Below are positions 1 through 64,000 of a stretch of DNA of 64,000 bases, piece after piece. Below the pieces are notes generated by a model. The model ran no database searches. It was not told where the DNA came from and worked only from the letters and a program-made list of their open reading frames with translations. This stretch comes from Streptomyces yatensis (GTDB lineage Bacteria; Actinomycetota; Actinomycetes; Streptomycetales; Streptomycetaceae): NCBI RefSeq assembly GCF_018069625.1, contig NZ_CP072941.1:1922001-1986000 (forward strand), in the 5' to 3' direction. The position numbers and the translations under genes are program-made. Position 1 is the first letter of the stretch. Each line of letters opens with the position of its first letter.

Positions 1-444
1 CGGCATCGGGTTGCCGACCATCGGCGCCAGCCAGTCCAGCACCCGCTGCCGGACCTTCGCGTCCAGCCGGTCCCAGATCCACGGCCGGGTCTCGTGCAGC
101 GCGAGCGCGATGGAGGCCGCCTCGACCTTCGCCTGGTTGCATTCGGCGAAGGCCGGCCAGCGGTCCGGGTTCTGCGGGTCGGTGCCGGCGGCGACGCCGG
201 CCGCGTACCACCCGGCGAGGTCGTGCGGGTCCGCGCCCGCCGCCCCCGTCAGCCGGAACGCGGCCAGCAGGAACGTGCGGGCGAAGCCCTCGAGGCCGTC
301 GCTGTGCGCACCGTTGTGGCTGGGCACGCCGGGGAGGTGGATCAGGTCGTGCCCTTCGGTGGCGTACGGCCGTACGGCGAGCAGCATGGCGTCGGCGGTC
401 CGCTCCCAGCGGGCGCGGTCCTCGGCGGGGGTGTGGTGGTGCAT
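1..444 (-). CDS. DUF2264 domain protein, N-terminal part (gene runs off the left edge)
   Basis: The first 148 codons are visible; the rest lies left of the window. The protein begins MHHHTPAEDRARWER and has the N-terminal pattern of the DUF2264 family (helical, probably an alpha/alpha toroid), including LPGVPSHNGAHSDGLEGFAR and a WYAAGV segment. DUF2264 proteins often sit beside sugar ABC transporters and glycosidases, and their activity is not established. The ATG overlaps the TGA of the binding-protein gene by one base (TGATG), so it is probably co-translated as the last visible gene of the mannoside operon. No signal peptide is seen, so a cytoplasmic role in processing the imported saccharide is an inference. 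Confidence 0.8.
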   Translation of the reverse strand, partial: MHHHTPAEDRARWERTADAMLLAVRPYATEGHDLIHLPGVPSHNGAHSDGLEGFARTFLLAAFRLTGAAGADPHDLAGWYAAGVAAGTDPQNPDRWPAFAECNQAKVEAASIALALHETRPWIWDRLDAKVRQRVLDWLAPMVGNPMP

Positions 445-2078
445 CAGTGGCGGGTCTCCCATGCCTTTTCGAACTCGACGCGGATCTGATCGCCCGCCTC
501 CTTGCGCCAGTTCCGCATGACGCCGTCCCACTCCTTGAGGGGGACGCGGCCCTGCATGATGCCCTTGCGGGTGTCGTCCAGGATCTTCTGCAGCAGTGCG
601 GACTTCTTGGCGTTGGTGGGCGAGTAGAGGGCCTCGGTGGGGTTGCGGACCAACCGCTCGACGGCGTCCTTCTGGAATGCGTACTGCGTCTTCACGACCC
701 CCGGCTTGACCGGGTAGTAGAGCGTGAAGGGCGCGTCCGTGGCGAAGGTCGTCGGCAGGGTGACCTCGGCCGTGCCCTTCGGCGTGAGGATCGGGTCGGC
801 CCCCCTCATCGTGTGGTCCGGGCCTCGGACGCCGTACTTGCGCAGCAGATAGCCGTCCGTGCCGAAGGGCGCGGCAAGGGCGTTCATCGCCCGCAGGATC
901 TGCTTGATACGTGCCTTGGGCGCCTTCTTGATGATGAGGAGGCCGTAATAGGACTGGCCCGACCAGTAGGTGCCCTTACCGCCGTCCCAGCTGGGCGGCA
1001 TCAGGTAGCCGAGGTCGAAGCCCTTCGCCGCGGGAGCGTACGTGGTGTAGTAGTCGTTCCACGCGGCGGCCCCGTCGGGGTTGATGACGAGCTGGCCGGT
1101 GCCGAACCACTCCTTGGCCTTGCCCGTGACGGTGTAGGCGTCCGGGTGCATGACTCCGGCCTTCGTCATCCGGAGGACCGCGTCCATGGCCTGCTTGGCC
1201 TCCTCGGTCTCGAGCCAGAAGGTGAACTTCCCCTCTTCCTCACGCCATTTGTTGGGTCCGCCCAGCATCTGCATGGTCGTGTCGAACGCGGTGATGGGGT
1301 CGCCCATGGCGTACTGGTTGCGCTTGCGGTCGGTGACGTCCTTGCACAGCTGGAAGTACTCCTTCCAGCTGCTCGGGTTCGGGTCGACGTCCAGCTTCTC
1401 GAGCAGGTCGAGGCGGGTGAAGATCGGACCGCCGGAGACGGGGCGGGGCATCGGGATCCCGTAGATGCCGCCGTTGAGCACACAAGGCCCCCAGGAAGCG
1501 GTCGGGATGTTGGCGAGGTACGGGTAGTCCCGGATGTTGTCCCCGGACAGATGCGGGGTGAGGTCCTCGAAGAGGGCGTCCAGCATGCCCGGCGTTGCCA
1601 CGGCATTGTCCTTCGGCGGCAGCATCAGCATCGCGTCCGGCAGATCGCCGCCCGCGAGCGTCACGGCGAACTTGTTCGGGTAGTCGGCGACCGGCGTGAT
1701 CTCGAAGTTGAGGTCGCAGCCGATGCTCTTGTTGAGCGCCTGCCACATGACGTTGCTCCCCACCGGCGGCGGCACCGGATTGAAGATCAGCGTCATGATG
1801 TCGATGGCGGGGCCCTTGGCGGGCGGGCCGTCCGGCAGCGCCGTGACGGGGTTGGCGGGGTAGTGCTCATAGCCGACCGAGACGCCGTCCGCTGTCGCGG
1901 GCATCGACGTCGGCACGCCCTGGTACGGGATGTACGTGGGCAGCGGGGCCTTGGCGTTGGCCGCCCTGGCCGAGACCGGCTTGTAGTCACCGCAGCCGGC
2001 CAGGGTGAGCCCTGCCGTGGCACCGGCGGCCGAGGCGAGAAAGCCGCGGCGGCTCATAGATGGCTTCATCACCGTCAT
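444..2078 (-). CDS. Extracellular sugar-binding lipoprotein of an ABC importer (LipO/LplA type)
   Basis: About 544 aa. The N-terminus combines a twin-arginine motif (SRRGFLAS) with a lipobox LAGC (Cys about 29), so it should be exported folded and lipid-anchored. The body has the large solute-binding fold typical of the LipO/LplA group, with motifs such as GGDLPDAML and the C-terminal EFEKAWETRH. The start overlaps the stop of the preceding permease (ATGA). A second ATG nine bases downstream (MKPSMSRRG) has the better spacing from an AAGGG and could be the true start. Together with the two permeases it forms an importer for oligosaccharide or alkyl-glycoside; the neighbouring GH38 enzyme points to alpha-mannosides. 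Confidence 0.88.
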   Translation of the reverse strand: MTVMKPSMSRRGFLASAAGATAGLTLAGCGDYKPVSARAANAKAPLPTYIPYQGVPTSMPATADGVSVGYEHYPANPVTALPDGPPAKGPAIDIMTLIFNPVPPPVGSNVMWQALNKSIGCDLNFEITPVADYPNKFAVTLAGGDLPDAMLMLPPKDNAVATPGMLDALFEDLTPHLSGDNIRDYPYLANIPTASWGPCVLNGGIYGIPMPRPVSGGPIFTRLDLLEKLDVDPNPSSWKEYFQLCKDVTDRKRNQYAMGDPITAFDTTMQMLGGPNKWREEEGKFTFWLETEEAKQAMDAVLRMTKAGVMHPDAYTVTGKAKEWFGTGQLVINPDGAAAWNDYYTTYAPAAKGFDLGYLMPPSWDGGKGTYWSGQSYYGLLIIKKAPKARIKQILRAMNALAAPFGTDGYLLRKYGVRGPDHTMRGADPILTPKGTAEVTLPTTFATDAPFTLYYPVKPGVVKTQYAFQKDAVERLVRNPTEALYSPTNAKKSALLQKILDDTRKGIMQGRVPLKEWDGVMRNWRKEAGDQIRVEFEKAWETRH

Positions 2079-3016
2079 CCCTTCACCGCTCCGACCATGA
2101 CGCCCTTGTTCATATGCCGCTGCAGGAAGGGGTAGACGATCACGATGGGCACGATCGAGAGCACGAGGATGGCCGCCTGCAGCGACTGTGCCGGCGGCAG
2201 CGGTGCGCCGGCCGCGGCGTCGACCTGGCCACCGCTGAGAGCCGCGTTGTTGACGACGTACGTGCGCAGCACCATCTGCATCGGCCACTTGGCGGCGTCG
2301 TTGATGTAGAGCAGCGCGTTGAAGAAGGCGTTCCAGTACGTCACCGCGTAGAACAGGCCGATGACCGCGACCGATGCCTTGGACAGGGGGAGCACGATCC
2401 GGGTCAGGATCGACAGCTCGGAGGCGCCGTCGATGCGTGCCGAGTCGATGAGCTCCTTGGGGATGCCCATGAAGAAGGAGCGCAACACGATCACGTTGAA
2501 CGCGTTGATCATGGTCGGCAGGATCAGCGACCAGTAGCTGTTGATCAGGCCGAGCTGCTTGACCATCAGGTAGCTGGGGATGACGCCCGGCACGAACAGC
2601 AACGACATCAGCAGCAGCATCAGGATCGGCTTGTGTCCGAAGGAGCCCGGCCTGCTGAGTCCGTAGGCCAGCGAGATGGAGCTGAGCAGCGACAGGGCCG
2701 TACCGACGACGGTGATGCCGACACTGACCAGCATGGCCTTGGAGACCAGCCCGCCGGAGAGCAGCGCCGAGTAGGCGGAGAAGCTCGGGTTGTCGGGCCA
2801 CAGGATGTAGCCGCCGGCCTTGGTGACCTGTGCGGTGTCGGCGAGCGAGGTCGAGATGATCGCCAGGAACGGCAGCAGCACCAGGACCACACAGATCAGG
2901 AGGATCAACGACTTCAGGGCGCGCCACGGCGGGGTGCCAGGGGTCTCGCCGGGGATGGCGCTGTAGGCCCGGCGTGGCCCGCGGCGCACCGGGTGGGTGG
3001 GCGACAGCGTTGTCAT
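2075..3016 (-). CDS. Carbohydrate ABC transporter permease, YtcP/LplC type
   Basis: 313 aa membrane protein with six predicted helices; the first is about residues 33-55 (LILLICVVLVLLPFLAIIST). The EAA loop that docks the ATPase reads IDSARIDGASELSILTRIVLP. The C-terminus QRHMNKGVMVGAVKG is a signature of the YtcP/LplC (MalG-like) subfamily. It overlaps its neighbours by ATGA on both sides, so the permeases and binding protein should be made in fixed ratio. No ATP-binding subunit is encoded nearby; in streptomycetes the shared ATPase MsiK normally energises such importers (family knowledge, not seen here). Confidence 0.9.
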   Translation of the reverse strand: MTTLSPTHPVRRGPRRAYSAIPGETPGTPPWRALKSLILLICVVLVLLPFLAIISTSLADTAQVTKAGGYILWPDNPSFSAYSALLSGGLVSKAMLVSVGITVVGTALSLLSSISLAYGLSRPGSFGHKPILMLLLMSLLFVPGVIPSYLMVKQLGLINSYWSLILPTMINAFNVIVLRSFFMGIPKELIDSARIDGASELSILTRIVLPLSKASVAVIGLFYAVTYWNAFFNALLYINDAAKWPMQMVLRTYVVNNAALSGGQVDAAAGAPLPPAQSLQAAILVLSIVPIVIVYPFLQRHMNKGVMVGAVKG

Positions 3017-3990
3017 GACTTGTAGACACCTTCCTCGCCGAAGAGGTGGGCGACCTTGTTGGCGCCCAGGACCAGCACGACCCCGACCAGCCCCTTGACC
3101 AGGCCGACGGCGGCGCTGACGCCCCAGTCCCCGCCGATGAGACCGTGGTTGTAGACGTAGGTGTCCATGACTTCGCTGTTCTCCAGGCCGACGCCGCCCT
3201 GCTGCAGCAGGATCTGCTCGAAGCCGACGGAGAGGGCGTCGCCGAGGCGGAGGATGAGCAGCAGGATCACCAGGCCGCGCAGCGCGGGCAGGGTGACGTG
3301 CCAGGTCTGCCGCAAGCGGCTGGCGCCGTCCATCGCGGCGGCCTCGTAGAGGTCGTTGTCGACGCGGGAGAGGGCGGCCAGGAAGAGGATGGTGCCCCAG
3401 CCGGTGTCCTTCCAGATGACCTGGGAGGTGAGCAGCGACTTGAACAGCTCCGGGTTGCCGATGATGTTCCAGGTGCCCACGTCGTGGGCCTGCAGGAACA
3501 GGTTGAGCATGCCGGTGTTGCCCAGCATCTGCTGGAAGAGGGCGACGACGACCACCCAGGACAGGAAGTGCGGCAGATACAGCACGTTCTGCACCCACTT
3601 CTTGATCCGCTCGCTGACCAGGCTGTTCAGAGCGAGCGCGAGGAGGATGGGTGCGGGGAAGACGAAGACGACCTGGATCAGCGTCAGTTGCAGCGTGTTG
3701 ACCAGTGCCCGCAGGAACTGGTCGTCACCGTTGAAGAGGACATCGAAGTTGTCCAGCCCGCTCCAGGGGCTGTGCATGATGCCGATGTACGGCTGGTAGT
3801 CCTGGAACGCGATGGCGTTTCCGAGCAGCGGAACGTAGTGGAACAGCAACAGCACTATCAGCCCTGGTATCGCGAACCAGAACAGCGCCACGTCTCGTCG
3901 GCCGGCCGGGCGCAAGCGCCGCGGCCGGCGGGTGTCCGCCCCTCTGCCCTCCTCGGCCGCCGGAGCGGCGGATCGTTGAACCGTTGTCAT
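3013..3990 (-). CDS. Carbohydrate ABC transporter permease, LplB type
   Basis: 325 aa from the ATG at 3990, which has AAAGGG nine bases upstream; two in-frame ATGs 18-21 bases further upstream are alternatives. A basic cytoplasmic tail is followed by the first membrane helix (LFWFAIPGLIVLLLFHYVPL, about residues 37-56) and five more. The EAA loop is YEAAAMDGASRLRQTWHVTLP-like, near residue 220. The motif FQDYQPYIG after helix 1 is typical of LplB/MalF-type subunits. It is the first of the three transporter genes; a 131-bp gap separates it from the 2-hydroxyacid dehydrogenase upstream, leaving room for a separate promoter. Confidence 0.9.
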   Translation of the reverse strand: MTTVQRSAAPAAEEGRGADTRRPRRLRPAGRRDVALFWFAIPGLIVLLLFHYVPLLGNAIAFQDYQPYIGIMHSPWSGLDNFDVLFNGDDQFLRALVNTLQLTLIQVVFVFPAPILLALALNSLVSERIKKWVQNVLYLPHFLSWVVVVALFQQMLGNTGMLNLFLQAHDVGTWNIIGNPELFKSLLTSQVIWKDTGWGTILFLAALSRVDNDLYEAAAMDGASRLRQTWHVTLPALRGLVILLLILRLGDALSVGFEQILLQQGGVGLENSEVMDTYVYNHGLIGGDWGVSAAVGLVKGLVGVVLVLGANKVAHLFGEEGVYKS

Positions 3991-4121
3991 GAGGTGGAGC
4001 CCTTTCATCATCGAAAGACGGCGTTCCGCGTCACTCCCCGGTCTGCGGGTGGTGACGTACATCCTGCGGAGGTACGTGGAGTGGGGCAGCCGGGCGCCCC
4101 GCCCTACCGGTGATCGGCGGC

Positions 4122-5138
4122 TCAGGCCAGCCGGGCGAGCGCCTCCCGCGTGACCTCGCCCCGCAGTGGCTCGCCGGCCAGCCAGCGGGCGACCTCGGCG
4201 ACCGCGTACTGCCCGAGCCGTCGCACCTCCGTGCCCTGGGCGCCGGCGATATGCGGGGTGAGCAGCACATTCGGCAGGGAGACCAGGGGGTGCTCCGGCG
4301 GCACCGGCTCGGGGTCCGTCACATCGAGGTACGCCTCGAGCCGGCCCGAGACGCATTCGCGGGTCAGGGCCTCGGTGTCGAGAATCGCGCCCCGTGCCGT
4401 ATTGATCACCGCGGCCCCGTCGGGGAGCAGCGCCAGCAGCCCCGCGTCCAGCAGTCCCGTCGTCTCCGGCAGCAGCGGCGCGTGCACGCTCACCACCGCG
4501 GAGCGGCGGCAGAGTTCGGCGAGTTCCACCGGCTCCGCGCCCAGCGACCGCGCCTCCTCGTCCGTGACATACGGGTCGCTGAGCAGGATCCGGTAGCCCG
4601 CGTCGGAGCGCGCCAGTTGGGCGATCACGCCGCGGCCGATGCGGGAGGCGCCGATGATGCCCACCGTCAGGCCGTCGCCACCCGAGCGGAGCGCGGTCTG
4701 CGGCCACCCGGCCCGGTATCCCGCCGCCATGGTCAGCGTCCGCCGGGCGGCGAGCGTGATCAGAGCGGCGGTGTACGCGATGACCGGGCCGGCATTGGCG
4801 TCGGCGGCCGACGAGACCACGATGCCGCGCTCCCACACCGCCTCGCTCACCAGCGACTTGACCGTCCCGGCGGCGTGCGCCACGGCCCGCAGCTTCGGGG
4901 CCCGCGCCAGCACCTCGGCCGTCAGCCGCGGGCAGCCCCAGCCGCTGACGAGCACCTCCGCCTCGGCGAGCGCCTCGGGGAAGGTGGCGTGCACCTGAGC
5001 ACCCGACGGGTCCGGGACCAGCCGCGCCATCTCGGCCAGCCGATCGCGCAGCGGTGCCGGCAGGACGAGACCGGCGACGTCGGGGCTCATCACGCACACC
5101 ACCGTGGGGCGGTCCGGGCGGGCCGCTGGGGCAGTCAT
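4122..5138 (-). CDS. D-isomer-specific 2-hydroxyacid dehydrogenase family protein
   Basis: 338 aa cytoplasmic NAD(P)-dependent oxidoreductase. The nucleotide-binding loop is VGIIGASRIGRG (about 160-171). Catalytic residues typical of the family are visible: Arg in INTARGAILD (about 248), Glu in the VTDPEPVPPEHPL stretch (about 273) and His in LLTPHIAGAQG (about 294). The dehydrogenase reaction (2-ketoacid and 2-hydroxyacid interconversion) is family knowledge; the substrate is unknown. It sits 15 bp after the GH38 mannosidase gene and before the transporter, so it probably acts on a product of the imported glycoside. Confidence 0.85.
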   Translation of the reverse strand: MTAPAARPDRPTVVCVMSPDVAGLVLPAPLRDRLAEMARLVPDPSGAQVHATFPEALAEAEVLVSGWGCPRLTAEVLARAPKLRAVAHAAGTVKSLVSEAVWERGIVVSSAADANAGPVIAYTAALITLAARRTLTMAAGYRAGWPQTALRSGGDGLTVGIIGASRIGRGVIAQLARSDAGYRILLSDPYVTDEEARSLGAEPVELAELCRRSAVVSVHAPLLPETTGLLDAGLLALLPDGAAVINTARGAILDTEALTRECVSGRLEAYLDVTDPEPVPPEHPLVSLPNVLLTPHIAGAQGTEVRRLGQYAVAEVARWLAGEPLRGEVTREALARLA

Positions 5139-5153
5139 ATCGGTCCGGTCCTC

Positions 5154-8100
5154 TCAGGCGCGGGGCAGCCGCAGGGTCACCATCTGGAACGGCCGCAGCG
5201 CGAGCGCCACGCCACCGTCGGCCACGACCGGCCGTTCGGCGCCGGGGAGCGGGCGTTCCAGCAGGTCCGTGAGGACCGCGTGGCCGGCGGCGAAGCCGTC
5301 GACGCGGACGGTGGCGCGGGCGCGGGCGCCGCCGGCCTCGTAGAGGCGCACCACCAGGTCGCCGCTGCGGTCGTCGGCGAGCTTGACCGCGCTCACCACG
5401 ACGGCGTCGTTGTCGACCCCGACCAGGGGCGCCACCCCGGCGGCACCGCCGGTGACGCGGCGCTCCGGCAGGTTGGCGCGGTAGCCCTCGCGTACCGCGT
5501 CGCCGACCGTGGCGCCGGGGACCAGCGCGTGGTGGAAGCGGTGTACGCCCTGGTCCGTCTCCGGATCCGGGTAGCGGGGCGCGCGCAGCAGCGACGCCCG
5601 CACCGTGGTGGTGGTCCCCGCGTCGGCACCGGTCCGTACCGCGCGGGTCACATCGTGGCCGTACGTGGCGTCGTTGACGATCGCCACGCCCCAGCCCGGC
5701 TCGTCGACCTGCACGAAGCGGTGGTTGCAGGCCTCGAACTTCGCCCACTCCCAGCTGGTGTTCTGGTGGGTGGGCCGGTGGACGTGTCCGTACTGCGTCT
5801 CCGAGGCGTACCGGTCGGCCTTCACGTCCAGCGGGAAGGCGAGCTTCAGGAAGCGCTCGGTCTCGTGCCAGTCGACCTCGGTGTCGATGTCCAGCCGCTT
5901 GGTGTCCTTCGGTACGGACAGGAGCTGGCTGACGCGGGATTCGCCGAAGGCGCGCACGATACGCACCGAGGTGCCCTCGACACCCAGAACGGCCACGTCG
6001 GTGAGGTCGCTGCCGGTGTTGCGGTAGAAGGCGTCGACGTCCCAGGCGTCCCACTGGTTGGGGAAGTCGGGGTGCAGCTGGAGCAGGTTGGCCGCCTGCC
6101 CGGGGGCGATCGCCTCCCGGTCGGCGGCGTGATCGTATGCGGAGACGACCAGGCCGCGGGCGTCGATCTCGACGCGCAGAAGGCCGTTGTCGAGGAGGTA
6201 ACCGCCGCCGTCGCGCGGGACCGGGGCGACACCGCCCTCGTCAGCCGCGGCCGACGCGCCCCCGGCCGGGACACCGCGCCGTGCGTGCGGCGCCGAGTTG
6301 AAGACCAGCTCGCCGGTGCCCGCGCCGGCGAGCGCGCGCTGCGCACCCTCGATGATGCCCTCCAGCTCCTCCGCCACCCGTGCGTACGTCTCCCGCGCCT
6401 CCCGGTGCACCCAGGCGATCGAGGAGCCCGGCAGGATGTCGTGGAACTGGTGCAGCAGCACCGTCTTCCAGATCCGGTCGAGCTCTTCGTACGGATACCG
6501 AACTCCCGCCCGTACGGCCGCCGTGGCCGCCCACAGCTCGGCCTCCGTCAGCAGGGACTCGCTGCGCCGGTTGCCGCGCTTGGTCTGCGCCTGGCTGGTG
6601 AGGGTGGCGCGGTGCAGCTCCAGGTAGAGCTCGCCCACCCACACGGGCGGGTCGGGGTATTCGGCCTCGGCCTTCTCGAAGAAGTCGGCGGGAGATTCCC
6701 ACTGGACCCTCGGCGCACCCTCCAAGCTGCGCAGCCGCGCCGCCTTCGCGACCATCTCGCGGGTGGTGCCCCCGCCGCCGTCGCCGTAGCCGACCGGGGC
6801 GAGGGACCGCCTGGCGACGCCCTTCTCCTTGAAGTTGCGGGCGGCGTGGGCGAGCTGGGCGCCGGTCATCTCGCAGTTGTACGAGTCGACCGGCGGGAAG
6901 TGGGTGAAGATCCGGGTGCCGTCGATGCCCTCCCAGTGGAAGGTGTGGTGCGGGAAGGAGTTGGTCCTGCTCCAGGAGATCTTCTGCGTGAGGAGGCGGT
7001 CGGATCCGGCGGCCTTGATGATCTGCGGCAGGCCGGCCGCGAAGCCGAAGGTGTCGGGGAGCCAGGCCTCGTCGTTCTCGATGCCGAACTCCTCGAGGAA
7101 GAAGCGCTTGCCGTGGACGAACTGCCGGGCCATCGCCTCGGAGCCGGGCATGTTGGTGTCGGACTCGACCCACATGCCCCCCGCCGGCACGAAGCGGCCG
7201 TCCGCGACCGCCTTCTTGACCCTGGCGTAGACCTCGGGGCGGTGCTCCTTGATCCAGGCGAACTGCTGGGCCTGCGACATGGCGAAGACGAAGTCCGGCT
7301 CGTCCTCGAGGAGCCTGGTCATGTTCGCGGTGGTACGGGCGACCTTGCGGACCGTCTCGCGCAGCGGCCACAGCCAGGCGGAGTCGATGTGGGCGTGGCC
7401 GACGGCGCTGATGCGGTGCGCCGCGGGGCTCGCGGGCGCGGCCAGCACCTCGGCGAGCTCGTCCCGCGCGGCCTGGGCGGTGCCGTTCACGTCCCCCAGG
7501 TCGATGGCGTCCAGCGCACGGCTGACGGCGCGCAGGAGCTCCCAGCGGCGGGCGCCGTCGACGGGCAGCTCGGCCATCAGCTCGCCGAGCACCTCCAGGT
7601 CCATGACCAGGTTCCACACCGTCTCGTCGAAGACGGCCAGCACCATGTCGCCGAGGACGTACTGGGGCGCGTCGCCCGCGGTCGCCCTGTCGCCGAGCAG
7701 GGTCGGCCGGAAGGGCACGCCGTCCGCCTCGAGGTCGGGGTTGGAGGCGGCCTCGATGCGCCAGTGGATCCGCTCGCCGCCGGCGGCCGGGGCGCCGACG
7801 CGGACGTAGTTGTTGCGCGGATGGAGGCCCTTGACCGGGGTGCCGTCGGGCTCGTGGACGAGCCCCTCGCACTGGAAGCCGGGGGTACGCGGGGTGAAGC
7901 CGAGGTCGAGCACGGCCTCGACCGTCCTTCCGGCCCACTCGGCCGGCACCTCGCCGGTCACCTCGAACCAGCTGGTCCCCCACGGCGCGCCCCAGGGGGC
8001 GCCGGTGACGATCGGGCGGGTCGGTGCCACCAGCCCCTCGGCCACCGGGACGGGCTCGTCCGCCGTGGACCAGATCTCCACGGTCAGGGGTGTGGTGGCG

Positions 8101-8177
8101 GGGTGGACGGCGGGACGGACGCGCTCGTTGAGGACGCGTTCCAGGCGGGCTTCGACCAGCTTCCGGTCGTCGTGCAT
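5154..8177 (-). CDS. Alpha-mannosidase, glycoside hydrolase family 38
   Basis: 1007 aa, no signal peptide, hence an intracellular enzyme. The zinc-binding HAHID motif is at about 261-265 (VGHAHIDSAWLWPLRET). The conserved MWVESDTNMPGSE block near residue 340 carries the expected Asp nucleophile. A long C-terminal beta-sandwich region follows. GH38 enzymes remove alpha-mannosyl residues with retention of configuration, using Zn. The length and motifs match the bacterial/fungal class II cytosolic group. Encoded just upstream of the 2-hydroxyacid dehydrogenase and transporter, it is the best clue that this operon handles alpha-mannosides taken up as short oligosaccharides. Confidence 0.93.
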   Translation of the reverse strand: MHDDRKLVEARLERVLNERVRPAVHPATTPLTVEIWSTADEPVPVAEGLVAPTRPIVTGAPWGAPWGTSWFEVTGEVPAEWAGRTVEAVLDLGFTPRTPGFQCEGLVHEPDGTPVKGLHPRNNYVRVGAPAAGGERIHWRIEAASNPDLEADGVPFRPTLLGDRATAGDAPQYVLGDMVLAVFDETVWNLVMDLEVLGELMAELPVDGARRWELLRAVSRALDAIDLGDVNGTAQAARDELAEVLAAPASPAAHRISAVGHAHIDSAWLWPLRETVRKVARTTANMTRLLEDEPDFVFAMSQAQQFAWIKEHRPEVYARVKKAVADGRFVPAGGMWVESDTNMPGSEAMARQFVHGKRFFLEEFGIENDEAWLPDTFGFAAGLPQIIKAAGSDRLLTQKISWSRTNSFPHHTFHWEGIDGTRIFTHFPPVDSYNCEMTGAQLAHAARNFKEKGVARRSLAPVGYGDGGGGTTREMVAKAARLRSLEGAPRVQWESPADFFEKAEAEYPDPPVWVGELYLELHRATLTSQAQTKRGNRRSESLLTEAELWAATAAVRAGVRYPYEELDRIWKTVLLHQFHDILPGSSIAWVHREARETYARVAEELEGIIEGAQRALAGAGTGELVFNSAPHARRGVPAGGASAAADEGGVAPVPRDGGGYLLDNGLLRVEIDARGLVVSAYDHAADREAIAPGQAANLLQLHPDFPNQWDAWDVDAFYRNTGSDLTDVAVLGVEGTSVRIVRAFGESRVSQLLSVPKDTKRLDIDTEVDWHETERFLKLAFPLDVKADRYASETQYGHVHRPTHQNTSWEWAKFEACNHRFVQVDEPGWGVAIVNDATYGHDVTRAVRTGADAGTTTTVRASLLRAPRYPDPETDQGVHRFHHALVPGATVGDAVREGYRANLPERRVTGGAAGVAPLVGVDNDAVVVSAVKLADDRSGDLVVRLYEAGGARARATVRVDGFAAGHAVLTDLLERPLPGAERPVVADGGVALALRPFQMVTLRLPRA

Positions 8178-8225
8178 CCAGGGCCTGTCTTTCGGGTCTT
8201 GTCGGCGGGTGGTGGGGTGTGCGGG

Positions 8226-9314
8226 TCAGAGGGCGACCGGGGCGGGGCGCGCGCAGGTGCCGCCGATCGGCAGGGCCCGGCCCTGCTCCGCCGCGTCCAT
8301 GACCGTCAGCATGACGTCCAGGACGTGGGCGGCGAGTTCGGCGGACGCGCGGTGCGGGCGACCTGCCGACAGGGCCTCGGACAGGTCGGCCAGGCCCGCG
8401 CCGCGCCCCGCGTCCGGGTAGCCGGCCGAGGCCGGCAGCGTCTCCCAACCGTCGCCGCGGTTCAGCTCGACGGCGCCGTCGAAGGTGTTCGGGTCGGGTA
8501 CGGACAGCGAGGCCTCGGTGCCGTGTACCTCGATGCGCGGCAGGCGCGCGGCGCGTACGTCGAAGCTCATGATGAGCGTGGACAGGGCGCCTCCGGTGTG
8601 CTCCAGGGTGCCGGTGATGTGCGTGTCCACCTCCACCGGGAAGCTGAGCCCCGCGCGCGGGCCGCTGCCGATGGTGCGCTCCGTGCGCGGGCGGGAGGAC
8701 GCGCCGGTCACCTTGGCCACCGGGCCCAGCAGGTGCACCAGGGCGGAGAGGTAGTACGGGCCCATGTCCAGCAGCGGGCCGCCCCCGGGCCGGTAGTAGA
8801 ACTCCGGGTCCGGGTGCCACCTCTCGTGCCCCGCGCCGGTCATGAAGGCCGTGGCGGCGACCGGTCGGCCGATCAGGCCGTCGTCGATGGCCTTGCGCGC
8901 GGTCTGGGTGCCGGTGCCCAGGACGGTGTCGGGCGCGCAACCGACCCGCAGACCTGACTCGCGGGCCGCGGCGAGCACGGCGTCGGCTTCCTCGCGGTTC
9001 GCCGCCAGGGGCTTCTCGCCGTAGACGTGCTTGCCCGCGCGTAGTGCCTGCAGCGCGACGTCGGCGTGGGCGGCCGGGATGGTGAGGTTGAGGACGGCGT
9101 CCACGTCCTCCCGCGCCACCAGGTCGGTCACCGAGTCCGCCACGGCGACCCGGCCTTCGTACCGTGCGGCGACGGCCTCGGCGCGGCCGCGGTCGAGGTC
9201 GGTGACGGCGGTGAGCTCCACCGAGGTCAGCTCGGTCAGGGTGGCGAGATAGGCGCCGCTGATCTTTCCCGCGCCCACGACGCCTATGCGCAGTGGCTTC
9301 AGCGGCTCGCCCAC
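8226..9314 (-). CDS. Gfo/Idh/MocA family NAD(P)-dependent oxidoreductase
   Basis: 362 aa from a GTG at 9314 preceded by a strong GAGAGGGGA ribosome-binding site; this start overlaps the 3' end of the ThuA gene by 16 bp. The Rossmann loop is GVVGAGKISGAYL at about residues 10-22, and the family hallmark EKP is at about 100-102. The motif GGGPLLDMGPYYLSAL is typical of the C-terminal domain. Such enzymes oxidise hydroxyls of sugars or inositols. Pairing with a ThuA-like protein recalls ThuA/ThuB, which act on disaccharides via 3-keto intermediates; the exact sugar is not shown. Confidence 0.88.
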   Translation of the reverse strand: MGEPLKPLRIGVVGAGKISGAYLATLTELTSVELTAVTDLDRGRAEAVAARYEGRVAVADSVTDLVAREDVDAVLNLTIPAAHADVALQALRAGKHVYGEKPLAANREEADAVLAAARESGLRVGCAPDTVLGTGTQTARKAIDDGLIGRPVAATAFMTGAGHERWHPDPEFYYRPGGGPLLDMGPYYLSALVHLLGPVAKVTGASSRPRTERTIGSGPRAGLSFPVEVDTHITGTLEHTGGALSTLIMSFDVRAARLPRIEVHGTEASLSVPDPNTFDGAVELNRGDGWETLPASAGYPDAGRGAGLADLSEALSAGRPHRASAELAAHVLDVMLTVMDAAEQGRALPIGGTCARPAPVAL

Positions 9315-9955
9315 AGCAGTCCCCTCTCGGTCAGCGTCCGGACCTCCGGCACCTCGAAGTCGTCGGGCTTGTGTCCGATGGTCGATACGAAGACCCGGCC
9401 CCGGCCCCAGGTCCTGGTCCACACCGCGGGCATCACCGCGGGCCGGTCGTGGAACTCGTCCGGCGGGAAGGAGGTGGTGGCCAGCACGTCGATGTGCGGG
9501 TCGGTGAGCACCCAGTACTGCTCGGAGTGGAGGGTGAAGTCGTCGAGCCCGGCGACGATGGGGTGGTCGGCGCGCTCGGGCGCGATCTCGTAGCCGTGGT
9601 CGAGGTAGCCGGGCGGGTGCATCACGAACGTGCCGCCGGTGAGCAGGTGGTAGCCGTGGTCGTGAAAGCAGTCGACGATGCCGCCGTGCCAGCCGGCCAG
9701 ACCGGTGCCGGCGCGGACCGCGGCGGCGAGGTTGGCGCTCTGCTCGCGGGTGATGCTGCCCATGGTCCAGCACTGGACGATCAGGTCGGTGGTGGTGAGG
9801 CGCTCCGGGTCGTCGTACACCGCGAGGTCCTCGGCGGTCTCGACGGTGAAGCCGTGATCCTTGAGGTACGGAACGAAGCTGTCGCTGATCGTCACGGGGT
9901 GATGCCCGTCCCAGCCGCCGCGGACGACCAGCGCCCGCCGGGTGTCGGTGGTCAA
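9299..9955 (-). CDS. ThuA-like domain protein
   Basis: 218 aa if started at the TTG at 9955. An upstream in-frame TTG at 10114 is unlikely because it coincides with a TTGACA -35 box. The sequence begins RRALVVRGGWDGHHP and shows the ThuA-like (class I glutamine amidotransferase-like) pattern, with LAGWHGGIVDCF and YWVLTDPHIDVLA. ThuA-like proteins are linked to disaccharide conversion together with a Gfo/Idh/MocA partner (ThuB), which is the next gene here. It is the promoter-proximal gene of the whole minus-strand sugar operon. Confidence 0.82.
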   Translation of the reverse strand: MTTDTRRALVVRGGWDGHHPVTISDSFVPYLKDHGFTVETAEDLAVYDDPERLTTTDLIVQCWTMGSITREQSANLAAAVRAGTGLAGWHGGIVDCFHDHGYHLLTGGTFVMHPPGYLDHGYEIAPERADHPIVAGLDDFTLHSEQYWVLTDPHIDVLATTSFPPDEFHDRPAVMPAVWTRTWGRGRVFVSTIGHKPDDFEVPEVRTLTERGLLWASR

Positions 9956-10084
9956 GGTGGATGCACGCTCCCATTCGTCACCGCGTGGCAGGACGCGGCT
10001 TTCGGGGTGGTCTGGGCCGCGCCCGGCAGGTCTGGCGGGAGAGGAGACGTGCCACCGATGGACGGTGCCGGTCGCGAGGTTGCG

Positions 10085-10114
10085 AACGTATGAACCGGCT
10101 CGGGTCTTTGTCAA
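10085..10114 (-). promoter_or_regulatory. Promoter of the ThuA-mannosidase-transporter operon
   Basis: On the minus strand a perfect -35 TTGACA (10114-10109) is followed after 18 bp by TACGTT (10090-10085), a good housekeeping-sigma promoter. The adjacent CAATACGTTG at 10101-10120 has CAA/TTG half-sites and might be a sugar-repressor site, but it is weak. No regulator gene is encoded in the locus. Confidence 0.6.
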
Positions 10115-10577
10115 TACGTTGTACTAAGTCGCTGCCCGGCGGTGGCTGCCGGGTGGTGCGCTCGGGCGGCGACACGAACGCGGCGAAGCCGTGGGCAAGT
10201 TTTTGCCATGCGGACGCGGTTGGCGGCCCTCCCCTGGCCGGGAGGATTTCCCGTATGCCATCGGGCCCCGCCGACCGGGGTTCCGCGCTGCGGCATACGG
10301 CAGCGAACCTGCCGGTCAGAGCCATATCGCAGGAGCTCTGCGACAGCGCGGCCGACTGTCCGGCCTCCTGTCGCGGCGTGGGCCGGACCACCCGCTCCGT
10401 CGGCATCCCGGTGGGACGTACGGGATCATGCCGTCGGGTCAACTCTCCCGCGCATCCGATGAATCGGGCCTGTCGACCGCATTGACGTAAGTCAATCGGA
10501 TGGACTTTCATATCCGCCCAGTGACGCCCTGAGGGCTCACCCGTCCCCGTCGCGCTCAGGCGAACGAGAGGTCATCC
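10115..10577. other. 463-bp gene-free divergent region
   Basis: This stretch separates the minus-strand sugar operon from the plus-strand secreted-hydrolase cluster. No reading frame in it has convincing protein-like composition. It carries the start of the ThuA promoter on the left and an AT-richer 70 bp on the right with a palindrome (listed separately) before the beta-helix gene. Confidence 0.6.
10481..10496. promoter_or_regulatory. Palindrome ATTGAC-GTAA-GTCAAT, candidate operator
   Basis: Perfect 6-bp arms with a 4-bp centre, about 80 bp upstream of the beta-helix hydrolase start. The left arm contains TTGACG, a plausible -35, so a bound repressor would block the promoter. The binding factor is unknown. 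Confidence 0.45.
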
Positions 10578-12440
10578 ATGCATCACCGCAGAGTCCGGCG
10601 ACTCTCCATCTGGGTCGCCGGTGTCGCACTGCTCGGCGCCCTCATCGACCTCCCCGGCACCGAAGGGCACGCGGAGGCCGCGGCCGGAGCCGGCTCCGAA
10701 GCCGAGGCCGCCGCCGAGGCCTTGGCCGCCGCCGGAGCCGAGGGCGCCGCCGAGGCCGGGGCCCGTACGCCCTTTGTGACCGTCGAGGCGGAGTCCGGGA
10801 CACTCGGCGGTGGCGCCAAGGTCCACGCCATCAAGCCGGGCGATCCCGCGCCCACCAAAGCCACTCCGGAGACCGAGGCATCCGGCTATGCCTATGCCGA
10901 GCTGGACCGGACCGGCCAGTCGGTGGCGGTGGTGAACAAGACCGGCAAGCAGGCCAATACGCTCGTCGTGCGCGCCTCCATCCCCGACGCGCCGCAGGGC
11001 GGCGGCATCGACGCCTCGCTGAACCTCTACGTCGACGGCACGTACCGCCAGGCGATCACGATCAGTTCCAAGCAGGCGTGGAACTACCGTCACGCCGCCA
11101 CCAACGCGGACGACCCGAACGCCGGCGGGGCGGCCTACCGCTTCTACAACGAATTCCCCGTCCGGGTCGAGGGCGCCCCGATCCCCGACGGCAGCACCAT
11201 CACGCTCAAGAAGGATGCCGCCAACACGGCCGCCTACTACGACGTGGACTCTCTCGACCTGGAGAACGTCGGGGACGCGCGCACCCGCCCCAAGGGCTCG
11301 CTCTCCGTGGTCGACTACGGCGCCGACCCGACGTTCGGGAAGGACTCGACGGTCGCCATCCAGAAGACCGTCGACACCGCCCGCGCACAGGGCACATCGG
11401 TCTGGATCCCGAAGGGCAAGTACCTCACCAACAGCTTCGACGGGGCCGCGCCATTGGACTTCACCGGCGTGACCGTGCGTGGCGCCGGCATGTGGTACAC
11501 CACGATCTACCGCAGGCCGCCGCTGCCGGCCAGGCAGCGCTCCCAGATCCTGGTCGGCTCCGGCACCCGGCTGAGCGACCTCCAGATCGACGCCAACGCC
11601 ATCTACCGTGACGTCCGCGGTCCCGGCGGCTCCGACTACGGCATCAACGCCAGCGGCGCCAAGGGCTGGCTGGTCGAACGGATCTGGACCCGGCACACGG
11701 ACGCCAACTGGCTGTCCGGCACGGGCGGGACCATCCGCGACAGCCGGACCGCGGACTCGTACGGCGATGGCTTCAACATCAACAACAGCAATACGCCCAG
11801 CCCGGACAAGCGCGGCGACGACATCACGGTCCAGAACAACTTCGCCCGCAACACCGGCGACGACTCCTTCGCCGTCTACTCCGACTCCGGCACCCATGGC
11901 GACAACGGCCAGTTGAGCGGCGCCCGGGTGCTGAACAACACCGCGATCGCGCCCTGGTGGGCCAATGGCCTCCGGATCGCCGGCGGCAAGGACATCCAGT
12001 TCAGGAACAACCTGGTGAAGAGCGTGTCCTCGAACAGCACGCTGGAGGTCGGCGTGTTCGGCGACTCGGGCCACCCGCTGGAATCCGCCACGGTCAGCGG
12101 AAACGTCCTGCTCGGTGGCGGCGGCTGGAACGGCCTCCGCCACGGGGTGCAGATCGGCTCGCCGTCTCCGACGTCGAACTTCCCCGACGCGTTCACGAAC
12201 GTCACGATGACGGACAACGTCATGCGGGGCGCGCTGCGCGCGGGCCTGTTCATCACCCGGAAGAACGTCAAGGTGACACTGCGGAACAACACGGTCGACG
12301 GCCCGGCGAACCAGGGCATCTGGGTCACCTCGGGAGTCACCGGGACCGGGACGTTCTCCGGCAACACGGTGCGGAACCTGCTGCCGGGGCAGGTCGAGCT
12401 CCAGAACGACTCGAAGGACACGTTCAAGATCACGGAATGA
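10578..12440 (+). CDS. Exported right-handed beta-helix glycoside hydrolase (GH87-like alpha-1,3-glucanase)
   Basis: 620 aa. An N-terminal signal peptide (RRVRRLSIWVAGVALLGALI) is followed by a low-complexity Ala/Glu/Gly linker at about 31-62. Next comes a carbohydrate-binding-like beta-sandwich (VEAESGTLGGGAK to YYDVDSLDLENVG, about 70-225), then a pectate-lyase-type beta-helix. The blocks VWIPKGKYL, VTVRGAGMWYTTIYR, SYGDGFNINNSN and NTGDDSFA resemble mycodextranase/alpha-1,3-glucanase (GH87) enzymes, where Asp residues of the GDG and GDD motifs are catalytic. GH87 is my best family call, but another beta-helix polysaccharidase is possible. It is the first of a run of exported carbohydrate-active proteins. 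Confidence 0.75.
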   Translation: MHHRRVRRLSIWVAGVALLGALIDLPGTEGHAEAAAGAGSEAEAAAEALAAAGAEGAAEAGARTPFVTVEAESGTLGGGAKVHAIKPGDPAPTKATPETEASGYAYAELDRTGQSVAVVNKTGKQANTLVVRASIPDAPQGGGIDASLNLYVDGTYRQAITISSKQAWNYRHAATNADDPNAGGAAYRFYNEFPVRVEGAPIPDGSTITLKKDAANTAAYYDVDSLDLENVGDARTRPKGSLSVVDYGADPTFGKDSTVAIQKTVDTARAQGTSVWIPKGKYLTNSFDGAAPLDFTGVTVRGAGMWYTTIYRRPPLPARQRSQILVGSGTRLSDLQIDANAIYRDVRGPGGSDYGINASGAKGWLVERIWTRHTDANWLSGTGGTIRDSRTADSYGDGFNINNSNTPSPDKRGDDITVQNNFARNTGDDSFAVYSDSGTHGDNGQLSGARVLNNTAIAPWWANGLRIAGGKDIQFRNNLVKSVSSNSTLEVGVFGDSGHPLESATVSGNVLLGGGGWNGLRHGVQIGSPSPTSNFPDAFTNVTMTDNVMRGALRAGLFITRKNVKVTLRNNTVDGPANQGIWVTSGVTGTGTFSGNTVRNLLPGQVELQNDSKDTFKITE

Positions 12441-12504
12441 TGTGCACGCGGCCTTCGCTCCCCGCCCGCGCACGCGACGCGATCCCACGCATTTCCTTAC
12501 TCCC

Positions 12505-12526
12505 GGCACTCGGTGACCGAGGTGCC
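12505..12526 (+). terminator. Hairpin after the beta-helix gene
   Basis: GGCACTCGGT pairs with ACCGAGGTGCC around a one-base loop region with one bulge, 65 bp after the stop. There is no U-tract, as is common in streptomycetes. It could terminate transcription or merely fold in the leader of the next gene. Confidence 0.35.
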
Positions 12527-12588
12527 ATCTCGCGCCCGAGAGCGCGCGCATCCCCACACCCCTTCGCAGCCGTCTTCACAGGAGTCCC

Positions 12589-13347
12589 ATGAATGCCACC
12601 ATGTCCAGACGCGCGGCCCTTCTCGGCGGCGCCTTCGTGGCCGCCGATCTCGTACTGCGATCGACCCCAGCGTCGGCGGACACCCCAGGAGAGTCCAACG
12701 GCGGTGTGCGCGTCATGCCGCTCGGCGATTCCATCACCGACGGATTCACCCCCTACCCCGGCGGGTACCGCGTCGGTCTCTGGCAGCGTCTGGCAGCCGG
12801 CGGCTACACCGTGGACTTCGTCGGCTCCCAGTCCAACGGCCCCACCGAGCTCGGCGATCACGACCATGAGGGCCACTCCGGCTGGCGCATCGACCAACTG
12901 GACGCCGACATCAACACCTGGCTCCGGCAGAGCGACCCCCGCACGGTCCTGTTACTCATCGGCACCAACGACCTCAACCAGAACCATGACATCGCCAAAG
13001 CGCCCGCACGCCTGTCGCTGCTGATCGACCACATCCGGGCCGCCAAACCGAGGTGCGAGCTGTTCGTCGCGACCGTTCCGCCGCAGTCCAACGCCACCCT
13101 CGAGAGCAGGGTCAGGGCATACAACGCGGCGATTCCCCAGATCGTGGCCTCGAAGGGGCCGCACACGCATCTGGTGAAGATCTACGACGCGATGACCACC
13201 GCGGATCTCGCCGACGGCATTCACCCGACCCGGGCCGGCTACGGGAAGATGGCCGCCGTCTGGTACGGGGCGCTGCGCGCGGTTCCCGGCTCGCTTGTGC
13301 CGCTTCCTCCGAGCTCGTCTCACACACAGCGCCAGGCAAGGAGCTGA
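12589..13347 (+). CDS. Exported SGNH/GDSL-type hydrolase (paralogue 1)
   Basis: 252 aa with an N-terminal SRRAALLGGAFVAADLVL segment, a probable Tat-type export signal ending near ASADTP. SGNH blocks are complete: nucleophile Ser in MPLGDSITDG (about 47), oxyanion Asn in LLIGTNDLNQ, and catalytic Asp/His in DLADGIHPTRAGY. Such enzymes deacylate esters, often acetyl groups on polysaccharides. A near-copy lacking the signal lies at 14763-15491, with the GH71/99-like gene in between. The stop is two bases from the next start, so the two are likely co-transcribed. Confidence 0.9.
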   Translation: MNATMSRRAALLGGAFVAADLVLRSTPASADTPGESNGGVRVMPLGDSITDGFTPYPGGYRVGLWQRLAAGGYTVDFVGSQSNGPTELGDHDHEGHSGWRIDQLDADINTWLRQSDPRTVLLLIGTNDLNQNHDIAKAPARLSLLIDHIRAAKPRCELFVATVPPQSNATLESRVRAYNAAIPQIVASKGPHTHLVKIYDAMTTADLADGIHPTRAGYGKMAAVWYGALRAVPGSLVPLPPSSSHTQRQARS

Positions 13348-13348
13348 C

Positions 13349-14683
13349 ATGGCTGAACACTCCCACAACCGGCGGAGTTTCCTGCGCGGTACCGGCGCTC
13401 TCGGCGTCGCAGGGGCAGCGGCCTGGACCGGAATCGGCGGTCTCACACCCGCCGATGCGCGGACCGGAAGTGGCTCGGGCCCGCGCCCCGCACCAGAGCA
13501 CATGCGGACGTATGCGGCCGACGCGGTCAAGGGAAAGGTGTACGTGGGGTACCAGGGGTGGTTCGCCGCCGCCGGCGACGGCTCTCCGATCAACGCCTGG
13601 ACGCACTGGTCCAAGGGCACCACACCGTCCCCCGGCAACCAGACGTTCGAGCTCTACCCGGATATCTCGGCCTATCCCGCCGGGTCCCTCTTCCCGACGG
13701 GGTACGCCCGGCTGGGCAACGGCAAGCCCGCCACCTTGTTCAGCTCCTACTCCACCGCGGTCATCGACCAGCACTTCCGCTGGATGCGGCAGTACGGGAT
13801 AGACGGCGCGGCCCTCCAGCGTTTCGGCAGTGACATCGTCGCCGTCGGCCGGCCGCGCTTCGAACAACGCAATGACATCCAGAGCAGGGCACGTGACGCG
13901 GCGCAGAAGTACGGGCGCGGCTTCTACATCGAGTACGACATCAGCGGCCTGAACGACACCAATCTGGTGGCCACGATCCAGAGCGACTGGACCAACACCA
14001 TCAACGGCACGCTGCGCCTTCCCGATTCCCCGGCCTACACGCGCGAGGGCGGAAAGCCCGTCGTCCACCTGTGGGGCCTCGGCTTCACCAACCGCCCCGG
14101 CACCGTCAACAGCTGCCTTGAACTGGTCAATTGGTTCAAGAGCAAGGGCGCCTATGTCATCGGGGGCGTTCCCCGGGGCTGGCGCACCGATGCCAATGCC
14201 AAGCCCGGCTTCGGTCCCGTCTACGCCGCCCTGAACATGGTCTCTCCCTGGAACGTCGGCAACGCCACCGTGGACCAGAAGCTGTTCGACGATGACATGG
14301 CCGAGCTGAGGGCGCGCGGGCAGGACTACCAGCCCGTGATCTATCCCGGATTCGCCTGGTCCAACTGGAAGGAGGGAGCCCCGCGCAACGAGATCCCGCG
14401 CAGGGCCGGTGACTTCATGTGGCAGCAGGCCGTGGCCGCCGCCCGGTGCGGCACCAAGTCCGCCTTCATCGCCATGTTCGACGAGTACGACGAGGCCACC
14501 GCCATCGCACCGGCCGCGACGGACACGTCGATGATCCCCGCCAACCAGTACTTCCTCACCCTGGACGCCGACGGGACGAGCGTCTCCTCCGACTTCTATC
14601 TGCGCCTGGCGGGCGCCGTCACCAAGATGATCAACGGGTCGACCGGCATCAGCCCCACCGTGCCGATCCCGCCGAAGGTCTGA
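13349..14683 (+). CDS. Exported GH71/GH99-like (endo-glycosidase-fold) protein
   Basis: 444 aa from the ATG with AAGGAG seven bases upstream. The Tat signal is NRRSFLRGTGALGVAGAAAW. The mature protein has the TIM-barrel pattern of the GH71/99-like group annotated in streptomycetes: VYVGYQGWFAAAGDG, AWTHWSKGTTPSPG, YGIDGAALQRFG, FYIEYDISG and FIAMFDEYDEATAI. GH99 enzymes are endo-mannosidases/mannanases and GH71 enzymes alpha-1,3-glucanases, so either would suit its neighbours. The Asp/Glu of FDEYDE is conserved in the group. A strong hairpin follows the stop. Confidence 0.8.
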   Translation: MAEHSHNRRSFLRGTGALGVAGAAAWTGIGGLTPADARTGSGSGPRPAPEHMRTYAADAVKGKVYVGYQGWFAAAGDGSPINAWTHWSKGTTPSPGNQTFELYPDISAYPAGSLFPTGYARLGNGKPATLFSSYSTAVIDQHFRWMRQYGIDGAALQRFGSDIVAVGRPRFEQRNDIQSRARDAAQKYGRGFYIEYDISGLNDTNLVATIQSDWTNTINGTLRLPDSPAYTREGGKPVVHLWGLGFTNRPGTVNSCLELVNWFKSKGAYVIGGVPRGWRTDANAKPGFGPVYAALNMVSPWNVGNATVDQKLFDDDMAELRARGQDYQPVIYPGFAWSNWKEGAPRNEIPRRAGDFMWQQAVAAARCGTKSAFIAMFDEYDEATAIAPAATDTSMIPANQYFLTLDADGTSVSSDFYLRLAGAVTKMINGSTGISPTVPIPPKV

Positions 14684-14690
14684 CCGAGCT

Positions 14691-14730
14691 GCCGTAGGCG
14701 GGAGGAGACCTGAGTCCCTCCCCCTACGGC
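14691..14730 (+). terminator. Strong hairpin after the GH71/99-like gene
   Basis: GCCGTAGG(C)GGGAGG pairs with CCTCCCCCTACGGC: a 14-bp stem with one bulged C, starting seven bases after the stop. No T-run follows. Some read-through into the second SGNH gene at 14763 is still possible. Confidence 0.7.
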
Positions 14731-14762
14731 CTTCAACCGCCCGCGTCCCCAAGGAGCCCTTC

Positions 14763-15491
14763 GTGGCAGCGCCACTCAACCCTCATGGCCACTCCAGCAC
14801 GTCCGCGGGAAGGGTGCGCATCATGCCCCTGGGTGATTCCATCACCGATGGGCACCACGCCTACCCCGGTGGCTACCGCGTCGCACTCGGGCAGCGGCTG
14901 GCCGCGGACGGCCATGCCGTCGACTTCGTCGGCTCCCTCGCCAACGGCCCGGTCGAACTGGGCAGCCGCCACCACGAAGGACACTCCGGCTGGCGCATCG
15001 GCCAGGTGGACGCACACGTACGGGCATGGCTGCGGCACAGTGTCCCCCACACCGTGTTGCTGCTGATCGGCACGAACGACATGAACGAGCATCACGACGC
15101 CGTGCGGGCCCCGACGCGCCTGGCCCGGCTGATCGACCACATCCAGGAGGCCCGGCCGGCCTGTGAGGTGTTCGTCGCCACGGTTCCGCCGCAGTCCGAT
15201 CCCATACGGGAGCGGCGAGTCACGGCCTACAACGCGGCCCTTCCCGAGGTGGTCGCCGCCAAGGGGCAGCGGGTGCATCTCGTGCGCATGTACGACGCGT
15301 TGACCACCGCCGACCTCGCGGACGGCATGCACCCCAACCAGGCGGGTCACGAGAAGATGGCCCGGGTATGGCACGGCGCCCTTCGTTCCGTACCCGCCGC
15401 GCTCATGCCGGCGGTGTCGAGCCCGGCCACATGCCGGGCGCCCCGTCCGCCGACCCTGGGCGGACCCGACGGTGTCCTCGGGGGCCGGTGA
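14763..15491 (+). CDS. SGNH/GDSL-type hydrolase (paralogue 2, no export signal)
   Basis: 242 aa from a GTG with AAGGAG at good spacing. It matches the 12589 gene block for block: MPLGDSITDG, GGYRVALGQRLA, DFVGSLANGPVELG, HEGHSGWRIGQ, LLIGTNDMNEHHD, FVATVPPQSDP and DLADGMHPNQAGH, so a local duplication is likely. It starts directly at the catalytic domain with only about 18 residues before it and no signal peptide. It is therefore cytoplasmic or uses another route. The C-terminal 30 residues are Pro/Ala-rich and unlike the paralogue, perhaps because the 3' end was replaced near the enolase relic. Confidence 0.85.
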   Translation: MAAPLNPHGHSSTSAGRVRIMPLGDSITDGHHAYPGGYRVALGQRLAADGHAVDFVGSLANGPVELGSRHHEGHSGWRIGQVDAHVRAWLRHSVPHTVLLLIGTNDMNEHHDAVRAPTRLARLIDHIQEARPACEVFVATVPPQSDPIRERRVTAYNAALPEVVAAKGQRVHLVRMYDALTTADLADGMHPNQAGHEKMARVWHGALRSVPAALMPAVSSPATCRAPRPPTLGGPDGVLGGR

Positions 15492-15530
15492 GACGACGAC
15501 CAGCCTGCGAGAGCGGCGACTTCTTCGGTG

Positions 15531-15667
15531 CACGGCCTGGACTTCCAGGAGTTCATGATCGCCCCGATCGGCGCGGCCACCTTCGCCGAGGCCGTCCGTA
15601 GGAACTGGGCACCCAGGCCCGCTACGCCGGCCGCGAGGCGCTCGGCTTGCGACGGCCACGACCGTGA
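15531..15667 (+). pseudogene. Relic of an enolase gene with a large internal deletion
   Basis: One frame reads HGLDFQEFMIAPIGAATFAE (15531 on), the conserved enolase stretch between the N-terminal domain and the barrel. The frame then shifts at about 15600. The next frame gives ELGTQARYAGREAL to a TGA at 15667, matching the enolase C-terminus (IEEELGxxAxYAGRxAF). About 200 residues that should lie between are gone and there is no start region. It is a non-functional remnant; a deletion between two points of one ancestral gene explains it best. Confidence 0.75.
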
Positions 15668-15862
15668 CGCGATCACCTCACATCTGACGGCGGTGACACA
15701 TTCCGGCAACACGAGGGAAATTCCTGGCGACATGCAGCTGAACGCGAAAGGGGAATTCGAAAAGATCGCTGAAGAGGGCATCGGCGTGGCACAACCCCGC
15801 GCGGAATTTCCACGTCAAAACGGGTGATCGGAAATCAGATCCACTCCCCACGGAGGTTTTTC

Positions 15863-16687
15863 GTGTCCACCCTTGGCCCGCGTTCCCGCCGCGTCCGCCC
15901 GGTCGGCGTCGCCGCCTTACTGGCCGTCGCGGCCAGCACCGGACTCTTCGCCTGGAACGCCCAGGCCGCCACCTCGTCCGCGTCGTCACCGGTGTCCTCG
16001 GCCGCGTCGCCGGCCACCGTGACCGCCGCCGACGGAGTGATGGCCTACACGGCGGCCGACGGCCAGACCAACAAGCTCACCATCAAGCGGGTCAGCGAGA
16101 CCGACACCACGCTGACCTTCGGTGTCGACGACGTCGTCGAGATCACCGCCGGCACCGGCTGCACCCACCCCACCGCCACCGATCTGACGTATGTGACCTG
16201 CACCGTGCCGGTCCCCGACCCGGACCACCCGGGCGACCAGGGCAACGTCGTACTCGGCGACGGCAATGACACCGTCAAGATCTCCGGCGGCGATGTGAAC
16301 GTGGACGGCGGGGCCGGGGACGACACCATCAACGGCGCTTCCGTCGCGGTGGGCGGCGACGGCGACGACACCATCAGCCACACCACGAACGCGAACGGCA
16401 ACGCCGGCAACGACACCATCACCGACTCGTACGCGGCATGGGCCGGGGACGGCGACGACACCGTCATCGGCGATGACGTGGCCAACGAGATCTACGGCGG
16501 CCCCGGCAAGGACTACCTCGACGGCGCCGGCAACGATGACTCGATCGACGGTGAAGAGGGCGACGACACCATCAAGGGCGGGGCGGGCAACGACTACCTC
16601 TTCGGCGGCCCCGGCCAGGACGACATCGACGGCGGCGCCGGCGACAACGTCATCGACCAGGACGGATCCATCCCTGAGGGGTTCTGA
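15863..16687 (+). CDS. Exported calcium-binding repeat protein (hemolysin/RTX-type repeats)
   Basis: 274 aa from a GTG with GGAGG six bases upstream. A signal peptide (VGVAALLAVAASTGLFAW, cleavage near AQAATS) leads to a beta-rich region and then nonapeptide-like repeats: GDGNDTV, GGAGDDTI, GDGDDTI, GNAGNDTI, GDGDDTV, GGPGKDYL, GEEGDDTI, GGAGNDYL, GGPGQDDI and GGAGDN. These GGxGxDxux repeats fold into a Ca-binding parallel beta-roll outside the cell. No enzymatic domain is attached and no type I secretion genes are nearby, so it is probably a Sec-exported structural or adhesion protein. A strong terminator follows. Confidence 0.85.
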   Translation: MSTLGPRSRRVRPVGVAALLAVAASTGLFAWNAQAATSSASSPVSSAASPATVTAADGVMAYTAADGQTNKLTIKRVSETDTTLTFGVDDVVEITAGTGCTHPTATDLTYVTCTVPVPDPDHPGDQGNVVLGDGNDTVKISGGDVNVDGGAGDDTINGASVAVGGDGDDTISHTTNANGNAGNDTITDSYAAWAGDGDDTVIGDDVANEIYGGPGKDYLDGAGNDDSIDGEEGDDTIKGGAGNDYLFGGPGQDDIDGGAGDNVIDQDGSIPEGF

Positions 16688-16734
16688 GGGGACCTGAGGA
16701 GACCGCAAGGGGTCTCAGGGACCTGAACAACACA

Positions 16735-16765
16735 ACGGCCCGGGGCGGACGACGACCCGGGCCGT
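16735..16765. terminator. Perfect 10-bp hairpin after the Ca-binding repeat gene
   Basis: ACGGCCCGGG pairs with CCCGGGCCGT across an 11-base loop, about 50 bp past the stop, followed by TCC. It lies between the repeat protein gene and the minus-strand oxidoreductase relic and can act in both directions. Confidence 0.75.
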
Positions 16766-16789
16766 TCCGCCGCCGGGCGGACAACGGAA

Positions 16790-17146
16790 CTCTAACGTCG
16801 AACACCAGGTGGGCTCCCCCGACGTCCTCCAGGGCGTCGTTCTCGAGGTCGACGAACTCCTGCGCCCCGAAGTCGAGTGCCGTCTGCCGGTCGGCAGCGC
16901 GCCCGGTGCCGAGCCATAGCCGAGAGCGGTGACCACCCCGGCAAGTTCATGCCCGGGAATCGACGGTGTCCGGTCGCGATTGAGGCGATCGGTCCAGCTC
17001 GAGGGCCACATCAGCTCACCCGGGGTGAAGCCCGACGCATGAACCCGAACGAGTACGTCGTTTCCCGCGGGGGCCGGCTCCGGCCGCTCGACGAGCGTCA
17101 TCCCAGCCGTTCCCGCGGCCTGGTCCGTCACCACGATCGCTTTCAT
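16790..17146 (-). pseudogene. Decayed zinc-type quinone/alcohol oxidoreductase (MDR family)
   Basis: The 5' part is intact: an ATG at 17146 with AAGGA, then MKAIVVTDQAAGTAGMTLVE and further on VRVHASGFTPGELMW and IPGHELAGVVTALGYG, the N-terminal GroES-like domain of medium-chain dehydrogenases. After about 78 residues homology stops. Another frame then gives ALDFGAQEFVDLENDALEDV and GGAHLVFDVR, a piece of the cofactor-domain region. Roughly 100 residues are deleted and the frame is broken, and the C-terminus is missing. It will not make a working enzyme. Confidence 0.75.
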
Positions 17147-17347
17147 TCCGCATCCTTCCTGGATCCTCGCCACCTTCCCAGCCGGCCATTGTCAGCGGTC
17201 GGCCGGGAAGGCGAATGCGCGATGTAAAAGCTTTTCCTCGGATATCGGCGATTCCTGGGCACGCTTGAACGCACTGGATTGAGCTCGATATGTACAGGGG
17301 CGCTTCAAAGACGTTGAGGGGCGCGGCAGCCTCGTACGCTCGTCTCT

Positions 17348-17758
17348 GTGCCCCGCCATCCGAACAAGCCCCGCCGCCTGGTCGCCGACGGGCGGACGTA
17401 TCTGTGGACGCTACGCCACAGCCACCGCGTGCTGGACGACGGCCGGTCCACCGCCTGCCGCCAGACCCTCACCCTGTACCCGCAGCCGGCCGGCACCGGC
17501 GCCCCGCTGCGCATCGTCTTCGCCGAGGGGCCGGGCCGGTACGTCCCGGGCGGGTTCCCCATGGGCTCCGGGGACGTGGGGTACGTCCGGGGCGGCTCCC
17601 TGAACTTGCATGAACCGGGCGCCGTCCGGGCGCTGCTCGACGCGGCGTCGGCCCGCGGTTGGCAGCCGGGGGAACGGCAGGTGGTGGAAGTCGATGGCTG
17701 GCCCTTGCTGGAGGCGGTCACTGCCGCGGCGGCCATCGACGCCGACCCTGCCTGCTGA
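17348..17758 (+). CDS. Conserved hypothetical protein of streptomycetes
   Basis: 136 aa from a GTG. It begins PRHPNKPRRLVADGRTYLWT and contains a region (YLWTLRHSHRV to LRIVFAEGPGRYVPGG) resembling small Streptomyces proteins of unknown function; no known motif, membrane segment or signal is seen. A TACGCT box ends seven bases before the GTG, so the message may be leaderless. It stands alone, convergent with the valine-type dehydrogenase gene. The codon usage is normal for the window. Confidence 0.65.
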   Translation: MPRHPNKPRRLVADGRTYLWTLRHSHRVLDDGRSTACRQTLTLYPQPAGTGAPLRIVFAEGPGRYVPGGFPMGSGDVGYVRGGSLNLHEPGAVRALLDAASARGWQPGERQVVEVDGWPLLEAVTAAAAIDADPAC

Positions 17759-17788
17759 GGCCCACAGAACCGCGGGCAGCTCAATCGG

Positions 17789-18853
17789 TCATGCCCGCAA
17801 CGGGCGCTGGGCCGCTTGCGAGGACGCCAGCCGGCGTTCGGCGATCCGCTGGGCCGCCCGCAGCGGGGTGGTGCCGGTCGTGAGCGCCAGGTCAAGGATG
17901 CGGGTCACGGTGTCGCCGATGCCCTCCACCCGCTTCTGGGCGGCCTCGTGGCTGTAGCCCTCCGACTCCCGGCTGAGGGCGTAGGCGATACCGCCGGCAC
18001 TGGCGACGAAGTCGGGCACCCAGACGATGCCACGCCCCGCGAGGTCATCGGCCAGGCGCTCCTCGGTGAGCTGGTTGTTCGCCGGGCCGACGACCAGGCG
18101 CGCGGTGATCCGCGGGACGGTCATGTCGTCGAGTACGCCGCCGACGGCGGCCGGGACGAGTATGTCGGCCGGCGCGGACAGGGCCTGGCCGGGCTCGACC
18201 CATCCGTACCCGCTCGCCAACGCCGCCTCCTTGCGGGAGGGTTCCAGGTCGGATACGACGACATGTGCGCCCTCGGTGGCCAGGCCGGCGGCGATACCGC
18301 TGCCCACCGACCCGAAGCCGCTGATCACCACGGTCCGTCCGGTGCAGGAGGCATCCCCGAATACCTGCCCCGCACCGGCGCGCAGGGCCGCCAGGACGCC
18401 GGTGGCGGTCGGGCCTCCGGAGTTGCCGGTACCGCCGTGCTCCTCGGGCGCGCAGTACGCGTACGGCGAGAAGCGCCGCAGGACCACCATGTCCTCGGGG
18501 CCGGTGCCGACGTCGGGGCCGGTGCGGTAGGAACCCTGGAAGGAGGCGATCAGCTCGCCCAGATCCTCCAGTGCGGCCTCGCGCAACTGTGGGGTGAGTG
18601 CGGTGTCGTTGTCGAGGGCGACCACGCTCTTGCCGCCGCCGAAGTCCAGGCCGGCCACGGCGGCCTTGTAGGTCATCGCCTCCGACAGGCGCAGCGCGTC
18701 GGCGAGTCCATGCTGCCAGGTGTCGTAGCGGCGCAGTCGGCAGCCGCCGACCGCCGGGCCCAGGGCCCGGGAGTGCACTGCCACGATCAGCGGCAGCCCG
18801 GAACGGCGTCCACGTCGAATGACCACGTCTTCATGTGCGAGTGCTCGGCTCAT
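17789..18853 (-). CDS. vdh: Glu/Leu/Phe/Val dehydrogenase (valine/leucine dehydrogenase type)
   Basis: 354 aa, the usual length of branched-chain amino acid dehydrogenases. The substrate domain has GPAVGGCRLRRY, the lysine-rich AMTYKAAVAGLDFGGGKSVV and TGPDVGTGPEDM. The NAD-binding Rossmann loop is VVISGFGSVGSGIAAGLA at about 168-185. It deaminates branched-chain (or aromatic) amino acids to 2-ketoacids, feeding acyl-CoA pools. Valine is the usual substrate in Streptomyces; leucine or phenylalanine cannot be excluded. The start is six bases from a TAGCTT -10 box, suggesting a leaderless message. A divergent Lrp-type gene and an operator lie next to it. Confidence 0.85.
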   Translation of the reverse strand: MSRALAHEDVVIRRGRRSGLPLIVAVHSRALGPAVGGCRLRRYDTWQHGLADALRLSEAMTYKAAVAGLDFGGGKSVVALDNDTALTPQLREAALEDLGELIASFQGSYRTGPDVGTGPEDMVVLRRFSPYAYCAPEEHGGTGNSGGPTATGVLAALRAGAGQVFGDASCTGRTVVISGFGSVGSGIAAGLATEGAHVVVSDLEPSRKEAALASGYGWVEPGQALSAPADILVPAAVGGVLDDMTVPRITARLVVGPANNQLTEERLADDLAGRGIVWVPDFVASAGGIAYALSRESEGYSHEAAQKRVEGIGDTVTRILDLALTTGTTPLRAAQRIAERRLASSQAAQRPLRA

Positions 18854-18859
18854 GCCCCG

Positions 18860-18865
18860 AAGCTA
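18860..18865 (-). promoter_or_regulatory. -10 box of a probable leaderless promoter (amino-acid dehydrogenase)
   Basis: TAGCTT on the minus strand ends six bases before the ATG at 18853, so transcription should start at or next to the start codon. No Shine-Dalgarno sequence is present. The inverted repeat at 18889-18915 covers the expected -35 zone. Confidence 0.55.
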
Positions 18866-18888
18866 GGCTGGCGCACGGGACGGTTGAC

Positions 18889-18915
18889 GTGACGCCGAAG
18901 TACATTCGGTGTCAC
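18889..18915. promoter_or_regulatory. 27-bp inverted repeat, probable Lrp operator
   Basis: GTGACGCCGAA and TTCGGTGTCAC are inverted copies with one mismatch, separated by GTACA. The repeat lies between the divergent dehydrogenase and Lrp genes and overlaps both promoter regions. Lrp/AsnC regulators usually control the adjacent divergent gene and themselves, so this is the obvious binding site. Confidence 0.7.
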
Positions 18916-18931
18916 GATCCAGGAGGCGGTC

Positions 18932-19405
18932 ATGGATGAACTTGATTCGGCGATCGTGCACCATCTGCAGGCCGATGGTCGGCTGTCCAACCGGGCCCTC
19001 GCCGAGAAGCTCGGTATCGCCCCCTCCACCTGCCTCGAACGCACCCGGTTGCTGCACAAGCGCGGCATCATCCAGGGCTACCGGGCCCAAGTCTCCCTGC
19101 GGGCACTCAACCGCTCCGTGCAGGCGATGGTCTTCACCCAGGTCCGGCCGCTGCGCCGGGACGTCGTCGCCGACTTCGAGCGGTCGGTGACCCGGCTGCC
19201 GGAGGTGGTCTCCGTCTACACGATGGCCGGCAGCGACGACTTCCTCGTCCACGTCACGGCCCAGGACATCGACCATCTGCATGCCTTCCTCCTGGACCAG
19301 TTCACCAACCGCCGGGAGATCGTCGGCTTCCGCACCTCGATCATCTACCAGCACCTCACCAACCCCGTACTCGACCCGCTCCCCCCGGCGACGGAGCACC
19401 TGTGA
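18932..19405 (+). CDS. Lrp/AsnC family transcriptional regulator
   Basis: 157 aa with GGAGG six bases before the ATG. The N-terminal winged helix (LDSAIVHHLQADGRLSNRAL) continues AEKLGIAPSTCLERTRLL, a typical AsnC helix-turn-helix at about 20-45. The C-terminal RAM/AsnC ligand domain follows, with VVSVYTMAGSDDFLVHVTA. It should bind an amino acid or ketoacid and control the divergent valine/leucine-type dehydrogenase through the 27-bp inverted repeat between them. Its end is 10 bp from the convergent GlxA-type gene. Confidence 0.93.
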   Translation: MDELDSAIVHHLQADGRLSNRALAEKLGIAPSTCLERTRLLHKRGIIQGYRAQVSLRALNRSVQAMVFTQVRPLRRDVVADFERSVTRLPEVVSVYTMAGSDDFLVHVTAQDIDHLHAFLLDQFTNRREIVGFRTSIIYQHLTNPVLDPLPPATEHL

Positions 19406-19415
19406 CGCCACGCGG

Positions 19416-20405
19416 TCACCGGACAGGCCGCTGCTCCGGCGCCCGACCGGGCACCGGCGTATCGGAGTTGACGGAGCGCCCGAAGCTGCGGCGGTAGGCC
19501 GTGGGGGTGGTGCCCAGTGTGCGCCGGAAGTGCAGCCGCAGGTTGGCCGCCGTGCCCAGTCCGCACTCCCGCGCCACCCGGTCCATCGGGTGGTCCGTGG
19601 TTTCCAGCAGTTCCCGCGCCCTGCTGAGGCGGGCGCCCAGCAACCACTGCAACGGGGTCGTGCCCGTCTCCTCGGTGAACCGGCGCATGAAGGTGCGCTG
19701 CGAGAGGCCCGCGTGCCGGGCGAGCACCCGCAGCGTGAGCGGCTCGCCGAGCCGGTGCAGGGCCCATCCCCGGGTGCCGGACAGCGACGCCTCACCGGCC
19801 ACCGCGACGGGCGCCGGTACGTACTGGGCCTGCCCACCGTCCCGGTGGGGGGCGGCGACCAGACCGCGGGCGATCTCGTTGGCCACCACGGCCCCCAGGT
19901 CGCGGCGCACGAGGTGCAGGCACAGGTCGATACCGCAGCACACCCCGGCCGATGTGAGCACGTCGCCCTCGTCCACGTAGAGCACATCGCGATCGACCTC
20001 GACGGCCGGGAAGCCCCGCGCCAACTCGTCGATGTGCTTCCAGTGGGTGGTGGCGTGCAGCCCGTCCAGCACGCCCGCCGCGGCCAGGGCGAAGGCGCCC
20101 GTGCAGATCGACACCACACGCGTGCCCCGGTCGCGGGCCCCGGCCAGCGTGTCGAGCACGGCGTCCGGCAGCTGGACGATCGGTTCGAATCCCGGCACGA
20201 CCACGGTGTCCGCGGTGCGCAGCTGCTCCAGCTCCCCGTCGGCGACCAGGGCGAAGCCCGCGCTGGTGACCACCTTCGCGTCCAGCGCGCACAGGGTCAT
20301 CTCATAGGGGGTTTCCGGCCGGGTGGTGAAGATCTGCGTCGGGATCGCCAGGTCGAGCGGGGTGACCCCGTCCAGCGCCAGGACCGCGACTCGATGCACT
20401 GCCAT
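19416..20405 (-). CDS. GlxA-type AraC family regulator (DJ-1/PfpI domain plus AraC HTH)
   Basis: 329 aa. The N-terminal DJ-1/PfpI-like domain (VAVLALDGVTPLDLAIPTQI; SICTGAFALAAAGVLDG around 100-116; DVLTSAGVCCGIDL) is followed by a C-terminal AraC domain with two helix-turn-helix motifs (LRVLARHAGLSQRTFMRRF and MDRVARECGLGTAANLRLHF). This GATase-AraC architecture is widespread in actinomycetes as a one-component sensor. The divergent HD-domain and RidA genes are its likely targets. A TAGAAT box six bases before the ATG suggests a leaderless message. Confidence 0.92.
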   Translation of the reverse strand: MAVHRVAVLALDGVTPLDLAIPTQIFTTRPETPYEMTLCALDAKVVTSAGFALVADGELEQLRTADTVVVPGFEPIVQLPDAVLDTLAGARDRGTRVVSICTGAFALAAAGVLDGLHATTHWKHIDELARGFPAVEVDRDVLYVDEGDVLTSAGVCCGIDLCLHLVRRDLGAVVANEIARGLVAAPHRDGGQAQYVPAPVAVAGEASLSGTRGWALHRLGEPLTLRVLARHAGLSQRTFMRRFTEETGTTPLQWLLGARLSRARELLETTDHPMDRVARECGLGTAANLRLHFRRTLGTTPTAYRRSFGRSVNSDTPVPGRAPEQRPVR

Positions 20406-20411
20406 GGCAAG

Positions 20412-20417
20412 ATTCTA
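20412..20417 (-). promoter_or_regulatory. -10 box of a probable leaderless promoter (GlxA-type regulator)
   Basis: TAGAAT on the minus strand is followed by CTTGCC and the ATG at 20405, giving a start at or beside the initiation codon. The intergenic region to the divergent HD gene is only 71 bp, so both promoters overlap. Confidence 0.5.
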
Positions 20418-20476
20418 TCGAAGTGCGGAAATTTTGCCTCTCGCCAGGTCAGGGCGGTCGCGGCCAGGCTGAGGAC

Positions 20477-21151
20477 ATGACCGGATCTCCCCACGAGGCG
20501 ACCGCCGACCTGATCACGCTGCCCGGCACACCGCTTGCCGACGCGGTCGTGAACTTCATCCGACCGGTGGAAACGCCGTCCGTGTTCAACCACAGTCTCC
20601 GCAGCTATCTGTTCGCCCGGCTGGTGGCCGGGCGCCTCGGCCTGGCCGCCGGCCACGACTACCACGACGACCTGTTGTTCGCCGCGTGCGCGATGCACGA
20701 CCTCGGCGTGGCGCCGGACGGCCCGCACAGCCAGCGGTTCGAGGTCGAAGGCGCCGACCGGGCCGCCGCGTTCCTCATCGAACGCGGCGTGCCCGCGGCC
20801 GACACCGACCAGGTCTGGCAGGCCATCGCCCTGCACACCTCACCGGGTATCGCGGAACGCCGCGGCACGCTGTGCGTGCTCGTCCGCGAAGGCGTCGCGC
20901 TCGACTTCGGCGGCGCAGTGGGGGCCGGCCACCTCGACGCCGTCACCGATGAGCAGGCCGACGCCCTGCACGCCGCCTATCCACGGCTGGACATGATCCG
21001 CTCACTCACCGACGCGATCGTCGCGCAGGCCGCGAAGAACCCGGCGAACGCACCCCGGTACACGATTCCCGGCGAATTCCTGCGCGAGCGCGAGACCTTC
21101 GGCCGGACCCGGCTGGAGCACGCCTGCCGTTCGTCCCGCTGGGGCGACTGA
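20477..21151 (+). CDS. HD-domain protein (cyanamide-hydratase-like)
   Basis: 224 aa from an ATG with GAGGA close upstream. The metal-binding HD pattern is visible: His in VFNHSLRSYLFARL, the His-Asp pair in ACAMHDLGVAP, and a further His in ALHTSPGIAERRG. It resembles the cyanamide hydratase/DDI-like group of HD hydrolases rather than signalling phosphodiesterases. The true substrate is unknown. Divergent from the GlxA-type regulator and followed by a RidA gene, it could belong to a small detoxification unit for reactive nitrogen compounds (inference). Confidence 0.8.
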   Translation: MTGSPHEATADLITLPGTPLADAVVNFIRPVETPSVFNHSLRSYLFARLVAGRLGLAAGHDYHDDLLFAACAMHDLGVAPDGPHSQRFEVEGADRAAAFLIERGVPAADTDQVWQAIALHTSPGIAERRGTLCVLVREGVALDFGGAVGAGHLDAVTDEQADALHAAYPRLDMIRSLTDAIVAQAAKNPANAPRYTIPGEFLRERETFGRTRLEHACRSSRWGD

Positions 21152-21171
21152 CTCCGCGGACTCCACGCCCG

Positions 21172-21203
21172 ACGTCAACGTCAACGCCAACGTCAACGTC
21201 AAC
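21172..21203. repeat. Five tandem copies of a 6-bp unit (ACGTCA, one ACGCCA)
   Basis: The repeat fills the gap between the HD stop and the RidA Shine-Dalgarno. On the other strand it reads as repeated GTTGAC. It could be a slippage product or a multi-site regulator target; it lies outside any coding frame. Confidence 0.8.
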
Positions 21204-21223
21204 AAGGAAAAGGAAGCACCACC

Positions 21224-21646
21224 ATGACCATCCACACCGTCGAGGTCCCCGAGGACAACGCCGTCTTCGGACAAACCACCAGCGCCTTCGCGGGCTTCGG
21301 CTATTCCGCCGCGGTCCGCGCGAACGGCCTCCTGTTCATCGCGGGAACGATCGGCCGCCGAGCCGACGGAACCATCCCGGACACCATCGAGGAGCAGACC
21401 GAGATCGCCATCCGGAAGATCGAGGAGATCCTTCGGCTGGAGAACCTCGACCTGTCCGCCCTCGTCGACGTCACCAGCTACCACGTCGACATCCACCGGC
21501 ACCTGCCCGGCTTCATCGAGGCCAAGCAGCGCCTCGTCGCGGAGCCTTACCCGACCTGGACGATCATCGGGGTCAGCGGCCTCGCCAGCCAGGGACTCCT
21601 CGTCGAAATCCGCGCGACCGCCGTGTACCCGGACGCATCCCGGTAG
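21224..21646 (+). CDS. RidA family protein (enamine/imine deaminase type)
   Basis: 140 aa. The fold pattern is that of the YjgF/YER057c/UK114 family: SAFAGFGYSAAVRANGLLFI, AGTIGRR, EEQTEIAIRKIEEIL, VTSYHVDIHRHLPGF and VEIRATAVYP. The canonical catalytic Arg of the RidA subfamily (IEIExVA-R) appears shifted, since here the segment is VEIRATAV; it may belong to another subgroup. The family hydrolyses reactive 2-aminoacrylate-type enamines. It follows the HD gene on the same strand and ends at a strong hairpin. Confidence 0.85.
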   Translation: MTIHTVEVPEDNAVFGQTTSAFAGFGYSAAVRANGLLFIAGTIGRRADGTIPDTIEEQTEIAIRKIEEILRLENLDLSALVDVTSYHVDIHRHLPGFIEAKQRLVAEPYPTWTIIGVSGLASQGLLVEIRATAVYPDASR

Positions 21647-21652
21647 CCGCCG

Positions 21653-21685
21653 CTCGTGGGCCCGCCCCCCCGGCGGGCCCACGAG
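21653..21685 (+). terminator. Perfect 14-bp hairpin after the RidA gene
   Basis: CTCGTGGGCCCGCC pairs exactly with GGCGGGCCCACGAG around a five-C loop, starting six bases after the stop. Flanking CCGCCG/CGGCGG may extend it. There is no T-tract. Confidence 0.8.
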
Positions 21686-21841
21686 CCCGTCGGCGGCCGG
21701 CACGGCGGCAAGTGGAAGTCTTGTGCTGTTGGCCCGGAATATGTGTCGGGGCTGCGGGGCATCGCTCTAGACTGCAGGGTCAATGTTTCGCAAAGCCAGG
21801 TATGGCGCGGGGGAGCCCCGTACACAACGATTGGGTAGCCA

Positions 21842-22987
21842 GTGCTTCTGAAAACCTTCGGCTGGTCGTTCGCGGTCACCGCGCTCGGCTTGGTCGCGGC
21901 GGTGTTCTACGGGGGGTGGACCGGCTTCGGGATCGTGGCGATCCTGTCCATCCTCGAGATCTCGCTGTCCTTCGACAACGCCGTGGTCAACGCCGGGATC
22001 CTGAAGAAGATGAATGCCTTCTGGCAGAAGATCTTCCTCACCATCGGCGTCCTGATCGCGGTCTTCGGCATGCGCCTGGTCTTCCCGGTCGTGATCGTCG
22101 CCATCAGCGCCAAGATCGGTCCGATCGAAGCGGTGCGGCTCGCGCTCGACGACAAGGACAAGTACCAGCAGTTGGTGACCGACGCCCACCCGTCGATCGC
22201 CGCCTTCGGTGGCATGTTCCTGCTGATGATCTTCCTCGACTTCATCTTCGAGGACCGGGAGATCAAGTGGCTCGCCTGGCTGGAGCGTCCGCTCGCCAAG
22301 CTCGGCAAGGTCGACATGCTCTCCGTCTGCATCGCGCTCGTCGTGCTGCTCGTCTCCGCGATGACCTTCGCCACCAACGCCCACCAGCACGGCGGCATCC
22401 ATGCCGACAAGACGGAGACCGTCCTGATCGCCGGCATCGCGGGCCTGATCACCTACCTGATCGTCGCCGGCCTCTCCGGCTACTTCGAGAACAAGCTCGA
22501 GGAAGAGGAGGAGCGCGAGCAGGAGGCCGAGGAAGAGGCCAAGCGGAGCGGCAAGAAGGTCCCGGCGGTCGTGATGGCCGGCAAGGCCGCGTTCTTCATG
22601 TTCCTCTACCTTGAGGTCCTGGACGCGTCCTTCTCCTTCGACGGCGTCATCGGCGCCTTCGCGATCACCAACGACATCGTCCTGATGGCGCTCGGACTCG
22701 GCATCGGCGCGATGTACGTCCGCTCGCTCACGGTCTACCTGGTCCGCCAGGGCACCCTCGACGACTACGTCTACCTGGAGCACGGCGCGCACTACGCGAT
22801 CGGCGCCCTCGCCGTGATCCTGCTCGTCACCATCCAGTACGAGATCCACGAGGTCATCACGGGCCTCGTCGGCGTCGTCCTGATCGCCTGGTCCTTCTTC
22901 TCCTCGGTCCAGCGCAACCGCAGGGCGGCGGCCGAGGGGAAGGACACGGGATCCAGCGAGAAGGTCGAGGTCTCCTCCGGCGCCTGA
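21842..22987 (+). CDS. DUF475/TerC-type integral membrane protein
   Basis: 381 aa from a GTG at 21842. It has about eight membrane helices, with the TerC signature repeated twice: LEISLSFDNAVVNAGILKKM (N-terminal half) and VLDASFSFDGVIGAFAITND (C-terminal half). The conserved Asp/Asn residues in the membrane probably coordinate a metal, in the manner of the LysE/TerC superfamily. Between the halves is a very acidic cytoplasmic loop (ENKLEEEEEREQEAEEEAKR). TerC-type proteins are linked to metal or envelope stress. Facing it across a terminator is a gene with a TerB domain, which supports a shared stress function. Confidence 0.88.
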   Translation: MLLKTFGWSFAVTALGLVAAVFYGGWTGFGIVAILSILEISLSFDNAVVNAGILKKMNAFWQKIFLTIGVLIAVFGMRLVFPVVIVAISAKIGPIEAVRLALDDKDKYQQLVTDAHPSIAAFGGMFLLMIFLDFIFEDREIKWLAWLERPLAKLGKVDMLSVCIALVVLLVSAMTFATNAHQHGGIHADKTETVLIAGIAGLITYLIVAGLSGYFENKLEEEEEREQEAEEEAKRSGKKVPAVVMAGKAAFFMFLYLEVLDASFSFDGVIGAFAITNDIVLMALGLGIGAMYVRSLTVYLVRQGTLDDYVYLEHGAHYAIGALAVILLVTIQYEIHEVITGLVGVVLIAWSFFSSVQRNRRAAAEGKDTGSSEKVEVSSGA

Positions 22988-22998
22988 GCCGGGCCACC

Positions 22999-23022
22999 GG
23001 CGGCGGCCGCGGGGCCGCCGCC
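22999..23022. terminator. Bidirectional hairpin between TerC-type and TerB-ArsR genes
   Basis: GGCGGCGGCC pairs perfectly with GGCCGCCGCC around GCGG, 12 bp after the plus-strand stop and 17 bp past the minus-strand stop. Confidence 0.7.
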
Positions 23023-23038
23023 GAGCGGACGGTGCTGC

Positions 23039-23926
23039 TCAGCCCCGCGTAAGAGGCGGGTCCGGCGGTTCGGAGGGGGCGAGAAGATACGCCTGGAGCT
23101 GCCCGAGCAGTTCGGCGATGCCTTCCCGGTCGGCGCGGTAGCGGACCAGTTTGCCGCTGCGCGTCGACTGGAGCAGGCCGCCGCGCCGGAGGACCGCGAG
23201 GTGCTCGGAGGTGGTCGACGGGCCGAGTCCGGCCCGCTCGGCGACCTCGCCGACGGTCAGCTCCTCGCCATGGATGAAGTGCGCGAAGAGCTTCTGACGG
23301 GTGCCGCTGGTCAGCGCCTTGAGGAAGACCTGGAGGTCGTCGCCGGGTACGGCGGCCTCGGGGCGTATGGCCCCTCCCGCACCGGAGTCCGCCCGCCCGG
23401 ACCCCCGGTCGCCGGCCGCCTGCGGGAGCCCGTCCGGGGCCCGGGACGGGCGGGGGACGCGGAGGGGGCGGTGGAGGTCGAACTCGGTCGGCGGGATGTC
23501 CAGGGCTGAGCACGCCTCGCGGACGACGTCGCGCTCGCTGTCGTCGAAGTAGCCGTCGGCGCAGCCGATGACGATGCCGATCTGGATGACGGCCCGGGCC
23601 TCGGCGGGCCTCCGCTTCGCCTTGCCGATCTCCCGCATGGCGCTCGCCATCCCGAGGGCGAAGTCCGTGGTCAGCTCGTCGAGGTGGTCCTCGAAGCGGC
23701 GGTGCAGATCGTCCGCGGGGAAGTTCTGGAGCACGTCGTTGGTGGCGATGAGCTGGGCGACGCGCTGCCGCTCGGACGGATCGATCGTGCCGTCCGCCGC
23801 GGCCACCAAGGCGCACATCGCCATGCTGGCGTCCCGGAAAGCCCCGCTCCGCAGGTCGTTCTTCTTCGCCGTGAGCTGAGCCTGCATCGTCTGGACCGAG
23901 TCCTTGAGGCGGTCCCACAGCGTCAT
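23039..23926 (-). CDS. TerB domain fused to an ArsR-type winged-helix DNA-binding domain
   Basis: 295 aa from the second ATG (23926). The first ATG (23932) directly abuts the AAGGAG and is too close, while the second has six-base spacing. Residues 1-145 form a TerB (tellurite-resistance) helical domain (MCALVAAADGTIDPSERQRV, IVIGCADGYFDDSERDVV with Asp-rich loops). A Pro/Gly/Ala linker of about 45 residues leads to an ArsR-like winged helix (LTSGTRQKLFAHFIHGEELT, VGEVAERAGLGPSTTSEHLA, RRGGLLQSTRSGKLVRYRA). Metal-binding Cys motifs of ArsR are absent. It would let a metal/stress-sensing TerB module control DNA binding directly (inference), possibly acting on its own promoter. Confidence 0.82.
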   Translation of the reverse strand: MTLWDRLKDSVQTMQAQLTAKKNDLRSGAFRDASMAMCALVAAADGTIDPSERQRVAQLIATNDVLQNFPADDLHRRFEDHLDELTTDFALGMASAMREIGKAKRRPAEARAVIQIGIVIGCADGYFDDSERDVVREACSALDIPPTEFDLHRPLRVPRPSRAPDGLPQAAGDRGSGRADSGAGGAIRPEAAVPGDDLQVFLKALTSGTRQKLFAHFIHGEELTVGEVAERAGLGPSTTSEHLAVLRRGGLLQSTRSGKLVRYRADREGIAELLGQLQAYLLAPSEPPDPPLTRG

Positions 23927-23973
23927 CTGCATCTCCTTGTCAGTAATACCTCCATAGTGAGGAGAAAACAGAA

Positions 23974-23989
23974 TCTACAGGTTTGTAGA
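23974..23989. promoter_or_regulatory. Palindrome TCTACA-GGTT-TGTAGA, probable autoregulatory operator
   Basis: Perfect 6-bp arms. On the minus strand the left arm runs into TAGATT, a good -10 box for the TerB-ArsR gene, so a bound repressor would sit on the promoter. A second inverted pair CTCC/GGAG lies at 23950-23964 in the leader. Confidence 0.6.
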
Positions 23990-24073
23990 GACCCTTCGCG
24001 CGCCGCCGCGACACCCGCGCCCCCTCTGGCTGCCGTTCGGAGAGGTGGCGGGTCAGTCGGGGACGTCCGGCCC

Positions 24074-24940
24074 TCAGCCGGATGTCAGCGGCAGCGTGGT
24101 CCGGGCGGCGGCAATGCGCACGTACTCCAGCTTTTGCTCGTCCGAAGAGCCGGGCTCCGCCGTATAGGTCACGATCCGCACATCGTGGTCGGGTAGCTTC
24201 AGCACATCGTTGTCGAGACCTATCTCCCCCACAAGAGGATGCCGCAGGCGTTTATGGCCGCCCAGGCGGGACCCGAGCGCTGGGGTGCTCCACAGTTCCC
24301 GGAACTCTTCGCTGTTGCTCATGACCTCATCGATCAGCATTCTGAAGTCCTCATCATGAGGATATGCACCCTGCGTTATCCGAAGGTCTACGACGAGAGC
24401 GGCCTTGAATGCGGGGGTGCTCTGCTCGACGGGAAAGAGCGGACGGCCCGTGTCCGGCGGCTCGTTGAACACCGCGCGTACCAGGTTTCGTTCCTCCGGC
24501 GTCCGAGCGGACGGGTCACCCAGCAAGGCCTCCCACATGGACGTCCAGGTCAGGAGGGTCCATGAGGCGGAGAACACGCCCACCGGGATGTTTCCCCAGC
24601 GGCTGACGAGCCGTTGTACACCGGGCGGCATCTGATGCGGGATGGTGGGCGGCGTCGGTGGGCGGAGCCCGGCCACCAGGTGCAGATGGCAGGTTTCATC
24701 CGTACTGAGTTGCAGTGCGCGGGCGAGTGCGGCCACGACGTCGCGAGAGGGGCGCTGGGACCGGCCCTGTTCAAGGCGCAGAAGGTAATCCGTGGATATT
24801 CCCGCCAGATGGGCGAGCTCTTCGCGGCGCAGGCCGGCGGTGCGTCGCCGGCGGGTGGCGGGCAGTCCGACGTCTTCCGTCGTAATGCGGGCACGCCAGC
24901 CACGCAGCGCGTTACCCAGCGAGTTCTCTGGACGACTCAT
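24074..24940 (-). CDS. XRE-type regulator with MmyB-like ligand-binding domain
   Basis: 288 aa. The N-terminal helix-turn-helix (GLRREELAHLAGISTDYLLR, then LEQGRSQRPS) is followed by the MmyB-like region (VFSASWTLLTWTSMWEALLG, FRELWSTPALGSR, HPLVGEIGLDNDVLKLPDHD, VTYTAEPGS). This architecture is very common in Streptomyces; MmyB-like domains may bind a fatty-acid-like ligand. These regulators usually sit beside the gene they control. The neighbouring beta-propeller gene upstream on the same strand is 88 bp away, so direct control is uncertain. Confidence 0.92.
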   Translation of the reverse strand: MSRPENSLGNALRGWRARITTEDVGLPATRRRRTAGLRREELAHLAGISTDYLLRLEQGRSQRPSRDVVAALARALQLSTDETCHLHLVAGLRPPTPPTIPHQMPPGVQRLVSRWGNIPVGVFSASWTLLTWTSMWEALLGDPSARTPEERNLVRAVFNEPPDTGRPLFPVEQSTPAFKAALVVDLRITQGAYPHDEDFRMLIDEVMSNSEEFRELWSTPALGSRLGGHKRLRHPLVGEIGLDNDVLKLPDHDVRIVTYTAEPGSSDEQKLEYVRIAAARTTLPLTSG

Positions 24941-25028
24941 GTTCCCATTGTCACCGGCCCTGCGGCCGCCACCATGGGACTGTCGTTCCTGGGATAACTG
25001 CCGGGCAGTCGGCGCGGCCGCGGTCGCC

Positions 25029-25997
25029 TCAGTCGTGGTGAGCGAGACGGGCCGTCAGGAGATTCGCGTCCCCGCCCGTGGTGAGCGCACCGCTGGCGAC
25101 GTAGACCGTATCGCCGTCGACCGCCACTGATGTGGTGTTCTGCAGACCATCGCTCTCGTCGAGGACGATACGGCGGGCCTTTCCCGGAGTGATGAGGACC
25201 ACCTTGCTCGGGACATTGAGTGCGGCCAGCAACTGATCACCGTGGCCGGTGAAGGCGAAATCATCGACGCTGTCGAGTCCGGATGCCATGACCTGGGGCG
25301 GACCGGCCGTTCCCTTTTCTGTCACCGGTATCCGAAGGATGGTTCCTCGATCGAGGTTGGAGACCCATACGGCTCCGTTGTGCACCTTCACCCCATTGGC
25401 GCCGAAGAAGTGCGTCGGGGCGAGATCCTCTCCCGCGGCCCAGAACTCGGCAGTTCCGCCGTGCGGTCCGACCCGCCACACTCTGCCCTGGGTGGAGTCG
25501 GTGATGTAGAAGTTGCCCGTACGGCCGTCCCTGGCAAGTCCGTTGAGGAAGCTCGCCGCCGGAAAGGCGGCGACGCGCTCCGGTTCGCCTCCCGGGGGCA
25601 GTTTCCAGAGGCCGGTGAGGGACGCGTCTCCTGCCGAATACAGGAAGTAGAGGGTTCCGTCTCCGGTTCGTTCGATCCCTGTCACCGCGGCGGCCCCGGG
25701 CCCAGGGGTGTTCACTCCCCCGTCCGCGGGGAGCGGCATGGTCGCCAGTACCTCCACGCGTCCGCCGAGCGTGACATGAGCCACCTGCCGCGACAGGATG
25801 AGCCCGACATCCGCTGACCCGTTCGGCCGCACGGCGACGCTCTCCGCCACCTGCCCGGCCGGGCGGTCGAAATGGGCGACGATCCGCGGGTGCGAGAGCG
25901 GCGGCACGGCCGCCTCGGCTGTTGACGAGACCGCGGTCAGTCCGATCACGGCGCCGGCAGTGGCCACCGCCAGGTGGAAGACAAGGTGTTTCGGCAT
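25029..25997 (-). CDS. Exported SMP-30/gluconolactonase-like beta-propeller protein
   Basis: 322 aa from an ATG with GGAGG five bases upstream. The signal peptide is HLVFHLAVATAGAVIGLTAV, ending near AEAAVP. Repeated blade motifs follow: VAVRPNGSADVGLILSR, GIERTGDGTLYFLYSA, NGLARDGRTGNFYITDS, GANGVKVHNGAVWVSNLDRG and VAVDGDTVYVASGAL. This is the six-bladed propeller of SMP-30/NHL-type proteins, in the exported ScyD-like group. The ligand and any lactonase activity are unknown. It diverges from the epoxide-hydrolase-like gene with a 200-bp shared control region. Confidence 0.8.
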   Translation of the reverse strand: MPKHLVFHLAVATAGAVIGLTAVSSTAEAAVPPLSHPRIVAHFDRPAGQVAESVAVRPNGSADVGLILSRQVAHVTLGGRVEVLATMPLPADGGVNTPGPGAAAVTGIERTGDGTLYFLYSAGDASLTGLWKLPPGGEPERVAAFPAASFLNGLARDGRTGNFYITDSTQGRVWRVGPHGGTAEFWAAGEDLAPTHFFGANGVKVHNGAVWVSNLDRGTILRIPVTEKGTAGPPQVMASGLDSVDDFAFTGHGDQLLAALNVPSKVVLITPGKARRIVLDESDGLQNTTSVAVDGDTVYVASGALTTGGDANLLTARLAHHD

Positions 25998-26183
25998 GAT
26001 CGCCTCCGAAGGTGATGTGCTTGGCAACAGACGGGCCACCGCGGCAAGCAGAAGGGAAGAGCGGCCCGTGGGAAGAAGCATCAGCGCACCCGCGTGGCTC
26101 AACCAGTACCCGGCTTATCCCTGGAATCGCGGGACCATGCTGTCCGGCGGAGTACGGTTCGCCACGGCGCCGACGATCATGGC

Positions 26184-26199
26184 GCGTACGCTCGTACGC
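26184..26199. promoter_or_regulatory. Palindrome GCGTACG-CT-CGTACGC just before the hydrolase start
   Basis: Perfect 7-bp arms ending one base before the ATG at 26200. Such a site looks like a TetR-type operator, and its presence argues that the upstream in-frame ATG at 26179 is not the true start. No TetR gene is adjacent. Confidence 0.45.
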
Positions 26200-27156
26200 A
26201 TGGTTGAGCATCGAATGGTCGAGACGAACGGGATTCGGCTGCATATCGCCGAGGAAGGCGAAGGCCCCCTGGTCGTGCTGCTGCACGGCTTCCCCGAGTC
26301 ATGGCACTCCTGGCATCACCAGTTCGGTCCCCTGGTCGAGGCGGGCTTCCGCGTGGTCGCCCCCGACCAGCGTGGCTACGGGCGCAGCGACCATCCCGAG
26401 GACGTCGACGCGTACAGCATCCTCCACCTGGTCGGCGACGTCGTCGGCCTGATCCGGGCACTGGGCGAGGACAAGGCGTATGTCGTCGGGCACGACTGGG
26501 GCGCGCCGGTCGCGTGGAACACCGCGCTGCTACGGCCGGACATGGTGCTCGGGGTGGCCGGCCTGAGCGTGCCACCGCCGTTCCGCGGCTCGCAGCCCCC
26601 GCTGGCCGCCATGGAGAAGAGGTTCGGTGGCCGCTTCTACTGGAACTACTTCAACCGCCCCGGTGTCGCCGACGCCGAGTTCGCGAGGGACACCCGCACC
26701 ACCTTGCGGAAGATCTTCTACTCGATTTCCGGTGACGCTCCTTACGCCGCCGACCAGCCGCTCGTCGAGCCCGAGCAGGGCTGGCTCGCGACCATGACGG
26801 ACCCCGACGTGCTGCCGGAGTGGTTCACCGAGGACGACCTCGACACCCTCACCGAGAGCTTCTCCCAGGGCTTCACCGGAGCCCTCAACTGGTACCGCAA
26901 CCTCGACCGCAACTGGGAACTGACCGCGCCCTGGCACGGCGCCGTCGTCACCCCGCCCGCCCTGTACATCTACGGCGACCGCGACCCCGTTGCCGCCTTC
27001 CCCGGCACGCCCGAACTCATCGCGAGCCTGCCCGATCTGATGCCCAACCTGCGACGCGCGCCCCTCGAACTCGCGGGCTGCGGACACTGGACACAGCAGG
27101 AACGCCCGGCGGAGGTGAACGCGGCGCTCATCGAATTCCTCACGGCCGGCTCGTGA
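26200..27156 (+). CDS. Alpha/beta hydrolase, epoxide-hydrolase (EphA-like) type
   Basis: 318 aa from the ATG at 26200 (MVEHRMVETNGIRLHIAEEG); ATGs at 26179 and 26215 are alternatives. Family motifs: oxyanion HGFPESW, the nucleophile elbow GHDWGAPVAW (Asp), cap-domain Tyr residues, and the late acid/His in YIYGDRDPVAAF and GCGHWTQQERP. The Asp nucleophile (not Ser) and the HGFPESWHSWHHQ block indicate a soluble epoxide hydrolase opening epoxides to diols. The length fits the family. It stands alone and ends facing the methyltransferase gene. Confidence 0.88.
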   Translation: MVEHRMVETNGIRLHIAEEGEGPLVVLLHGFPESWHSWHHQFGPLVEAGFRVVAPDQRGYGRSDHPEDVDAYSILHLVGDVVGLIRALGEDKAYVVGHDWGAPVAWNTALLRPDMVLGVAGLSVPPPFRGSQPPLAAMEKRFGGRFYWNYFNRPGVADAEFARDTRTTLRKIFYSISGDAPYAADQPLVEPEQGWLATMTDPDVLPEWFTEDDLDTLTESFSQGFTGALNWYRNLDRNWELTAPWHGAVVTPPALYIYGDRDPVAAFPGTPELIASLPDLMPNLRRAPLELAGCGHWTQQERPAEVNAALIEFLTAGS

Positions 27157-27204
27157 GCCCGGCCCGCCGGGTCACCGAGCCTGATGTCCAGGCGCGCCCG
27201 GTGC

Positions 27205-27873
27205 TCAGGCGGGGCGCTCGGCCATGATGACCACGCTCGGCCCGGTGTGCTCAGCCGCGGGGAGCCGAAGTTCGGCGACCGGGCGGAGGCCGGCCTGCTC
27301 GATCAGGTCCACGAGCTGTTCCGGCCGCCACTTGTGTGTCGTCCAGCGAACGGGCACACCTCCGTAGGCCTCGGTGCGCACCTTGTCCTCGTCGCCGACG
27401 TGTGTCCCGGTGATGAAGTGTCCGCCTGGCTTCAGGGCACCCGCGAACAGGGCGAGGACCTGGGGAAGGACATCGCGGGGGAGGGTGAACAGCGACCACC
27501 ACCCGAGGACGCCGCCGAGGGAGGCTTCCTCGAGGTCGAGGTCGGTGACGGAGGAGACGCTGAAGCGGCATTGCGGATGAAGACGGCGCGCGTTTTCGAT
27601 CATGCGGGGTGAGAGATCGACTCCGGACACGTCGAGTCCGCGTTCGGCGAGGTAGGCGGTCACCATTCCGGGTCCGCAGCCGACGTCGAGGACGGGCCCG
27701 AGATCGCCCACGGTGTCGGCGAAGGCGTCGATGGATGCCTTGAGCCAGGGATGGCGACGGATGTCGCCGACTCCCGTCGTCAACGCCATGTGGGCGTAGT
27801 TGTCGGCCACCCGGTCATAGGACTCACGGACCACGTCGAGATCGGCCGGGCGGTCTATACGGTGTGCGCGCAT
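27205..27873 (-). CDS. SAM-dependent methyltransferase (class I)
   Basis: 222 aa. The SAM-binding motif I is GPVLDVGCGPGMVTAYLA (about 58-75), the acidic end of strand 2 is VSGVDLSPRMIENARRL, and LGGVLGWWSLFTLPRDVLPQ is a motif II/III region. The C-terminal HKWRPEQLVDLIEQAGLRPV is typical of small-molecule methyltransferases of the UbiE/BioC-like superfamily. The acceptor is unknown. It ends 83 bp before etfA's end on the same strand and is probably independently transcribed. Confidence 0.88.
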   Translation of the reverse strand: MRAHRIDRPADLDVVRESYDRVADNYAHMALTTGVGDIRRHPWLKASIDAFADTVGDLGPVLDVGCGPGMVTAYLAERGLDVSGVDLSPRMIENARRLHPQCRFSVSSVTDLDLEEASLGGVLGWWSLFTLPRDVLPQVLALFAGALKPGGHFITGTHVGDEDKVRTEAYGGVPVRWTTHKWRPEQLVDLIEQAGLRPVAELRLPAAEHTGPSVVIMAERPA

Positions 27874-27956
27874 CAGCCCACAATAGGGTGGCGGTGGCCG
27901 TCGGCATCACCTTCCGACTTCGCTCGGGGAGGCTCACGGGGCCGCCGGTTCCGACG

Positions 27957-28919
27957 TCAGCCCTTGCGGGTCTTGACCTCTTCGGTCAGCTGCGGGACGA
28001 CCTCGAAGAGGTCACCCACCACGCCGTAGTCGACCAGATCGAAGATCGGGGCCTCGGCGTCCTTGTTGACCGCCACGATCGTCTTCGAGGTCTGCATACC
28101 GGCCCGGTGCTGAATCGCACCCGAGATACCCGCCGCCACGTACAGCTGCGGCGAGACCGTCTTACCGGTCTGCCCGACCTGGTTGGTGTGCGGATACCAG
28201 CCCGCATCCACCGCCGCACGCGAAGCACCCACCGCCGCGCCCAGCGAGTCGGCCAGCGCCTCGACGACGGGGAAGTTCTCCGCACCGCCCACACCACGAC
28301 CACCGGAAACCACGATCGCCGCCTCGGTCAGCTCCGGACGCCCCGTCGACTCACGCGGCGTACGCGACACCACCTTCGTCCCCGTCGCCTGCTCCGAGAA
28401 CGACACCGACAGCGCCTCCACCGCACCCGCGGCCGGAGCGGCCTCCACCGCCGCCGAGTTCGGCTTCACCGTGATCACCGGCGTACCCCTGCTGACACGG
28501 GACTTGGTCGTGAAGGCCGCGGCGAACACCGACTGCGTCGCCACCGGCCCCTCCTCACCCGCCTCCAGATCCACCGCGTCGGTGATGATGCCCGACCCGA
28601 TACGGACCGCGAGGCGCGCCGCGATCTCCTTGCCCTCCGCGGAGGACGGGAACAGCACGGCGGCCGGCGACACGGCCTCATACGCGGCCTGGAGCGCATC
28701 CACCTTCGGGACCACGAGGTAGTCGGCGAACTCGGGCGCGTCAGCGGTCAACACCTTCACGGCACCGTGCTCGGCCAGAGCGGACGCGGTGCTCTCCGCA
28801 CCGGCACCCAGCGCGACCGCGACGGGCTCGCCGACACGGCGGGCAAGGGTCAGCAGCTCCAGGGTGGGCTTGCGGACGGCACCGTCCACGTGATCGACGT
28901 AGACAAGGACTTCAGCCAT
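27957..28919 (-). CDS. etfA: Electron transfer flavoprotein subunit alpha
   Basis: 320 aa. The C-terminal FAD-binding signature is complete: RGVGGAENF, AVGASRAAVDAGWYPHTNQV, GQTGKTVSPQLYVAAGISGA, IQHRAGMQTSKTIVAVNKD and FDLVDYGVVGDLFEVVP. ETF accepts electrons from acyl-CoA dehydrogenases and passes them to the quinone pool through ETF dehydrogenase. The beta subunit gene is 81 bp upstream in the same operon. The many acyl-CoA dehydrogenase genes in the next 20 kb are natural electron donors. Confidence 0.97.
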   Translation of the reverse strand: MAEVLVYVDHVDGAVRKPTLELLTLARRVGEPVAVALGAGAESTASALAEHGAVKVLTADAPEFADYLVVPKVDALQAAYEAVSPAAVLFPSSAEGKEIAARLAVRIGSGIITDAVDLEAGEEGPVATQSVFAAAFTTKSRVSRGTPVITVKPNSAAVEAAPAAGAVEALSVSFSEQATGTKVVSRTPRESTGRPELTEAAIVVSGGRGVGGAENFPVVEALADSLGAAVGASRAAVDAGWYPHTNQVGQTGKTVSPQLYVAAGISGAIQHRAGMQTSKTIVAVNKDAEAPIFDLVDYGVVGDLFEVVPQLTEEVKTRKG

Positions 28920-29000
28920 GGGAATCGCTCTCCTGCGACATGCGAAAGAAATGAGGGCGGGGGAAACAGGTCAGACGAACTTCCGACCCGCCAGGCGGCA

Positions 29001-29786
29001 TCAGATGAACTTGCGCTCCGCGAGAAAGACGGCGAGCTGCTTGCCGCCCTCGCCCTCGTCCTTGACGATCGTGCCCGCCGTACGGGCCGGGCGCTCCGTG
29101 GCACCGTCCACCGCGGTCCACGCACCCTCGAGACCGACCTCGTCCGACTCGATCTCCAGGTCCTCCAGGTCCCAGGACTCCACCGGCTTCTTCTTCGCCG
29201 CCATGATGCCCTTGAACGACGGGTAACGCGCCTCGCCCGACTGGTCCGTCACCGACACCACCGCCGGAAGCCGCGCCTCCAGCAGCTCGGTCGCGGAGTC
29301 GCCGTCCCGGCGCCCCTTCACGGTGCCGTCCTCGACCGACACCTCCGACAGCAGCGACACCTGCGGCACACCCAGACGCTCCGCCAGCATCGCCGGGAGC
29401 ACGCCCATCGTGCCGTCGGTGGACGCCATACCGCAGACCACCAGGTCATACCCGGTCTTCTCCACCGCCTTGGCCAGCACCAGCGAGGTACCCAGCGCGT
29501 CGGTGCCGTGCAGATCGTCGTCCTCGACATGCACCGCCTTGTCCGCACCCATCGACAGCGCCTTGCGCAGCGCGTCCTTGGCATCCTCCGGACCGACCGT
29601 CAGCACGGTGATCTCCGCCTCGTCAGCGTCCTCCGCGATCTGGAGGGCCTGCTCGACCGCGTACTCGTCCAGCTCCGAGAGCAGGCCGTCCACATCGTCG
29701 CGATCGACGGTCAGGTCCTCGGCGAAGTGCCGGTCGCCGGTGGCGTCAGGCACGTACTTCACACAGACAACGATCCTCAAGCTCAC
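29001..29786 (-). CDS. etfB: Electron transfer flavoprotein subunit beta
   Basis: 261 aa from a GTG at 29786 with AAGGAG at proper spacing (SLRIVVCVKYVPDATGDR). The AMP/FAD-contact segments are present: EYAVEQALQIAEDADEAEIT, DLHGTDALGTSLVLAKAV, DLVVCGMASTDGTMG and LPAVVSVTDQSGEARYPSFK. It pairs with etfA. The promoter (TTTACT-17-TACTCT) is overlapped by two TetR-type operator copies shared with the divergent regulator gene, so expression is probably ligand-controlled. Confidence 0.96.
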   Translation of the reverse strand: MSLRIVVCVKYVPDATGDRHFAEDLTVDRDDVDGLLSELDEYAVEQALQIAEDADEAEITVLTVGPEDAKDALRKALSMGADKAVHVEDDDLHGTDALGTSLVLAKAVEKTGYDLVVCGMASTDGTMGVLPAMLAERLGVPQVSLLSEVSVEDGTVKGRRDGDSATELLEARLPAVVSVTDQSGEARYPSFKGIMAAKKKPVESWDLEDLEIESDEVGLEGAWTAVDGATERPARTAGTIVKDEGEGGKQLAVFLAERKFI

Positions 29787-29843
29787 GCCGGCTCTCCTTA
29801 CTGTTCGTGGATGTCCGCGCTGCCCCACCGGAGCACCTGAATG

Positions 29844-29885
29844 AGAGTATGGCACTCAGTACCCTCAGTAAAGGCACTCAGTATC
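29844..29885. promoter_or_regulatory. etfBA promoter overlapped by two copies of a TetR-type site
   Basis: On the minus strand TTTACT (29872-29867) and TACTCT (29849-29844) are spaced by 17 bp. The 13-bp near-palindrome GGCACTCAGTACC (29851-29863) fills the spacer, and a second copy GGCACTCAGTATC (29873-29885) lies 22 bp away, just upstream. Two full helical turns between copies suggest dimer-of-dimers binding by the divergent TetR protein. Confidence 0.7.
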
Positions 29886-29918
29886 GCTTTGGCCGGGCGC
29901 TGGTGCTACGTTCCCTCC

Positions 29919-30677
29919 ATGGCGGACGTACGCGACGACGGCGGGGCGACCGCGGCGGTGAGCGGGCCCGGGCCGTCCGGCAAGGCACCCATGCGCGAGG
30001 TGCTCATCGAGGCCGCGTTCCAGCTCTTCGTGGAGCATGGCTTCGAGCGGACCACGGTGGACGACATCGTGGCGCGGGCCGGAGTGGGGCGCCGGTCGTT
30101 CTTCCGCTACTTCCCGTCCAAGGAAGACGTCGTCTTCCCCGACCATGAGCGCTGCCTGACCGAGATGAGCGCCTTCCTCGCCACGAGCACCGACGGCGAA
30201 CCGCTCGACGTGATCTGTGACGCGGCCCGCCTCGTCATGAGGATGTACGCCGCGAACCCGGAGTTCTCCGTGCGGCGCTATCAGCTCACCCGCGAGGTGC
30301 CCAGTCTGCGCGGCTACGAACTGTCCGTGGTGCACCGCTACGAGCGCACCCTGGCCCACTACCTGCGGCAACGCTATGCGGGGGACCCGAACGGAGCGCT
30401 GCGGGCCGAAGTACAGGCGGCGGCCATCGTCGCCGCGCACAACAACGGGCTGCGGACCTGGCTGCGCGGCGGTGGGCACGGCGATGGCGCGCGGTCGGTG
30501 GATCAGTCGCTGGCATACGTCCGGCAGACCTGGGGCAGCGCCCGCGAATCCGCGGAGAGCGGCGCCGCGCCCGCGCGGGAGAGCGAGGAGGACGATGTGG
30601 TCGTCATCGTCGCGCCGCGGAAGGCTCCCCTGTGGCGCGTGGTGCAGAAGATCGAGAAGACGTTGGGGGACGACTAG
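29919..30677 (+). CDS. TetR/AcrR family regulator, divergent from etfBA
   Basis: 252 aa. The helix-turn-helix (FELFVEHGF-like region, FERTTVDDIVARAGVGRRSF, then FRYFPSKEDVVF) lies at about 45-75. The C-terminal helical domain includes VRRYQLTREVPSLRGYELSV, a pattern of MftR/TetR C-terminal domains, and a tail ending KIEKTLGDD. A TACGTT box ends six bases before the ATG, so the message may be leaderless. It probably represses etfBA and itself via the two ACTCAGT sites between the genes. The same sites recur past its 3' end. Confidence 0.92.
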   Translation: MADVRDDGGATAAVSGPGPSGKAPMREVLIEAAFQLFVEHGFERTTVDDIVARAGVGRRSFFRYFPSKEDVVFPDHERCLTEMSAFLATSTDGEPLDVICDAARLVMRMYAANPEFSVRRYQLTREVPSLRGYELSVVHRYERTLAHYLRQRYAGDPNGALRAEVQAAAIVAAHNNGLRTWLRGGGHGDGARSVDQSLAYVRQTWGSARESAESGAAPARESEEDDVVVIVAPRKAPLWRVVQKIEKTLGDD

Positions 30678-30716
30678 CCACCGACTGGCCACCGACCGAC
30701 CACCGACTGGCCACCG
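30678..30716. repeat. Direct repeat of CCACCGACTGGCCACCG
   Basis: Two exact 17-bp copies (30678-30694 and 30700-30716) start directly at the end of the TetR stop codon and precede the second operator cluster. Confidence 0.8.
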
Positions 30717-30718
30717 GC

Positions 30719-30755
30719 ATGGCACTCAGCGCCCGGAGAGGGTACTCAGTGCCAT
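30719..30755. promoter_or_regulatory. Second copy of the TetR-type operator pair, in a 37-bp inverted repeat
   Basis: GGCACTCAGCGCC (30721-30733) and GGTACTCAGTGCC (30741-30753) match the etfB/TetR sites. The outer arms ATGGCACT/AGTGCCAT are perfect inverted copies. The sequence right after it, GTGGCCGGGCGCCGTG, resembles the upstream copy's TTGGCCGGGCGCTGGTG, so a whole promoter segment seems duplicated on both sides of the regulator gene. It could also act as a terminator between convergent genes. Confidence 0.6.
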
Positions 30756-30775
30756 ACCGTGGCCGGGCGCCGTGT

Positions 30776-31837
30776 TCATGAGACCGGCGTCGACCCGCCA
30801 CCTGCCGCCCGCGTGTACCGATGCACACCGTCGGCGAAGGCCACTGTCGCCCGCCCCCGCAGCACGAGGACATCGAGGTGTGCGGCCGTCTCGTTGATCG
30901 CGAGCATCTGGTTGAAGGCGCTCAACTCCGCGAACGGCACGGCCCGGCGCGTCCAGGCGAGTTCGCGCGCCACCGCGTGGGCGTCGAGTGTGTGCTCGCC
31001 CAGCGCCGCCAGGCTTCTGGCCAGCCGGTCGTCATGGTGGGTGAGCAGTTCGGCGACCCGGGTGTGGGTGCTGTCGGCGACCGGTCCGTGTGCGGGCAGC
31101 AGGCGGGCGTCGGCGTAGCGGGTCATCAGCCGCAGCGAGTCCAGGTAGTCGGCGAGCGGACGGCCGCCCGGTTCGGCCAGTTCGAAGCCGATGGACGGGG
31201 TGATATGCGGCAGGACGTGGTCCCCGGAGAACACCAGCCCCCGCTCTTCGTCCAGGAACACCACATGACCCTTGGTGTGCCCGGGGGTGGGGACGACCCG
31301 CAGCTCACGCTCGCCGAAGCGCAGGGTCTCCGCGCCGAGCCAGCGGTCGGGTGCCTCCCACACACTCGGGTCGTAGCCGCCGTGGTCCATCGCCTCGATC
31401 TGCTCGGCGAGCTCCCCGGCTCCCGCCGCGCGCAGGGTCCGCAGCGAGCCCACGGGCTGGTCGCTGCGCAGCCGGCCGAGCATTTCCAGACCGGGGCGCT
31501 CCCCCGCGCCGAGGTAGACGCGCGAGCCCAGCAGCCGGCGCAGTTCCACCGCCTGCGTGTAGTGGTCGCGGTGGATGTGGGTGACCAGGATGTGGCTGAT
31601 GTCGCCGGGGTCGCGGTCGAGGGCGGCCAGGGCGTCCTCGAGCACCTTGCGCGCCTCGGGGATCGCCCAGCCGCCGTCGATCATGACGATGCCGTCGTCG
31701 GCCAGATCCTCCAGGAGGTAGACGTTGACGGCGCGCAGCCCGTCGCCCGGCAGGGGCAGCGGCACGCGGTGCACCCCGGGCTGTACGGTCTGGATTCCGG
31801 CCTCCGCCCAGGGAGCCTGGTCGAACCGTGCCGTCAT
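30776..31837 (-). CDS. MBL-fold metallo-hydrolase
   Basis: 353 aa from an ATG with GGAGG four to five bases upstream, overlapping the acyl-CoA synthetase stop (ATGA). The zinc-binding motif THIHRDH is at about 88-94. Further ligands are His in PTPGHTKGHVVFLD, Asp in FSGDHVLPH and a late His in LLPAHGPV. A C-terminal helical winged domain (about 260-353) is like that of LACTB2/glyoxalase-II-like proteins. In CoA catabolism such proteins often hydrolyse thioesters or lactones; the substrate is unknown. It is the last gene of the five-gene synthetase operon. Confidence 0.88.
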   Translation of the reverse strand: MTARFDQAPWAEAGIQTVQPGVHRVPLPLPGDGLRAVNVYLLEDLADDGIVMIDGGWAIPEARKVLEDALAALDRDPGDISHILVTHIHRDHYTQAVELRRLLGSRVYLGAGERPGLEMLGRLRSDQPVGSLRTLRAAGAGELAEQIEAMDHGGYDPSVWEAPDRWLGAETLRFGERELRVVPTPGHTKGHVVFLDEERGLVFSGDHVLPHITPSIGFELAEPGGRPLADYLDSLRLMTRYADARLLPAHGPVADSTHTRVAELLTHHDDRLARSLAALGEHTLDAHAVARELAWTRRAVPFAELSAFNQMLAINETAAHLDVLVLRGRATVAFADGVHRYTRAAGGGSTPVS

Positions 31838-33339
31838 GATCCTCCTTCGCGGGTGTGCAGCCTGATGGCCAGGTCCCGGGCCCCGCCCCGGTCGAGCTTG
31901 CCGACCTTCGTCTGGGGCAGCTCCTCGACGTCGTAGACGTACTCGGGCCATTTGGTCTTGGACAGGCCGACGCTCTCCAGATGGCCGGTCACCTCGGCCA
32001 GTTCGACGCCGCCGCCGTCCTCGGCGACGACGAGCAGCGCCACGCGTTCGCCGAGGACATCGTCGGGGACCGGTGCGACACAGGCCCTGGCCACGCGGGG
32101 ATGGCTGGCGACCGCGCGCTCTATCTCGGTGATGTCGATGTTGCGGCCGCCGCGGATGATGATGTCCTTCTCGCGGCCCATGATGGTGAGGGTGCCGTCG
32201 TCGTGGACCATCAGCAGATCGCCGGTGGGCAGGTAGCCGTCGTCCGTCAGCTCCGGCGGATCGGTTCTGCCCTCGCGGGCGTACCCGAGGAAGAGGGAGG
32301 GGCCGCGGACCTGTGCCCGGCCGGTCACCCCCGGGCCGGCCGGCTGACCGTCGGCGGTGAGCGCGCGCACGTCCGTACCCGGGAAGGGGCGGCCGTCCCG
32401 GCCGAGCCGGATCTCCTCGGGGTCGTCGGGGCTCGGCGAGGTGTGGCCCAGGCATTCGGACATGCCGAAGACGCGGAGGATCTTGGTGCCCAGGGACCGT
32501 TCGGCCCGGGCCAGCGCCCCGCGGTCCATGGGCCCGCCGCCGACGGTGATCGAGCGGACGCCCCGGAGGACGCCGGAGCCGGCCGCCTCGGTGCCCATCT
32601 GCAGCGCCATGGTCGGTACGCACATGGTCCAGCGGACACCGGCGTCGGCCATCCGCCGCAGCGCGACCGCCCGGTCCCACTTCCCGGTCAGGACGAGCGG
32701 GCCGCGCAGCACGAGGGAGAGATAGACCCCGAAGCAGTACGCCGCCGTGGACGACAGCGGCACGATCGCGGCGATCGCGTCGCCCGGCGCCAGGCCGTTG
32801 ACGTCGATGGTGCTCATGGCGGCGTAGCGCAGGGCCCGCTCGGACTGGACGACGCCTTTGGGGCGCCCGGTCGATCCCGAGGTCAGACCGATGAGGGCGC
32901 CGCCGGCCCACCGCGACACCTCGCGTTTGCCGGGTGCGGAGCGGCAGGTCCAGCCGTCGAGCACCGTCCGCGCCGGGTCGGGCAGCCGGGTGGGCACCGC
33001 CCACTCGGCCATCGCCGAGGGCTCGGCGACGACGGCGTCCGGGCGGATGTCCTCCCATGCGGCGGTGAACTCGCCGGGTGTGGTGTGCCGATTGACCACC
33101 GCGAGGACTCCGCCGCGCAGCCCCACGGCGAGGGTGGCGGCGACGGTGCGCCATGAGTTGTCCGCCTGGACCAGGACGGTGCCGACCGAGCCGTCGGGCT
33201 CGTCCGCGGACAGCGCTTCGGCCAGCCGTACGGCCTCGTCGAGCAGCTGCCGGGCCGTATGGCTGCCGGTGTCGTCGATCACGGCGGTGAAGTCGGCTTC
33301 TTCCGCCTTCTGCTGGAACTCCCGCGCTACCTGTCGCAT
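31834..33339 (-). CDS. Acyl-CoA synthetase (AMP-binding, ANL superfamily)
   Basis: 501 aa. The ATP-binding loop is GLTSGSTGRPKGVV (about 152-165). Motif FGMSECLGHT is at about 294, the hinge Asp is in LPTGDLLMVHDDG, GREKDIIIRGGRNI is present, and the catalytic Lys is in LPQTKVGKLDRGG (about 481). The enzyme activates a carboxylic acid to its CoA thioester through an acyl-adenylate. It is the only ligase in the island, so it probably makes the entry CoA ester. The EthD-like and NTF2-like genes precede it in the same operon. Confidence 0.93.
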   Translation of the reverse strand: MRQVAREFQQKAEEADFTAVIDDTGSHTARQLLDEAVRLAEALSADEPDGSVGTVLVQADNSWRTVAATLAVGLRGGVLAVVNRHTTPGEFTAAWEDIRPDAVVAEPSAMAEWAVPTRLPDPARTVLDGWTCRSAPGKREVSRWAGGALIGLTSGSTGRPKGVVQSERALRYAAMSTIDVNGLAPGDAIAAIVPLSSTAAYCFGVYLSLVLRGPLVLTGKWDRAVALRRMADAGVRWTMCVPTMALQMGTEAAGSGVLRGVRSITVGGGPMDRGALARAERSLGTKILRVFGMSECLGHTSPSPDDPEEIRLGRDGRPFPGTDVRALTADGQPAGPGVTGRAQVRGPSLFLGYAREGRTDPPELTDDGYLPTGDLLMVHDDGTLTIMGREKDIIIRGGRNIDITEIERAVASHPRVARACVAPVPDDVLGERVALLVVAEDGGGVELAEVTGHLESVGLSKTKWPEYVYDVEELPQTKVGKLDRGGARDLAIRLHTREGGS

Positions 33340-33429
33340 CCTGCCCCTCGTTGCGCTGTGCCGAACTCCGCTTGCCGAACGCTGTGGTGCTTGAGCTGCC
33401 GCTGGACCGGGCCGGGCGGCCCGGAATCC

Positions 33430-33750
33430 TCAGGCGCTGAACATCTCCGCCTCATGCCCCAGGACCGCGATCCGGCGGCCCTTCATGTCGCCGACCTGGG
33501 CGACGGCCGCGGCCCACTCGGGGCTGGCGAGGGCCTTCCTCAGGTCCTCCGGGGAGTCGAAGCCGAGCACGGAGATCCCGTCCCAGCCCTCGGAACGCGG
33601 CTCCAGGGCGGCGTCGATGTCGGTGTGGCGCCAGGAGCGCAGCCCCGGCAGGCGGTAGGTCAGCTCCGCGTGGTCGCCGCGCCACCAGGTGATGAACTGC
33701 TCATGCGTCCACTCCGGGGGCCGGGCTGCCAGCAGGACGAGGTTGTACAT
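33430..33750 (-). CDS. EthD-like dimeric alpha-beta barrel protein
   Basis: 106 aa from the ATG at 33750 with GGAG seven bases upstream; a GTG at 33765 is also in frame. The pattern YNLVLLAARPPEWTHEQFIT, then WWRGDHAELTYRLPGLRSWR and a conserved late Gly-Phe-Asp stretch, is that of the EthD family of ferredoxin-like small proteins. Such proteins assist ring or ether degradation, or act as small cyclases/dehydratases in polyketide pathways. No catalytic residue can be assigned here. It sits between the acyl-CoA synthetase and the two NTF2-like genes. Confidence 0.82.
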   Translation of the reverse strand: MYNLVLLAARPPEWTHEQFITWWRGDHAELTYRLPGLRSWRHTDIDAALEPRSEGWDGISVLGFDSPEDLRKALASPEWAAAVAQVGDMKGRRIAVLGHEAEMFSA

Positions 33751-33806
33751 GACGGTGCTCCGCACGAGGTCGAGGGGATGGGGGTGGTGAGCGGGTCCGG
33801 GACCGC

Positions 33807-34184
33807 TCAGGTGAAGCGGATCTCGGACGAGCGCCCGATGAGCAGGCGCCGCAGCCGGCCTTCGCCGTTCACCTGCCCGGCGGCGACGAAGCTGGCCTCG
33901 GGGACGCCCGCCCGGCGCACCTCGCCCAGGAAGAGCTCCTCCTGGCCGAGCGTGGTCGCCGACAGCAGATGGTGGGTGCGGGTGCCCTTCTCCCGCTGTT
34001 CGAGATAGCCGACGAGGGCGGCGCGGTCCCCGGCGAAGTCGGTGGCGTTGCCGTCACCGGTGGAGAACAGGATGGACAGCGAGAAGTCGTCGCTGATCAG
34101 GTCGAGGATCCGGGACGGCTCGTCGCCGTCCAGTATCTCGAACCACGCGGTGAGGAAGGGGGCCGAGGCGGAGGTGTCCGTCAT
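33807..34184 (-). CDS. NTF2-like (SnoaL-type) protein 1
   Basis: 125 aa. It has the alpha+beta cone pattern of the NTF2/SnoaL superfamily: FLTAWFEILDGDEPSRILDL, ISDDFSLSILFSTG, a central AALVGYLEQREKG and a final beta-strand pair (EASFVAAGQVNGEGRLRRLL). Members include ketosteroid isomerase-like enzymes and polyketide cyclases, but many are non-catalytic. It overlaps the start of the sister gene by four bases, so the two are co-translated and may form a heterodimer. Function unknown. Confidence 0.75.
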   Translation of the reverse strand: MTDTSASAPFLTAWFEILDGDEPSRILDLISDDFSLSILFSTGDGNATDFAGDRAALVGYLEQREKGTRTHHLLSATTLGQEELFLGEVRRAGVPEASFVAAGQVNGEGRLRRLLIGRSSEIRFT

Positions 34185-34549
34185 GCCCGGCTCCCGTCGT
34201 CCGCCCAGTCGACCAGTTCGAACGAGGTGGTGAAGAAGGACTGGTAGCGCGACAGGAGCCCGCCGGGCGAGATCACCGCGGCGGAGAGGAAGGAGCCGGT
34301 GTACCGCCCGCCCTCCGTCACCACCCCGTACACGGTCTCGACGTCGCCGTCCCGGCTGTGGCGCAGGATCTCATGCGACCGGTCCTTGGGGTTCCGGCCG
34401 GCGATGTACGCGGCGAAGTCCTCCCTGGATGTGCCGGTGACCTCGCTGCCGGGCAGGGCGATGAGGAAGCGGAAGTCGGGTTCGAGCAGGTCCAGCGTCC
34501 GTTCCGGGTGGTCGCTGTCCATACTGGCCATATACGTGCGCAACGTCAT
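34181..34549 (-). CDS. NTF2-like (SnoaL-type) protein 2
   Basis: 122 aa, with the same fold pattern as the next gene: LRTYMASMDSDHPERTLDLL, EPDFRFLIALPGSEVTG, REDFAAYIAGRNPKDRSHEI and VYGVVTEGGRYTGSFLSAAV. It is the promoter-proximal gene of the operon that ends with the MBL hydrolase. The acidic motif and shape recall ketosteroid-isomerase-like proteins. About 75 bp upstream is one of the recurring operator sites. Paired NTF2-like subunits are known from steroid side-chain degradation (MaoC/NTF2 context), but this is only a resemblance. Confidence 0.75.
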   Translation of the reverse strand: MTLRTYMASMDSDHPERTLDLLEPDFRFLIALPGSEVTGTSREDFAAYIAGRNPKDRSHEILRHSRDGDVETVYGVVTEGGRYTGSFLSAAVISPGGLLSRYQSFFTTSFELVDWADDGSRA

Positions 34550-34621
34550 GCCTGCGCCCTTTCGATGGGTGGCCGAGCGCTCTCGGGGACCCGGAGCCGT
34601 TGCGACGACCCCCGGATCAAC

Positions 34622-34639
34622 CTGAGTTCAGTTCAATTC
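34622..34639. promoter_or_regulatory. Operator site S1 (NTF2/synthetase operon)
   Basis: On the minus strand: GAATTGAACTGAACTCAG. It contains the exact core CTGAACTCAG found in front of the TetR gene (S2) and the MHS transporter (S6). It lies about 75 bp upstream of the NTF2-like gene at 34549. Confidence 0.65.
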
Positions 34640-34698
34640 TGGGATGGATGCTAATCCCGGGGAAACACGACTGACAAGAGTCCGTAAGAACACGAAAC

Positions 34699-34726
34699 GG
34701 CCCCCGGCGGATATCCGCCGGGGGCC
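34699..34726. terminator. 28-bp perfect palindrome, terminator of the second TetR gene
   Basis: Arms GGCCCCCGGCGGAT and ATCCGCCGGGGGCC match completely (14 bp each, no loop), 27 bp past the regulator's stop. On the minus strand it is followed by GTTTCGTG. Confidence 0.8.
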
Positions 34727-34753
34727 GGAAGCGACAGGGGGCCGCTCAGGGGG

Positions 34754-35377
34754 TCAGGTGGCGACCATGCGTACGCAGGCGCCCTCGATCAGCTCGCTGA
34801 CCTCGGACAGCGGGGTGGGCCCCGAGGGCCGGTACCACCGCCAGACGCTGACGATCAGGCCGAGCACACCCGAGCCCAGCAGTTGCGCGTCCCGGAGCGG
34901 GAAGGCACCCATGGACATGCCCCGGACCAGCAGATTCGTCCAGTTCCGCTCGACGAGCTGGACCAGCTTGCGGGCCTCGACGCGCTCGGCCTCCTCCCGC
35001 TTGGACTTGCGCGTGCCGGAGAGCAGATCCATGTGGTTGTGCAGGATCCGCATCTGCAGGACCTCTTGGTCCGAGACGTCGTAGGCCGCGCGGACGGCCG
35101 CCCGGAGTGCCTCGGTCGGGTCCTCGACGCCCTCGGTCGCCTCCGTGAACTTGTCGTGGGACCGCTGGAGCTCCAGCCGCATGATGGTCAGCAGGCAGTG
35201 CGTCTTGGACTCGAAGTAGTGGTACAGCGCGGTCTGCCCGATGCCGACCCGCTCCGCCACGGTGGACCACTTGGTGGCCTCGAACCCCGTCTCGCCGAAG
35301 CAGTCGACGGCGGCCGCCAGGATGGCGGCGCGCTTGGACCTCGGTCCCGCTTCCGGTTCAACGATTCTCGTCGCCAT
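34754..35377 (-). CDS. TetR/AcrR family regulator, probable master of the CoA-catabolic island
   Basis: 207 aa. The helix-turn-helix is FGETGFEATKWSTVAERVGI followed by GQTALYHYFESKTHCLL (about 27-62), in the KstR2/FadR-like style. The C-terminal ligand domain has RILHNHMDLLSGTRKSKRE and a final WRWYRPSGPTPLSEV. Operator site S2 lies 52-66 bp before its start, and sites with the same core precede the flanking catabolic operons, so self-control plus control of the island is inferred. The ligand is probably a CoA ester from the pathway. It is encoded between the synthetase operon and the ten-gene beta-oxidation operon. Confidence 0.92.
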   Translation of the reverse strand: MATRIVEPEAGPRSKRAAILAAAVDCFGETGFEATKWSTVAERVGIGQTALYHYFESKTHCLLTIMRLELQRSHDKFTEATEGVEDPTEALRAAVRAAYDVSDQEVLQMRILHNHMDLLSGTRKSKREEAERVEARKLVQLVERNWTNLLVRGMSMGAFPLRDAQLLGSGVLGLIVSVWRWYRPSGPTPLSEVSELIEGACVRMVAT

Positions 35378-35428
35378 GCCTCGTCTCCTGGCTGCAGCCC
35401 ACCGTGTCCGTACCCGAGAGTAGCCCCA

Positions 35429-35443
35429 AGCTGAACTCAGTTG
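35429..35443. promoter_or_regulatory. Operator site S2 (TetR autoregulation)
   Basis: AGCTGAACTCAGTTG, core CTGAACTCAG at 35431-35440, about 52 bp upstream of the TetR start and in the gap after the thiolase stop. Half-sites CTGA/TCAG flank a 2-bp centre. Confidence 0.7.
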
Positions 35444-35467
35444 CCAATCGACGTGAACAGAGCCGGG

Positions 35468-36616
35468 TCAAAGGCGCTCCAGCACGGTCGCGTTCGCCAT
35501 GCCGCCGCCCTCGCACATCGTCTGCAGACCGTAGCGCCCACCGGTCCTGAGCAGTTGGTGGACGAGCGTCGTCATCAGCCGGGCGCCGGTGGCGCCGAGC
35601 GGATGTCCGAGCGCGATGGCGCCGCCGAAGGCGTTGACCCGCTCCGGGTCGGGGCCGATCTCCTTCTGCCAGGCGAGGACGACGGAGGCGAACGCCTCGT
35701 TGATCTCCACCAGGTCGATGTCGCCGATCGACAGCCCGGCCCGGTCCAGGACCTTCTCGGTGGCCGGGATCGGACCGGTCAGCATATGGATCGGATCGGA
35801 GCCGACGACGGCCATGGTGTGCACCCGCGCGAGCGGGGTCAGGCCGTGGCGGCGCACCGCCTCCTCGGAGGCGATCAGCAGGGCGGCGGCCCCGTCGGAG
35901 ATCTGGCTGGAGACGGCGGCGGTCAGCCGGCCGTCCTCGGTGAGGGTCTTCAGCCCGGCCATCTTCTCCAGGGTGGTGTCGGCGCGCGGGCCCTCGTCGG
36001 CGGTGAGCCCGAAGGCCGGGGTGATCTCGTCGTCGAAGGCGCCGTCGGCCTGGGCGGCGAGGGCTCGCCGGTGACTGGTGAGCGCGAATTCCTCCATGTC
36101 CGCCCGGGAGACGCCCCACTTCTCGGCGATCAGTTCGGCCCCGCGGAACTGGGAGACCTCCTGGTCGCCGAAGCGCTCGCGCCAGCCGTCCCCCGCGTAC
36201 GGGCTGCCCATACCGGCCTGTTCGCCGACGGTCATGGGACTGGCGATGGGCACCAGGCTCATCACCTCCACCCCGCCGGCCACCACCAGATCGGCGGCCC
36301 CGGAGCCGACCGCCTGGGCGGCGAAGTGCACGGCCTGCTGGGAGGAGCCGCACTGGCGGTCGATGGTGGTGCCGGGGACGTGCTGCGGCAGTCCGGCCGA
36401 CAGCCATGCGGTGCGTGCGACGTTGCCGGTCTGCGCGCCGATCTGGCTGACGCACCCGAAGTACACGTCGTCCACGGCGCCCGGGTCGGCTCCGGTGCGC
36501 TCCAGCAGGGCGCGCAGTGCGTGGGCGCCGAGATCGGCGGGGTGCACTCCGCTGAGCGCGCCCTTGCGGCGGCCGACGGGGGTGCGGACGGCTCCGACGA
36601 TGAATGCTTCCGACAC
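35468..36616 (-). CDS. Acetyl-CoA acyltransferase (thiolase, FadA type)
   Basis: 382 aa from a GTG at 36616. Nucleophilic Cys is in DRQCGSSQQAV (about 89), with NEAFASV, the GHPLGATGARL His block (about 343) and the second Cys in CEGGGMANAT (about 366), all catalytic elements of degradative thiolases. It cleaves a 3-ketoacyl-CoA with CoA to release acetyl- or propionyl-CoA. It is the last gene of a ten-gene minus-strand operon starting at 44844. Confidence 0.94.
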   Translation of the reverse strand: MSEAFIVGAVRTPVGRRKGALSGVHPADLGAHALRALLERTGADPGAVDDVYFGCVSQIGAQTGNVARTAWLSAGLPQHVPGTTIDRQCGSSQQAVHFAAQAVGSGAADLVVAGGVEVMSLVPIASPMTVGEQAGMGSPYAGDGWRERFGDQEVSQFRGAELIAEKWGVSRADMEEFALTSHRRALAAQADGAFDDEITPAFGLTADEGPRADTTLEKMAGLKTLTEDGRLTAAVSSQISDGAAALLIASEEAVRRHGLTPLARVHTMAVVGSDPIHMLTGPIPATEKVLDRAGLSIGDIDLVEINEAFASVVLAWQKEIGPDPERVNAFGGAIALGHPLGATGARLMTTLVHQLLRTGGRYGLQTMCEGGGMANATVLERL

Positions 36617-36645
36617 GGTGGGGCTCCAGGGGTTTCGGGGAGGTG

Positions 36646-37437
36646 TCAGGTGCTGGAGGCGGCGCGGGGGAAGTCGGGTACCCGCTTGCCCAGGAAGGCG
36701 GCGACGCCCTCGCGGCCCGCGGCGGAGGAGGCCGCGGCGGCGATCGCACGGGCCTCGCGGTCCAGGTGCGTGCCGAGGTCCGAGGTCAGCCCGGTGGCCA
36801 CGAGACGGCGGGTGGCGCCGAAGGCGGCGGTGGGTCCGCCGCACAGCGCCTCGGCCGTACGGATGGCCTCGGCGGCCAGCCGGTCGGGGGCGACGATCCG
36901 GCTCACCAGGCCGATGGCCTCGGCCTCCGCCGCCTTGACGCGACGGTTGGTCAGCAGCAGGTCCAGGGCCCGCTTGGGACCGATGAGCCGCGGCAGGAAC
37001 CAGCTCACTCCGGCATCCGGGGAGTAGCCGATCCCGGTGTAGGCGGTGGTGAACGAGGCGTTGTCGGCGGCGAGGGTCACATCGGCGGACGCGGCCAGGC
37101 CGATGCCCGCACCGGCGACGGCGCCCTGCACGGCGGCCACCACGGGCGCGTCGCCCGCCGCGAAGGTGCGCAGGGCCTCGTGGAGCGCGCCGGTCACCGC
37201 GATGAGGTGCTTCTCCAGCACCTCGCCGGAGAGCCGGGCGAACTCCCCGAGGTCGCCGCCGACGCAGAAGGACTTCCCCTCGCCGGTCAGCAGCACGGCC
37301 CGTACGGACTCGGCGGCGCACACTCGCGCCGCGTCCAGCAGTTCGCGTGCCATCTCCAGGTCGATGGCGTTGCCCGCCTCGCCACGGCGCAGGGTGACGC
37401 GGGCCAGGCCGTCGTCGATCTCGATGCCGACCCTCAT
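36646..37437 (-). CDS. Enoyl-CoA hydratase/isomerase family protein
   Basis: 263 aa; the ATG overlaps the SDR stop (ATGA). The crotonase oxyanion-hole segments are present: FCVGGDLGEFA and VQGAVAGAGIGLAASADVTL, followed by GIGYSPDAGVSWFLPRLIG and LLLTNRRVKAAEAEAIGLV. At the usual first catalytic Glu position the sequence is YTGIGYSPDAG, resembling isomerase/hydrolase members more than standard hydratases. It acts on a CoA ester in the same pathway; the exact reaction is open. The gene is 29 bp before the thiolase gene. Confidence 0.88.
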   Translation of the reverse strand: MRVGIEIDDGLARVTLRRGEAGNAIDLEMARELLDAARVCAAESVRAVLLTGEGKSFCVGGDLGEFARLSGEVLEKHLIAVTGALHEALRTFAAGDAPVVAAVQGAVAGAGIGLAASADVTLAADNASFTTAYTGIGYSPDAGVSWFLPRLIGPKRALDLLLTNRRVKAAEAEAIGLVSRIVAPDRLAAEAIRTAEALCGGPTAAFGATRRLVATGLTSDLGTHLDREARAIAAAASSAAGREGVAAFLGKRVPDFPRAASST

Positions 37438-38213
37438 CGCGCGGTCCACCCGCCGTCGACGGTCAGGATCTGCCCGGTGCAGTACGAGGAGGCGTCCGAG
37501 GCCAGGAACAGCAGGGCGCCGTCGAGTTCATGGGCGTCGCCGCCGCGCCGCAGCAGGGTGTTGCGCTCGACCCAGCGGCTGGAGCGCTCGTCGTCGAAGA
37601 GGTCCGCGGTCATCTCGGTGCGGAACCAGCCCGGGGCGAGCGCGTTGACGCGGGTCCCGCTTCCGCCCCACTGTCCGGCCAGCTCGCGGGTCAGCCCGAT
37701 CAGCCCGGCCTTGGACGCCGCGTAGCTCGCGCCGCCCAGGGGGGCGGCGGTGACCAGGCCGAGGATGGAGGAGACGTTGATGACGCTCCGGGGCGGCGCG
37801 CCGTCCCCTGCGGGTGGCTCGGCCACGAGGCGGGCCAGGTGGAAGGGGGCGGTGAGGTTGGTGCCGAGGACGTCGGCGAAGGCGTCCGGGGATTCGTCCT
37901 CGGCGCGGGTCTCGCCGGACGTGGCCGCGTTGTTGACCAGGATGTCGACGCGGCCGGTGGCGGTCCGCGCGGTCTCGATCAGCCGCGTACGGTCGGCGGC
38001 GAGCGAGACATCGCAGGCGACGGGGTGGATGCGCGCGTCGGAGCCGGCGAGTTCCTTCAGCCGGTCGATCCGCCGGGCGGCGGCGAACACGGTGGCGCCG
38101 GCCTGGGCGAGGACGGCGGCGAAGCGTGCGCCGAGCCCCGCGGACGCACCGGTGACCACGGCCGTCCTGCCCCGCAGCGAGAACAGCTCCGCGGCGGGTG
38201 GTGGCGCGCTCAT
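37434..38213 (-). CDS. SDR family oxidoreductase 1 of the ten-gene operon
   Basis: 259 aa. Classical SDR elements: TAVVTGASAGLGARFA (TGxxxGxG), NNAAT, catalytic Ser in INVSSILGLVT and YAASK (SYAASKAGLI). The C-terminal FLASDASSYCTGQILTVDGG is typical. It probably oxidises a hydroxyl of the CoA ester or a ring alcohol with NAD(P). It overlaps both neighbours by ATGA and is followed by a second SDR-derived gene upstream, so two distinct redox steps may be encoded. Confidence 0.92.
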   Translation of the reverse strand: MSAPPPAAELFSLRGRTAVVTGASAGLGARFAAVLAQAGATVFAAARRIDRLKELAGSDARIHPVACDVSLAADRTRLIETARTATGRVDILVNNAATSGETRAEDESPDAFADVLGTNLTAPFHLARLVAEPPAGDGAPPRSVINVSSILGLVTAAPLGGASYAASKAGLIGLTRELAGQWGGSGTRVNALAPGWFRTEMTADLFDDERSSRWVERNTLLRRGGDAHELDGALLFLASDASSYCTGQILTVDGGWTAR

Positions 38214-38986
38214 CCCTCCACCCCGATCGGCAGGGCGGTCGCGCCGCCGTCGAGCACCAGGGTCTGACCGGTCATCCAGGAGGAGGCGTCGGAGGCCAGG
38301 AACAGCGCCGCGTGGGCCACGTCCTCCACGGTGCCGAGGCGCCGCAGCGGCAGCTTGGCGGTGAGGATCGGCTCGCGGACCTCCCATACCGCCCGGGCCA
38401 GCTCGGTCTTGATCAGTCCGGGGGCGATGGCGTTGACGCGGGCGTGCGGCCCCAGTTCGTAGGCGAGCTGCCGGGTCATATGGAGCATGGCGGCCTTGGT
38501 GGCGTTGTAGTAGCCGATGTGCGGGTCGACGATGAGCCCGCCGACGGAGGCGATGTTGACCACCGCTCCCCCGTGTTCGGCCATCCAGGCCCGCCAGGCG
38601 CACCGGGTCCAGGCGATCATGCCGTACTGGTTGACGCGGACGGTCTTCTCCGCGCGCGGCAGGTCCAGGTCGAGCAGATCGCCGTGGTACGGGTTGGTGG
38701 CCGCGTTGTTGACGAGGAGGTCGAGGCGGCCAAAGCGGGCCATGGTCTCCTCGACGCACCGCTCGGCCTGCTCGGGTTCACCGGCGTTCGCCACCACCGT
38801 GTGCACATCGCCGTCGCCCTTGACGCGCAGCAACTCCTCGCGGGCCTCGGCGAGTCCGGCCGGTTTGCGGGCCGCGATCACCACATGTGCGCCGGCCGCC
38901 CGGTAGGCGGTGGCGATGCCGAGGCCGATGCCGCGGGATCCACCGGTGATGACGGCCACCTTGCCGTCGAGGCTGTTGGCGCTCAC
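38210..38986 (-). CDS. SDR family oxidoreductase 2 of the ten-gene operon
   Basis: 258 aa from a GTG that overlaps the acyl-CoA dehydrogenase stop (GTGA). Motifs: VAVITGGSRGIGLGIATAY, LVNNAATNPYHGDLLDLDL, INIAS-type VVNIASVGGLIV, the catalytic YYNATKAAMLHM and FLASDASSWMTGQTLVLDGG. The NPYHGDLLDLD insert after NNAAT is a feature of the DHRS4/2-type and some fatty-acyl SDRs. Probable 3-hydroxyacyl or alcohol dehydrogenase; the substrate is not identified. Confidence 0.92.
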   Translation of the reverse strand: MSANSLDGKVAVITGGSRGIGLGIATAYRAAGAHVVIAARKPAGLAEAREELLRVKGDGDVHTVVANAGEPEQAERCVEETMARFGRLDLLVNNAATNPYHGDLLDLDLPRAEKTVRVNQYGMIAWTRCAWRAWMAEHGGAVVNIASVGGLIVDPHIGYYNATKAAMLHMTRQLAYELGPHARVNAIAPGLIKTELARAVWEVREPILTAKLPLRRLGTVEDVAHAALFLASDASSWMTGQTLVLDGGATALPIGVEG

Positions 38987-40215
38987 GCCGCCCCCGTCTC
39001 CGTGTCGGTCTTCTTCTTGTACGGCGCGAGTTCCTGGCGGGCCACCGTCCGCAGATGGACTTCGTCGGGACCGTCGGCGATCCGCAGCGCCCGGGTGATG
39101 GCGTACAGCCGGGCCAGTACGGTGTCGTCGCTGACCCCCGCCGCGCCGTGCGCCTGCACCGCCCGGTCGACCACCTTGTGGGCGACCTCCAGCGCCGCGA
39201 CCTTGATGGCGGCGACCTCCATACGGGCGGCTGCGTTGCCGACCGTGTCCATCAGCCAGGCCGACTTGAGGACGAGGAGGCGCAGCTGCTCGATCTCGAT
39301 GCGGCTGCGGGCGATCCACTCCCGGACCACTCCCTGGTCGGCGAGCGGCCCGCCGAAGGCGGTGCGTTCGGTGACGCGCTCGCACATCAGCCGCAGGGCG
39401 CGCTCGGCGAAACCCACGGCGCGCATCGCGTAGTGCATCCGGCCGGGGCCGAGCCGTCCCTGGGCGAGCGCGAAGCCCTCGCCCTCCCCTCCGAGGATGT
39501 TCTCGGCCGGGACGCGGACGTTCTCGAAGAGCACATCGCCGTGTCCGAGCCGGTCGGTGTAGCCGAACATCGGCAGGTCGCGCAGGACGGTGACACCCGG
39601 GGTGTCGCGGGGGACGAGCAGCATGGACTGCTGCCGGTAGGTGGGCGCGTCCGGGTCGGTCTTGCCCATCAGGATGATCAGCTTGCAGTCGGGGTCGAGG
39701 ATCCCGGAGGTGTACCACTTGCGGCCGTTGACGACATAGCTGTCGCCGTCGCGGGTGATGCGGGTGCGGATGTTTCGGGCGTCGGAGCTCGCCACCTCCG
39801 GCTCGGTCATGGCGAAGCAGGAGCGGATCCGCGCGTCGAGCAGCGGTCGTAGCCAGCGTTCCTGCTGTTCGGGGGTGGCGTAGAGGGCGAGCAGCTCCAT
39901 GTTGCCGGTGTCGGGCGCCGAGCAGTTGAACACTTCGGGGCCGATGATGGAGCGGCCCGCCAGCTCCATGAGCGGCGCGTATTCGAGGTTGGTGAGCCCC
40001 GCGCCCCAGTCGCCGTGGGCCATGAAGAGGTTCCACAGGCCCTCGGCGCGGGCCTTCTCCTTCAGCTCGGCCATCACCGGCGGCAGGGCGTGCGGGTCAT
40101 CGCCTTCGGCCAGCTGCCGGTCGTACGTCGCCTCCGCGGGGAAGACGTGTTCGTCCATGAACGACCGCATGCGGTCCTGGAGTTCACTCGCCCGTGGCGA
40201 GTATCCGAAATCCAC
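38983..40215 (-). CDS. Acyl-CoA dehydrogenase (ACAD10/11-like)
   Basis: 410 aa from a GTG with AGGAG upstream. Flavin and substrate signatures: SCFAMTEPEVASSDARNIRT, GRKWYTSGILDPDCKLIILM, HGDVLFENVRVPAENILGGE, and the C-terminal LYAITRALRIADGPDEVHLR. The DGPDEVH motif and its closeness to an APH-fold gene are hallmarks of the ACAD10/11 group, which acts on 4-hydroxy or unusual acyl-CoAs. It needs ETF as electron acceptor. It is 37 bp after the APH gene. Confidence 0.93.
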   Translation of the reverse strand: MDFGYSPRASELQDRMRSFMDEHVFPAEATYDRQLAEGDDPHALPPVMAELKEKARAEGLWNLFMAHGDWGAGLTNLEYAPLMELAGRSIIGPEVFNCSAPDTGNMELLALYATPEQQERWLRPLLDARIRSCFAMTEPEVASSDARNIRTRITRDGDSYVVNGRKWYTSGILDPDCKLIILMGKTDPDAPTYRQQSMLLVPRDTPGVTVLRDLPMFGYTDRLGHGDVLFENVRVPAENILGGEGEGFALAQGRLGPGRMHYAMRAVGFAERALRLMCERVTERTAFGGPLADQGVVREWIARSRIEIEQLRLLVLKSAWLMDTVGNAAARMEVAAIKVAALEVAHKVVDRAVQAHGAAGVSDDTVLARLYAITRALRIADGPDEVHLRTVARQELAPYKKKTDTETGAA

Positions 40216-40252
40216 GATTGCTCCTGTTCGGTGGGGGCGTACCGGTGCCGGA

Positions 40253-41227
40253 TCAGCCGAGGATGTCGCGGGCGGTGCGGATCATCGCGGCGATGGTGGG
40301 CGGCAGGCGTTCCTGGTCCGGGTCGTGGTGCTTGCCCTCGCGGTGCCTGCGGAGGTTATGGCCCATGATCGCGGCCATCTTCATGCGGCCGAGTGCCCGG
40401 AACCAGTCCATCGCGGGCAGCGCGGGCCGCCCGTCGCGGTAGGTGTCCAGCAGTTCGGCCTCGCCGGGCAGTCCGGGCACGGCGTGTCCCAGTTGGGGGA
40501 AGTTGCGGTGGTCGGCGAAGAGCAGGAACCAGCCCAGGTCGATGCGCGGGTCGCCCACGCTCCAGATCTCCCAGTCGACGACGGCCACCGCCCGCTCGCC
40601 CACGCACAGCACATTGCCGAGCCGGAAGTCCCCGTGCAGCAGCACCGGGGGGAGGCCGCTCGGTACGCCGTCGGCCAGCCGCGCCACCAACTCCTCGCCG
40701 CCGGGCCGTAGTTCGGCGGGCACGGCACGAAGGGTGCGGCTCCACCGCTCCAGCTCGCCCGCGGCGTCCAGCGGTGCGGGCGCGTCGAGCCCGGGCGTGT
40801 GCACATCGGTGCCGTGCAGTCGGCGCAGGACGGAGGCGATCTCCAGCATCCGGGCGCGGGCCGTCGCGGGGTCCATCTCGTGGTCGTCCAGTACCGGCTC
40901 GACGGCCTCCCCGGCCGCGAAGTCCATGGCGAACCAGGCCGGTTGGGTCTCGTCGACGGCCACCACGCCCGGCACCGGCACCGTGGATCCGGCCAGCGCG
41001 CCGAGGACCCGCGCCTGGCGCAGGACGTCGTTGCGCCCGACGGGCCGCCGGCCCGGGGGCACCGCCTTGACGACGTACCGGGCGTCCCCGGCCGCGACCT
41101 CGTAGGTCAGCCCCGAGTGCCCGCCCGGCAGCACCGTCAACTCGCCGACCGGCGCTCCCGGGTGGTGGCGGGCGAGCCGGTCGCGGACCCGCGCGGCCAG
41201 CTCCGGCACCTCGGTGGCCATGCTCAT
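40253..41227 (-). CDS. APH-fold (kinase-like) protein of the acyl-CoA dehydrogenase locus
   Basis: 324 aa; the ATG overlaps the upstream stop (ATGA). Kinase-like motifs: TVLPGGHSGLTYEVA, Lys in YVVKAVPPG, LLHGDFRLGNVLC (about 194-206, catalytic Asp) and AVVDWEIWSVGDPRID (metal Asp). This aminoglycoside-phosphotransferase fold is fused to acyl-CoA dehydrogenase in ACAD10/11, where it phosphorylates 4-hydroxyacyl-CoA to help remove the hydroxyl. A stand-alone version next to ACAD genes is the bacterial counterpart. Antibiotic resistance is unlikely given the context. Confidence 0.88.
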   Translation of the reverse strand: MSMATEVPELAARVRDRLARHHPGAPVGELTVLPGGHSGLTYEVAAGDARYVVKAVPPGRRPVGRNDVLRQARVLGALAGSTVPVPGVVAVDETQPAWFAMDFAAGEAVEPVLDDHEMDPATARARMLEIASVLRRLHGTDVHTPGLDAPAPLDAAGELERWSRTLRAVPAELRPGGEELVARLADGVPSGLPPVLLHGDFRLGNVLCVGERAVAVVDWEIWSVGDPRIDLGWFLLFADHRNFPQLGHAVPGLPGEAELLDTYRDGRPALPAMDWFRALGRMKMAAIMGHNLRRHREGKHHDPDQERLPPTIAAMIRTARDILG

Positions 41228-42426
41228 CGGACGGGCTCCTTGGGCAGGCCGAGTACGCGCTCGGCGAGGATGGTGCGCTGGATCTCGTCGGTGCCGCCCG
41301 CGATGCTGTAGCCGGGGGCGCCCAGCAGGTGTTCCGTCCAGGCGTAGGTGCCCCACTCCCCCGTGTCCGCCACGAGGCTCGGCCCCAGCAGCTCGGACAC
41401 CAGGTCGCCGGTGCGCCGCATGGTCTCGGTGGCGTACAGCTTGCCGACCGACGCCTCCGCGCCCGGTTCGCGCCCGGCGACGAGGGCGGCGGTCACCCGC
41501 AGCCCCATCAGTCGCTGGACGAGGGTGCGGAGGTGGAGGTCGGCGGCCCGCTGCCGTTCGCTGCCGGTGAGCGGGCGCGACAGGTTTCCGGCCAGGTCCA
41601 GCGCCCGGTCGGCGTTGTCCAGGCCGAGGCTGCCGGAGTCGAGCCGTTCGGCGGCCAGCACGCTGAGCGTGACCCGCCACCCCTCGCCGACCGGCCCGAG
41701 CCGGTCGGTGTCGGGCACCCGCACCCCGTCCAGGTAGACCTCGTTGAAGCTGGTGCCACCGGTCATCTGCCGGATGGGCCGTACGGTGACGCCCGGCGCG
41801 TCCATGCGCACCAGGAAGACGGTGATGCCGGCGTGCTTGCGGACGTCCGGATCGGTGCGGCACACCGCCACGCCCCAGGTCGCCACGCGGGCCCCGGAGG
41901 TCCACACCTTGTGTCCGGTCAGCACCCAGCCCTCGCCCTCGCGCACCGCCCGGGTGCGCACCGCGGCGAGGTCGGAGCCCGCCTCGGTCTCCGAGAACAG
42001 CTGGCAGGCCAGTTCGTCGGTGCGCAGCATGGGCACGAGCCAGCGCCGCTTCTGCTCCTCGGTGCCCCACAGCCCGATCGCGGGGGCGACGAGCGCTTGG
42101 GTCACGGGGAAGATCTCGGGGCGGTGGGGTACGTCGAAGGCCGCCTCCTCGCCGCGGTAGAGCTGCTCGTAGTAGGCGGGCAGACTTCGTCCGCCGTACT
42201 CCTGCGGCCAGTTGAGCGCGGACCAGCCCTGGTCGTAGCGGGTGCGTTCCCACTCCTGGACGCGGGCGGTGTGCTCGCGCTCCTGCTCCTCGGTCCAGTT
42301 CTCGAACACGGCGACGGAGTCGGAGCCGCTGCCCCACTCCCCGCCCGTGGCGCGGGGCCGGGCCACACCGGCGAGCCACGTTTGGGCCTCGGCGCGGAAC
42401 TCATCGGGTTCCGGGATACCGCTCAT
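41224..42426 (-). CDS. Acyl-CoA dehydrogenase (FadE type)
   Basis: 400 aa from the ATG at 42426, which has GGAGG five bases upstream; an in-frame GTG at 42438 overlaps that site and is unlikely. Motifs: LFSETEAGSDLAAVRTRAV, GHKVWTSGARVATWGVAVCR, IRQMTGGTSFNEVYLDGVRV and the C-terminal GYSIAGGTDEIQRTILAERV. An N-terminal acidic/tryptophan-rich segment (NWPQEYGGRSLPAYYEQL) is typical of longer actinobacterial FadE forms. It introduces an alpha,beta double bond in an acyl-CoA. A 98-bp gap separates it from the thiolase gene upstream. Confidence 0.94.
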   Translation of the reverse strand: MSGIPEPDEFRAEAQTWLAGVARPRATGGEWGSGSDSVAVFENWTEEQEREHTARVQEWERTRYDQGWSALNWPQEYGGRSLPAYYEQLYRGEEAAFDVPHRPEIFPVTQALVAPAIGLWGTEEQKRRWLVPMLRTDELACQLFSETEAGSDLAAVRTRAVREGEGWVLTGHKVWTSGARVATWGVAVCRTDPDVRKHAGITVFLVRMDAPGVTVRPIRQMTGGTSFNEVYLDGVRVPDTDRLGPVGEGWRVTLSVLAAERLDSGSLGLDNADRALDLAGNLSRPLTGSERQRAADLHLRTLVQRLMGLRVTAALVAGREPGAEASVGKLYATETMRRTGDLVSELLGPSLVADTGEWGTYAWTEHLLGAPGYSIAGGTDEIQRTILAERVLGLPKEPVR

Positions 42427-42524
42427 CTCTTCCTCCACCTCCGATCGGGGGGCCGTTCAGCCGCACATTCCGCGGGCCATGGCGCGGGACGTTCGGCGGG
42501 ACGCGGCGGGATTCGGCGGGACAC

Positions 42525-43670
42525 TCAACGGGACAGGACCGTGCAGGCGCTCACGCCGGGGGCGCCGTACACATGGGTGAAGCCGATCCTGGGGCGGTCC
42601 GGGACCTGGCGATCGCCGGCCCGGCCGCGCAGCTGCTGGACGACCTCGTAGACCTGGCGCAGCCCCGAGGCGCCGATGGGTTCGCCGTTGGCGATGCAGC
42701 CGCCGTCGGTGTTGACCGGCAGCGTCCCGTCGATCCCGGTGGCGCCGGAGGCGATCAGCCGCTCCTGCTCGCCGTCCTCGCAGAATCCGCACTCGGCCAT
42801 GTGCATGACCTCGGCACCGCTCTCGGTGTCCTGCAGCTGACACACGTCGACATCGCCGGGACCGAGCCCCGCCTCCTCGAAGGCGGCGGCCGAGGCGTCA
42901 CGGCTGACGCTGGTCAGTGTGCCCCCGGGAATCGATGGGCTGAACACCTCGAACGACCCGAAGCGCCGGGTGCGTACGGCCGCCGAGCGCAGGGTGACCG
43001 GTGTGCCGTCCATCGCGCGGGCGGCCTCGGGCGAGCAGAGGACCAGCGCCGCCGCGCCCGCTCCCGGGGAGCAGAACATGAAGCGGGTCAGCGGATCGCT
43101 GACCATGCCGGATGCCAGGACCTCGTCGGCGGACACCGGTTCACGACGCCATGCCTCGGAGGTCAGACCGCCGTTGCGGTACGCCTTCTCGGCGACCAGG
43201 GCGAGGGTCCGCGGGGTGATGCCGTGGTCGTGCATATAGCGCTGGATCTTCATACCGAAGAACTGGGTGGTCACCATCAGCCCGTCGCTGCCGTACTCCG
43301 CGCCCAGGCCCCAGTCCTCGGGCCTGGGGTCGAAGGCGCCGCGCGGGTGTTTGTCGAAGCCGACGGCGAGGACGACATCCGCCATGCCGGAGCGGATCGC
43401 GTTCACGGCGGAGACCAGCGCGCTGCCACCGGTGGCGCAGCCGTTCTTGACATTGACGAACGGCAGCCCGGTCAGGCCGAGTTGGGCCACCAGGGTGTCC
43501 GCGAGACCCGCGCTGTCGCTGCCGCCGAACGCGGCCCGCACCCGCGACCACGGGATCCCGGCGTCCGCCAGCGCGGCGTTGACGGCGGCGACGGCCAGCT
43601 GTCGGCCGGTCGCCTCCGACCGGCCGAACGGGGTGCGCCCCGCGCCGCAGATCAGCACATCGGTGCTCAC
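42525..43670 (-). CDS. Thiolase-like protein of the SCP-x/lipid-transfer group
   Basis: 381 aa from a GTG overlapping the DUF35 stop (GTGA). Typical SCP-x/ltp thiolase pattern: ICGAGRTPFGR, FGGSDSAGLADTLVAQLGLT, VKNGCATGGSALVSAVNAIR (Cys nucleophile), GADGLMVTT-type segments, SPGAGAAALVLCSP and NTDGGCIANGEPIGASGLRQ. These proteins pair with DUF35 OB-fold partners, as here, and act as thiolases or retro-aldolases on branched or cyclic substrates, e.g. in steroid side-chain removal. The adjacent DUF35 gene supports a two-component enzyme. Confidence 0.9.
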   Translation of the reverse strand: MSTDVLICGAGRTPFGRSEATGRQLAVAAVNAALADAGIPWSRVRAAFGGSDSAGLADTLVAQLGLTGLPFVNVKNGCATGGSALVSAVNAIRSGMADVVLAVGFDKHPRGAFDPRPEDWGLGAEYGSDGLMVTTQFFGMKIQRYMHDHGITPRTLALVAEKAYRNGGLTSEAWRREPVSADEVLASGMVSDPLTRFMFCSPGAGAAALVLCSPEAARAMDGTPVTLRSAAVRTRRFGSFEVFSPSIPGGTLTSVSRDASAAAFEEAGLGPGDVDVCQLQDTESGAEVMHMAECGFCEDGEQERLIASGATGIDGTLPVNTDGGCIANGEPIGASGLRQVYEVVQQLRGRAGDRQVPDRPRIGFTHVYGAPGVSACTVLSR

Positions 43671-44050
43671 GAGCCCTCCTCGCTCAGGGGTGTGGGCCTG
43701 GCCCGGGGCACTCCGGGACCGGCGGTCACGGAGAGCGGCATGCCGATGCGGACGGCGTCGAGGTCCTCGACATCGAGGACGGCGGCCACCCGCACACCCT
43801 CCGCCAGCTCGACATAGCCGAGCGCGAACGGTGTGAAGCCTCCGGGCGGGGCCTGGTAGGGCGGCGACTTGGGGGCGTACCGCTGCACCGTCCAGGTCCA
43901 CAGCGTGCCCGTGCCCTGGAGGGCCGCCGGATCGGCCGGCCCTCCGCAGCGCGGGCACGTGTCGTCCGCGGGGTACACCGTCACCGAGCAGCCGGAGCAG
44001 CGTGCGCCCTGGAGCCCGCCGGCGGCGGGGCTCCGCGGATCCGTGGTCAT
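43667..44050 (-). CDS. Zn-ribbon/OB-fold protein (DUF35), partner of the thiolase-like protein
   Basis: 127 aa from the ATG at 44050 (MTTDPRSPAAGGLQGARC). The N-terminal zinc ribbon has paired CxxC motifs (CSGC and CPRC); the OB-fold follows (GTLWTWTVQRYAP, FALGYVELAEGVRVAAVLD). DUF35 proteins bind acyl-CoA and hold it in a channel for a partner thiolase or aldolase. The four-base overlap with the thiolase-like gene makes the pairing near certain. The gene begins five bases after the hydratase stop. Confidence 0.88.
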   Translation of the reverse strand: MTTDPRSPAAGGLQGARCSGCSVTVYPADDTCPRCGGPADPAALQGTGTLWTWTVQRYAPKSPPYQAPPGGFTPFALGYVELAEGVRVAAVLDVEDLDAVRIGMPLSVTAGPGVPRARPTPLSEEGS

Positions 44051-44055
44051 CCGGA

Positions 44056-44844
44056 TCAGCGCCCCTGCCACTTGGGTTCGCGCTTCTCCAGGAACGCCGA
44101 CACGCCCTCGTTCGCGTCCTCCGAGTTGAGCGCCACGCCCACGGCGAGGTGCTCCATCACCATCAGCGACTGGGTGTCGGCGTCCAGGCTGCGGTCGATC
44201 GTCATCTTCGTGAGCCACATGGTGAAGGGGCTCTTGTCGGCGAGGTGGCTGATGAACTCCTCGACCGTCGCGTCCAGCTCGTCGGCCGGGGCCGACTTGT
44301 TGATCAGGCCGAACTCGGCGGCCTCGACGCCGGAGAGGAGCTTGCCGGTGAGCATCAGCTCCTTGGTCTTGCGGATGCCGATCATGCGCGGCACCCGGTA
44401 GATCGGACCGGCCCCGCCGAACAGCGCGCGGCGGATGTGGAAGTCGCCGATCTTCGCGTCGTCGGCGGAGATGGCGAAGTCGCAGGAGATCATGATCTCG
44501 AAGCCGCCTGCGGTGACATGGCCCTCCAGGACCGCGACCGAGGGGGTCTTCATCGAGTACAGGCGGTCGCACACCTTCGCGGACTTCACCGCGACGTCGA
44601 TCGCGTTCGACTTGCCGACGTACTCGGCCTTCAGGCTGTCGAGGTCGAACCCCGAGCAGAACGTGCCGCCACGGCCGCGCACCACCAGGACCCGGAGCTC
44701 GGGGTCCTCGTCCACCTCGGTGATGATCTCGTCGAGCCGGTCCAGGATCGGCACGGTGACGCAGTTCTTCTTCCACGGACGGTTGAGCCACACACGGGCG
44801 ACGTGGCCGTCGCGCTCGAACTGGATCTCTTCTTCCGTTGTCAT
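44056..44844 (-). CDS. Enoyl-CoA hydratase/isomerase family protein, first gene of the ten-gene operon
   Basis: 262 aa. Crotonase signatures: FCSGFDLDSLKAEYVGKSNA and VLEGHVTAGGFEIMISCDFA (oxyanion hole), then HIRRALFGGAGPIYRVPRMI, where the usual catalytic Glu positions are Ala/Gly, so it may be an isomerase, hydrolase or lyase. It starts with MTTEEEIQFERDGHVARVW. Operator site S3 lies 16-33 bp before its start. Its operon continues without large gaps to the thiolase ending at 35468. Confidence 0.9.
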   Translation of the reverse strand: MTTEEEIQFERDGHVARVWLNRPWKKNCVTVPILDRLDEIITEVDEDPELRVLVVRGRGGTFCSGFDLDSLKAEYVGKSNAIDVAVKSAKVCDRLYSMKTPSVAVLEGHVTAGGFEIMISCDFAISADDAKIGDFHIRRALFGGAGPIYRVPRMIGIRKTKELMLTGKLLSGVEAAEFGLINKSAPADELDATVEEFISHLADKSPFTMWLTKMTIDRSLDADTQSLMVMEHLAVGVALNSEDANEGVSAFLEKREPKWQGR

Positions 44845-44859
44845 CCCTCACCCCTCTGA

Positions 44860-44877
44860 AACTGAACTGAATTCACT
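44860..44877. promoter_or_regulatory. Operator site S3 (ten-gene operon)
   Basis: AACTGAACTGAATTCACT, containing ACTGAACT and an overlapping TGAATTCA palindrome. It sits immediately upstream of the leading hydratase gene, on the likely promoter or leader. Confidence 0.6.
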
Positions 44878-44938
44878 ACAACTTTGATTCCAGAGCCGCA
44901 CGGTGTCAAGCCCTTGATCGAGACACACCTACTCGGGT

Positions 44939-46123
44939 TCAGGCAGCGGGGCGGGTGGCGAGGCCGACGAGCCCGGCGAGCCGGGTCCGGTGCTGGTCCG
45001 CCGTCCCGAACAGCACCTCGGCGCCGCGCGCCCGGCGGACATACAGATGCGCCGGGTGCTCCCAGGTGAAGCCGATCCCGCCGTGCAGCTGGACGTACTC
45101 GGCCGTGGCCAGGCGGAAGGTCTCGGAGCAGACCACGGCGGCGGCACAGGCGGCCACCGGGAGCTGCGGTGAGGCGATGGCGGCACAGGCGGTCGCGTAC
45201 GCGGACCCCGAGCGCGCCGCCTCCAGCGCCACCAGCACATCGGCCAGCCGGTGCTTGACGGCCTGGAAGGATCCGATGGGGCGCCCGAACTGGTGGCGCT
45301 GCGCCACGAAGGCGACCGTGGCGTCCAGCGCGTGCCCACTGCCGCCGACCTGCTCGGCCGCCAGCGCGGCCCGCCCGGTGTCCAGCGTGGCCGAAACCGC
45401 TCCCTCGGCCTCCTCCGCCGTGCCCACGGCAGTGGCCGGGGCACCCATGAATTCCACGAGCGCCTGGCGCCGCGTCTCGTCCAGGACGCGGCGCGGAGTG
45501 CGCCGGCAGGTGCCGGGGGCGGGCTCACAGGCGAAGAGCCGAGGTCCGGCGGGTGTCCCGGCCCGCGCCAGGAGCAGATCCGCACCGGCCCCGTCGAGCA
45601 CGAAGTCCGCCCGGCCGCGCAGCACCCAGCCGCCGCTCCCCCGTTCCGCGGTGATGGCGAGTTCACGGGACTCATCGGGCCCGCCGACGCCATCGGGGCG
45701 GTCATCGGGGCCGAACCCGGCCACGGTGGCGGTGAGCGTGCCGTCGGCGATCCGGGGCAGATAGCGCTCACACGCCGTACGGTCGCCACTGAACAGCAGG
45801 GCTTGTGCGGCCAGGACCACCGTGGACAGCAGCGGCGCGCAGTACAGGGCGCGCCCGGATTCCTCCAGGGCCACGGCCAGTTCGGCGAAGGTGAAGCCCG
45901 ACCCGCCGTACTCCTCCGGAATGGCCAGGCCGTGGACGCCGATCTCGCCCGCGAGCCGCGCCCAGAGCGCTTCGTCGTATCCGCGCGGGGTGGCCAGATG
46001 CTTGCGCACGTCCTCGACGCCACTCGCCTCGGCGTAGAGGTCCCGCAAGACGGTGCGCAGTTGTCGCTGTTCATCGGTTGCGGACAGCAGCTGGGGGTCG
46101 ATCTCGGGGTGGCGACGGTGCAT
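44939..46123 (-). CDS. Acyl-CoA dehydrogenase (FadE, second-subunit type)
   Basis: 394 aa. It has N-terminal LAIPEEYGGSGFTFAELAVA, LEESGRALYCAPLLSTVVLA and a C-terminal YVQLHGGIGFTWEHPAHLYV motif characteristic of actinobacterial FadE proteins that pair as heterodimers (alpha2beta2) in steroid degradation. The classical SETEAGSD flavin loop is weak, as expected for the non-catalytic or divergent partner. It is expressed alone behind operator S4 and so could pair with a FadE from a neighbouring operon (inference). Confidence 0.9.
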   Translation of the reverse strand: MHRRHPEIDPQLLSATDEQRQLRTVLRDLYAEASGVEDVRKHLATPRGYDEALWARLAGEIGVHGLAIPEEYGGSGFTFAELAVALEESGRALYCAPLLSTVVLAAQALLFSGDRTACERYLPRIADGTLTATVAGFGPDDRPDGVGGPDESRELAITAERGSGGWVLRGRADFVLDGAGADLLLARAGTPAGPRLFACEPAPGTCRRTPRRVLDETRRQALVEFMGAPATAVGTAEEAEGAVSATLDTGRAALAAEQVGGSGHALDATVAFVAQRHQFGRPIGSFQAVKHRLADVLVALEAARSGSAYATACAAIASPQLPVAACAAAVVCSETFRLATAEYVQLHGGIGFTWEHPAHLYVRRARGAEVLFGTADQHRTRLAGLVGLATRPAA

Positions 46124-46163
46124 GGGATCTCCATCGTGCTCGTACGGCGGGCGAGGAGCTCAA

Positions 46164-46179
46164 GAATTGAACTCAATTC
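46164..46179. promoter_or_regulatory. Operator site S4 (solo acyl-CoA dehydrogenase)
   Basis: GAATTGAACTCAATTC: perfect 7-bp arms (GAATTGA/TCAATTC) around AC. It lies 41 bp upstream of the acyl-CoA dehydrogenase start and is the most symmetrical member of the set. Confidence 0.7.
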
Positions 46180-46226
46180 ACGACCGTAGGCATGGGACTC
46201 CAGGCAGGCAAGAGCATCCGGCGCCA

Positions 46227-46285
46227 GGATCGGGGCGGGCGGGATCGGGGCGGGCGGGATCGGGGCGGGCCGGATGGGGGCGGGC
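46227..46285. repeat. Four tandem copies of a 15-bp G-rich unit
   Basis: Units of GGATCGGGGCGGGCG (three near-exact, the fourth GGATGGGGGCGGGC) between the acyl-CoA dehydrogenase promoter and the SDR stop. Every unit has GGGG and GGG runs, so a G-quadruplex or a transcript-terminating structure is possible. Confidence 0.85.
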
Positions 46286-46295
46286 CCGGATCCGC

Positions 46296-47114
46296 TCAGG
46301 CGGTGAACCGGCCACCGTTGGCGAGCAGCACCGCGCCGACGAGGTTCGCCGCGGCATCGCTCGCGAGGAAGAGGGCGATCTCGGATATCTCCTCGGGCGT
46401 CGCGTACGGGCGCACCCGCGGATCGGCGAATGCCGACCGCAGCGCCTCGGGGGTGCGAGCCGCCATCCCCGTGTCCGTCGGCCCCGGCGCCACCAGGTTC
46501 ACGCGGATCCCGGACGCGATGACCTCCTTGGCCACAGCCTGGGCCAGGGCGTGCACACCCGCCTTGGAGGCGGCGTAGTGCGGGTAGCCGACGGGCGCGT
46601 CGAAGGCCGACGACGATCCGATCACCACGATCGCCCCGGTCCCGCGGGGCCGCATGACCCGCACCGCGGCGCGCAGCACATGGAAGGTTCCGTCCAGGTT
46701 CACCCGCAGGACCCGCTGCCAGGAGGCGTCGTCGAGGGAGTCGGTCAGCTCGACCGGCCGCCCTTCGACGGCCGCGTCCGCGATGCGCTGCTTGGCCTCC
46801 GGATCGTCGACCCCCGCCGCGTGCACCAGGACGTCGAGGCGCCCGTGGCGCCGCAGTACGTCCTGGAAGGCGCTGTCGACGCCCGCCGCATCCGTGACGC
46901 CGAGTGCGACCGCCCGGGCGGCGGGCAGTTCCTCGGCGACCGCCGCCGCGCCGTCGCCGTTCACATCCGCCAGGACGACGGCCCGCGCGCCTTCCGCGGC
47001 CAGCTGCCGGGCGACCGCCGCGCCCATGCCCGAGGCGGCTCCCGTCACCATCGCGACCCTGCCGGCGAACCTCCCCGCACGGACCTCTTCATGCGCCACC
47101 TCTTCGTGCGTCAC
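46296..47114 (-). CDS. SDR family oxidoreductase
   Basis: 272 aa. Motifs: VAMVTGAASGMGAAVARQLA, VHAAGVDDPEAKQRIADAAV (NAG variant HAAG), IGSSSAFDAPVGYPHYAASK (catalytic Ser/Tyr/Lys) and VNLVAPGPTDTGMAARTPE. It is NAD(P)-dependent; the substrate is unknown. It is transcribed divergently from the zinc alcohol dehydrogenase gene, and both start regions flank a weak TGAA-N5-TTCA site. A 15-bp G-rich repeat follows its stop. Confidence 0.92.
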   Translation of the reverse strand: MTHEEVAHEEVRAGRFAGRVAMVTGAASGMGAAVARQLAAEGARAVVLADVNGDGAAAVAEELPAARAVALGVTDAAGVDSAFQDVLRRHGRLDVLVHAAGVDDPEAKQRIADAAVEGRPVELTDSLDDASWQRVLRVNLDGTFHVLRAAVRVMRPRGTGAIVVIGSSSAFDAPVGYPHYAASKAGVHALAQAVAKEVIASGIRVNLVAPGPTDTGMAARTPEALRSAFADPRVRPYATPEEISEIALFLASDAAANLVGAVLLANGGRFTA

Positions 47115-47146
47115 GCCGATCCCCTTCCGTTGCTCCGACCATCTAT

Positions 47147-47159
47147 TGAACCGACTTCA
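47147..47159. promoter_or_regulatory. Weak operator-like site S5 between SDR and zinc ADH genes
   Basis: TGAACCGACTTCA: TGAA and TTCA half-sites with a five-base centre. It resembles the other sites only in its half-sites, so it is the least certain of the set. Confidence 0.3.
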
Positions 47160-47209
47160 CCTCTGTTACCGTGGCAGCCGCAGCGCTGACAAGACCCGGG
47201 ACGGTGACG

Positions 47210-48250
47210 ATGAGGGCACTGCGACTGACGGCCTGGGGCGAGGCTCCGGCATCGGCAGAGGTGGAGCGGCCCGTCCCCCACGGCACCGAGGTGCTGGTGC
47301 GGGTCGAAGCCGCCGGTCTGTGCCGCTCCGACCTGCATGTCATCGACGGCGCTCCGGGCGCACTCCCCTACCGGCTGCCGTTCACCCTCGGCCACGAGGT
47401 CGCCGGGCAGGTCACGGCCCTGGGGCCCGCCGCCGACGGGGTGAGCGCGGGTGACCGCGTGGTGCTCTACGGGCCGTGGGGCTGCGGCTCCTGCGCACGG
47501 TGCGCCGCGGGCGCCGACAACTACTGCGACCGGCGGAACACCCTCGCCTGGCACGGGGCGGGCCTGGGCCGGGACGGCGGAATGGCCGAGTACGTGCTCG
47601 TCCCGTCCGCCGGCCAGCTGGTGCCGATCGGCGACCTGCCGGCCGACCAGGCGGCCCCGCTCTCCGACGCGGGCCTGACGTCCTACCACGCCGTGGCCGG
47701 GCTCCGGCACGCACTCGGCGAGGACACCACCGCCGTCGTCATCGGCGTCGGCGGGCTCGGCCACCTGGCCGTCCAGGCCCTCCGCGCGACCACCGCGAGC
47801 CGTGTGCTGGCGGTGGATGTGCGGGAGGACGCCCTGGCTCTCGCGGACCGCTCCGGCGCGGACTTCAGCACCCTGATGCGACCGGACACCGCCCGCGTCC
47901 TGAGGGCGCGCAGCGGAGGCGTGGGGGCGGACGCCGTATTCGACTTCGTCGGCGCCCCACAGACGCTGGAACTCGCGACCGGCGTCCTGCGCTCCGGCGG
48001 CGAACTCGCCGTCGTGGGAAGCGGAGGCGGCAGCCTGACGGTCTCGAAGCCGGGCGTCCTGCCGGCCGGTTTCCGGCTTTCACTGCCCTTCTGGGGAACG
48101 CGCCACGAACTGGCCGCGGTCGTCGCGCTGGCGCGTTCGGGGGCACTGCACGTCGAGACGGAGCGCTTCCCGCTGTCCGCCGCCGCGGAGGCGATCGACC
48201 GGCTTCGCGGGGGCCGGGTGCGGGGCCGGACCGTGCTCGTGCCGGACTGA
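47210..48250 (+). CDS. Zinc-dependent alcohol dehydrogenase (MDR family)
   Basis: 346 aa from the ATG at 47210; an in-frame GTG at 47171 is an alternative. Catalytic zinc ligands: Cys in GLCRSDLHVIDG (about 38) and His in LGHEVAGQVTALG (about 62). The structural-zinc lobe has four Cys (CGSCARCAAGADNYC, about 92-106). The cofactor loop is VVIGVGGLGHLAVQALRA. It probably oxidises a primary or secondary alcohol intermediate with NAD. It is divergent from an SDR and followed by another SDR on the same strand. Confidence 0.92.
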   Translation: MRALRLTAWGEAPASAEVERPVPHGTEVLVRVEAAGLCRSDLHVIDGAPGALPYRLPFTLGHEVAGQVTALGPAADGVSAGDRVVLYGPWGCGSCARCAAGADNYCDRRNTLAWHGAGLGRDGGMAEYVLVPSAGQLVPIGDLPADQAAPLSDAGLTSYHAVAGLRHALGEDTTAVVIGVGGLGHLAVQALRATTASRVLAVDVREDALALADRSGADFSTLMRPDTARVLRARSGGVGADAVFDFVGAPQTLELATGVLRSGGELAVVGSGGGSLTVSKPGVLPAGFRLSLPFWGTRHELAAVVALARSGALHVETERFPLSAAAEAIDRLRGGRVRGRTVLVPD

Positions 48251-48402
48251 GCACCTTCGCGGTGGACTGATGGCTCCGGCTCATGGACGCGGGGCTCAGG
48301 CACGCGCGGGGCTCAGCGACGCGCGGGCGCACTGGCGCGCGGACGCACTGGCGCGTGGACGCACGAATGCGGCAACTCACCGACGCGGAAGGGAAGTTCA
48401 GC

Positions 48403-49143
48403 ATGCGCTTCGACGGAAAGGTGGCGATCGTCACCGGCGGCGCCCGGGGTATGGGTGCCACGCATGTACGGGGGCTGGTCGCGGAGGGCGCCCGGGTCGC
48501 CGTCTGTGACGTCCTGGACGACGAGGGGGAGGCCCTGGCCGGGGAACTCCCCGACACGCGGTACTGCCACCTCGACGTCACCGACGAAGCGCAGTGGCAG
48601 TCCGTCGTCCGTACGGTCGAGCACACCCTGGGCCCCGTGGACGTCCTGGTCAACAACGCGGGGATCATGCTCTACGGCGGTGTGGAGCAGCAGTCGCCCG
48701 ACCACTTCCGCCGGATCGTCGACGTCAATCTGGTGGGCGCGTTCCTCGGGATGCACACCGTCCTCCCCGGCATGCGCGACCGCGGCCGTGGAGTCGTCGT
48801 CAACGTCTCATCGGCCGCCGGCATGACGGGTTTCGCCGGTGGCATCGGCTATGTGGCGAGCAAGTGGGGGGTGCGTGGGATGACCAAGGCCGCCGCACTG
48901 GACATGGCGGGCAGCGGGGTGCGGGTGAACTCCGTCCACCCGGGTGTCATCCGTACGCCCATGGGTGAGACCGCCTCACCCGCGCTCTTCGCCCATCAGC
49001 CGGTGCGGCGCATCGGGGAGCCCGAGGAGGTCACCCGCATGGTGCTCTTCCTGGCGAGCGACGACGCCTCGTACACGACGGGCGGGGAGTTCCTCATCGA
49101 CGGCGGCCAGACCATCGGCCACGGCGGCCACTCCGCGGATTAG
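48403..49143 (+). CDS. SDR family oxidoreductase (3-alpha/20-beta-hydroxysteroid dehydrogenase-like)
   Basis: 246 aa from an ATG with GGAAGGGAAG upstream; an in-frame ATG further up (48367) lies in a repetitive leader. Motifs: VAIVTGGARGMGATHVRGLV, VNNAGIMLYGGVEQQSPDHF, NVSSAAGMTGFAGGIGYVAS (YVASK catalytic) and HPGVIRTPMGE. The pattern GARGMGATH and HPGVIRTPM is that of bacterial 3-alpha(20-beta)-hydroxysteroid dehydrogenases. Substrate specificity is not proven. Its stop region is duplicated (see findings). Confidence 0.9.
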   Translation: MRFDGKVAIVTGGARGMGATHVRGLVAEGARVAVCDVLDDEGEALAGELPDTRYCHLDVTDEAQWQSVVRTVEHTLGPVDVLVNNAGIMLYGGVEQQSPDHFRRIVDVNLVGAFLGMHTVLPGMRDRGRGVVVNVSSAAGMTGFAGGIGYVASKWGVRGMTKAAALDMAGSGVRVNSVHPGVIRTPMGETASPALFAHQPVRRIGEPEEVTRMVLFLASDDASYTTGGEFLIDGGQTIGHGGHSAD

Positions 49144-49219
49144 AACCACTCCGCGGATGAGAGCGCCGCCGAGCCCGCGGCCGTGCGTGGCGCCTGCCGC
49201 CGCCACGGCCGAACCCCCG

Positions 49220-50539
49220 CTACACATCCTTGCGGACGGTGAGCAGGGAACCGATGCCGATCAGACAGACCAGCATGACGAAGAACGCCGGGGAGAGCAG
49301 GTTCCCGGTCCGGTCGACCAGGAAGGCCGCGATGTACGGAGCCGTGCCGCCCGCGAGGACCGTGCCGACGTTGTACCCGATCGCCATACCGGTGTAGCGG
49401 ACCCGGCGTTCGAACAGATGCGGCCACAGACTCGCCGCCGGGACCTGCACGAACGCACTGCTCAGCATCAGGAGCAGATACGCCAGACCGGCCAGCGCCA
49501 GGCTGTCCTGGCCCATCAGCAGCATCGCGGGGTAGGCGGTCACCAGGAAGCCCAGCAGCCCGCCCATCAGGACGCGACGGCAGCCGAACCGGGCGGCGAG
49601 CCGGCCGGCCGGCACCATCAGCAGCACGGTGACGAGCACGACACCCGCGGACAGCCAGTACACCAGCGTGGTGTCGTATCCCAGGTTGCTGGTCATGTAG
49701 ATGCCGATGTACGTCAGCCCGAGGAAGATGGCGCCGCCCTGCGCCATGGCCAGGCCGATGGACTGCAGCAGCGCCGTACGGTGGGTGGCCAGAACCTCTC
49801 GGATCGGTGCCGCGGGGATGTCGGCGCGTTCTGCGGCCTTCTTGAATTCCGGGGTGTCCTCGATCCGCAGCCGGGCCCACAGACAGAGGAGGGTGAGCGG
49901 CACGGCCATCAGGAAGGGCAGCCGCCAGCCCCAGTCGCCCATCTGTTCCTTGGTGGTGAGGGCGGAGATCGCCCCGGCCGTGGCGGCCGCGAACATGAAC
50001 CCGAGATTGGAGCCGATGGGCGTGACGGAGCCGAGGAAGGCTCTGCGTCCGGGTGGCGCCGACTCGTAGATATAGGTGTAGGCGCCGACCGACTCGCCGC
50101 CCGAGGAGATGCCCTGTGCCAGCCGGGTGATGAAGAGAAGAATCGCGGCGAACACACCGATCTGGCTGTAGGTCGGCAGCAGTCCGGTGAGGCTGCTGGC
50201 CACCCCCATGCACAGCACCGAGGAGACCAGCGCCTTGCGGCGCCCCCAGCGGTCGCCGATCCATCCGAAGAAGACACCGCCGATCGGCCGCACCACGAGG
50301 CCCGTGGCGAACACCGCGAGCGCCGCCAGCGTCGAGGCCGCCGGATCGTCGCCCGGGAAGAACTGCGGGGCGATGGCCACGGCGAGATAGCCGTAGACAC
50401 TGAAATCGAAGTACTCGATCAGGGTGCCGATGCTCCCGGCGAGCATCGCGCGGCGCACCGTACGGGGATCGTACGACGCCGACTCCTCGGGCGGCGCGGG
50501 CTCCTCCCCCGGCGGCGCGGGCTGCTGTGTGGTGCTCAT
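49220..50539 (-). CDS. MFS transporter of the metabolite:H+ symporter (MHS) type
   Basis: 439 aa, about 12 membrane helices. The MHS signatures are present: LIEYFDFSVYGYLAVAIAPQ, FGWIGDRWGRRKALVSSVLC (loop 2-3), RLAQGISSGGESVGAYTYIY, and a loop with RIEDTPEFKKAAERADIPAA. MHS carriers import organic acids such as shikimate, proline/betaine or aromatic acids with protons. Preceded by operator S6, it is the probable uptake system for the acid degraded by this island. The N-terminal 25 residues are Pro/Glu-rich. Confidence 0.92.
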   Translation of the reverse strand: MSTTQQPAPPGEEPAPPEESASYDPRTVRRAMLAGSIGTLIEYFDFSVYGYLAVAIAPQFFPGDDPAASTLAALAVFATGLVVRPIGGVFFGWIGDRWGRRKALVSSVLCMGVASSLTGLLPTYSQIGVFAAILLFITRLAQGISSGGESVGAYTYIYESAPPGRRAFLGSVTPIGSNLGFMFAAATAGAISALTTKEQMGDWGWRLPFLMAVPLTLLCLWARLRIEDTPEFKKAAERADIPAAPIREVLATHRTALLQSIGLAMAQGGAIFLGLTYIGIYMTSNLGYDTTLVYWLSAGVVLVTVLLMVPAGRLAARFGCRRVLMGGLLGFLVTAYPAMLLMGQDSLALAGLAYLLLMLSSAFVQVPAASLWPHLFERRVRYTGMAIGYNVGTVLAGGTAPYIAAFLVDRTGNLLSPAFFVMLVCLIGIGSLLTVRKDV

Positions 50540-50600
50540 GATCCGGCTCCCTTCCCCGCGGCACGGTCCGGTACCCTGCCGACGCCCGGGACGCTACAGA

Positions 50601-50612
50601 ACTGAACTCAGT
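50601..50612. promoter_or_regulatory. Operator site S6 (MHS transporter)
   Basis: ACTGAACTCAGT: perfect 5-bp arms around AC, sharing the core CTGAACTCAG with S1 and S2. It lies about 62 bp upstream of the transporter start. Confidence 0.7.
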
Positions 50613-50788
50613 ACAGCTAGCCGTCGAACGGGAGTTTTCTCCGGGGACGCGGCGGAGACCCTCGACCCCATCCCGCGCGCGAGGCCGGAAGGCTTCGTGC
50701 ATACGACGTCTGACCTGCTGCTCTGTCGGCAGCGGAGTGCCGTGCGAGAGAGTCGCCGCATCGGCGCACGCCCGACCGGTTGATGATC

Positions 50789-50805
50789 TGAATTGGATTC
50801 GGTTT
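50789..50805. promoter_or_regulatory. Motif S7 (second type of operator, acyl-CoA dehydrogenase promoter)
   Basis: TGAATTGGATTCGGTTT, identical over all 17 bases to the reverse complement at 55569-55585. The inner GAATTGGATTC is a perfect 4-3-4 palindrome. It lies about 140 bp upstream of the GTG at 50941. Confidence 0.7.
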
Positions 50806-50940
50806 ACTCGTAAGGGGCGGGGCGCACCGGATGCGGTGCCCGCGCCTGGGATCTGCTTCGCAGCGCGGGTACGCGGTCGCGCGCCCATGACGCGAAGTGT
50901 CGCCGTACAGGTAGGCAGTAGCCAAGCTCGGGAGTGCAAC

Positions 50941-52143
50941 GTGCCCATCGGGTTCGAGATCGATGAACGAGTCGCCGGGATCGCGCGGCGCACCACCGAG
51001 TTCGTACGGGAGGTGGTGATATCCGAGGAGCAGGCGTGCGACGGCAACGTCCATGCCGGACCGGAGCCGCTGCGCCGCCGGCTTCAGGACGCGGCCCGCG
51101 AGGCGGGGGTGTTCGCCCCGCACATCGGCGCCGAATGGGGCGGGCTCGGACTGGACCTGTGCGGACAGGCCGTGGTGTTCGAGGCGGCCGGGTACTCGCT
51201 GCTGGGGCCCCTCGCGCTCAACTGCGCGGCTCCCGACGAGGGCAATACCCATCTGCTCGAGGTGGTGGCCACGGAGGAGCAGAAGGAGCGGTATCTGCGG
51301 CCGCTGGCGGCCGGTGAGGCGCGCTCGTGCTTCGCGATGACCGAACCGGCGCCGGGCGCCGGCTCCGACCCGCGGGCGCTCACGACGACCGCGACGAAGA
51401 CCGAGAGCGGCTGGCGGATCGACGGCCGCAAGTGGTTCATCAGCGGCGCCGACGGTGCGGCCTTCGCCATCTGCATGGCCCGCACCAGCGGCGGCCCCGG
51501 CGACGCGGGCGGCGCGACGATGTTCCTCATCCCCGCCGACAACCCCGGCATGAAGATCGTCCGGAATATCGACACCCTGGACCAGGGCCTCTTCGGCGGG
51601 CATAGCGAAATCGCCTTCGAAGGCTGCGAGGTCGCGGACGATGCCGTACTGGGCGAGGTGGACCAGGGCTTCGCGTATGCCCAGGTACGCCTCGGGCCGG
51701 CGCGCATGACCCACTGCATGCGCTGGCTCGGGGTGGCCCGGCGGGCACAGGACATCGCCCTGGAGCGCGCGGCGGACCGTTCGGCCTTCGGCAAGCCGCT
51801 GGCCGAACTGGGCATGGTGCAGCAGCTGCTGGCCGACTCCGAGATCGACATCGAGACCGGCCGGGCCGTGCTGTGGCGGGCCTGCTGGGAGCTGGACCAG
51901 GGCCGCCCGGCCGCCCAGCACACCTCGATCGCCAAGACCTATGTCTCCGAGGCGGTGAACCGGGTGGTCGACCGGGCCGTCCAGATCTGCGGTGCGCTCG
52001 GCATCTCCGGCGACGCCCCGCTGTCGCGGCTGTACCGCGAGGTGCGTCCGTTCCGTATCTACGACGGCCCTTCCGAAACCCATCGCTGGGCCATCGCCAA
52101 GCGCGCGGTGCGGGCGGCGCGGGAGCGGCGGGGCACCCTGTGA
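50941..52143 (+). CDS. Acyl-CoA dehydrogenase (ACAD10/11-like), paralogue of the 38983 gene
   Basis: 400 aa from a GTG with GGGAGTG seven bases upstream. Motifs: CFAMTEPAPGAGSDPRALTT, DGRKWFISGADGAAFAICMA, GHSEIAFEGCEVADDAVLGE and LYREVRPFRIYDGPSETHRW. The DGPSETH block places it near the ACAD10/11 type, with Glu/Ser where the sister protein has DEVH. It overlaps the following APH-fold gene by GTGA, so an ACAD-APH-SDR trio is repeated here on the opposite strand from the ten-gene operon's equivalent. Confidence 0.93.
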   Translation: MPIGFEIDERVAGIARRTTEFVREVVISEEQACDGNVHAGPEPLRRRLQDAAREAGVFAPHIGAEWGGLGLDLCGQAVVFEAAGYSLLGPLALNCAAPDEGNTHLLEVVATEEQKERYLRPLAAGEARSCFAMTEPAPGAGSDPRALTTTATKTESGWRIDGRKWFISGADGAAFAICMARTSGGPGDAGGATMFLIPADNPGMKIVRNIDTLDQGLFGGHSEIAFEGCEVADDAVLGEVDQGFAYAQVRLGPARMTHCMRWLGVARRAQDIALERAADRSAFGKPLAELGMVQQLLADSEIDIETGRAVLWRACWELDQGRPAAQHTSIAKTYVSEAVNRVVDRAVQICGALGISGDAPLSRLYREVRPFRIYDGPSETHRWAIAKRAVRAARERRGTL

Positions 52144-53168
52144 CCAGTTCCGGGACGACGGTGGCCGGAGTCGACGTGGCCGCGTTGCAGCGCTACTTCG
52201 AACGCCACGTACCCGAGTGCGCGGGCCCGCTCACGATCACGCTGCTGCAGGGCGGGCGCTCCAACCTCACCTACGCGGTGACCGACGGGACACACCGGTG
52301 GGTGGTGCGACGGCCGCCACTGGGGGTGCTGACACCGACCGCACACGACATGGACCGCGAATACCGCGTCGTCGCGGCGCTCGGCGACACCGCGGTGCCG
52401 GTCGCCCGGGCCGTGCTGTCCTGCACGGACCCGGAGGTGATCGGGGCGCCGTTCTGCGTCGTCGACTTCGTGGAGGGCACGGTGCTGCGCGACGGCGACG
52501 AGGCCGCCGCACTCCCGCCCGAGGACGCGCGGCGCGCCGCTGACGCGCTGGTGGACGCCCTGGTCACACTGCACTCGGTGGACGCCGCCACCGTAGGGCT
52601 CGGTGACTTCGGCCGGCCCGACGGGTATCTCGAGCGCCAGGTGCGCCGGTGGCGCGGGCAGTGGGACAAGGTCGCCACGCGGAGCCTGCCCGATCTCGGC
52701 GAACTGCACGGCAGGCTGGCCCGCTCGCTGCCCGCGAGCGGCGCCCCGGCCATCGTGCACGGCGACTACCGCCTGGACAACGTCCTCCTGGCACCCGGCG
52801 ACTTCGGGCGGATCGCCGCCGTCGTCGACTGGGAGATGGCCACGCTCGGCGATCCGCTCGCCGACCTCGGGATGCTGCTCATGTACTGGGACCGGACCTG
52901 CGAACCGGTCCTCGGGGCGCGCCACGTCCCGACGGCCAACCCCGGATTTCCCTCGGGCCGCGAAGTGGCCGAGCGGTACGCCGAGAAGTCCGGACGGGAC
53001 ATCGGTGGCCTGCCCTTCTACCAGGCGCTGGGCTGTTTCAAGCTCGCCGTCATCGCGGAGGGCATCCACGCCCGCTATGCGGCGGGACAGACGGTCGGAA
53101 CGGGATTCGAGCGGGTCGGCTCCGCGGTGCCCGCGCTGCTGCGCTCGGGGCTGGAGCTGCTGCCGTGA
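52140..53168 (+). CDS. APH-fold (kinase-like) protein, paralogue of the 40253 gene
   Basis: 342 aa from a GTG that overlaps the dehydrogenase stop. Motifs: LLQGGRSNLTYAVTDG, Arg/Lys in HRWVVRRPPLG, IVHGDYRLDNVLLAPGDFG (about 202-220) and AAVVDWEMATLGDPLADLGM. It is closer to canonical ACAD11-type APH proteins than the first copy (the region APIVHGDYRLDN is a standard hallmark). It probably phosphorylates a hydroxyacyl-CoA for the neighbouring dehydrogenase (family knowledge from ACAD10/11). Confidence 0.9.
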   Translation: MTSSGTTVAGVDVAALQRYFERHVPECAGPLTITLLQGGRSNLTYAVTDGTHRWVVRRPPLGVLTPTAHDMDREYRVVAALGDTAVPVARAVLSCTDPEVIGAPFCVVDFVEGTVLRDGDEAAALPPEDARRAADALVDALVTLHSVDAATVGLGDFGRPDGYLERQVRRWRGQWDKVATRSLPDLGELHGRLARSLPASGAPAIVHGDYRLDNVLLAPGDFGRIAAVVDWEMATLGDPLADLGMLLMYWDRTCEPVLGARHVPTANPGFPSGREVAERYAEKSGRDIGGLPFYQALGCFKLAVIAEGIHARYAAGQTVGTGFERVGSAVPALLRSGLELLP

Positions 53169-53203
53169 CCGGTCACATCGGAGACGGCGCGGCGGACACC
53201 GGA

Positions 53204-53263
53204 GACGCCACGCGGGACGCCACGTCCGACGCCACGCGGGACGCCACGTCCGACGCCACGCAA
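53204..53263 (+). repeat. Five tandem copies of a 12-bp unit in the SDR leader
   Basis: GACGCCACG followed by alternating CGG and TCC (last copy CAA). In frame with the SDR gene it would encode Asp-Ala-Thr-Arg/Ser tandem peptides. It lies between an overlapping GTG (53165) and the well-placed GTG (53279). Confidence 0.9.
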
Positions 53264-53278
53264 GACGGAGGAGAGCCC

Positions 53279-54049
53279 GTGCGAGACCGACTGTCCGGAC
53301 AGATCGCCCTGGTCACCGGCGCCACCGGCGGTATAGGAACCGCCGTCTCGCGGCGGTTGGCCATCGAGGGGGCCACGGTGGTGGTGACCGACGTGGACGC
53401 CGACCGCTGCGAGCAGCTCGCGGAGGAGCTGACGAAGGAGCCGGCGGCCGATGGAGCGCGGGCGCTGGGCCTCGCGCTGGACGTGAGCGACGAAGAGGCG
53501 TGGCGCGGCACGGTCGAGCGCGTGGTCTCCGAACTGGGCGGCCTGTCCGTGCTCGTCAACAACGCGGGTATCGCCAAGATGCGCACCGTGGAGACGGAGA
53601 CCCAGGAGTCCTGGGACAAGGTCATCGCCGTGACCCAGGGCGGTGTCTGGCTCGGCATGAAGCACGGTGGACCCGCGATCGAAGGCTCCGGTGGCGGCTC
53701 GATCGTCAACATCGCGTCGATCTTCGGCACGGTGGGCGGCTTCGGCAGCCAGTTCTCGTACCACGCGGCGAAGGGCGCGGTCCGGCTGATGACGAAGAAC
53801 GCCGCCCTGCACTGGGCCACGCGCGGCGTCCGCGTCAATTCGATCCACCCCGGTTTCATCGAGACCCCTCTCTCGCGCGAACTGTGGCGGGGCACTCCCC
53901 GGCACACCGCGATGGTCGAGGGCACTCCCATGGGGCGGCTCGGCACACCGGACGAGGTCGCGGGGGCCGTCGCGTTCCTCGCCTCCCAGGACGCGAGCTT
54001 CGTGACCGGCTCCGAGCTGTACGTGGACGGCGGCTGGACGGCACGCTGA
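53279..54049 (+). CDS. SDR family oxidoreductase with optional repetitive N-terminal extension
   Basis: 256 aa from the GTG at 53279, which has GGAGGAG five bases upstream. An in-frame GTG at 53165 overlaps the APH stop and would add 38 residues made mostly of DATRDATS repeats. SDR motifs: ALVTGATGGIGTAVSRRLA, VLVNNAGIAKMRTVETETQE, VNIASIFGTVGGFGSQFSYH (YHAAK catalytic) and FVTGSELYVDGGWTAR. It is the third gene of the ACAD-APH-SDR trio. Short form preferred; the long form would carry a low-complexity tail. Confidence 0.88.
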   Translation: MRDRLSGQIALVTGATGGIGTAVSRRLAIEGATVVVTDVDADRCEQLAEELTKEPAADGARALGLALDVSDEEAWRGTVERVVSELGGLSVLVNNAGIAKMRTVETETQESWDKVIAVTQGGVWLGMKHGGPAIEGSGGGSIVNIASIFGTVGGFGSQFSYHAAKGAVRLMTKNAALHWATRGVRVNSIHPGFIETPLSRELWRGTPRHTAMVEGTPMGRLGTPDEVAGAVAFLASQDASFVTGSELYVDGGWTAR

Positions 54050-54050
54050 C

Positions 54051-54096
54051 GCCCCACCACCGCGTTCGTCGCGGCGGACGAGCCAGGTGGCGGGGC
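54051..54096. terminator. Long hairpin between convergent SDR and flavoprotein genes
   Basis: GCCCCACCACC and GGTGGCGGGGC pair with one mismatch around a 24-base loop with its own small stem. It starts one base after the SDR stop and ends 14 bp before the flavoprotein stop. Confidence 0.6.
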
Positions 54097-54110
54097 GGCG
54101 GGCGATCAGG

Positions 54111-55496
54111 TCAGTCCGTCGCCTGTGCCGCCCTCGTCTGTGCCGCCGTCGCGGTGGCGGTGGAGGCGGATGCGGTGGTGGCGGTGTCCGCGGCGGTCAG
54201 TCCGAACACCAGGGCCGAGGCGATGCCGCCCGCGTAGGCGCGGTGCCACAGGCCACCGGTGTCCGACCCGGCCGCGAGGAGTCCGTGGAGCGGTTCGCCG
54301 TCCCCGCGCAGGACGCGGGCCCGGTCGTCGATGCGCACACCGTGGAAGGGGAACGTGATGGCCGGTACGGTCTCGATCACGTAGTACGGCGGTTCGTCGA
54401 GCGGGAGGCGGTCCAGCTGCCGGCCGGGCACCGGCTCCAGCCCCGCCGCGGCGTCTTCGTTGAACAGCTTGACCGCGTCGCGCACGGCATCACCCCGATA
54501 CCCCCATTCCTCCGGGAGGTAGGCCAGTTCGTCGAGGTCTTCGGCGAGTCCCACCCGGCCGCCCCGCTTGCCGGCCAGAGCGAACTTGTCCACGGCGACC
54601 GCGCCCTCGACGTACGACCCGACGACCCAGTCACGGAACACCCGGGCGTCGGCGATGAGAAGGCCCCGGCTCTCGGGCTGCTCCAGCAACGCCATGGCCG
54701 TGAGGTGGTCGCCCAGCGTCTCGTCCACGAACCGATCGTTGCGCACGTTGAACAGCAGGGCATGCTCGCTGTAGTAGAGCGACAGGTCGACGAAGTCCGC
54801 CGGGTCGGCGAAGGAAATGCCACTGGGGATGAGATGGCCGTAGAAGCCCGCGTCGTCGTGGCCGGTGGCGGCACCGACCTGGGTGGCCAGACGGTAACCA
54901 CCGCCGCGGCTGAAGGGGTTGGAGCGCAGCTGCATGTCCCCGGCGCGGGGGTGCACATGCGCGGTGCGGAGTTCCGGATCGCCCTGAAACCCGCCGGTCG
55001 CGATGAGCGTGGACCCGGCGCGCACACGCGTGCGCACGCCATCGGTCAGCCTCAGCTCGGCCCCCGTCACGGCCCCGTCCTCGACCACCAGCCGTTCGGC
55101 ACACGTCTCCAACAGCAACATGCCACCGCCTTCGCGGACGACCCGACGGCAGGTGTCGACGTACTGATGGGTGTCGAACTGGTGCCCGCGACCGAAACTG
55201 AGGACACGCTGCGCGTCCTTGACGTCCACGCCGAGGGAGCGGATCCATTCGACGCCGTCGGGAAACCGATCCACGAGGGCACGCTTGAGCGCGGTGTCTC
55301 CCCATGGATTGTGCTGGTCCATGACGTCATGGCTCGGCGCGGTCCAGGCGTAACCCGCGAAGCGCGCGGAACCGCCGACGTCCGTACCGATCTCCACGAC
55401 CATGACGGACAGACCGTTGCGAACGGCGCGGGCACCGGCGGTCAACCCCGCCATTCCCGCACCGATGACCAGCAGATCGACATTCTCCACGCGCAC
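54111..55496 (-). CDS. FAD-dependent dehydrogenase (KstD/fumarate-reductase flavoprotein type)
   Basis: 461 aa from a GTG with GGAGGGGA five bases upstream. The N-terminal dinucleotide fold is VDLLVIGAGMAGLTAGARAV; the second FAD block is DGEPLHGLLAAGSDTGGLWH and the C-terminal YAGGIASALVFG. Between them are GSARFAGYAWTAPSHDVMDQ and STLIATGGFQGDPELRTAHV. This is the fumarate reductase/3-ketosteroid-delta1-dehydrogenase superfamily; the catalytic tyrosines of true KstD cannot be assigned with confidence. A ring-desaturating role would fit the island. The tail of about 20 Ala/Thr-rich residues is unusual. Confidence 0.88.
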   Translation of the reverse strand: MRVENVDLLVIGAGMAGLTAGARAVRNGLSVMVVEIGTDVGGSARFAGYAWTAPSHDVMDQHNPWGDTALKRALVDRFPDGVEWIRSLGVDVKDAQRVLSFGRGHQFDTHQYVDTCRRVVREGGGMLLLETCAERLVVEDGAVTGAELRLTDGVRTRVRAGSTLIATGGFQGDPELRTAHVHPRAGDMQLRSNPFSRGGGYRLATQVGAATGHDDAGFYGHLIPSGISFADPADFVDLSLYYSEHALLFNVRNDRFVDETLGDHLTAMALLEQPESRGLLIADARVFRDWVVGSYVEGAVAVDKFALAGKRGGRVGLAEDLDELAYLPEEWGYRGDAVRDAVKLFNEDAAAGLEPVPGRQLDRLPLDEPPYYVIETVPAITFPFHGVRIDDRARVLRGDGEPLHGLLAAGSDTGGLWHRAYAGGIASALVFGLTAADTATTASASTATATAAQTRAAQATD

Positions 55497-55568
55497 GTGA
55501 CTCCCCTCCGGCGATGAGCTCGACGGCTCGCCAAGGGAGACGACACACCCTTGACGACCCTCCCAGCA

Positions 55569-55585
55569 AAACCGAATCCAATTCA
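55569..55585. promoter_or_regulatory. Motif S8 (second type of operator, flavoprotein promoter)
   Basis: Reverse complement of TGAATTGGATTCGGTTT, identical to S7. It lies 73-89 bp upstream of the flavoprotein start. On the sense strand of that gene the motif is followed by TGCTGG. Confidence 0.7.
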
Positions 55586-55626
55586 AAAGGCAAGCGTGGT
55601 GCTGGGGTGGGACAGTAGCGCCAAGT

Positions 55627-55640
55627 TGAATTCGATTTCA
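55627..55640. promoter_or_regulatory. Motif S9 (second half of the flavoprotein control region)
   Basis: TGAATTCGATTTCA with TGAA/TTCA half-sites and a related TGAATTSGATT core, 58 bp from S8 and just before the kinase gene's 3' end. It may be a second binding site for the same factor. Confidence 0.45.
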
Positions 55641-55655
55641 GGGCGTGAAGGACGC

Positions 55656-57134
55656 TCAACGCTCCTGCAGGGCCGCCAGGGCGTGGACGGTCGCGGCGGT
55701 GTCCGGGTACAGCCGCCGGTAGAGGTCGTACAGCTGGTCGTAGCGTCCGGTGTGCTCGGCGCGGGGCGTCACCGTCTCGCGCACCGGGTTCCAGTCCTCG
55801 ATGGAGGCGTCCCCGACGAGCCGCGCGGCCAGCAGGGCATCGCCGTAACCGGCGCCGATGGTGATGGTGCGCAGCTCCTGCGGGCGGCCGGTGATGTCGG
55901 AGACGATCTGCGTCCACAGGGAGCCCTGGGTGCCACCGCCGACGGCGACCACGCGGCGGATATCGCCACCGGCCGCCTCGATGACCTCGATGTTCTGGCG
56001 GACGCCGAACCCGGTGGCTTCGAGTGCGGCCCGGTAGAGGTCGCCGCGGGTGTGGGACAGGGTCAGCCCGGCGATCACTCCGCGGGCGTCCGGGTCCATG
56101 ATCGGGGTGCGCTCGCCGGAGAAGTACGGGAGCATCAGCAGGCCATTGGCGCCGGGGCCCGACTCGGCGGCCAGCGCGGTGAGTTGGGCATGGTCGCCGT
56201 CGGCGAACAGGTCCCGCAGCCAGCCGGCGACCGCACCGGAGGTGGCCATGCCACCGGCCAGATTCCGGGTTCCGGGCAGGGCGCCGACCGTACCCCACAG
56301 GGACGGGCTGGTCAGCGGCTTGGGCACGGTATGGATGAGGAACATGGTGGTGCCGTACATCAGCATCAGATCGCCGATGTGATGCGCCCCCACGCTCAGT
56401 GCCTCGGCCCAGGCGTCGATGGTGCCGGTGGTGACGGGGATCCCGGCGGGCAGACCGGTCGCCTCGGCGGCCTCGGCGGTGAGGACACCGGCCGCCTCAC
56501 CGGGCCAGCGCAGTGGCGGCAGTTCGATACCGGGGGCGATCTCGGCGGCCCAGGGGGCGTACCACTCACCGGCGAGCGTGTCGTACAGCGGGGTGCACTG
56601 GCTGGCCGAGTGGTGGTCCAGAACGTAGTTCCCGGTGAGCTTCCTGACCAGCCAGGAGCTGGGCATGTACAGCCGCCGGGCCCGCGCATGGACCTCGGGC
56701 TCCTCCTCGGCGATCCAGGCGATCTTCGGCCCCGCCGCCTGTGTGGTCAGGGCGGAGCCGCAGCGACGAATGATCTCCTCTGCGCCGAGCCGCGCCTCGA
56801 GGCGCTGGATCTGGTGGACCGAGCGGGTGTCCACGCCGTACAGAACGGCGGGACGCAGCGGGGTGTCGTGCTCATCGGCCAGCAGGACACAGGGCCCCAT
56901 GCCGCTGACCCCGACGGCGACCACGGCAGTGTCCCCCGGGGCGGTCAGCTCCCGGGCGAGCTCGACGAACTCGCGCCACCAGACGGCAGCGTCCATCTCG
57001 AAGTGGCCGGGGCCGGGCCGTGCGGGGGTGTGCTCCCGAGTGGCCGAGCGGATCAGGGTGCCATCGAGGCCGACGAGAACGCCCTTGCTGCTCGAGGTGC
57101 CGATGTCCACACCGATGACTGCGTTGCGAGGCAT
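55656..57134 (-). CDS. FGGY-family carbohydrate kinase (gluconokinase-like)
   Basis: 492 aa from the ATG at 57134; no clear ribosome-binding site precedes it, so upstream GTG (57143) or a leaderless start are alternatives. Motifs: AVIGVDIGTSSSKGVLVGLD (phosphate 1), the Asp catalytic region GTIDAWAEALSVG, VVAVGGGTQGSLWTQIVSDI, and PYFSGERTPIMDPDARGVI. The family phosphorylates sugars or sugar acids. The adjacent GntP permease makes gluconate the best guess; xylulose or other polyols remain possible. The gene is separated from GntP by a 214-bp gap holding a pseudogene relic. Confidence 0.87.
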   Translation of the reverse strand: MPRNAVIGVDIGTSSSKGVLVGLDGTLIRSATREHTPARPGPGHFEMDAAVWWREFVELARELTAPGDTAVVAVGVSGMGPCVLLADEHDTPLRPAVLYGVDTRSVHQIQRLEARLGAEEIIRRCGSALTTQAAGPKIAWIAEEEPEVHARARRLYMPSSWLVRKLTGNYVLDHHSASQCTPLYDTLAGEWYAPWAAEIAPGIELPPLRWPGEAAGVLTAEAAEATGLPAGIPVTTGTIDAWAEALSVGAHHIGDLMLMYGTTMFLIHTVPKPLTSPSLWGTVGALPGTRNLAGGMATSGAVAGWLRDLFADGDHAQLTALAAESGPGANGLLMLPYFSGERTPIMDPDARGVIAGLTLSHTRGDLYRAALEATGFGVRQNIEVIEAAGGDIRRVVAVGGGTQGSLWTQIVSDITGRPQELRTITIGAGYGDALLAARLVGDASIEDWNPVRETVTPRAEHTGRYDQLYDLYRRLYPDTAATVHALAALQER

Positions 57135-57166
57135 GGCGAGCACGCTGGCAGAAGGCGATTTCAGGG

Positions 57167-57310
57167 TCAAGGAAGCCCGGACACATGGCCCTTATCCGGG
57201 AGAGATTTCCACAGCGGGCGCACCTGCCGCTCCGGGTACGGGACGGACCGGACGGCCAGGTCGAGCACGGTCTGACCGGCGGTGTTGACGGCGTCGATAT
57301 CGGCGCCCCA
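57167..57310 (-). pseudogene. Ankyrin-repeat protein relic (C-terminal end)
   Basis: Minus-strand reading gives GADIDAVNTAGQTVLDLAVR, followed by SVPYPERQVRPLWKSLPDKG and a TGA at 57167. The first block is a standard ankyrin-repeat end (GAD-N-x-x-x-G-x-T-x-LDLA). No start codon or preceding repeats remain; the sequence joins directly onto the end of the GntP gene. It is probably what is left of an unrelated gene removed by a deletion. Confidence 0.6.
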
Positions 57311-57348
57311 CCACCGGCCCGCCGCGACCGCCCGGCCGCCGCCCCGCC

Positions 57349-58779
57349 TCAGGCGAACACCGACAGCAGCAAGGCCATCGCCAGGCCGAGCACGCTGACC
57401 AGCGTCTGCACGACCGTCTGGGTCTTGGTGGCCTGGCTGAGGTCCATTCCGAACGACTCCTTCACCAGCCAGAACCCCGCGTGGTTGACATAGTTGAGGC
57501 CGAGGGAACCGGCGCCGATCGCGACCACGAGCAGGGATGCCTCCAGGCCCCCTCCGTCACCGATCAGCGGGGCCACGATGCCGGTGGCGGAGACGATGCC
57601 GACGGTGGCGGAGCCCGTGGTCAGCGACAGCAGCAGGGCGATCAGCCAGCCCAGCAGGATCACATTGATATGGGCGCCCTCGGCGGCCGAGGCGATGGCA
57701 TCGCCGATGCCCGAGTCCTGGAGGACCTGCTTGAAGGCCCCTCCCCCACCGATGATGAGCAGGATCGCGGCGATGGACTTCAGGCTGTCGGTCAGGGAGG
57801 CGCGGGTCTCCTCGCCGGAGCGGCCGGAGCCGAACACCGTCACCCCGAAGGCGAAGACGAAACCGGCGAGCATCGCCACCAGGGGTTCTCCGGCGAACAC
57901 GAGCGCCGCGCCCAGCCCGCTCGACTCGTCCAGCACCGTCTCGGCGAACGTGCGCAGCAGCATCAGGACGACGGGGACCAGCACCGCCGCCACGGCCAGG
58001 CCGGTGGGCACACCGGTCCGGCGACGGGGCGTGTCCGTGTCCGCCTGTGCACCGGGACCCGAGGTGGCCGCGGCGGGCTGCCGCTCGGCGCCGGCGAACT
58101 GGGCCACCAGTTCGGCGTCGGGGGCGACGTCGGGCAGCCGGGGCGCGATCCAGCGGGCGTAGACGGGGCCCGCCAGGATGACGGTGGGCACGGCGCAGAC
58201 GATACCGACGCCGAGGGTGAGACCGAGGTCGGCGTGGAGACCGGTCATCGCGGTCAGCGGCCCGGGGTGGGGTGGGAGCATGCCGTGCAGGGTGGACAGC
58301 GAGGCGATGGCGGGCACGCCGAGGAGGACGTACGGGCTGCCCTTCGTGCCGCCGTGGCTCTCCATCCTGCGGGCGACGCTGAAGATCAAGGGCAGCAGCA
58401 CGATCAGGCCCACCTCGAAGAACATGGGCACGCCGATGACGAACGCCGCGGCGCCGACCAGCCAGGGCAGCCTGCGCGGCTCGGCGCGGGCGACGAGGGC
58501 GCGGGCGATGGTGTCGGTCGCGCCCGAGTCGGACAGCAGACGGCCGAGCATGGCGCCCAGGGCGAGGGTCACGCCCACGTCGCCGAGGGTGCCGCCGGCG
58601 CCCTCCTCGATGGATCCGGCGAGTTTCGCGGCCGGTTCACCGGCCGCGATCCCCGTGCCCACGCTGACCAGGACCAGCGCGACGAACGGGTGGACACGCA
58701 GCCGGGAGTTGATGAGGTAGATCAGCGCTGCTATCGCCACCGTGAGGATGAGCAGCAGCCACCAGGTGTGTGCGGTCAT
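57349..58779 (-). CDS. GntP-family gluconate:H+ symporter
   Basis: 476 aa, 12-14 membrane helices. GntP motifs: LRVHPFVALVLVSVGTGIAA, GVTLALGAMLGRLLSDSGAT, VPMFFEVGLIVLLPLIFSVA, GMLPPHPGPLTAMTGLHADL and the C-terminal NYVNHAGFWLVKESFGMDLS. A cytoplasmic loop (about 228-255) is Pro/Ala/Thr-rich. It imports gluconate or related sugar acids; the kinase gene downstream is the likely partner. It starts 188 bp from the TctC gene's end. Confidence 0.94.
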   Translation of the reverse strand: MTAHTWWLLLILTVAIAALIYLINSRLRVHPFVALVLVSVGTGIAAGEPAAKLAGSIEEGAGGTLGDVGVTLALGAMLGRLLSDSGATDTIARALVARAEPRRLPWLVGAAAFVIGVPMFFEVGLIVLLPLIFSVARRMESHGGTKGSPYVLLGVPAIASLSTLHGMLPPHPGPLTAMTGLHADLGLTLGVGIVCAVPTVILAGPVYARWIAPRLPDVAPDAELVAQFAGAERQPAAATSGPGAQADTDTPRRRTGVPTGLAVAAVLVPVVLMLLRTFAETVLDESSGLGAALVFAGEPLVAMLAGFVFAFGVTVFGSGRSGEETRASLTDSLKSIAAILLIIGGGGAFKQVLQDSGIGDAIASAAEGAHINVILLGWLIALLLSLTTGSATVGIVSATGIVAPLIGDGGGLEASLLVVAIGAGSLGLNYVNHAGFWLVKESFGMDLSQATKTQTVVQTLVSVLGLAMALLLSVFA

Positions 58780-58923
58780 GCGGTGCCTTCCAGGACATGC
58801 GTGTCGTTACGGGACATGCGGGCGGGTTCGTACGGCCACCGGGGCATGGGTGGGTAAGGGAGTGGGGGTGGTGGGGTGGTGCGGATCGGGGGCGTGCGGG
58901 CGTGAGGCGGTAGCCGGTGGCAG

Positions 58924-58960
58924 CCGCCGGGGCGGTCACCGGTGGCGGCCGCCCCGGCGG
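58924..58960 (-). terminator. Hairpin after the TctC-type gene
   Basis: CCGCCGGGGCGG and CCGCCCCGGCGG form a 12-bp stem around 13 bases, seven bases past the stop on the minus strand. It would insulate the GntP gene. Confidence 0.7.
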
Positions 58961-58967
58961 GGGTCGG

Positions 58968-59957
58968 TCAGTCCAGTCCCAGGTGTCCGACCAGTTCGGC
59001 CACGGCCTTGTCCTGCCGGGCCAGATAGGTGGCGAAGGCGCCACCGGTGGTGAAGGCGTCGGTCCAGCCGTGGCGGGTGAGCTCGGCCTTCCACTGCCGG
59101 GAGGTGTGCAGCGCGGTCAGCACCTCGATCCAGCGTTCGCGGTCCGCTGAGCTGATGCCGGGCGGGGCGACGATCCCCCGCCAGTTGTCGAAGACGAGAT
59201 CGATCCCGGCGGCCTTCAGCGTCGGCACCCTGGGCAGCGCCGCCACCGGCCGGTCGCTGGTGACCGCGAGCACCCTGAGCTGCCCGGCGGCGATCTGGTC
59301 GAGGAACTCACCGATGCCGCTGGTGGCGAAGTCGACCCGGCCGTCCAGCAGGGCGGGGAGCAGATCGCCGCCACCGCCGTCGTAGGCGGCGTACCGCACC
59401 TTCTTCGGCTGGATGCCGACGGCGCCGGCCAGCGCCATGGGCAGCAGGTGGTCCGGGCCGCCCAGGGACGAGCCGCCACCGACCGTGACGCCTCCGGGGC
59501 TCCTGCGCCACCCGGCGACCAGGTCGGCGAGGGTGCGGTACGGCGAGTCCTTGCGGACCACCACCGCCTCGGGCTCCTCGATCAGGCGGGCGATCGGGGT
59601 GGTCCGCGCGACGGTCACCTTCGCGCCCTGCACATGGGCCGCGCCGAGGACACCGAGGCCCATCTGCAGGGCGAGCCGGCCATTGCCCCGTTCGTCCACG
59701 GTGCGCCGCAGGCCGACGGTGCCACCGGCTCCGGGGAGGTTGAACACCTCCATGTCCGAGGCGCTCCCGGTCTCCTCCAGCACCCGGGCCACGGTCCGCG
59801 CCGTGGTGTCGTACCCGCCTCCGGGAGTGTTGGGCACCAGGATGCGCAGACCGTCGTCCGCGGTGCCCCCGGACCCCGGCCAGGTGCCGCAGGCGCCGAC
59901 GAGCAGGGACAGCACGGCGGCCAGGAGGCCGGACAGGGCGCGGGTGCGGCCTCTCAT
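58968..59957 (-). CDS. Tripartite tricarboxylate transporter (TctC-type) binding lipoprotein, orphan
   Basis: 329 aa. The lipoprotein signal peptide has LAAVLSLLVGACGTW (lipobox GAC). The mature domain shows the TctC/Bug pattern: LRILVPNTPGGGYDTTARTV, NLPGAGGTVGLRRTV, VTVGGGSSLGGPDHLLPMAL, FDNWRGIVAPPGISSADRER and a C-terminal AELVGHLGLD. TctC proteins bind dicarboxylates or related acids and usually work with TctA/TctB membrane subunits, which are not encoded here. Its divergent partner is a CitA/DcuS-like kinase, so it may act as an extracytoplasmic sensor subunit. Confidence 0.9.
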   Translation of the reverse strand: MRGRTRALSGLLAAVLSLLVGACGTWPGSGGTADDGLRILVPNTPGGGYDTTARTVARVLEETGSASDMEVFNLPGAGGTVGLRRTVDERGNGRLALQMGLGVLGAAHVQGAKVTVARTTPIARLIEEPEAVVVRKDSPYRTLADLVAGWRRSPGGVTVGGGSSLGGPDHLLPMALAGAVGIQPKKVRYAAYDGGGGDLLPALLDGRVDFATSGIGEFLDQIAAGQLRVLAVTSDRPVAALPRVPTLKAAGIDLVFDNWRGIVAPPGISSADRERWIEVLTALHTSRQWKAELTRHGWTDAFTTGGAFATYLARQDKAVAELVGHLGLD

Positions 59958-60055
59958 GGCACCTCCCTTTCGCTTCCCAAACGGCGGACGCCATGATTGT
60001 GCAGCCTGGTGAGAAATGGGCCCAGGTTGTGTCAGCAGGAGAGATTGAGTTCATT

Positions 60056-61723
60056 GTGGTCGCCGCGTTCCGTCGTCAAACACTCGCGGGCGAGATGCTG
60101 GTGTTGCAGCTCGCCATCGTCGTGGTGGTGCTGATGGCGGTCGCCGCGGTCTCGCTCGCGCAGTCGGAAGCCACCTTCAACCGGGTGGAGGGCCGCCGGG
60201 TCGGTGCGCTCGCCGAGCAGCTGGCCGCCCAGCCGCTGGTGCGGACCCGGCTGGTGGGCCCCTCGCCGGGAGAGGCGCTGGCCCCGCTGGTGTACTCGTC
60301 CCGGGTGCAGTCGCGGGTGACGTCCGTCACGGTGGCCGACGGTCACGGGCGCGTCGTCAGCTCGACGAATCCCACGGTGCTCGGCGACCGGCTGCCGCTG
60401 GGCAAGGGGGTCGGCGCGGGGCGCGGCTGGTCGGGCACGCTGGACTGGGACGGCAGCCGGGAGCTGGTGGCCCAGGTGCCGGTCCTCGGCGCGACCGGCG
60501 ACGACCTGGGGCGGCATCTGGGCACCGTCATGATCGGCGAGGCGTCTCCCACGGTGTGGCAGCGGCTGAGCGGCGCGTCCTCGTACCTGCCCGTCTACCT
60601 CGGCGTCGCCAGCGCGCTCGGCGTCGTCGGCTCCTGGCTGCTGGCCCGGCGCGTCAAACGGCAGACGCTCGGGCTGGAGCCGCGTGAGATCACCGGGCTG
60701 GCCGAGCACCGCGAGGCGATGCTGTACGGCATCGCCGAGGGCGTCGTCGCGCTCGATCCGCAGCACCGCGTGACGCTCGTCAACGACATGGGCAGACGGC
60801 TGCTGGACCTGCCCGAGGACTGCGTGGGCCGGAACCTGGCCGAGCTCGGCATCGAGGGACGGCTGCTGGACGTGCTGGCCGGTGCGCGGAAGGAATCGAG
60901 CGACCCGAAGGACGAGGTCGTCGTCCGGCACGGCCGCGTCCTGGTGATGAACCGGATGACCGTGGTCAAGGACGGACGGCCGCTCGGCTCCGTCACCACA
61001 CTGCGGGACCGCACCGAGCTGGCGCGGCTGGAGCGCGAGATCGGCTCCTTCCGCGGCACCTCCGAACTGCTGCGCGCGCAGACCCATGAGTTCGCCAACC
61101 AGCTGCACACCATCTCCGGGCTGATCCAGATCGGCGAGCAGGAGGAAGTGGTGCGCTACATCCGGGCGCTGAACCAGCGCCGCCAGTCGCTGGACATGTC
61201 CATCGGCCGCCGGGTCCGGGACACCGCCGTGGCCGCGCTGCTGATGGCGAAGGCGTCCCAGGCCGCCGAGCGGAAGGTGGCCCTGCGGCTCTCGGACCGC
61301 ACCGCGCTGGACCGGCTGACGCCCGAGGACGCCGCCGATGTGGCGACCGTGGTCGGCAACCTGGTCGACAACGCGATCGACGCCGCCACGTCCGAGCGCG
61401 GCGACGGGAAGGTGGCCCCGGACGGCGACGAGCCATGGGTGGAGGTCGAGCTGCGCCAGGACCACGCCAGTGTGGAGATCGTGGTGCGCGACTCCGGCCC
61501 CGGTGTCGCCCCCGACCTCGCCCAGGAGGTCTTCGCCCATGGCTTCACCACCAAGGCCGCCCGGGAGGGCGAGCGCGGCATCGGGCTCGCCCTCACCCGG
61601 CTCGTCTGCGAGCGCCGCGGTGGCGAGATCGCGGTGACCAACACCCCCCAGGGCGCGATGTTCAGCGCCCGCATGTCCGTCAGCCACCCCGCCGACGCGG
61701 TGGCGGAAGGAGCGACCCGATGA
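60056..61723 (+). CDS. CitA/DcuS-type sensor histidine kinase
   Basis: 555 aa from the GTG at 60056. An ATG at 59993 lies within 35 bp of the divergent TctC gene's start and an ATG at 60095 is internal, so the start is uncertain. Order: TM1 (MLVLQLAIVVVVLMAVAAVS), a periplasmic PDC-like sensor domain (about 40-180), TM2 (LPVYLGVASALGVVGSWLLA), a PAS domain, the His-box QTHEFANQLHTISGL (His about 344) and the HATPase boxes VVGNLVDNAIDAA, DSGPGVAP and RGIGLALTRL. Such kinases sense C4-dicarboxylates, citrate or similar. Confidence 0.9.
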   Translation: MVAAFRRQTLAGEMLVLQLAIVVVVLMAVAAVSLAQSEATFNRVEGRRVGALAEQLAAQPLVRTRLVGPSPGEALAPLVYSSRVQSRVTSVTVADGHGRVVSSTNPTVLGDRLPLGKGVGAGRGWSGTLDWDGSRELVAQVPVLGATGDDLGRHLGTVMIGEASPTVWQRLSGASSYLPVYLGVASALGVVGSWLLARRVKRQTLGLEPREITGLAEHREAMLYGIAEGVVALDPQHRVTLVNDMGRRLLDLPEDCVGRNLAELGIEGRLLDVLAGARKESSDPKDEVVVRHGRVLVMNRMTVVKDGRPLGSVTTLRDRTELARLEREIGSFRGTSELLRAQTHEFANQLHTISGLIQIGEQEEVVRYIRALNQRRQSLDMSIGRRVRDTAVAALLMAKASQAAERKVALRLSDRTALDRLTPEDAADVATVVGNLVDNAIDAATSERGDGKVAPDGDEPWVEVELRQDHASVEIVVRDSGPGVAPDLAQEVFAHGFTTKAAREGERGIGLALTRLVCERRGGEIAVTNTPQGAMFSARMSVSHPADAVAEGATR

Positions 61724-62412
61724 CCGAGTCGGCCGGCACGATCGATGTGCTCGTCGTGGACGACGACTTCATGGTGGCCCGTGTCCACCGCACCTTCGTG
61801 GAGCGGGTGGCGCCGTTCCGCGTCGTCGGCACCGCCCACACCGGTGAGCAGGCGATCGAGGCGGTCGACGCGCTCCGGCCCGATCTGGTCCTGCTCGACC
61901 TCTATCTGCCGGACCTCTTCGGCCTGGACGTCATCCCCCGGCTGCGCACCGCCGGGCACGACTGCGACGTCATGGTGATCACCGCGGCCCGGGAGGCCGA
62001 CGCGGTGCGCGGTGCCGTCCGCCAGGGCGTGGTGGACTACCTGCTCAAGCCCTTCGACTACGAGGATCTGCAGCCCCGCCTCGAACGCTATGCGACCCAG
62101 CGTGGACGGCTGCTCACCACGGTCGTCCGTGGTCAGGCGGATGTGGACCGGGTCCTGGCCGGGGCGTTCGCGCCTCCGGCGGGCGGCGCCCTCCCGAAGG
62201 GCCTGAGTGTGGAGACGGCCCAGCTCGTCGAGCGTGCCCTCCGCGAAGCGGACGGCACCGTCTCCGCCGCCGAGGCGGCCACCACGATCGGCATCTCCCG
62301 GGTCAGCGCCCGCCGTTATCTGGAGTACTTCCACGCCACCGGCACCGCCGACGTCGCTCTGCGCTACGGCACCACCGGCCGCCCGGAGCGCCGCTACACC
62401 TGGCGGGCGTAG
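61720..62412 (+). CDS. CitB/DcuR-type response regulator
   Basis: 230 aa; the ATG overlaps the kinase stop (ATGA). Receiver domain: VLVVDDDFMVARVHRTFVER (acidic pair), phospho-acceptor Asp in LVLLDLYLPDLFGLDVIPRL (about 58), Thr in MVITAAREAD and Lys in YLLKPFDYEDLQPRL. The C-terminal DNA-binding domain is TVSAAEAATTIGISRVSARR. This is the usual DcuR/CitB architecture with the kinase. Likely targets are the divergent TctC gene and perhaps GntP; none is proven. Confidence 0.94.
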   Translation: MTESAGTIDVLVVDDDFMVARVHRTFVERVAPFRVVGTAHTGEQAIEAVDALRPDLVLLDLYLPDLFGLDVIPRLRTAGHDCDVMVITAAREADAVRGAVRQGVVDYLLKPFDYEDLQPRLERYATQRGRLLTTVVRGQADVDRVLAGAFAPPAGGALPKGLSVETAQLVERALREADGTVSAAEAATTIGISRVSARRYLEYFHATGTADVALRYGTTGRPERRYTWRA

Positions 62413-62520
62413 CAACCCCGGTCCGGTGCACGCCGGTTCGCATCCGGCCCGGCGGACGGCGACACGTGGCGAGACGGCCGAACGAGCCTTGTCATGACCC
62501 TTGACGCGGCTCGGCGCGTC

Positions 62521-62583
62521 CATCAAGATCCCACTGGAACCGATTCCGTGACTCCTCCACCCCTTGATGGGGGTGGCTTTTCG
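62521..62583 (-). ncRNA. Candidate 3' part of the TnpB guide RNA (omega RNA)
   Basis: In IS605-type elements the guide RNA overlaps the end of tnpB and extends into the right end. Just past the stop, CCACCCC and GGGGTGG form a 7-bp hairpin (62557-62576), then GTCACGGAATCGGTTCC with a smaller palindrome. The guide segment would begin where the element ends, which cannot be fixed from one copy. Confidence 0.35.
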
Positions 62584-63792
62584 CTAGGCCGGTTGGGCTT
62601 CGCGACGGACCAGCCCGGCCCGTAGAACGTTGATCGCTCCCGCTGTGTCGGCGTGTATGTTGTGGCCGCACGAGACGCAGTGGAACTTTTCCTGTGTGGG
62701 CCGGTTCTCCTTGGCGGTGTGCCTACATGCGGGGCACCGCCGGGAGGTGTTGCGGGGGTCCACGGCCATCACTTCCCGTCCGGCGCTTTCAGCCTTGGCG
62801 TTCAGGATCGCGAGGAACACCCCCCATCCGGCATCGGCGATCGAGCGGTTCAGCCCGGCCTTCGAACTGGCCCCGTTGGGCAGGAAGTTGCCCGGCTGGT
62901 TGGGGTCGGGCTTCGGGGCAGGGGCCTTGCTCATGTTGCGGATCTTGAGGTCTTCGTACGCGATGAAGTCGTGCTCACGGACCAGGTTGAGGGCGGTCTT
63001 GTGCGCGTGGTCGAGGCGCTGGCGCCGGACCTTGCCGTGGAGCTTGGCTACCTTCTCCACGGCACGCTGGTGGTTGGCAGTCCGATCGTAGGCCTTGCGG
63101 CGCGGAGACAGCGCCCGTTGAGCGGCTTCGAGCTTCTCGGCAGCCTTCCTGCCGTGGCGCGGGTTGGAGACGAAGGAGCCGCTCGAGTCGGCGAGGAAGT
63201 TGGCGATCCCCAGATCGATACCGACCACCGAGCCGGTCGGCGCAAGCGGTTCGGGCCGGGCCTGCTCGGCGGTCAGCACAACGAACCACTTACGGCCCTC
63301 GCGCTTGACGGACACGGTCTTGACGTTGCCGACAACTGCCCGGTGCTGGTGCACCTTTACATGCCCGACGCCTTGAAATCGGACGCGGGTAACGGGGGCG
63401 TGCGGGGTGGAATCCCAGCGGCAGCCGTCGCCGTCCTTGGGAAAGTCGACCGTATCGAACCAGTTGACCCCGCGAAAGCGCGGATAACCGGGTATCTCGC
63501 CAGATTTGACCCGCCGGAAGAATGCCGCGAACGCTTTGTCGAGACGGCGCAGCGTCGCCTGCTGCGAGGAGAAGGACCAGCGCCCCTGACACTCCGGGTC
63601 GCATGCCCGGATCTCCTTGAGCTGCGCGGACTGTATCCCGTACGCGATGTTCGTCTTCGACGGGTGCCGGTAGGCGTCGCGGCGTTCCTGCAACGCCCCG
63701 TTGTACAGCGAGCAGTGATCGCGCAGCATCTCGCCGAGCGCCTGCTCCTGCCGGACGGTGGGCCGCATGAGGAACTTGTACGCCCGGATCAT
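62584..63792 (-). CDS. tnpB: TnpB, RNA-guided nuclease of IS200/IS605 family
   Basis: 402 aa from an ATG with AGGAGGTGG upstream. The N-terminal domain begins MIRAYKFLMRPTVRQEQALG. RuvC catalytic residues appear complete: Asp in VVGIDLGIANFLAD (about 192), Glu in FIAYEDLKIRNMSK (about 278) and Asp in HADTAGAINVLRAG (about 381). The zinc ribbon has CPAC (about 352) and CVSC (about 367). The ORF is uninterrupted, so an active nuclease is likely. TnpB cuts the donor site using the omega RNA and is not needed for transposition itself. Confidence 0.95.
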   Translation of the reverse strand: MIRAYKFLMRPTVRQEQALGEMLRDHCSLYNGALQERRDAYRHPSKTNIAYGIQSAQLKEIRACDPECQGRWSFSSQQATLRRLDKAFAAFFRRVKSGEIPGYPRFRGVNWFDTVDFPKDGDGCRWDSTPHAPVTRVRFQGVGHVKVHQHRAVVGNVKTVSVKREGRKWFVVLTAEQARPEPLAPTGSVVGIDLGIANFLADSSGSFVSNPRHGRKAAEKLEAAQRALSPRRKAYDRTANHQRAVEKVAKLHGKVRRQRLDHAHKTALNLVREHDFIAYEDLKIRNMSKAPAPKPDPNQPGNFLPNGASSKAGLNRSIADAGWGVFLAILNAKAESAGREVMAVDPRNTSRRCPACRHTAKENRPTQEKFHCVSCGHNIHADTAGAINVLRAGLVRREAQPA

Positions 63793-63830
63793 CCAGCCCA
63801 CCTCCTGCGTGCCGATTCCGTCAATCACAC

Positions 63831-63836
63831 TAGACT
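63831..63836 (+). promoter_or_regulatory. -10 box of a probable leaderless tnpA promoter
   Basis: TAGACT is followed by TGGTGC and the ATG of tnpA, a six-base distance like that seen for other genes in the window. No ribosome-binding site precedes the ATG. Confidence 0.5.
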
Positions 63837-63842
63837 TGGTGC

Positions 63843-64000
63843 ATGTCACCACGCTGGGACCCAAACCCCAAGGTGCGGCGCGGCCGTCACGTAGTCTACA
63901 ACCTTCACGCACATTTGGTGTTTCTCACCAAATACCGGCGGGATGTCTTCAACGACGAGATGCTGACGCGCTGCGCAGAGATCATGCGGGGCGTGTGCAC
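63843..64000 (+). CDS. tnpA: TnpA, IS200/IS605 Y1 transposase, N-terminal part
   Basis: 52 codons are visible to the window edge with no stop. The sequence MSPRWDPNPKVRRGRHVVYN leads into LHAHLVFLTKYRRDVFNDEM and LTRCAEIMRGVC, the typical start of the small Y1 HUH transposase (the first strand VYNLHAHLVFLTKYR is diagnostic). The HUH pair and catalytic Tyr would lie beyond the edge. It acts on single-stranded DNA hairpins at the element ends. Confidence 0.9.
   Translation, partial: MSPRWDPNPKVRRGRHVVYNLHAHLVFLTKYRRDVFNDEMLTRCAEIMRGVC

Follow-up and report, generated by a model that had tools for sequence, protein, structure and literature searches.

The palindrome AAYTGAnnTCARTT, found before the separate blocks of an acyl-CoA gene cluster of Streptomyces yatensis, is very probably the switch for a whole acid-degradation pathway, since the site heads these blocks as well as the gene of their own presumed repressor, and is found together with that repressor across many actinobacteria. 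We consider it highly likely that the sites serve as operators for the TetR-family regulator encoded at 34754-35377 on the minus strand (coordinates are those of the window, the whole 64,000-nucleotide stretch analysed), which would hold the acyl-CoA pathway off until a CoA ester of the pathway releases it. The regulon is of a known type, the autoregulated TetR catabolic regulon; details added to the earlier note are the compound catabolic operators and the pairing of a kinase with an ACAD11-like dehydrogenase. No description of the operator was found in the literature searched; operator, regulator and gene set are thus assigned to an actinobacterial pathway for which we found no published study, and all of these assignments are directly testable.

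The earlier note had listed five strong sites and one weak form, all between genes, and each of the six could be re-read in the sequence in an intergenic position. Operator 1 (34620-34638, minus strand, AATTGAACTGAACTCAGGT) is compound: its two palindromic registers, each of 14 bp, are offset by 5 bp; its 14-mer at 34620-34633 reads AACTGAACTCAGGT on the minus strand and lies 70 bp upstream of NTF2a, the distances here being measured from ORF starts. Operator 2 (35429-35442, minus strand, AGCTGAACTCAGTT) is a palindrome of the simple kind that precedes tetR by 51 bp. Operator 3 (44860-44878, plus strand, AACTGAACTGAATTCACTA), again compound, lies 15 bp upstream of ech1, its first register being AACTGAACTGAATT at 44860-44873 and its second 44865-44878. 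The simple palindrome of operator 4 (46165-46178, minus strand, AATTGAACTCAATT), 41 bp upstream of acadX, is the genome's only perfect match to AAYTGAnnTCARTT, and operator 5 (50600-50613, minus strand, AACTGAACTCAGTA) sits in the gap between the divergent acad3 and the MHS gene, 60 bp ahead of the latter. The weak form (47149-47162, AACCGACTTCACCT, three mismatches) occupies the gap between SDR3 (minus strand) and ADH (plus strand). A sigma-70-like promoter, TTGTCA-18-TAGCAT (34648-34677, minus strand; a consensus match only, 1 found against 0.0 expected in shuffles), stands directly upstream of operator 1, which would therefore cover the transcription start. A terminator-like hairpin of 13 G-C pairs (34698-34727, minus strand; 1 against 0.3 expected in shuffles) follows tetR and separates it from the NTF2/ligase operon.

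At up to one mismatch the 10.36 Mb genome contains the palindrome at 9 places, among which are the 5 strong sites already noted; the Poisson probability of this clustering in a 16-kb stretch (7.5e-14, with the rate taken from the 4 outside places) is partly circular, because the pattern was composed from these same sites of the window; the tests that are independent of them, given below, come from relatives. Similarly, AACTGAACTCAGTT at up to two mismatches is found at 10 distinct places in the whole genome, 5 of which fall within the noted stretch. The outside places, in genome coordinates, are 749388, 8346596, 43628 and 7275094; the first of these is within a PKS ORF and the second upstream of an old-yellow-enzyme-type ORF.

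All the genes headed by the five strong sites are on the minus strand. The NTF2/ligase operon (30776-34549) comprises NTF2a (34181-34549), which matches SnoaL_2 at 25 bits, under the 27-bit cut-off, NTF2b (33807-34184), for which a Pfam search gave no match, an AMP-binding CoA ligase (31834-33339) and an MBL-fold hydrolase (30776-31837). The ten-gene operon (35468-44844) runs from ech1 (44056-44844) through OB/ChsH2-C (43667-44050), the thiolase-like ltp (42525-43670), acad1 (41224-42438), an APH kinase (40253-41227), the ACAD11-like acad2 (38983-40215), SDR1 (38210-38986), SDR2 (37434-38213) and ech2 (36646-37449) to a thiolase (35468-36616). The best NCBIfam matches of the acyl-CoA dehydrogenase acadX (44939-46123) are IpdE2 and pimD_small, both under cut-off, and the MHS-type metabolite/H+ symporter (49220-50539) scores 356 bits with TIGR00883, under the cut-off of 443. 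A second TetR gene, tetR2 (29841-30677), the only other one noticed there, lies beside the cluster.

We examined 80 loci around TetR relatives (56-100% identity, 17 genera), a set that three further loci extend to 83 and that includes, as L001, the TetR locus of the window itself. The palindrome was sought at up to two mismatches within 200 bp upstream of each gene in the 80 loci, with permuted palindromes as control. A site precedes ech1 in 62 of the 63 loci where it could be mapped (permuted mean 0.58), NTF2a in 45 of 63 (permuted mean 0; 18 without) and tetR in 49 of 80 (permuted mean 0.08). The genes inside the ten-gene operon are nearly devoid of such sites (OB 0/66, ltp 0/73, acad1 0/72, APH 0/72, SDR1 0/64, SDR2 0/76, ech2 0/54, acad2 1/75 and thiolase 1/35), as are the ligase (0/72) and NTF2b (2/63) in the other operon. 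The TetR-regulon layout proposed earlier is thus supported: the sites cluster at operon heads, and are not equally common within coding sequence or at a distance from acyl-CoA genes. The outlying targets are less constant, with a site before acadX in only 5 of 32 loci, MHS in 2 of 8, SDR3 in 1 of 9 and ADH in 4 of 11. Perfect palindromes precede acadX also in L092, L094, L096 and L098, and are carried by the SDR3/ADH gap in L084 and L087; elsewhere this gap holds AGATGAAGTCAGTT (genome G003, L129) or AACTGACTTCACCT (G089, L132), and MHS in the same G003 locus is preceded by TACTGAGTTCAGTT. The 3.6-kb loci (L113, L115) of two distant TetR relatives (G302 and G352, 57-59%) contain no site. The tetR gene is without a site in 31 of the 80 loci, 16 of which are Streptomyces with 71-74% identical TetRs, so the putative autoregulation through operator 2 is not universal among the relatives.

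Operator and TetR were also searched separately in the same 392 genomes of the host's genus, and the operator list includes all 30 TetR-positive genomes. In its exact form the compound operator is present in 27 of these 30 and in 1 of the 362 TetR-negative genomes, and 37 of its 40 places are within 30 kb of tetR; at up to one mismatch the numbers are 30/30 and 27/362. It is this co-occurrence, with the conservation of the sites at operon heads, that makes the 34754-35377 protein very probably the owner of the operator, as the earlier note had supposed.

As a dimer, the TetR is predicted to recognise AAYTGAnnTCARTT at or close to the promoters of the dispersed acyl-CoA pathway and of its own gene, the predicted targets being the ligase/NTF2/MBL operon, the ten-gene operon, the acyl-CoA dehydrogenase, the SDR/ADH pair, the MHS uptake gene and tetR; the pathway would therefore be kept off. 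Release of the TetR would follow when its C-terminal domain binds a CoA ester that the pathway's own ligase has made. A compound structure is a property of both main catabolic operators and for the most part not of the one before tetR: the double register 5 bp apart is found in 61 of 62 ech1 operators, 26 of 45 NTF2a operators and none of 49 tetR operators, and the 16-bp compound form at ech1 in 66 of 67. As 5 bp is about half a helical turn, two dimers may sit on opposite faces of the compound operators, where binding would therefore be tighter than at the simple operator of tetR. Operators of the dimer-of-dimers type are known from DarR and QacR; the likeness consists here of the 5-bp double register in the sequence, and DarR of Rhodococcus/Mycobacterium on DNA (8sva, 8svd) has other ligands, c-di-AMP and cAMP according to the entry titles.

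The regulator itself (207 amino acids) carries the TetR-family domains PF00440 (50 bits, cut-off 24) and PF17932 (52.8 bits, cut-off 26.4), and its AlphaFold2 model is all-helical with a mean pLDDT of 89. As expected of the family, a candidate palindromic operator lies near its own and its target promoters. The top rows of the fold search, 3him, KstR2 and PfmR, are tied; the last, from Thermus thermophilus (3vpr), belongs to a different phylum. An RWYRP-like stretch is common to this TetR, KstR2 and PfmR. Other fold neighbours include acyl-CoA-binding regulators (AibR with isovaleryl-CoA and FadR with stearoyl-CoA, per entry titles). The recognition helix is almost invariant in the 83 TetRs, partly by construction, because it served as a search pattern.

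The operator might instead belong to another regulator elsewhere, a second TetR or a member of another family, that merely co-occurs with the cluster. Ownership by the neighbouring TetR is deduced from sequence, and both the 31 loci whose tetR has no site of its own and the 27 TetR-negative genomes with a match at up to one mismatch would fit such a regulator. However, in 12 of these 27 an (AACTG)n repeat accounts for every match, and a single one (G009) has the exact compound 16-mer. Operator and TetR also remain together where the gene order is remodelled, in Pseudonocardia, Nocardia and Dietzia, in loci that were selected by their TetR. The gene tetR2 was detected by tblastn in 2 of the 80 loci and is for that reason an unlikely owner. 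Altogether we regard another owner as improbable. Still less credible is that ordinary promoter elements, or AT-rich stretches arisen by chance against a GC-rich background, account for the repeats, an explanation to which we attach almost no weight. The count of the bare 10-mer at up to one mismatch in the window, 3 (all exact) against 1.94 expected, is not enriched and proves nothing; however, the 83 loci contain 415 matches to the palindrome at up to two mismatches against 3-63 for eight permuted palindromes of the same composition, and the control at ech1 and the co-occurrence across the 392 genomes likewise contradict chance. The 14-mer at up to one mismatch is, moreover, absent from 11 20-kb loci (L117-L127) with related ltp operons (54-59% identity), which hold 2 matches at two mismatches. 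Two of these loci belong to the TetR-positive genome G089, where the compound 16-mer occurs once, with one mismatch, beside a related ltp operon (G089:C23:437012, inside L127).

KstR2 (Rv3557c) of mycobacteria and rhodococci is a TetR repressor that controls its own gene and has palindromic operators at the heads of scattered acyl-CoA operons; its operator consensus is AAGCAAGnnCTTGCTT. It is a near relative of the window TetR in sequence and fold, with 22% identity in the structural alignment and a different operon content. One could imagine that the cluster is a steroid-ring regulon of KstR2 (or KstR) whose motif has diverged. This we think very improbable: a scan of the window with the KstR2 consensus at up to three mismatches gave no match, in line with the earlier remark that the motif is unlike KstR and KstR2 sites, and recognition-helix residues differ. 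The NCBIfam KstR model NF033703 gives 40.7 bits against an equivalog cut-off of 280, and the thiolase scores 407 with the steroid thiolase model, whose cut-off is 515.

The joint presence of an APH-type kinase and an ACAD11-like dehydrogenase in the ten-gene operon suggests, from the gene content, a 4-hydroxyacyl-CoA intermediate. The acad2 product matches ACAD11 with E 2.6e-130, and for the adjoining kinase the value is 5.1e-15; the catalytic Asp of the kinase is kept, and HGD(F/Y)RL(G/A)N is found in 74 of 75 APH matches of >50% identity in the 83 loci. As described in the available text of PMC12440821, an APH-type kinase is likewise close to an ACAD11-like dehydrogenase in the LvaA/LvaC levulinate pathway and in mammalian ACAD10/ACAD11, and that text mentions no TetR control of either; here, in contrast, the two are separate genes in a larger operon. 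The qsd operon of Rhodococcus erythropolis, to go by the description available in PMC6262395, is also controlled by a TetR regulator (QsdR) and encodes a lactonase and a fatty acyl-CoA ligase, but has two genes only, qsdA and qsdC, with palindromes IR1 and IR2. One might speculate, and we do so with some doubt, that this unnamed TetR governs the full actinobacterial equivalent of the mammalian ACAD10/11 route (ligase, kinase, dephosphorylating dehydrogenase, thiolase-like/OB pair and uptake), sensing its 4-hydroxy- or 4-phosphoacyl-CoA and repressing both main operons through a graded operator, with a pair of dimers spaced by half a turn at the catabolic promoters and a single dimer at its own. 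Should the 4-hydroxyacyl-CoA reading be correct, 4-hydroxy acids or gamma-lactones would have a ready-made sensor in the TetR with its operator, and the ACAD10/11 chemistry described recently would have a bacterial model in the operon. The available text of PMC12440821 gives R626, H634 and R637 as the phosphate-binding residues of ACAD11 and D753 as catalytic (the printed numbering of the chain that we used is one below that of the paper). R626, R637 and D753 are kept in the window's acad2, and H634 is replaced by Tyr, as in 67 of 71 acad2 matches of >50% identity (His in 3, unread in 1); the divergent acad3 has the His at this position.

The palindrome AAYTGAnnTCARTT is common to five strong sites, one each close to the start of the NTF2a/ligase operon (34620-34633), the tetR gene (35429-35442), the ten-gene operon (44860-44873), the acyl-CoA dehydrogenase gene acadX (46165-46178) and the MHS symporter gene (50600-50613), and a weak site with 3 mismatches to it (AACCGACTTCACCT, 47149-47162) lies in the SDR3/ADH gap. 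On re-reading these stretches, all six sites were found where the earlier note had placed them, and its layout, with sites between genes and near operon or gene starts, is borne out: by ORF calls and domain assignments, all six are intergenic.

Within the window, the bare 10-mer shows no enrichment by count: it matches 3 times at ≤1 mismatch, and shuffles give a mean of 1.94. Genome-wide (a single contig of 10.36 Mb), AACTGAACTCAGTT has 3 matches at ≤1 mismatch, all inside the 34622..50612 stretch, and 10 distinct places at ≤2 mismatches, 5 of them inside; AAYTGAnnTCARTT at ≤1 mismatch has 9 places, 5 inside (3 for the pattern read backwards), counts that are partly circular because the pattern was derived from the sites themselves. 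Among the four places outside (749388, 8346596, 43628 and 7275094), 749388 is coding, within a PKS ORF, and 8346596 is intergenic. The latter site (G000:C1:8346596-8346614; 3097-3115 of locus L101) reads AACTGAAGTGAGTTCACTT, with the palindrome AAGTGAACTCACTT on its reverse complement, and stands some 160 bp in front of an ORF of the old-yellow-enzyme type; it is possibly a distal target of the TetR at 34754-35377, or of another TetR.

This TetR is rare, being present (E ≤1e-30) in 3 of 150 family, 6 of 296 class and 30 of 392 genus genomes. A TetR alignment of 20 sequences (A1), run against the genome_contigs collection, retrieved 143 relatives, and the 80 best were retained; these loci were thus picked via TetR, and their genes were placed by tblastn, which detected tetR2, the other TetR gene noted next to the cluster (29841-30677), in 2 of the 80. 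Together with L001-L003, where L001 is the TetR locus of the window itself, they contain 415 palindrome matches at ≤2 mismatches, against 3 to 63 for eight permuted palindromes. In 17 TetR-bearing genomes (from 18 of the 80 loci), 26 places carry the palindrome in perfect form and 3 carry the backwards-read pattern.

The matches in these loci mark operon heads. Within 200 bp upstream of the gene, at ≤2 mismatches, a site precedes ech1 in 62 of 63 loci (mean of 12 permuted controls, 0.58), NTF2a in 45/63 (0), tetR in 49/80 (0.08), acadX in 5/32 (0.17), ADH in 4/11 (0), MHS in 2/8 (0) and SDR3 in 1/9 (0). The internal genes of the ten-gene operon have almost none (OB 0/66, ltp 0/73, acad1 0/72, APH 0/72, acad2 1/75, SDR1 0/64, SDR2 0/76, ech2 0/54, thiolase 1/35), as do those of the NTF2/ligase operon (NTF2b 2/63, ligase 0/72, MBL 0/66). 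The SDR3/ADH gap site is better formed than the window's weak one in L084, L087, L129 and L132.

Because the relative loci had been chosen by TetR, we also searched for the operator first. Among the 150 genomes of the family, exact copies of AACTGAACTCAGKT number 3, each in a TetR-bearing genome. At ≤1 mismatch it has 36 distinct places: 7 fall in the 3 genomes with TetR, the remaining 29 in the 147 without it. The compound form AAYTGAACTGAAYTCA occurs exactly in 27 of 30 genus genomes with TetR versus 1 of 362 without, and at ≤1 mismatch in 30/30 versus 27/362; 12 of these 27 match only as AACTGAACTGAACTGA, an (AACTG)n repeat. Places within 30 kb of tetR make up 37 of 40 exact and 75 of 131 overall. 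The Fisher value for co-occurrence (3e-37) overstates independence, as the genomes are related. On this co-occurrence, the TetR is the likely owner, as first proposed. Exact compound operators also lie away from tetR in TetR-bearing genomes (G524:C6:229612 and G620:C28:30204), possibly as additional regulon members. An identical 1-mismatch compound site, AACTCAACTGAACTCA, is found in five genomes (G089:C23:437012, G566:C1:830698, G672:C1:9855471, G645:C1:9599027, G654:C11:177827), of which G645 and G654 are without TetR; in G089 it adjoins a paralogous ltp operon (L127). No account of the operator or its regulator was found in the open-licence papers searched.

A double register, with a 5-bp offset, is present in 61 of 62 operators at ech1, 26 of 45 at NTF2a and 0 of 49 at tetR; a 16-bp scan for the compound form (slightly looser pattern, ≤2 mismatches, 300 bp upstream) gave 66/67, 45/63 and 17/80 loci, respectively. 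Five base pairs is about half a helical turn, and two TetR dimers would thus likely sit on opposite faces of the compound operator. DarR, a fold neighbour of this TetR, has an entry whose title describes dimer-of-dimers DNA binding. There is a promoter-like pair (consensus match) at operator 1 (34620-34638), with 9 bp between its end and the compound site downstream, and a terminator-like hairpin lies 3' of tetR; ech1 and acadX gave no promoter call.

The 3 of 150 genomes that carry TetR are also those with ltp orthologues (86-100%); paralogues (54-59%) occur at 11 places in 8 genomes. The 14-mer at ≤1 mismatch is absent from all 11 (20 kb each), with 2 matches at 2 mismatches, and one of the places in G089 has a 1-mismatch 16-mer. 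These related operons (L117-L127; ltp identity 54-59%) have no linked TetR orthologue, and most have OB and acad genes; they are parallel acyl-CoA pathways found within this family's genomes.

ACAD11 is matched by the acad2 product in its dehydrogenase domain (E 2.6e-130) and by the APH protein in its kinase domain (E 5.1e-15). PMC12440821 describes phosphorylation of 4-hydroxyacyl-CoA by ACAD10/11 and its conversion to 2-enoyl-CoA, treats bacterial LvaA/LvaC as similar to these enzymes, and gives R626, H634, R637 and D753 as dehydrogenase site residues (our ACAD11 chain numbering is one lower). The window's acad2 keeps both arginines (R626, R637) and D753; its H634 position is Tyr, and Tyr stands there in 67 of 71 homologues (>50% identity). 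Together with the CoA ligase, MBL-fold hydrolase, SDRs, hydratases, thiolase and thiolase-like/OB pair, this gene content suggests a 4-hydroxy acid or lactone route, our best guess at about even odds. A second kinase/ACAD11-like pair lies at 50890-53162 (+), with acad3 (50890-52143, +; 38% to acad2) first and an APH-like stretch (52236-53162, +; 33% to the ten-gene operon's APH) after it; the His absent from acad2 is present in acad3.
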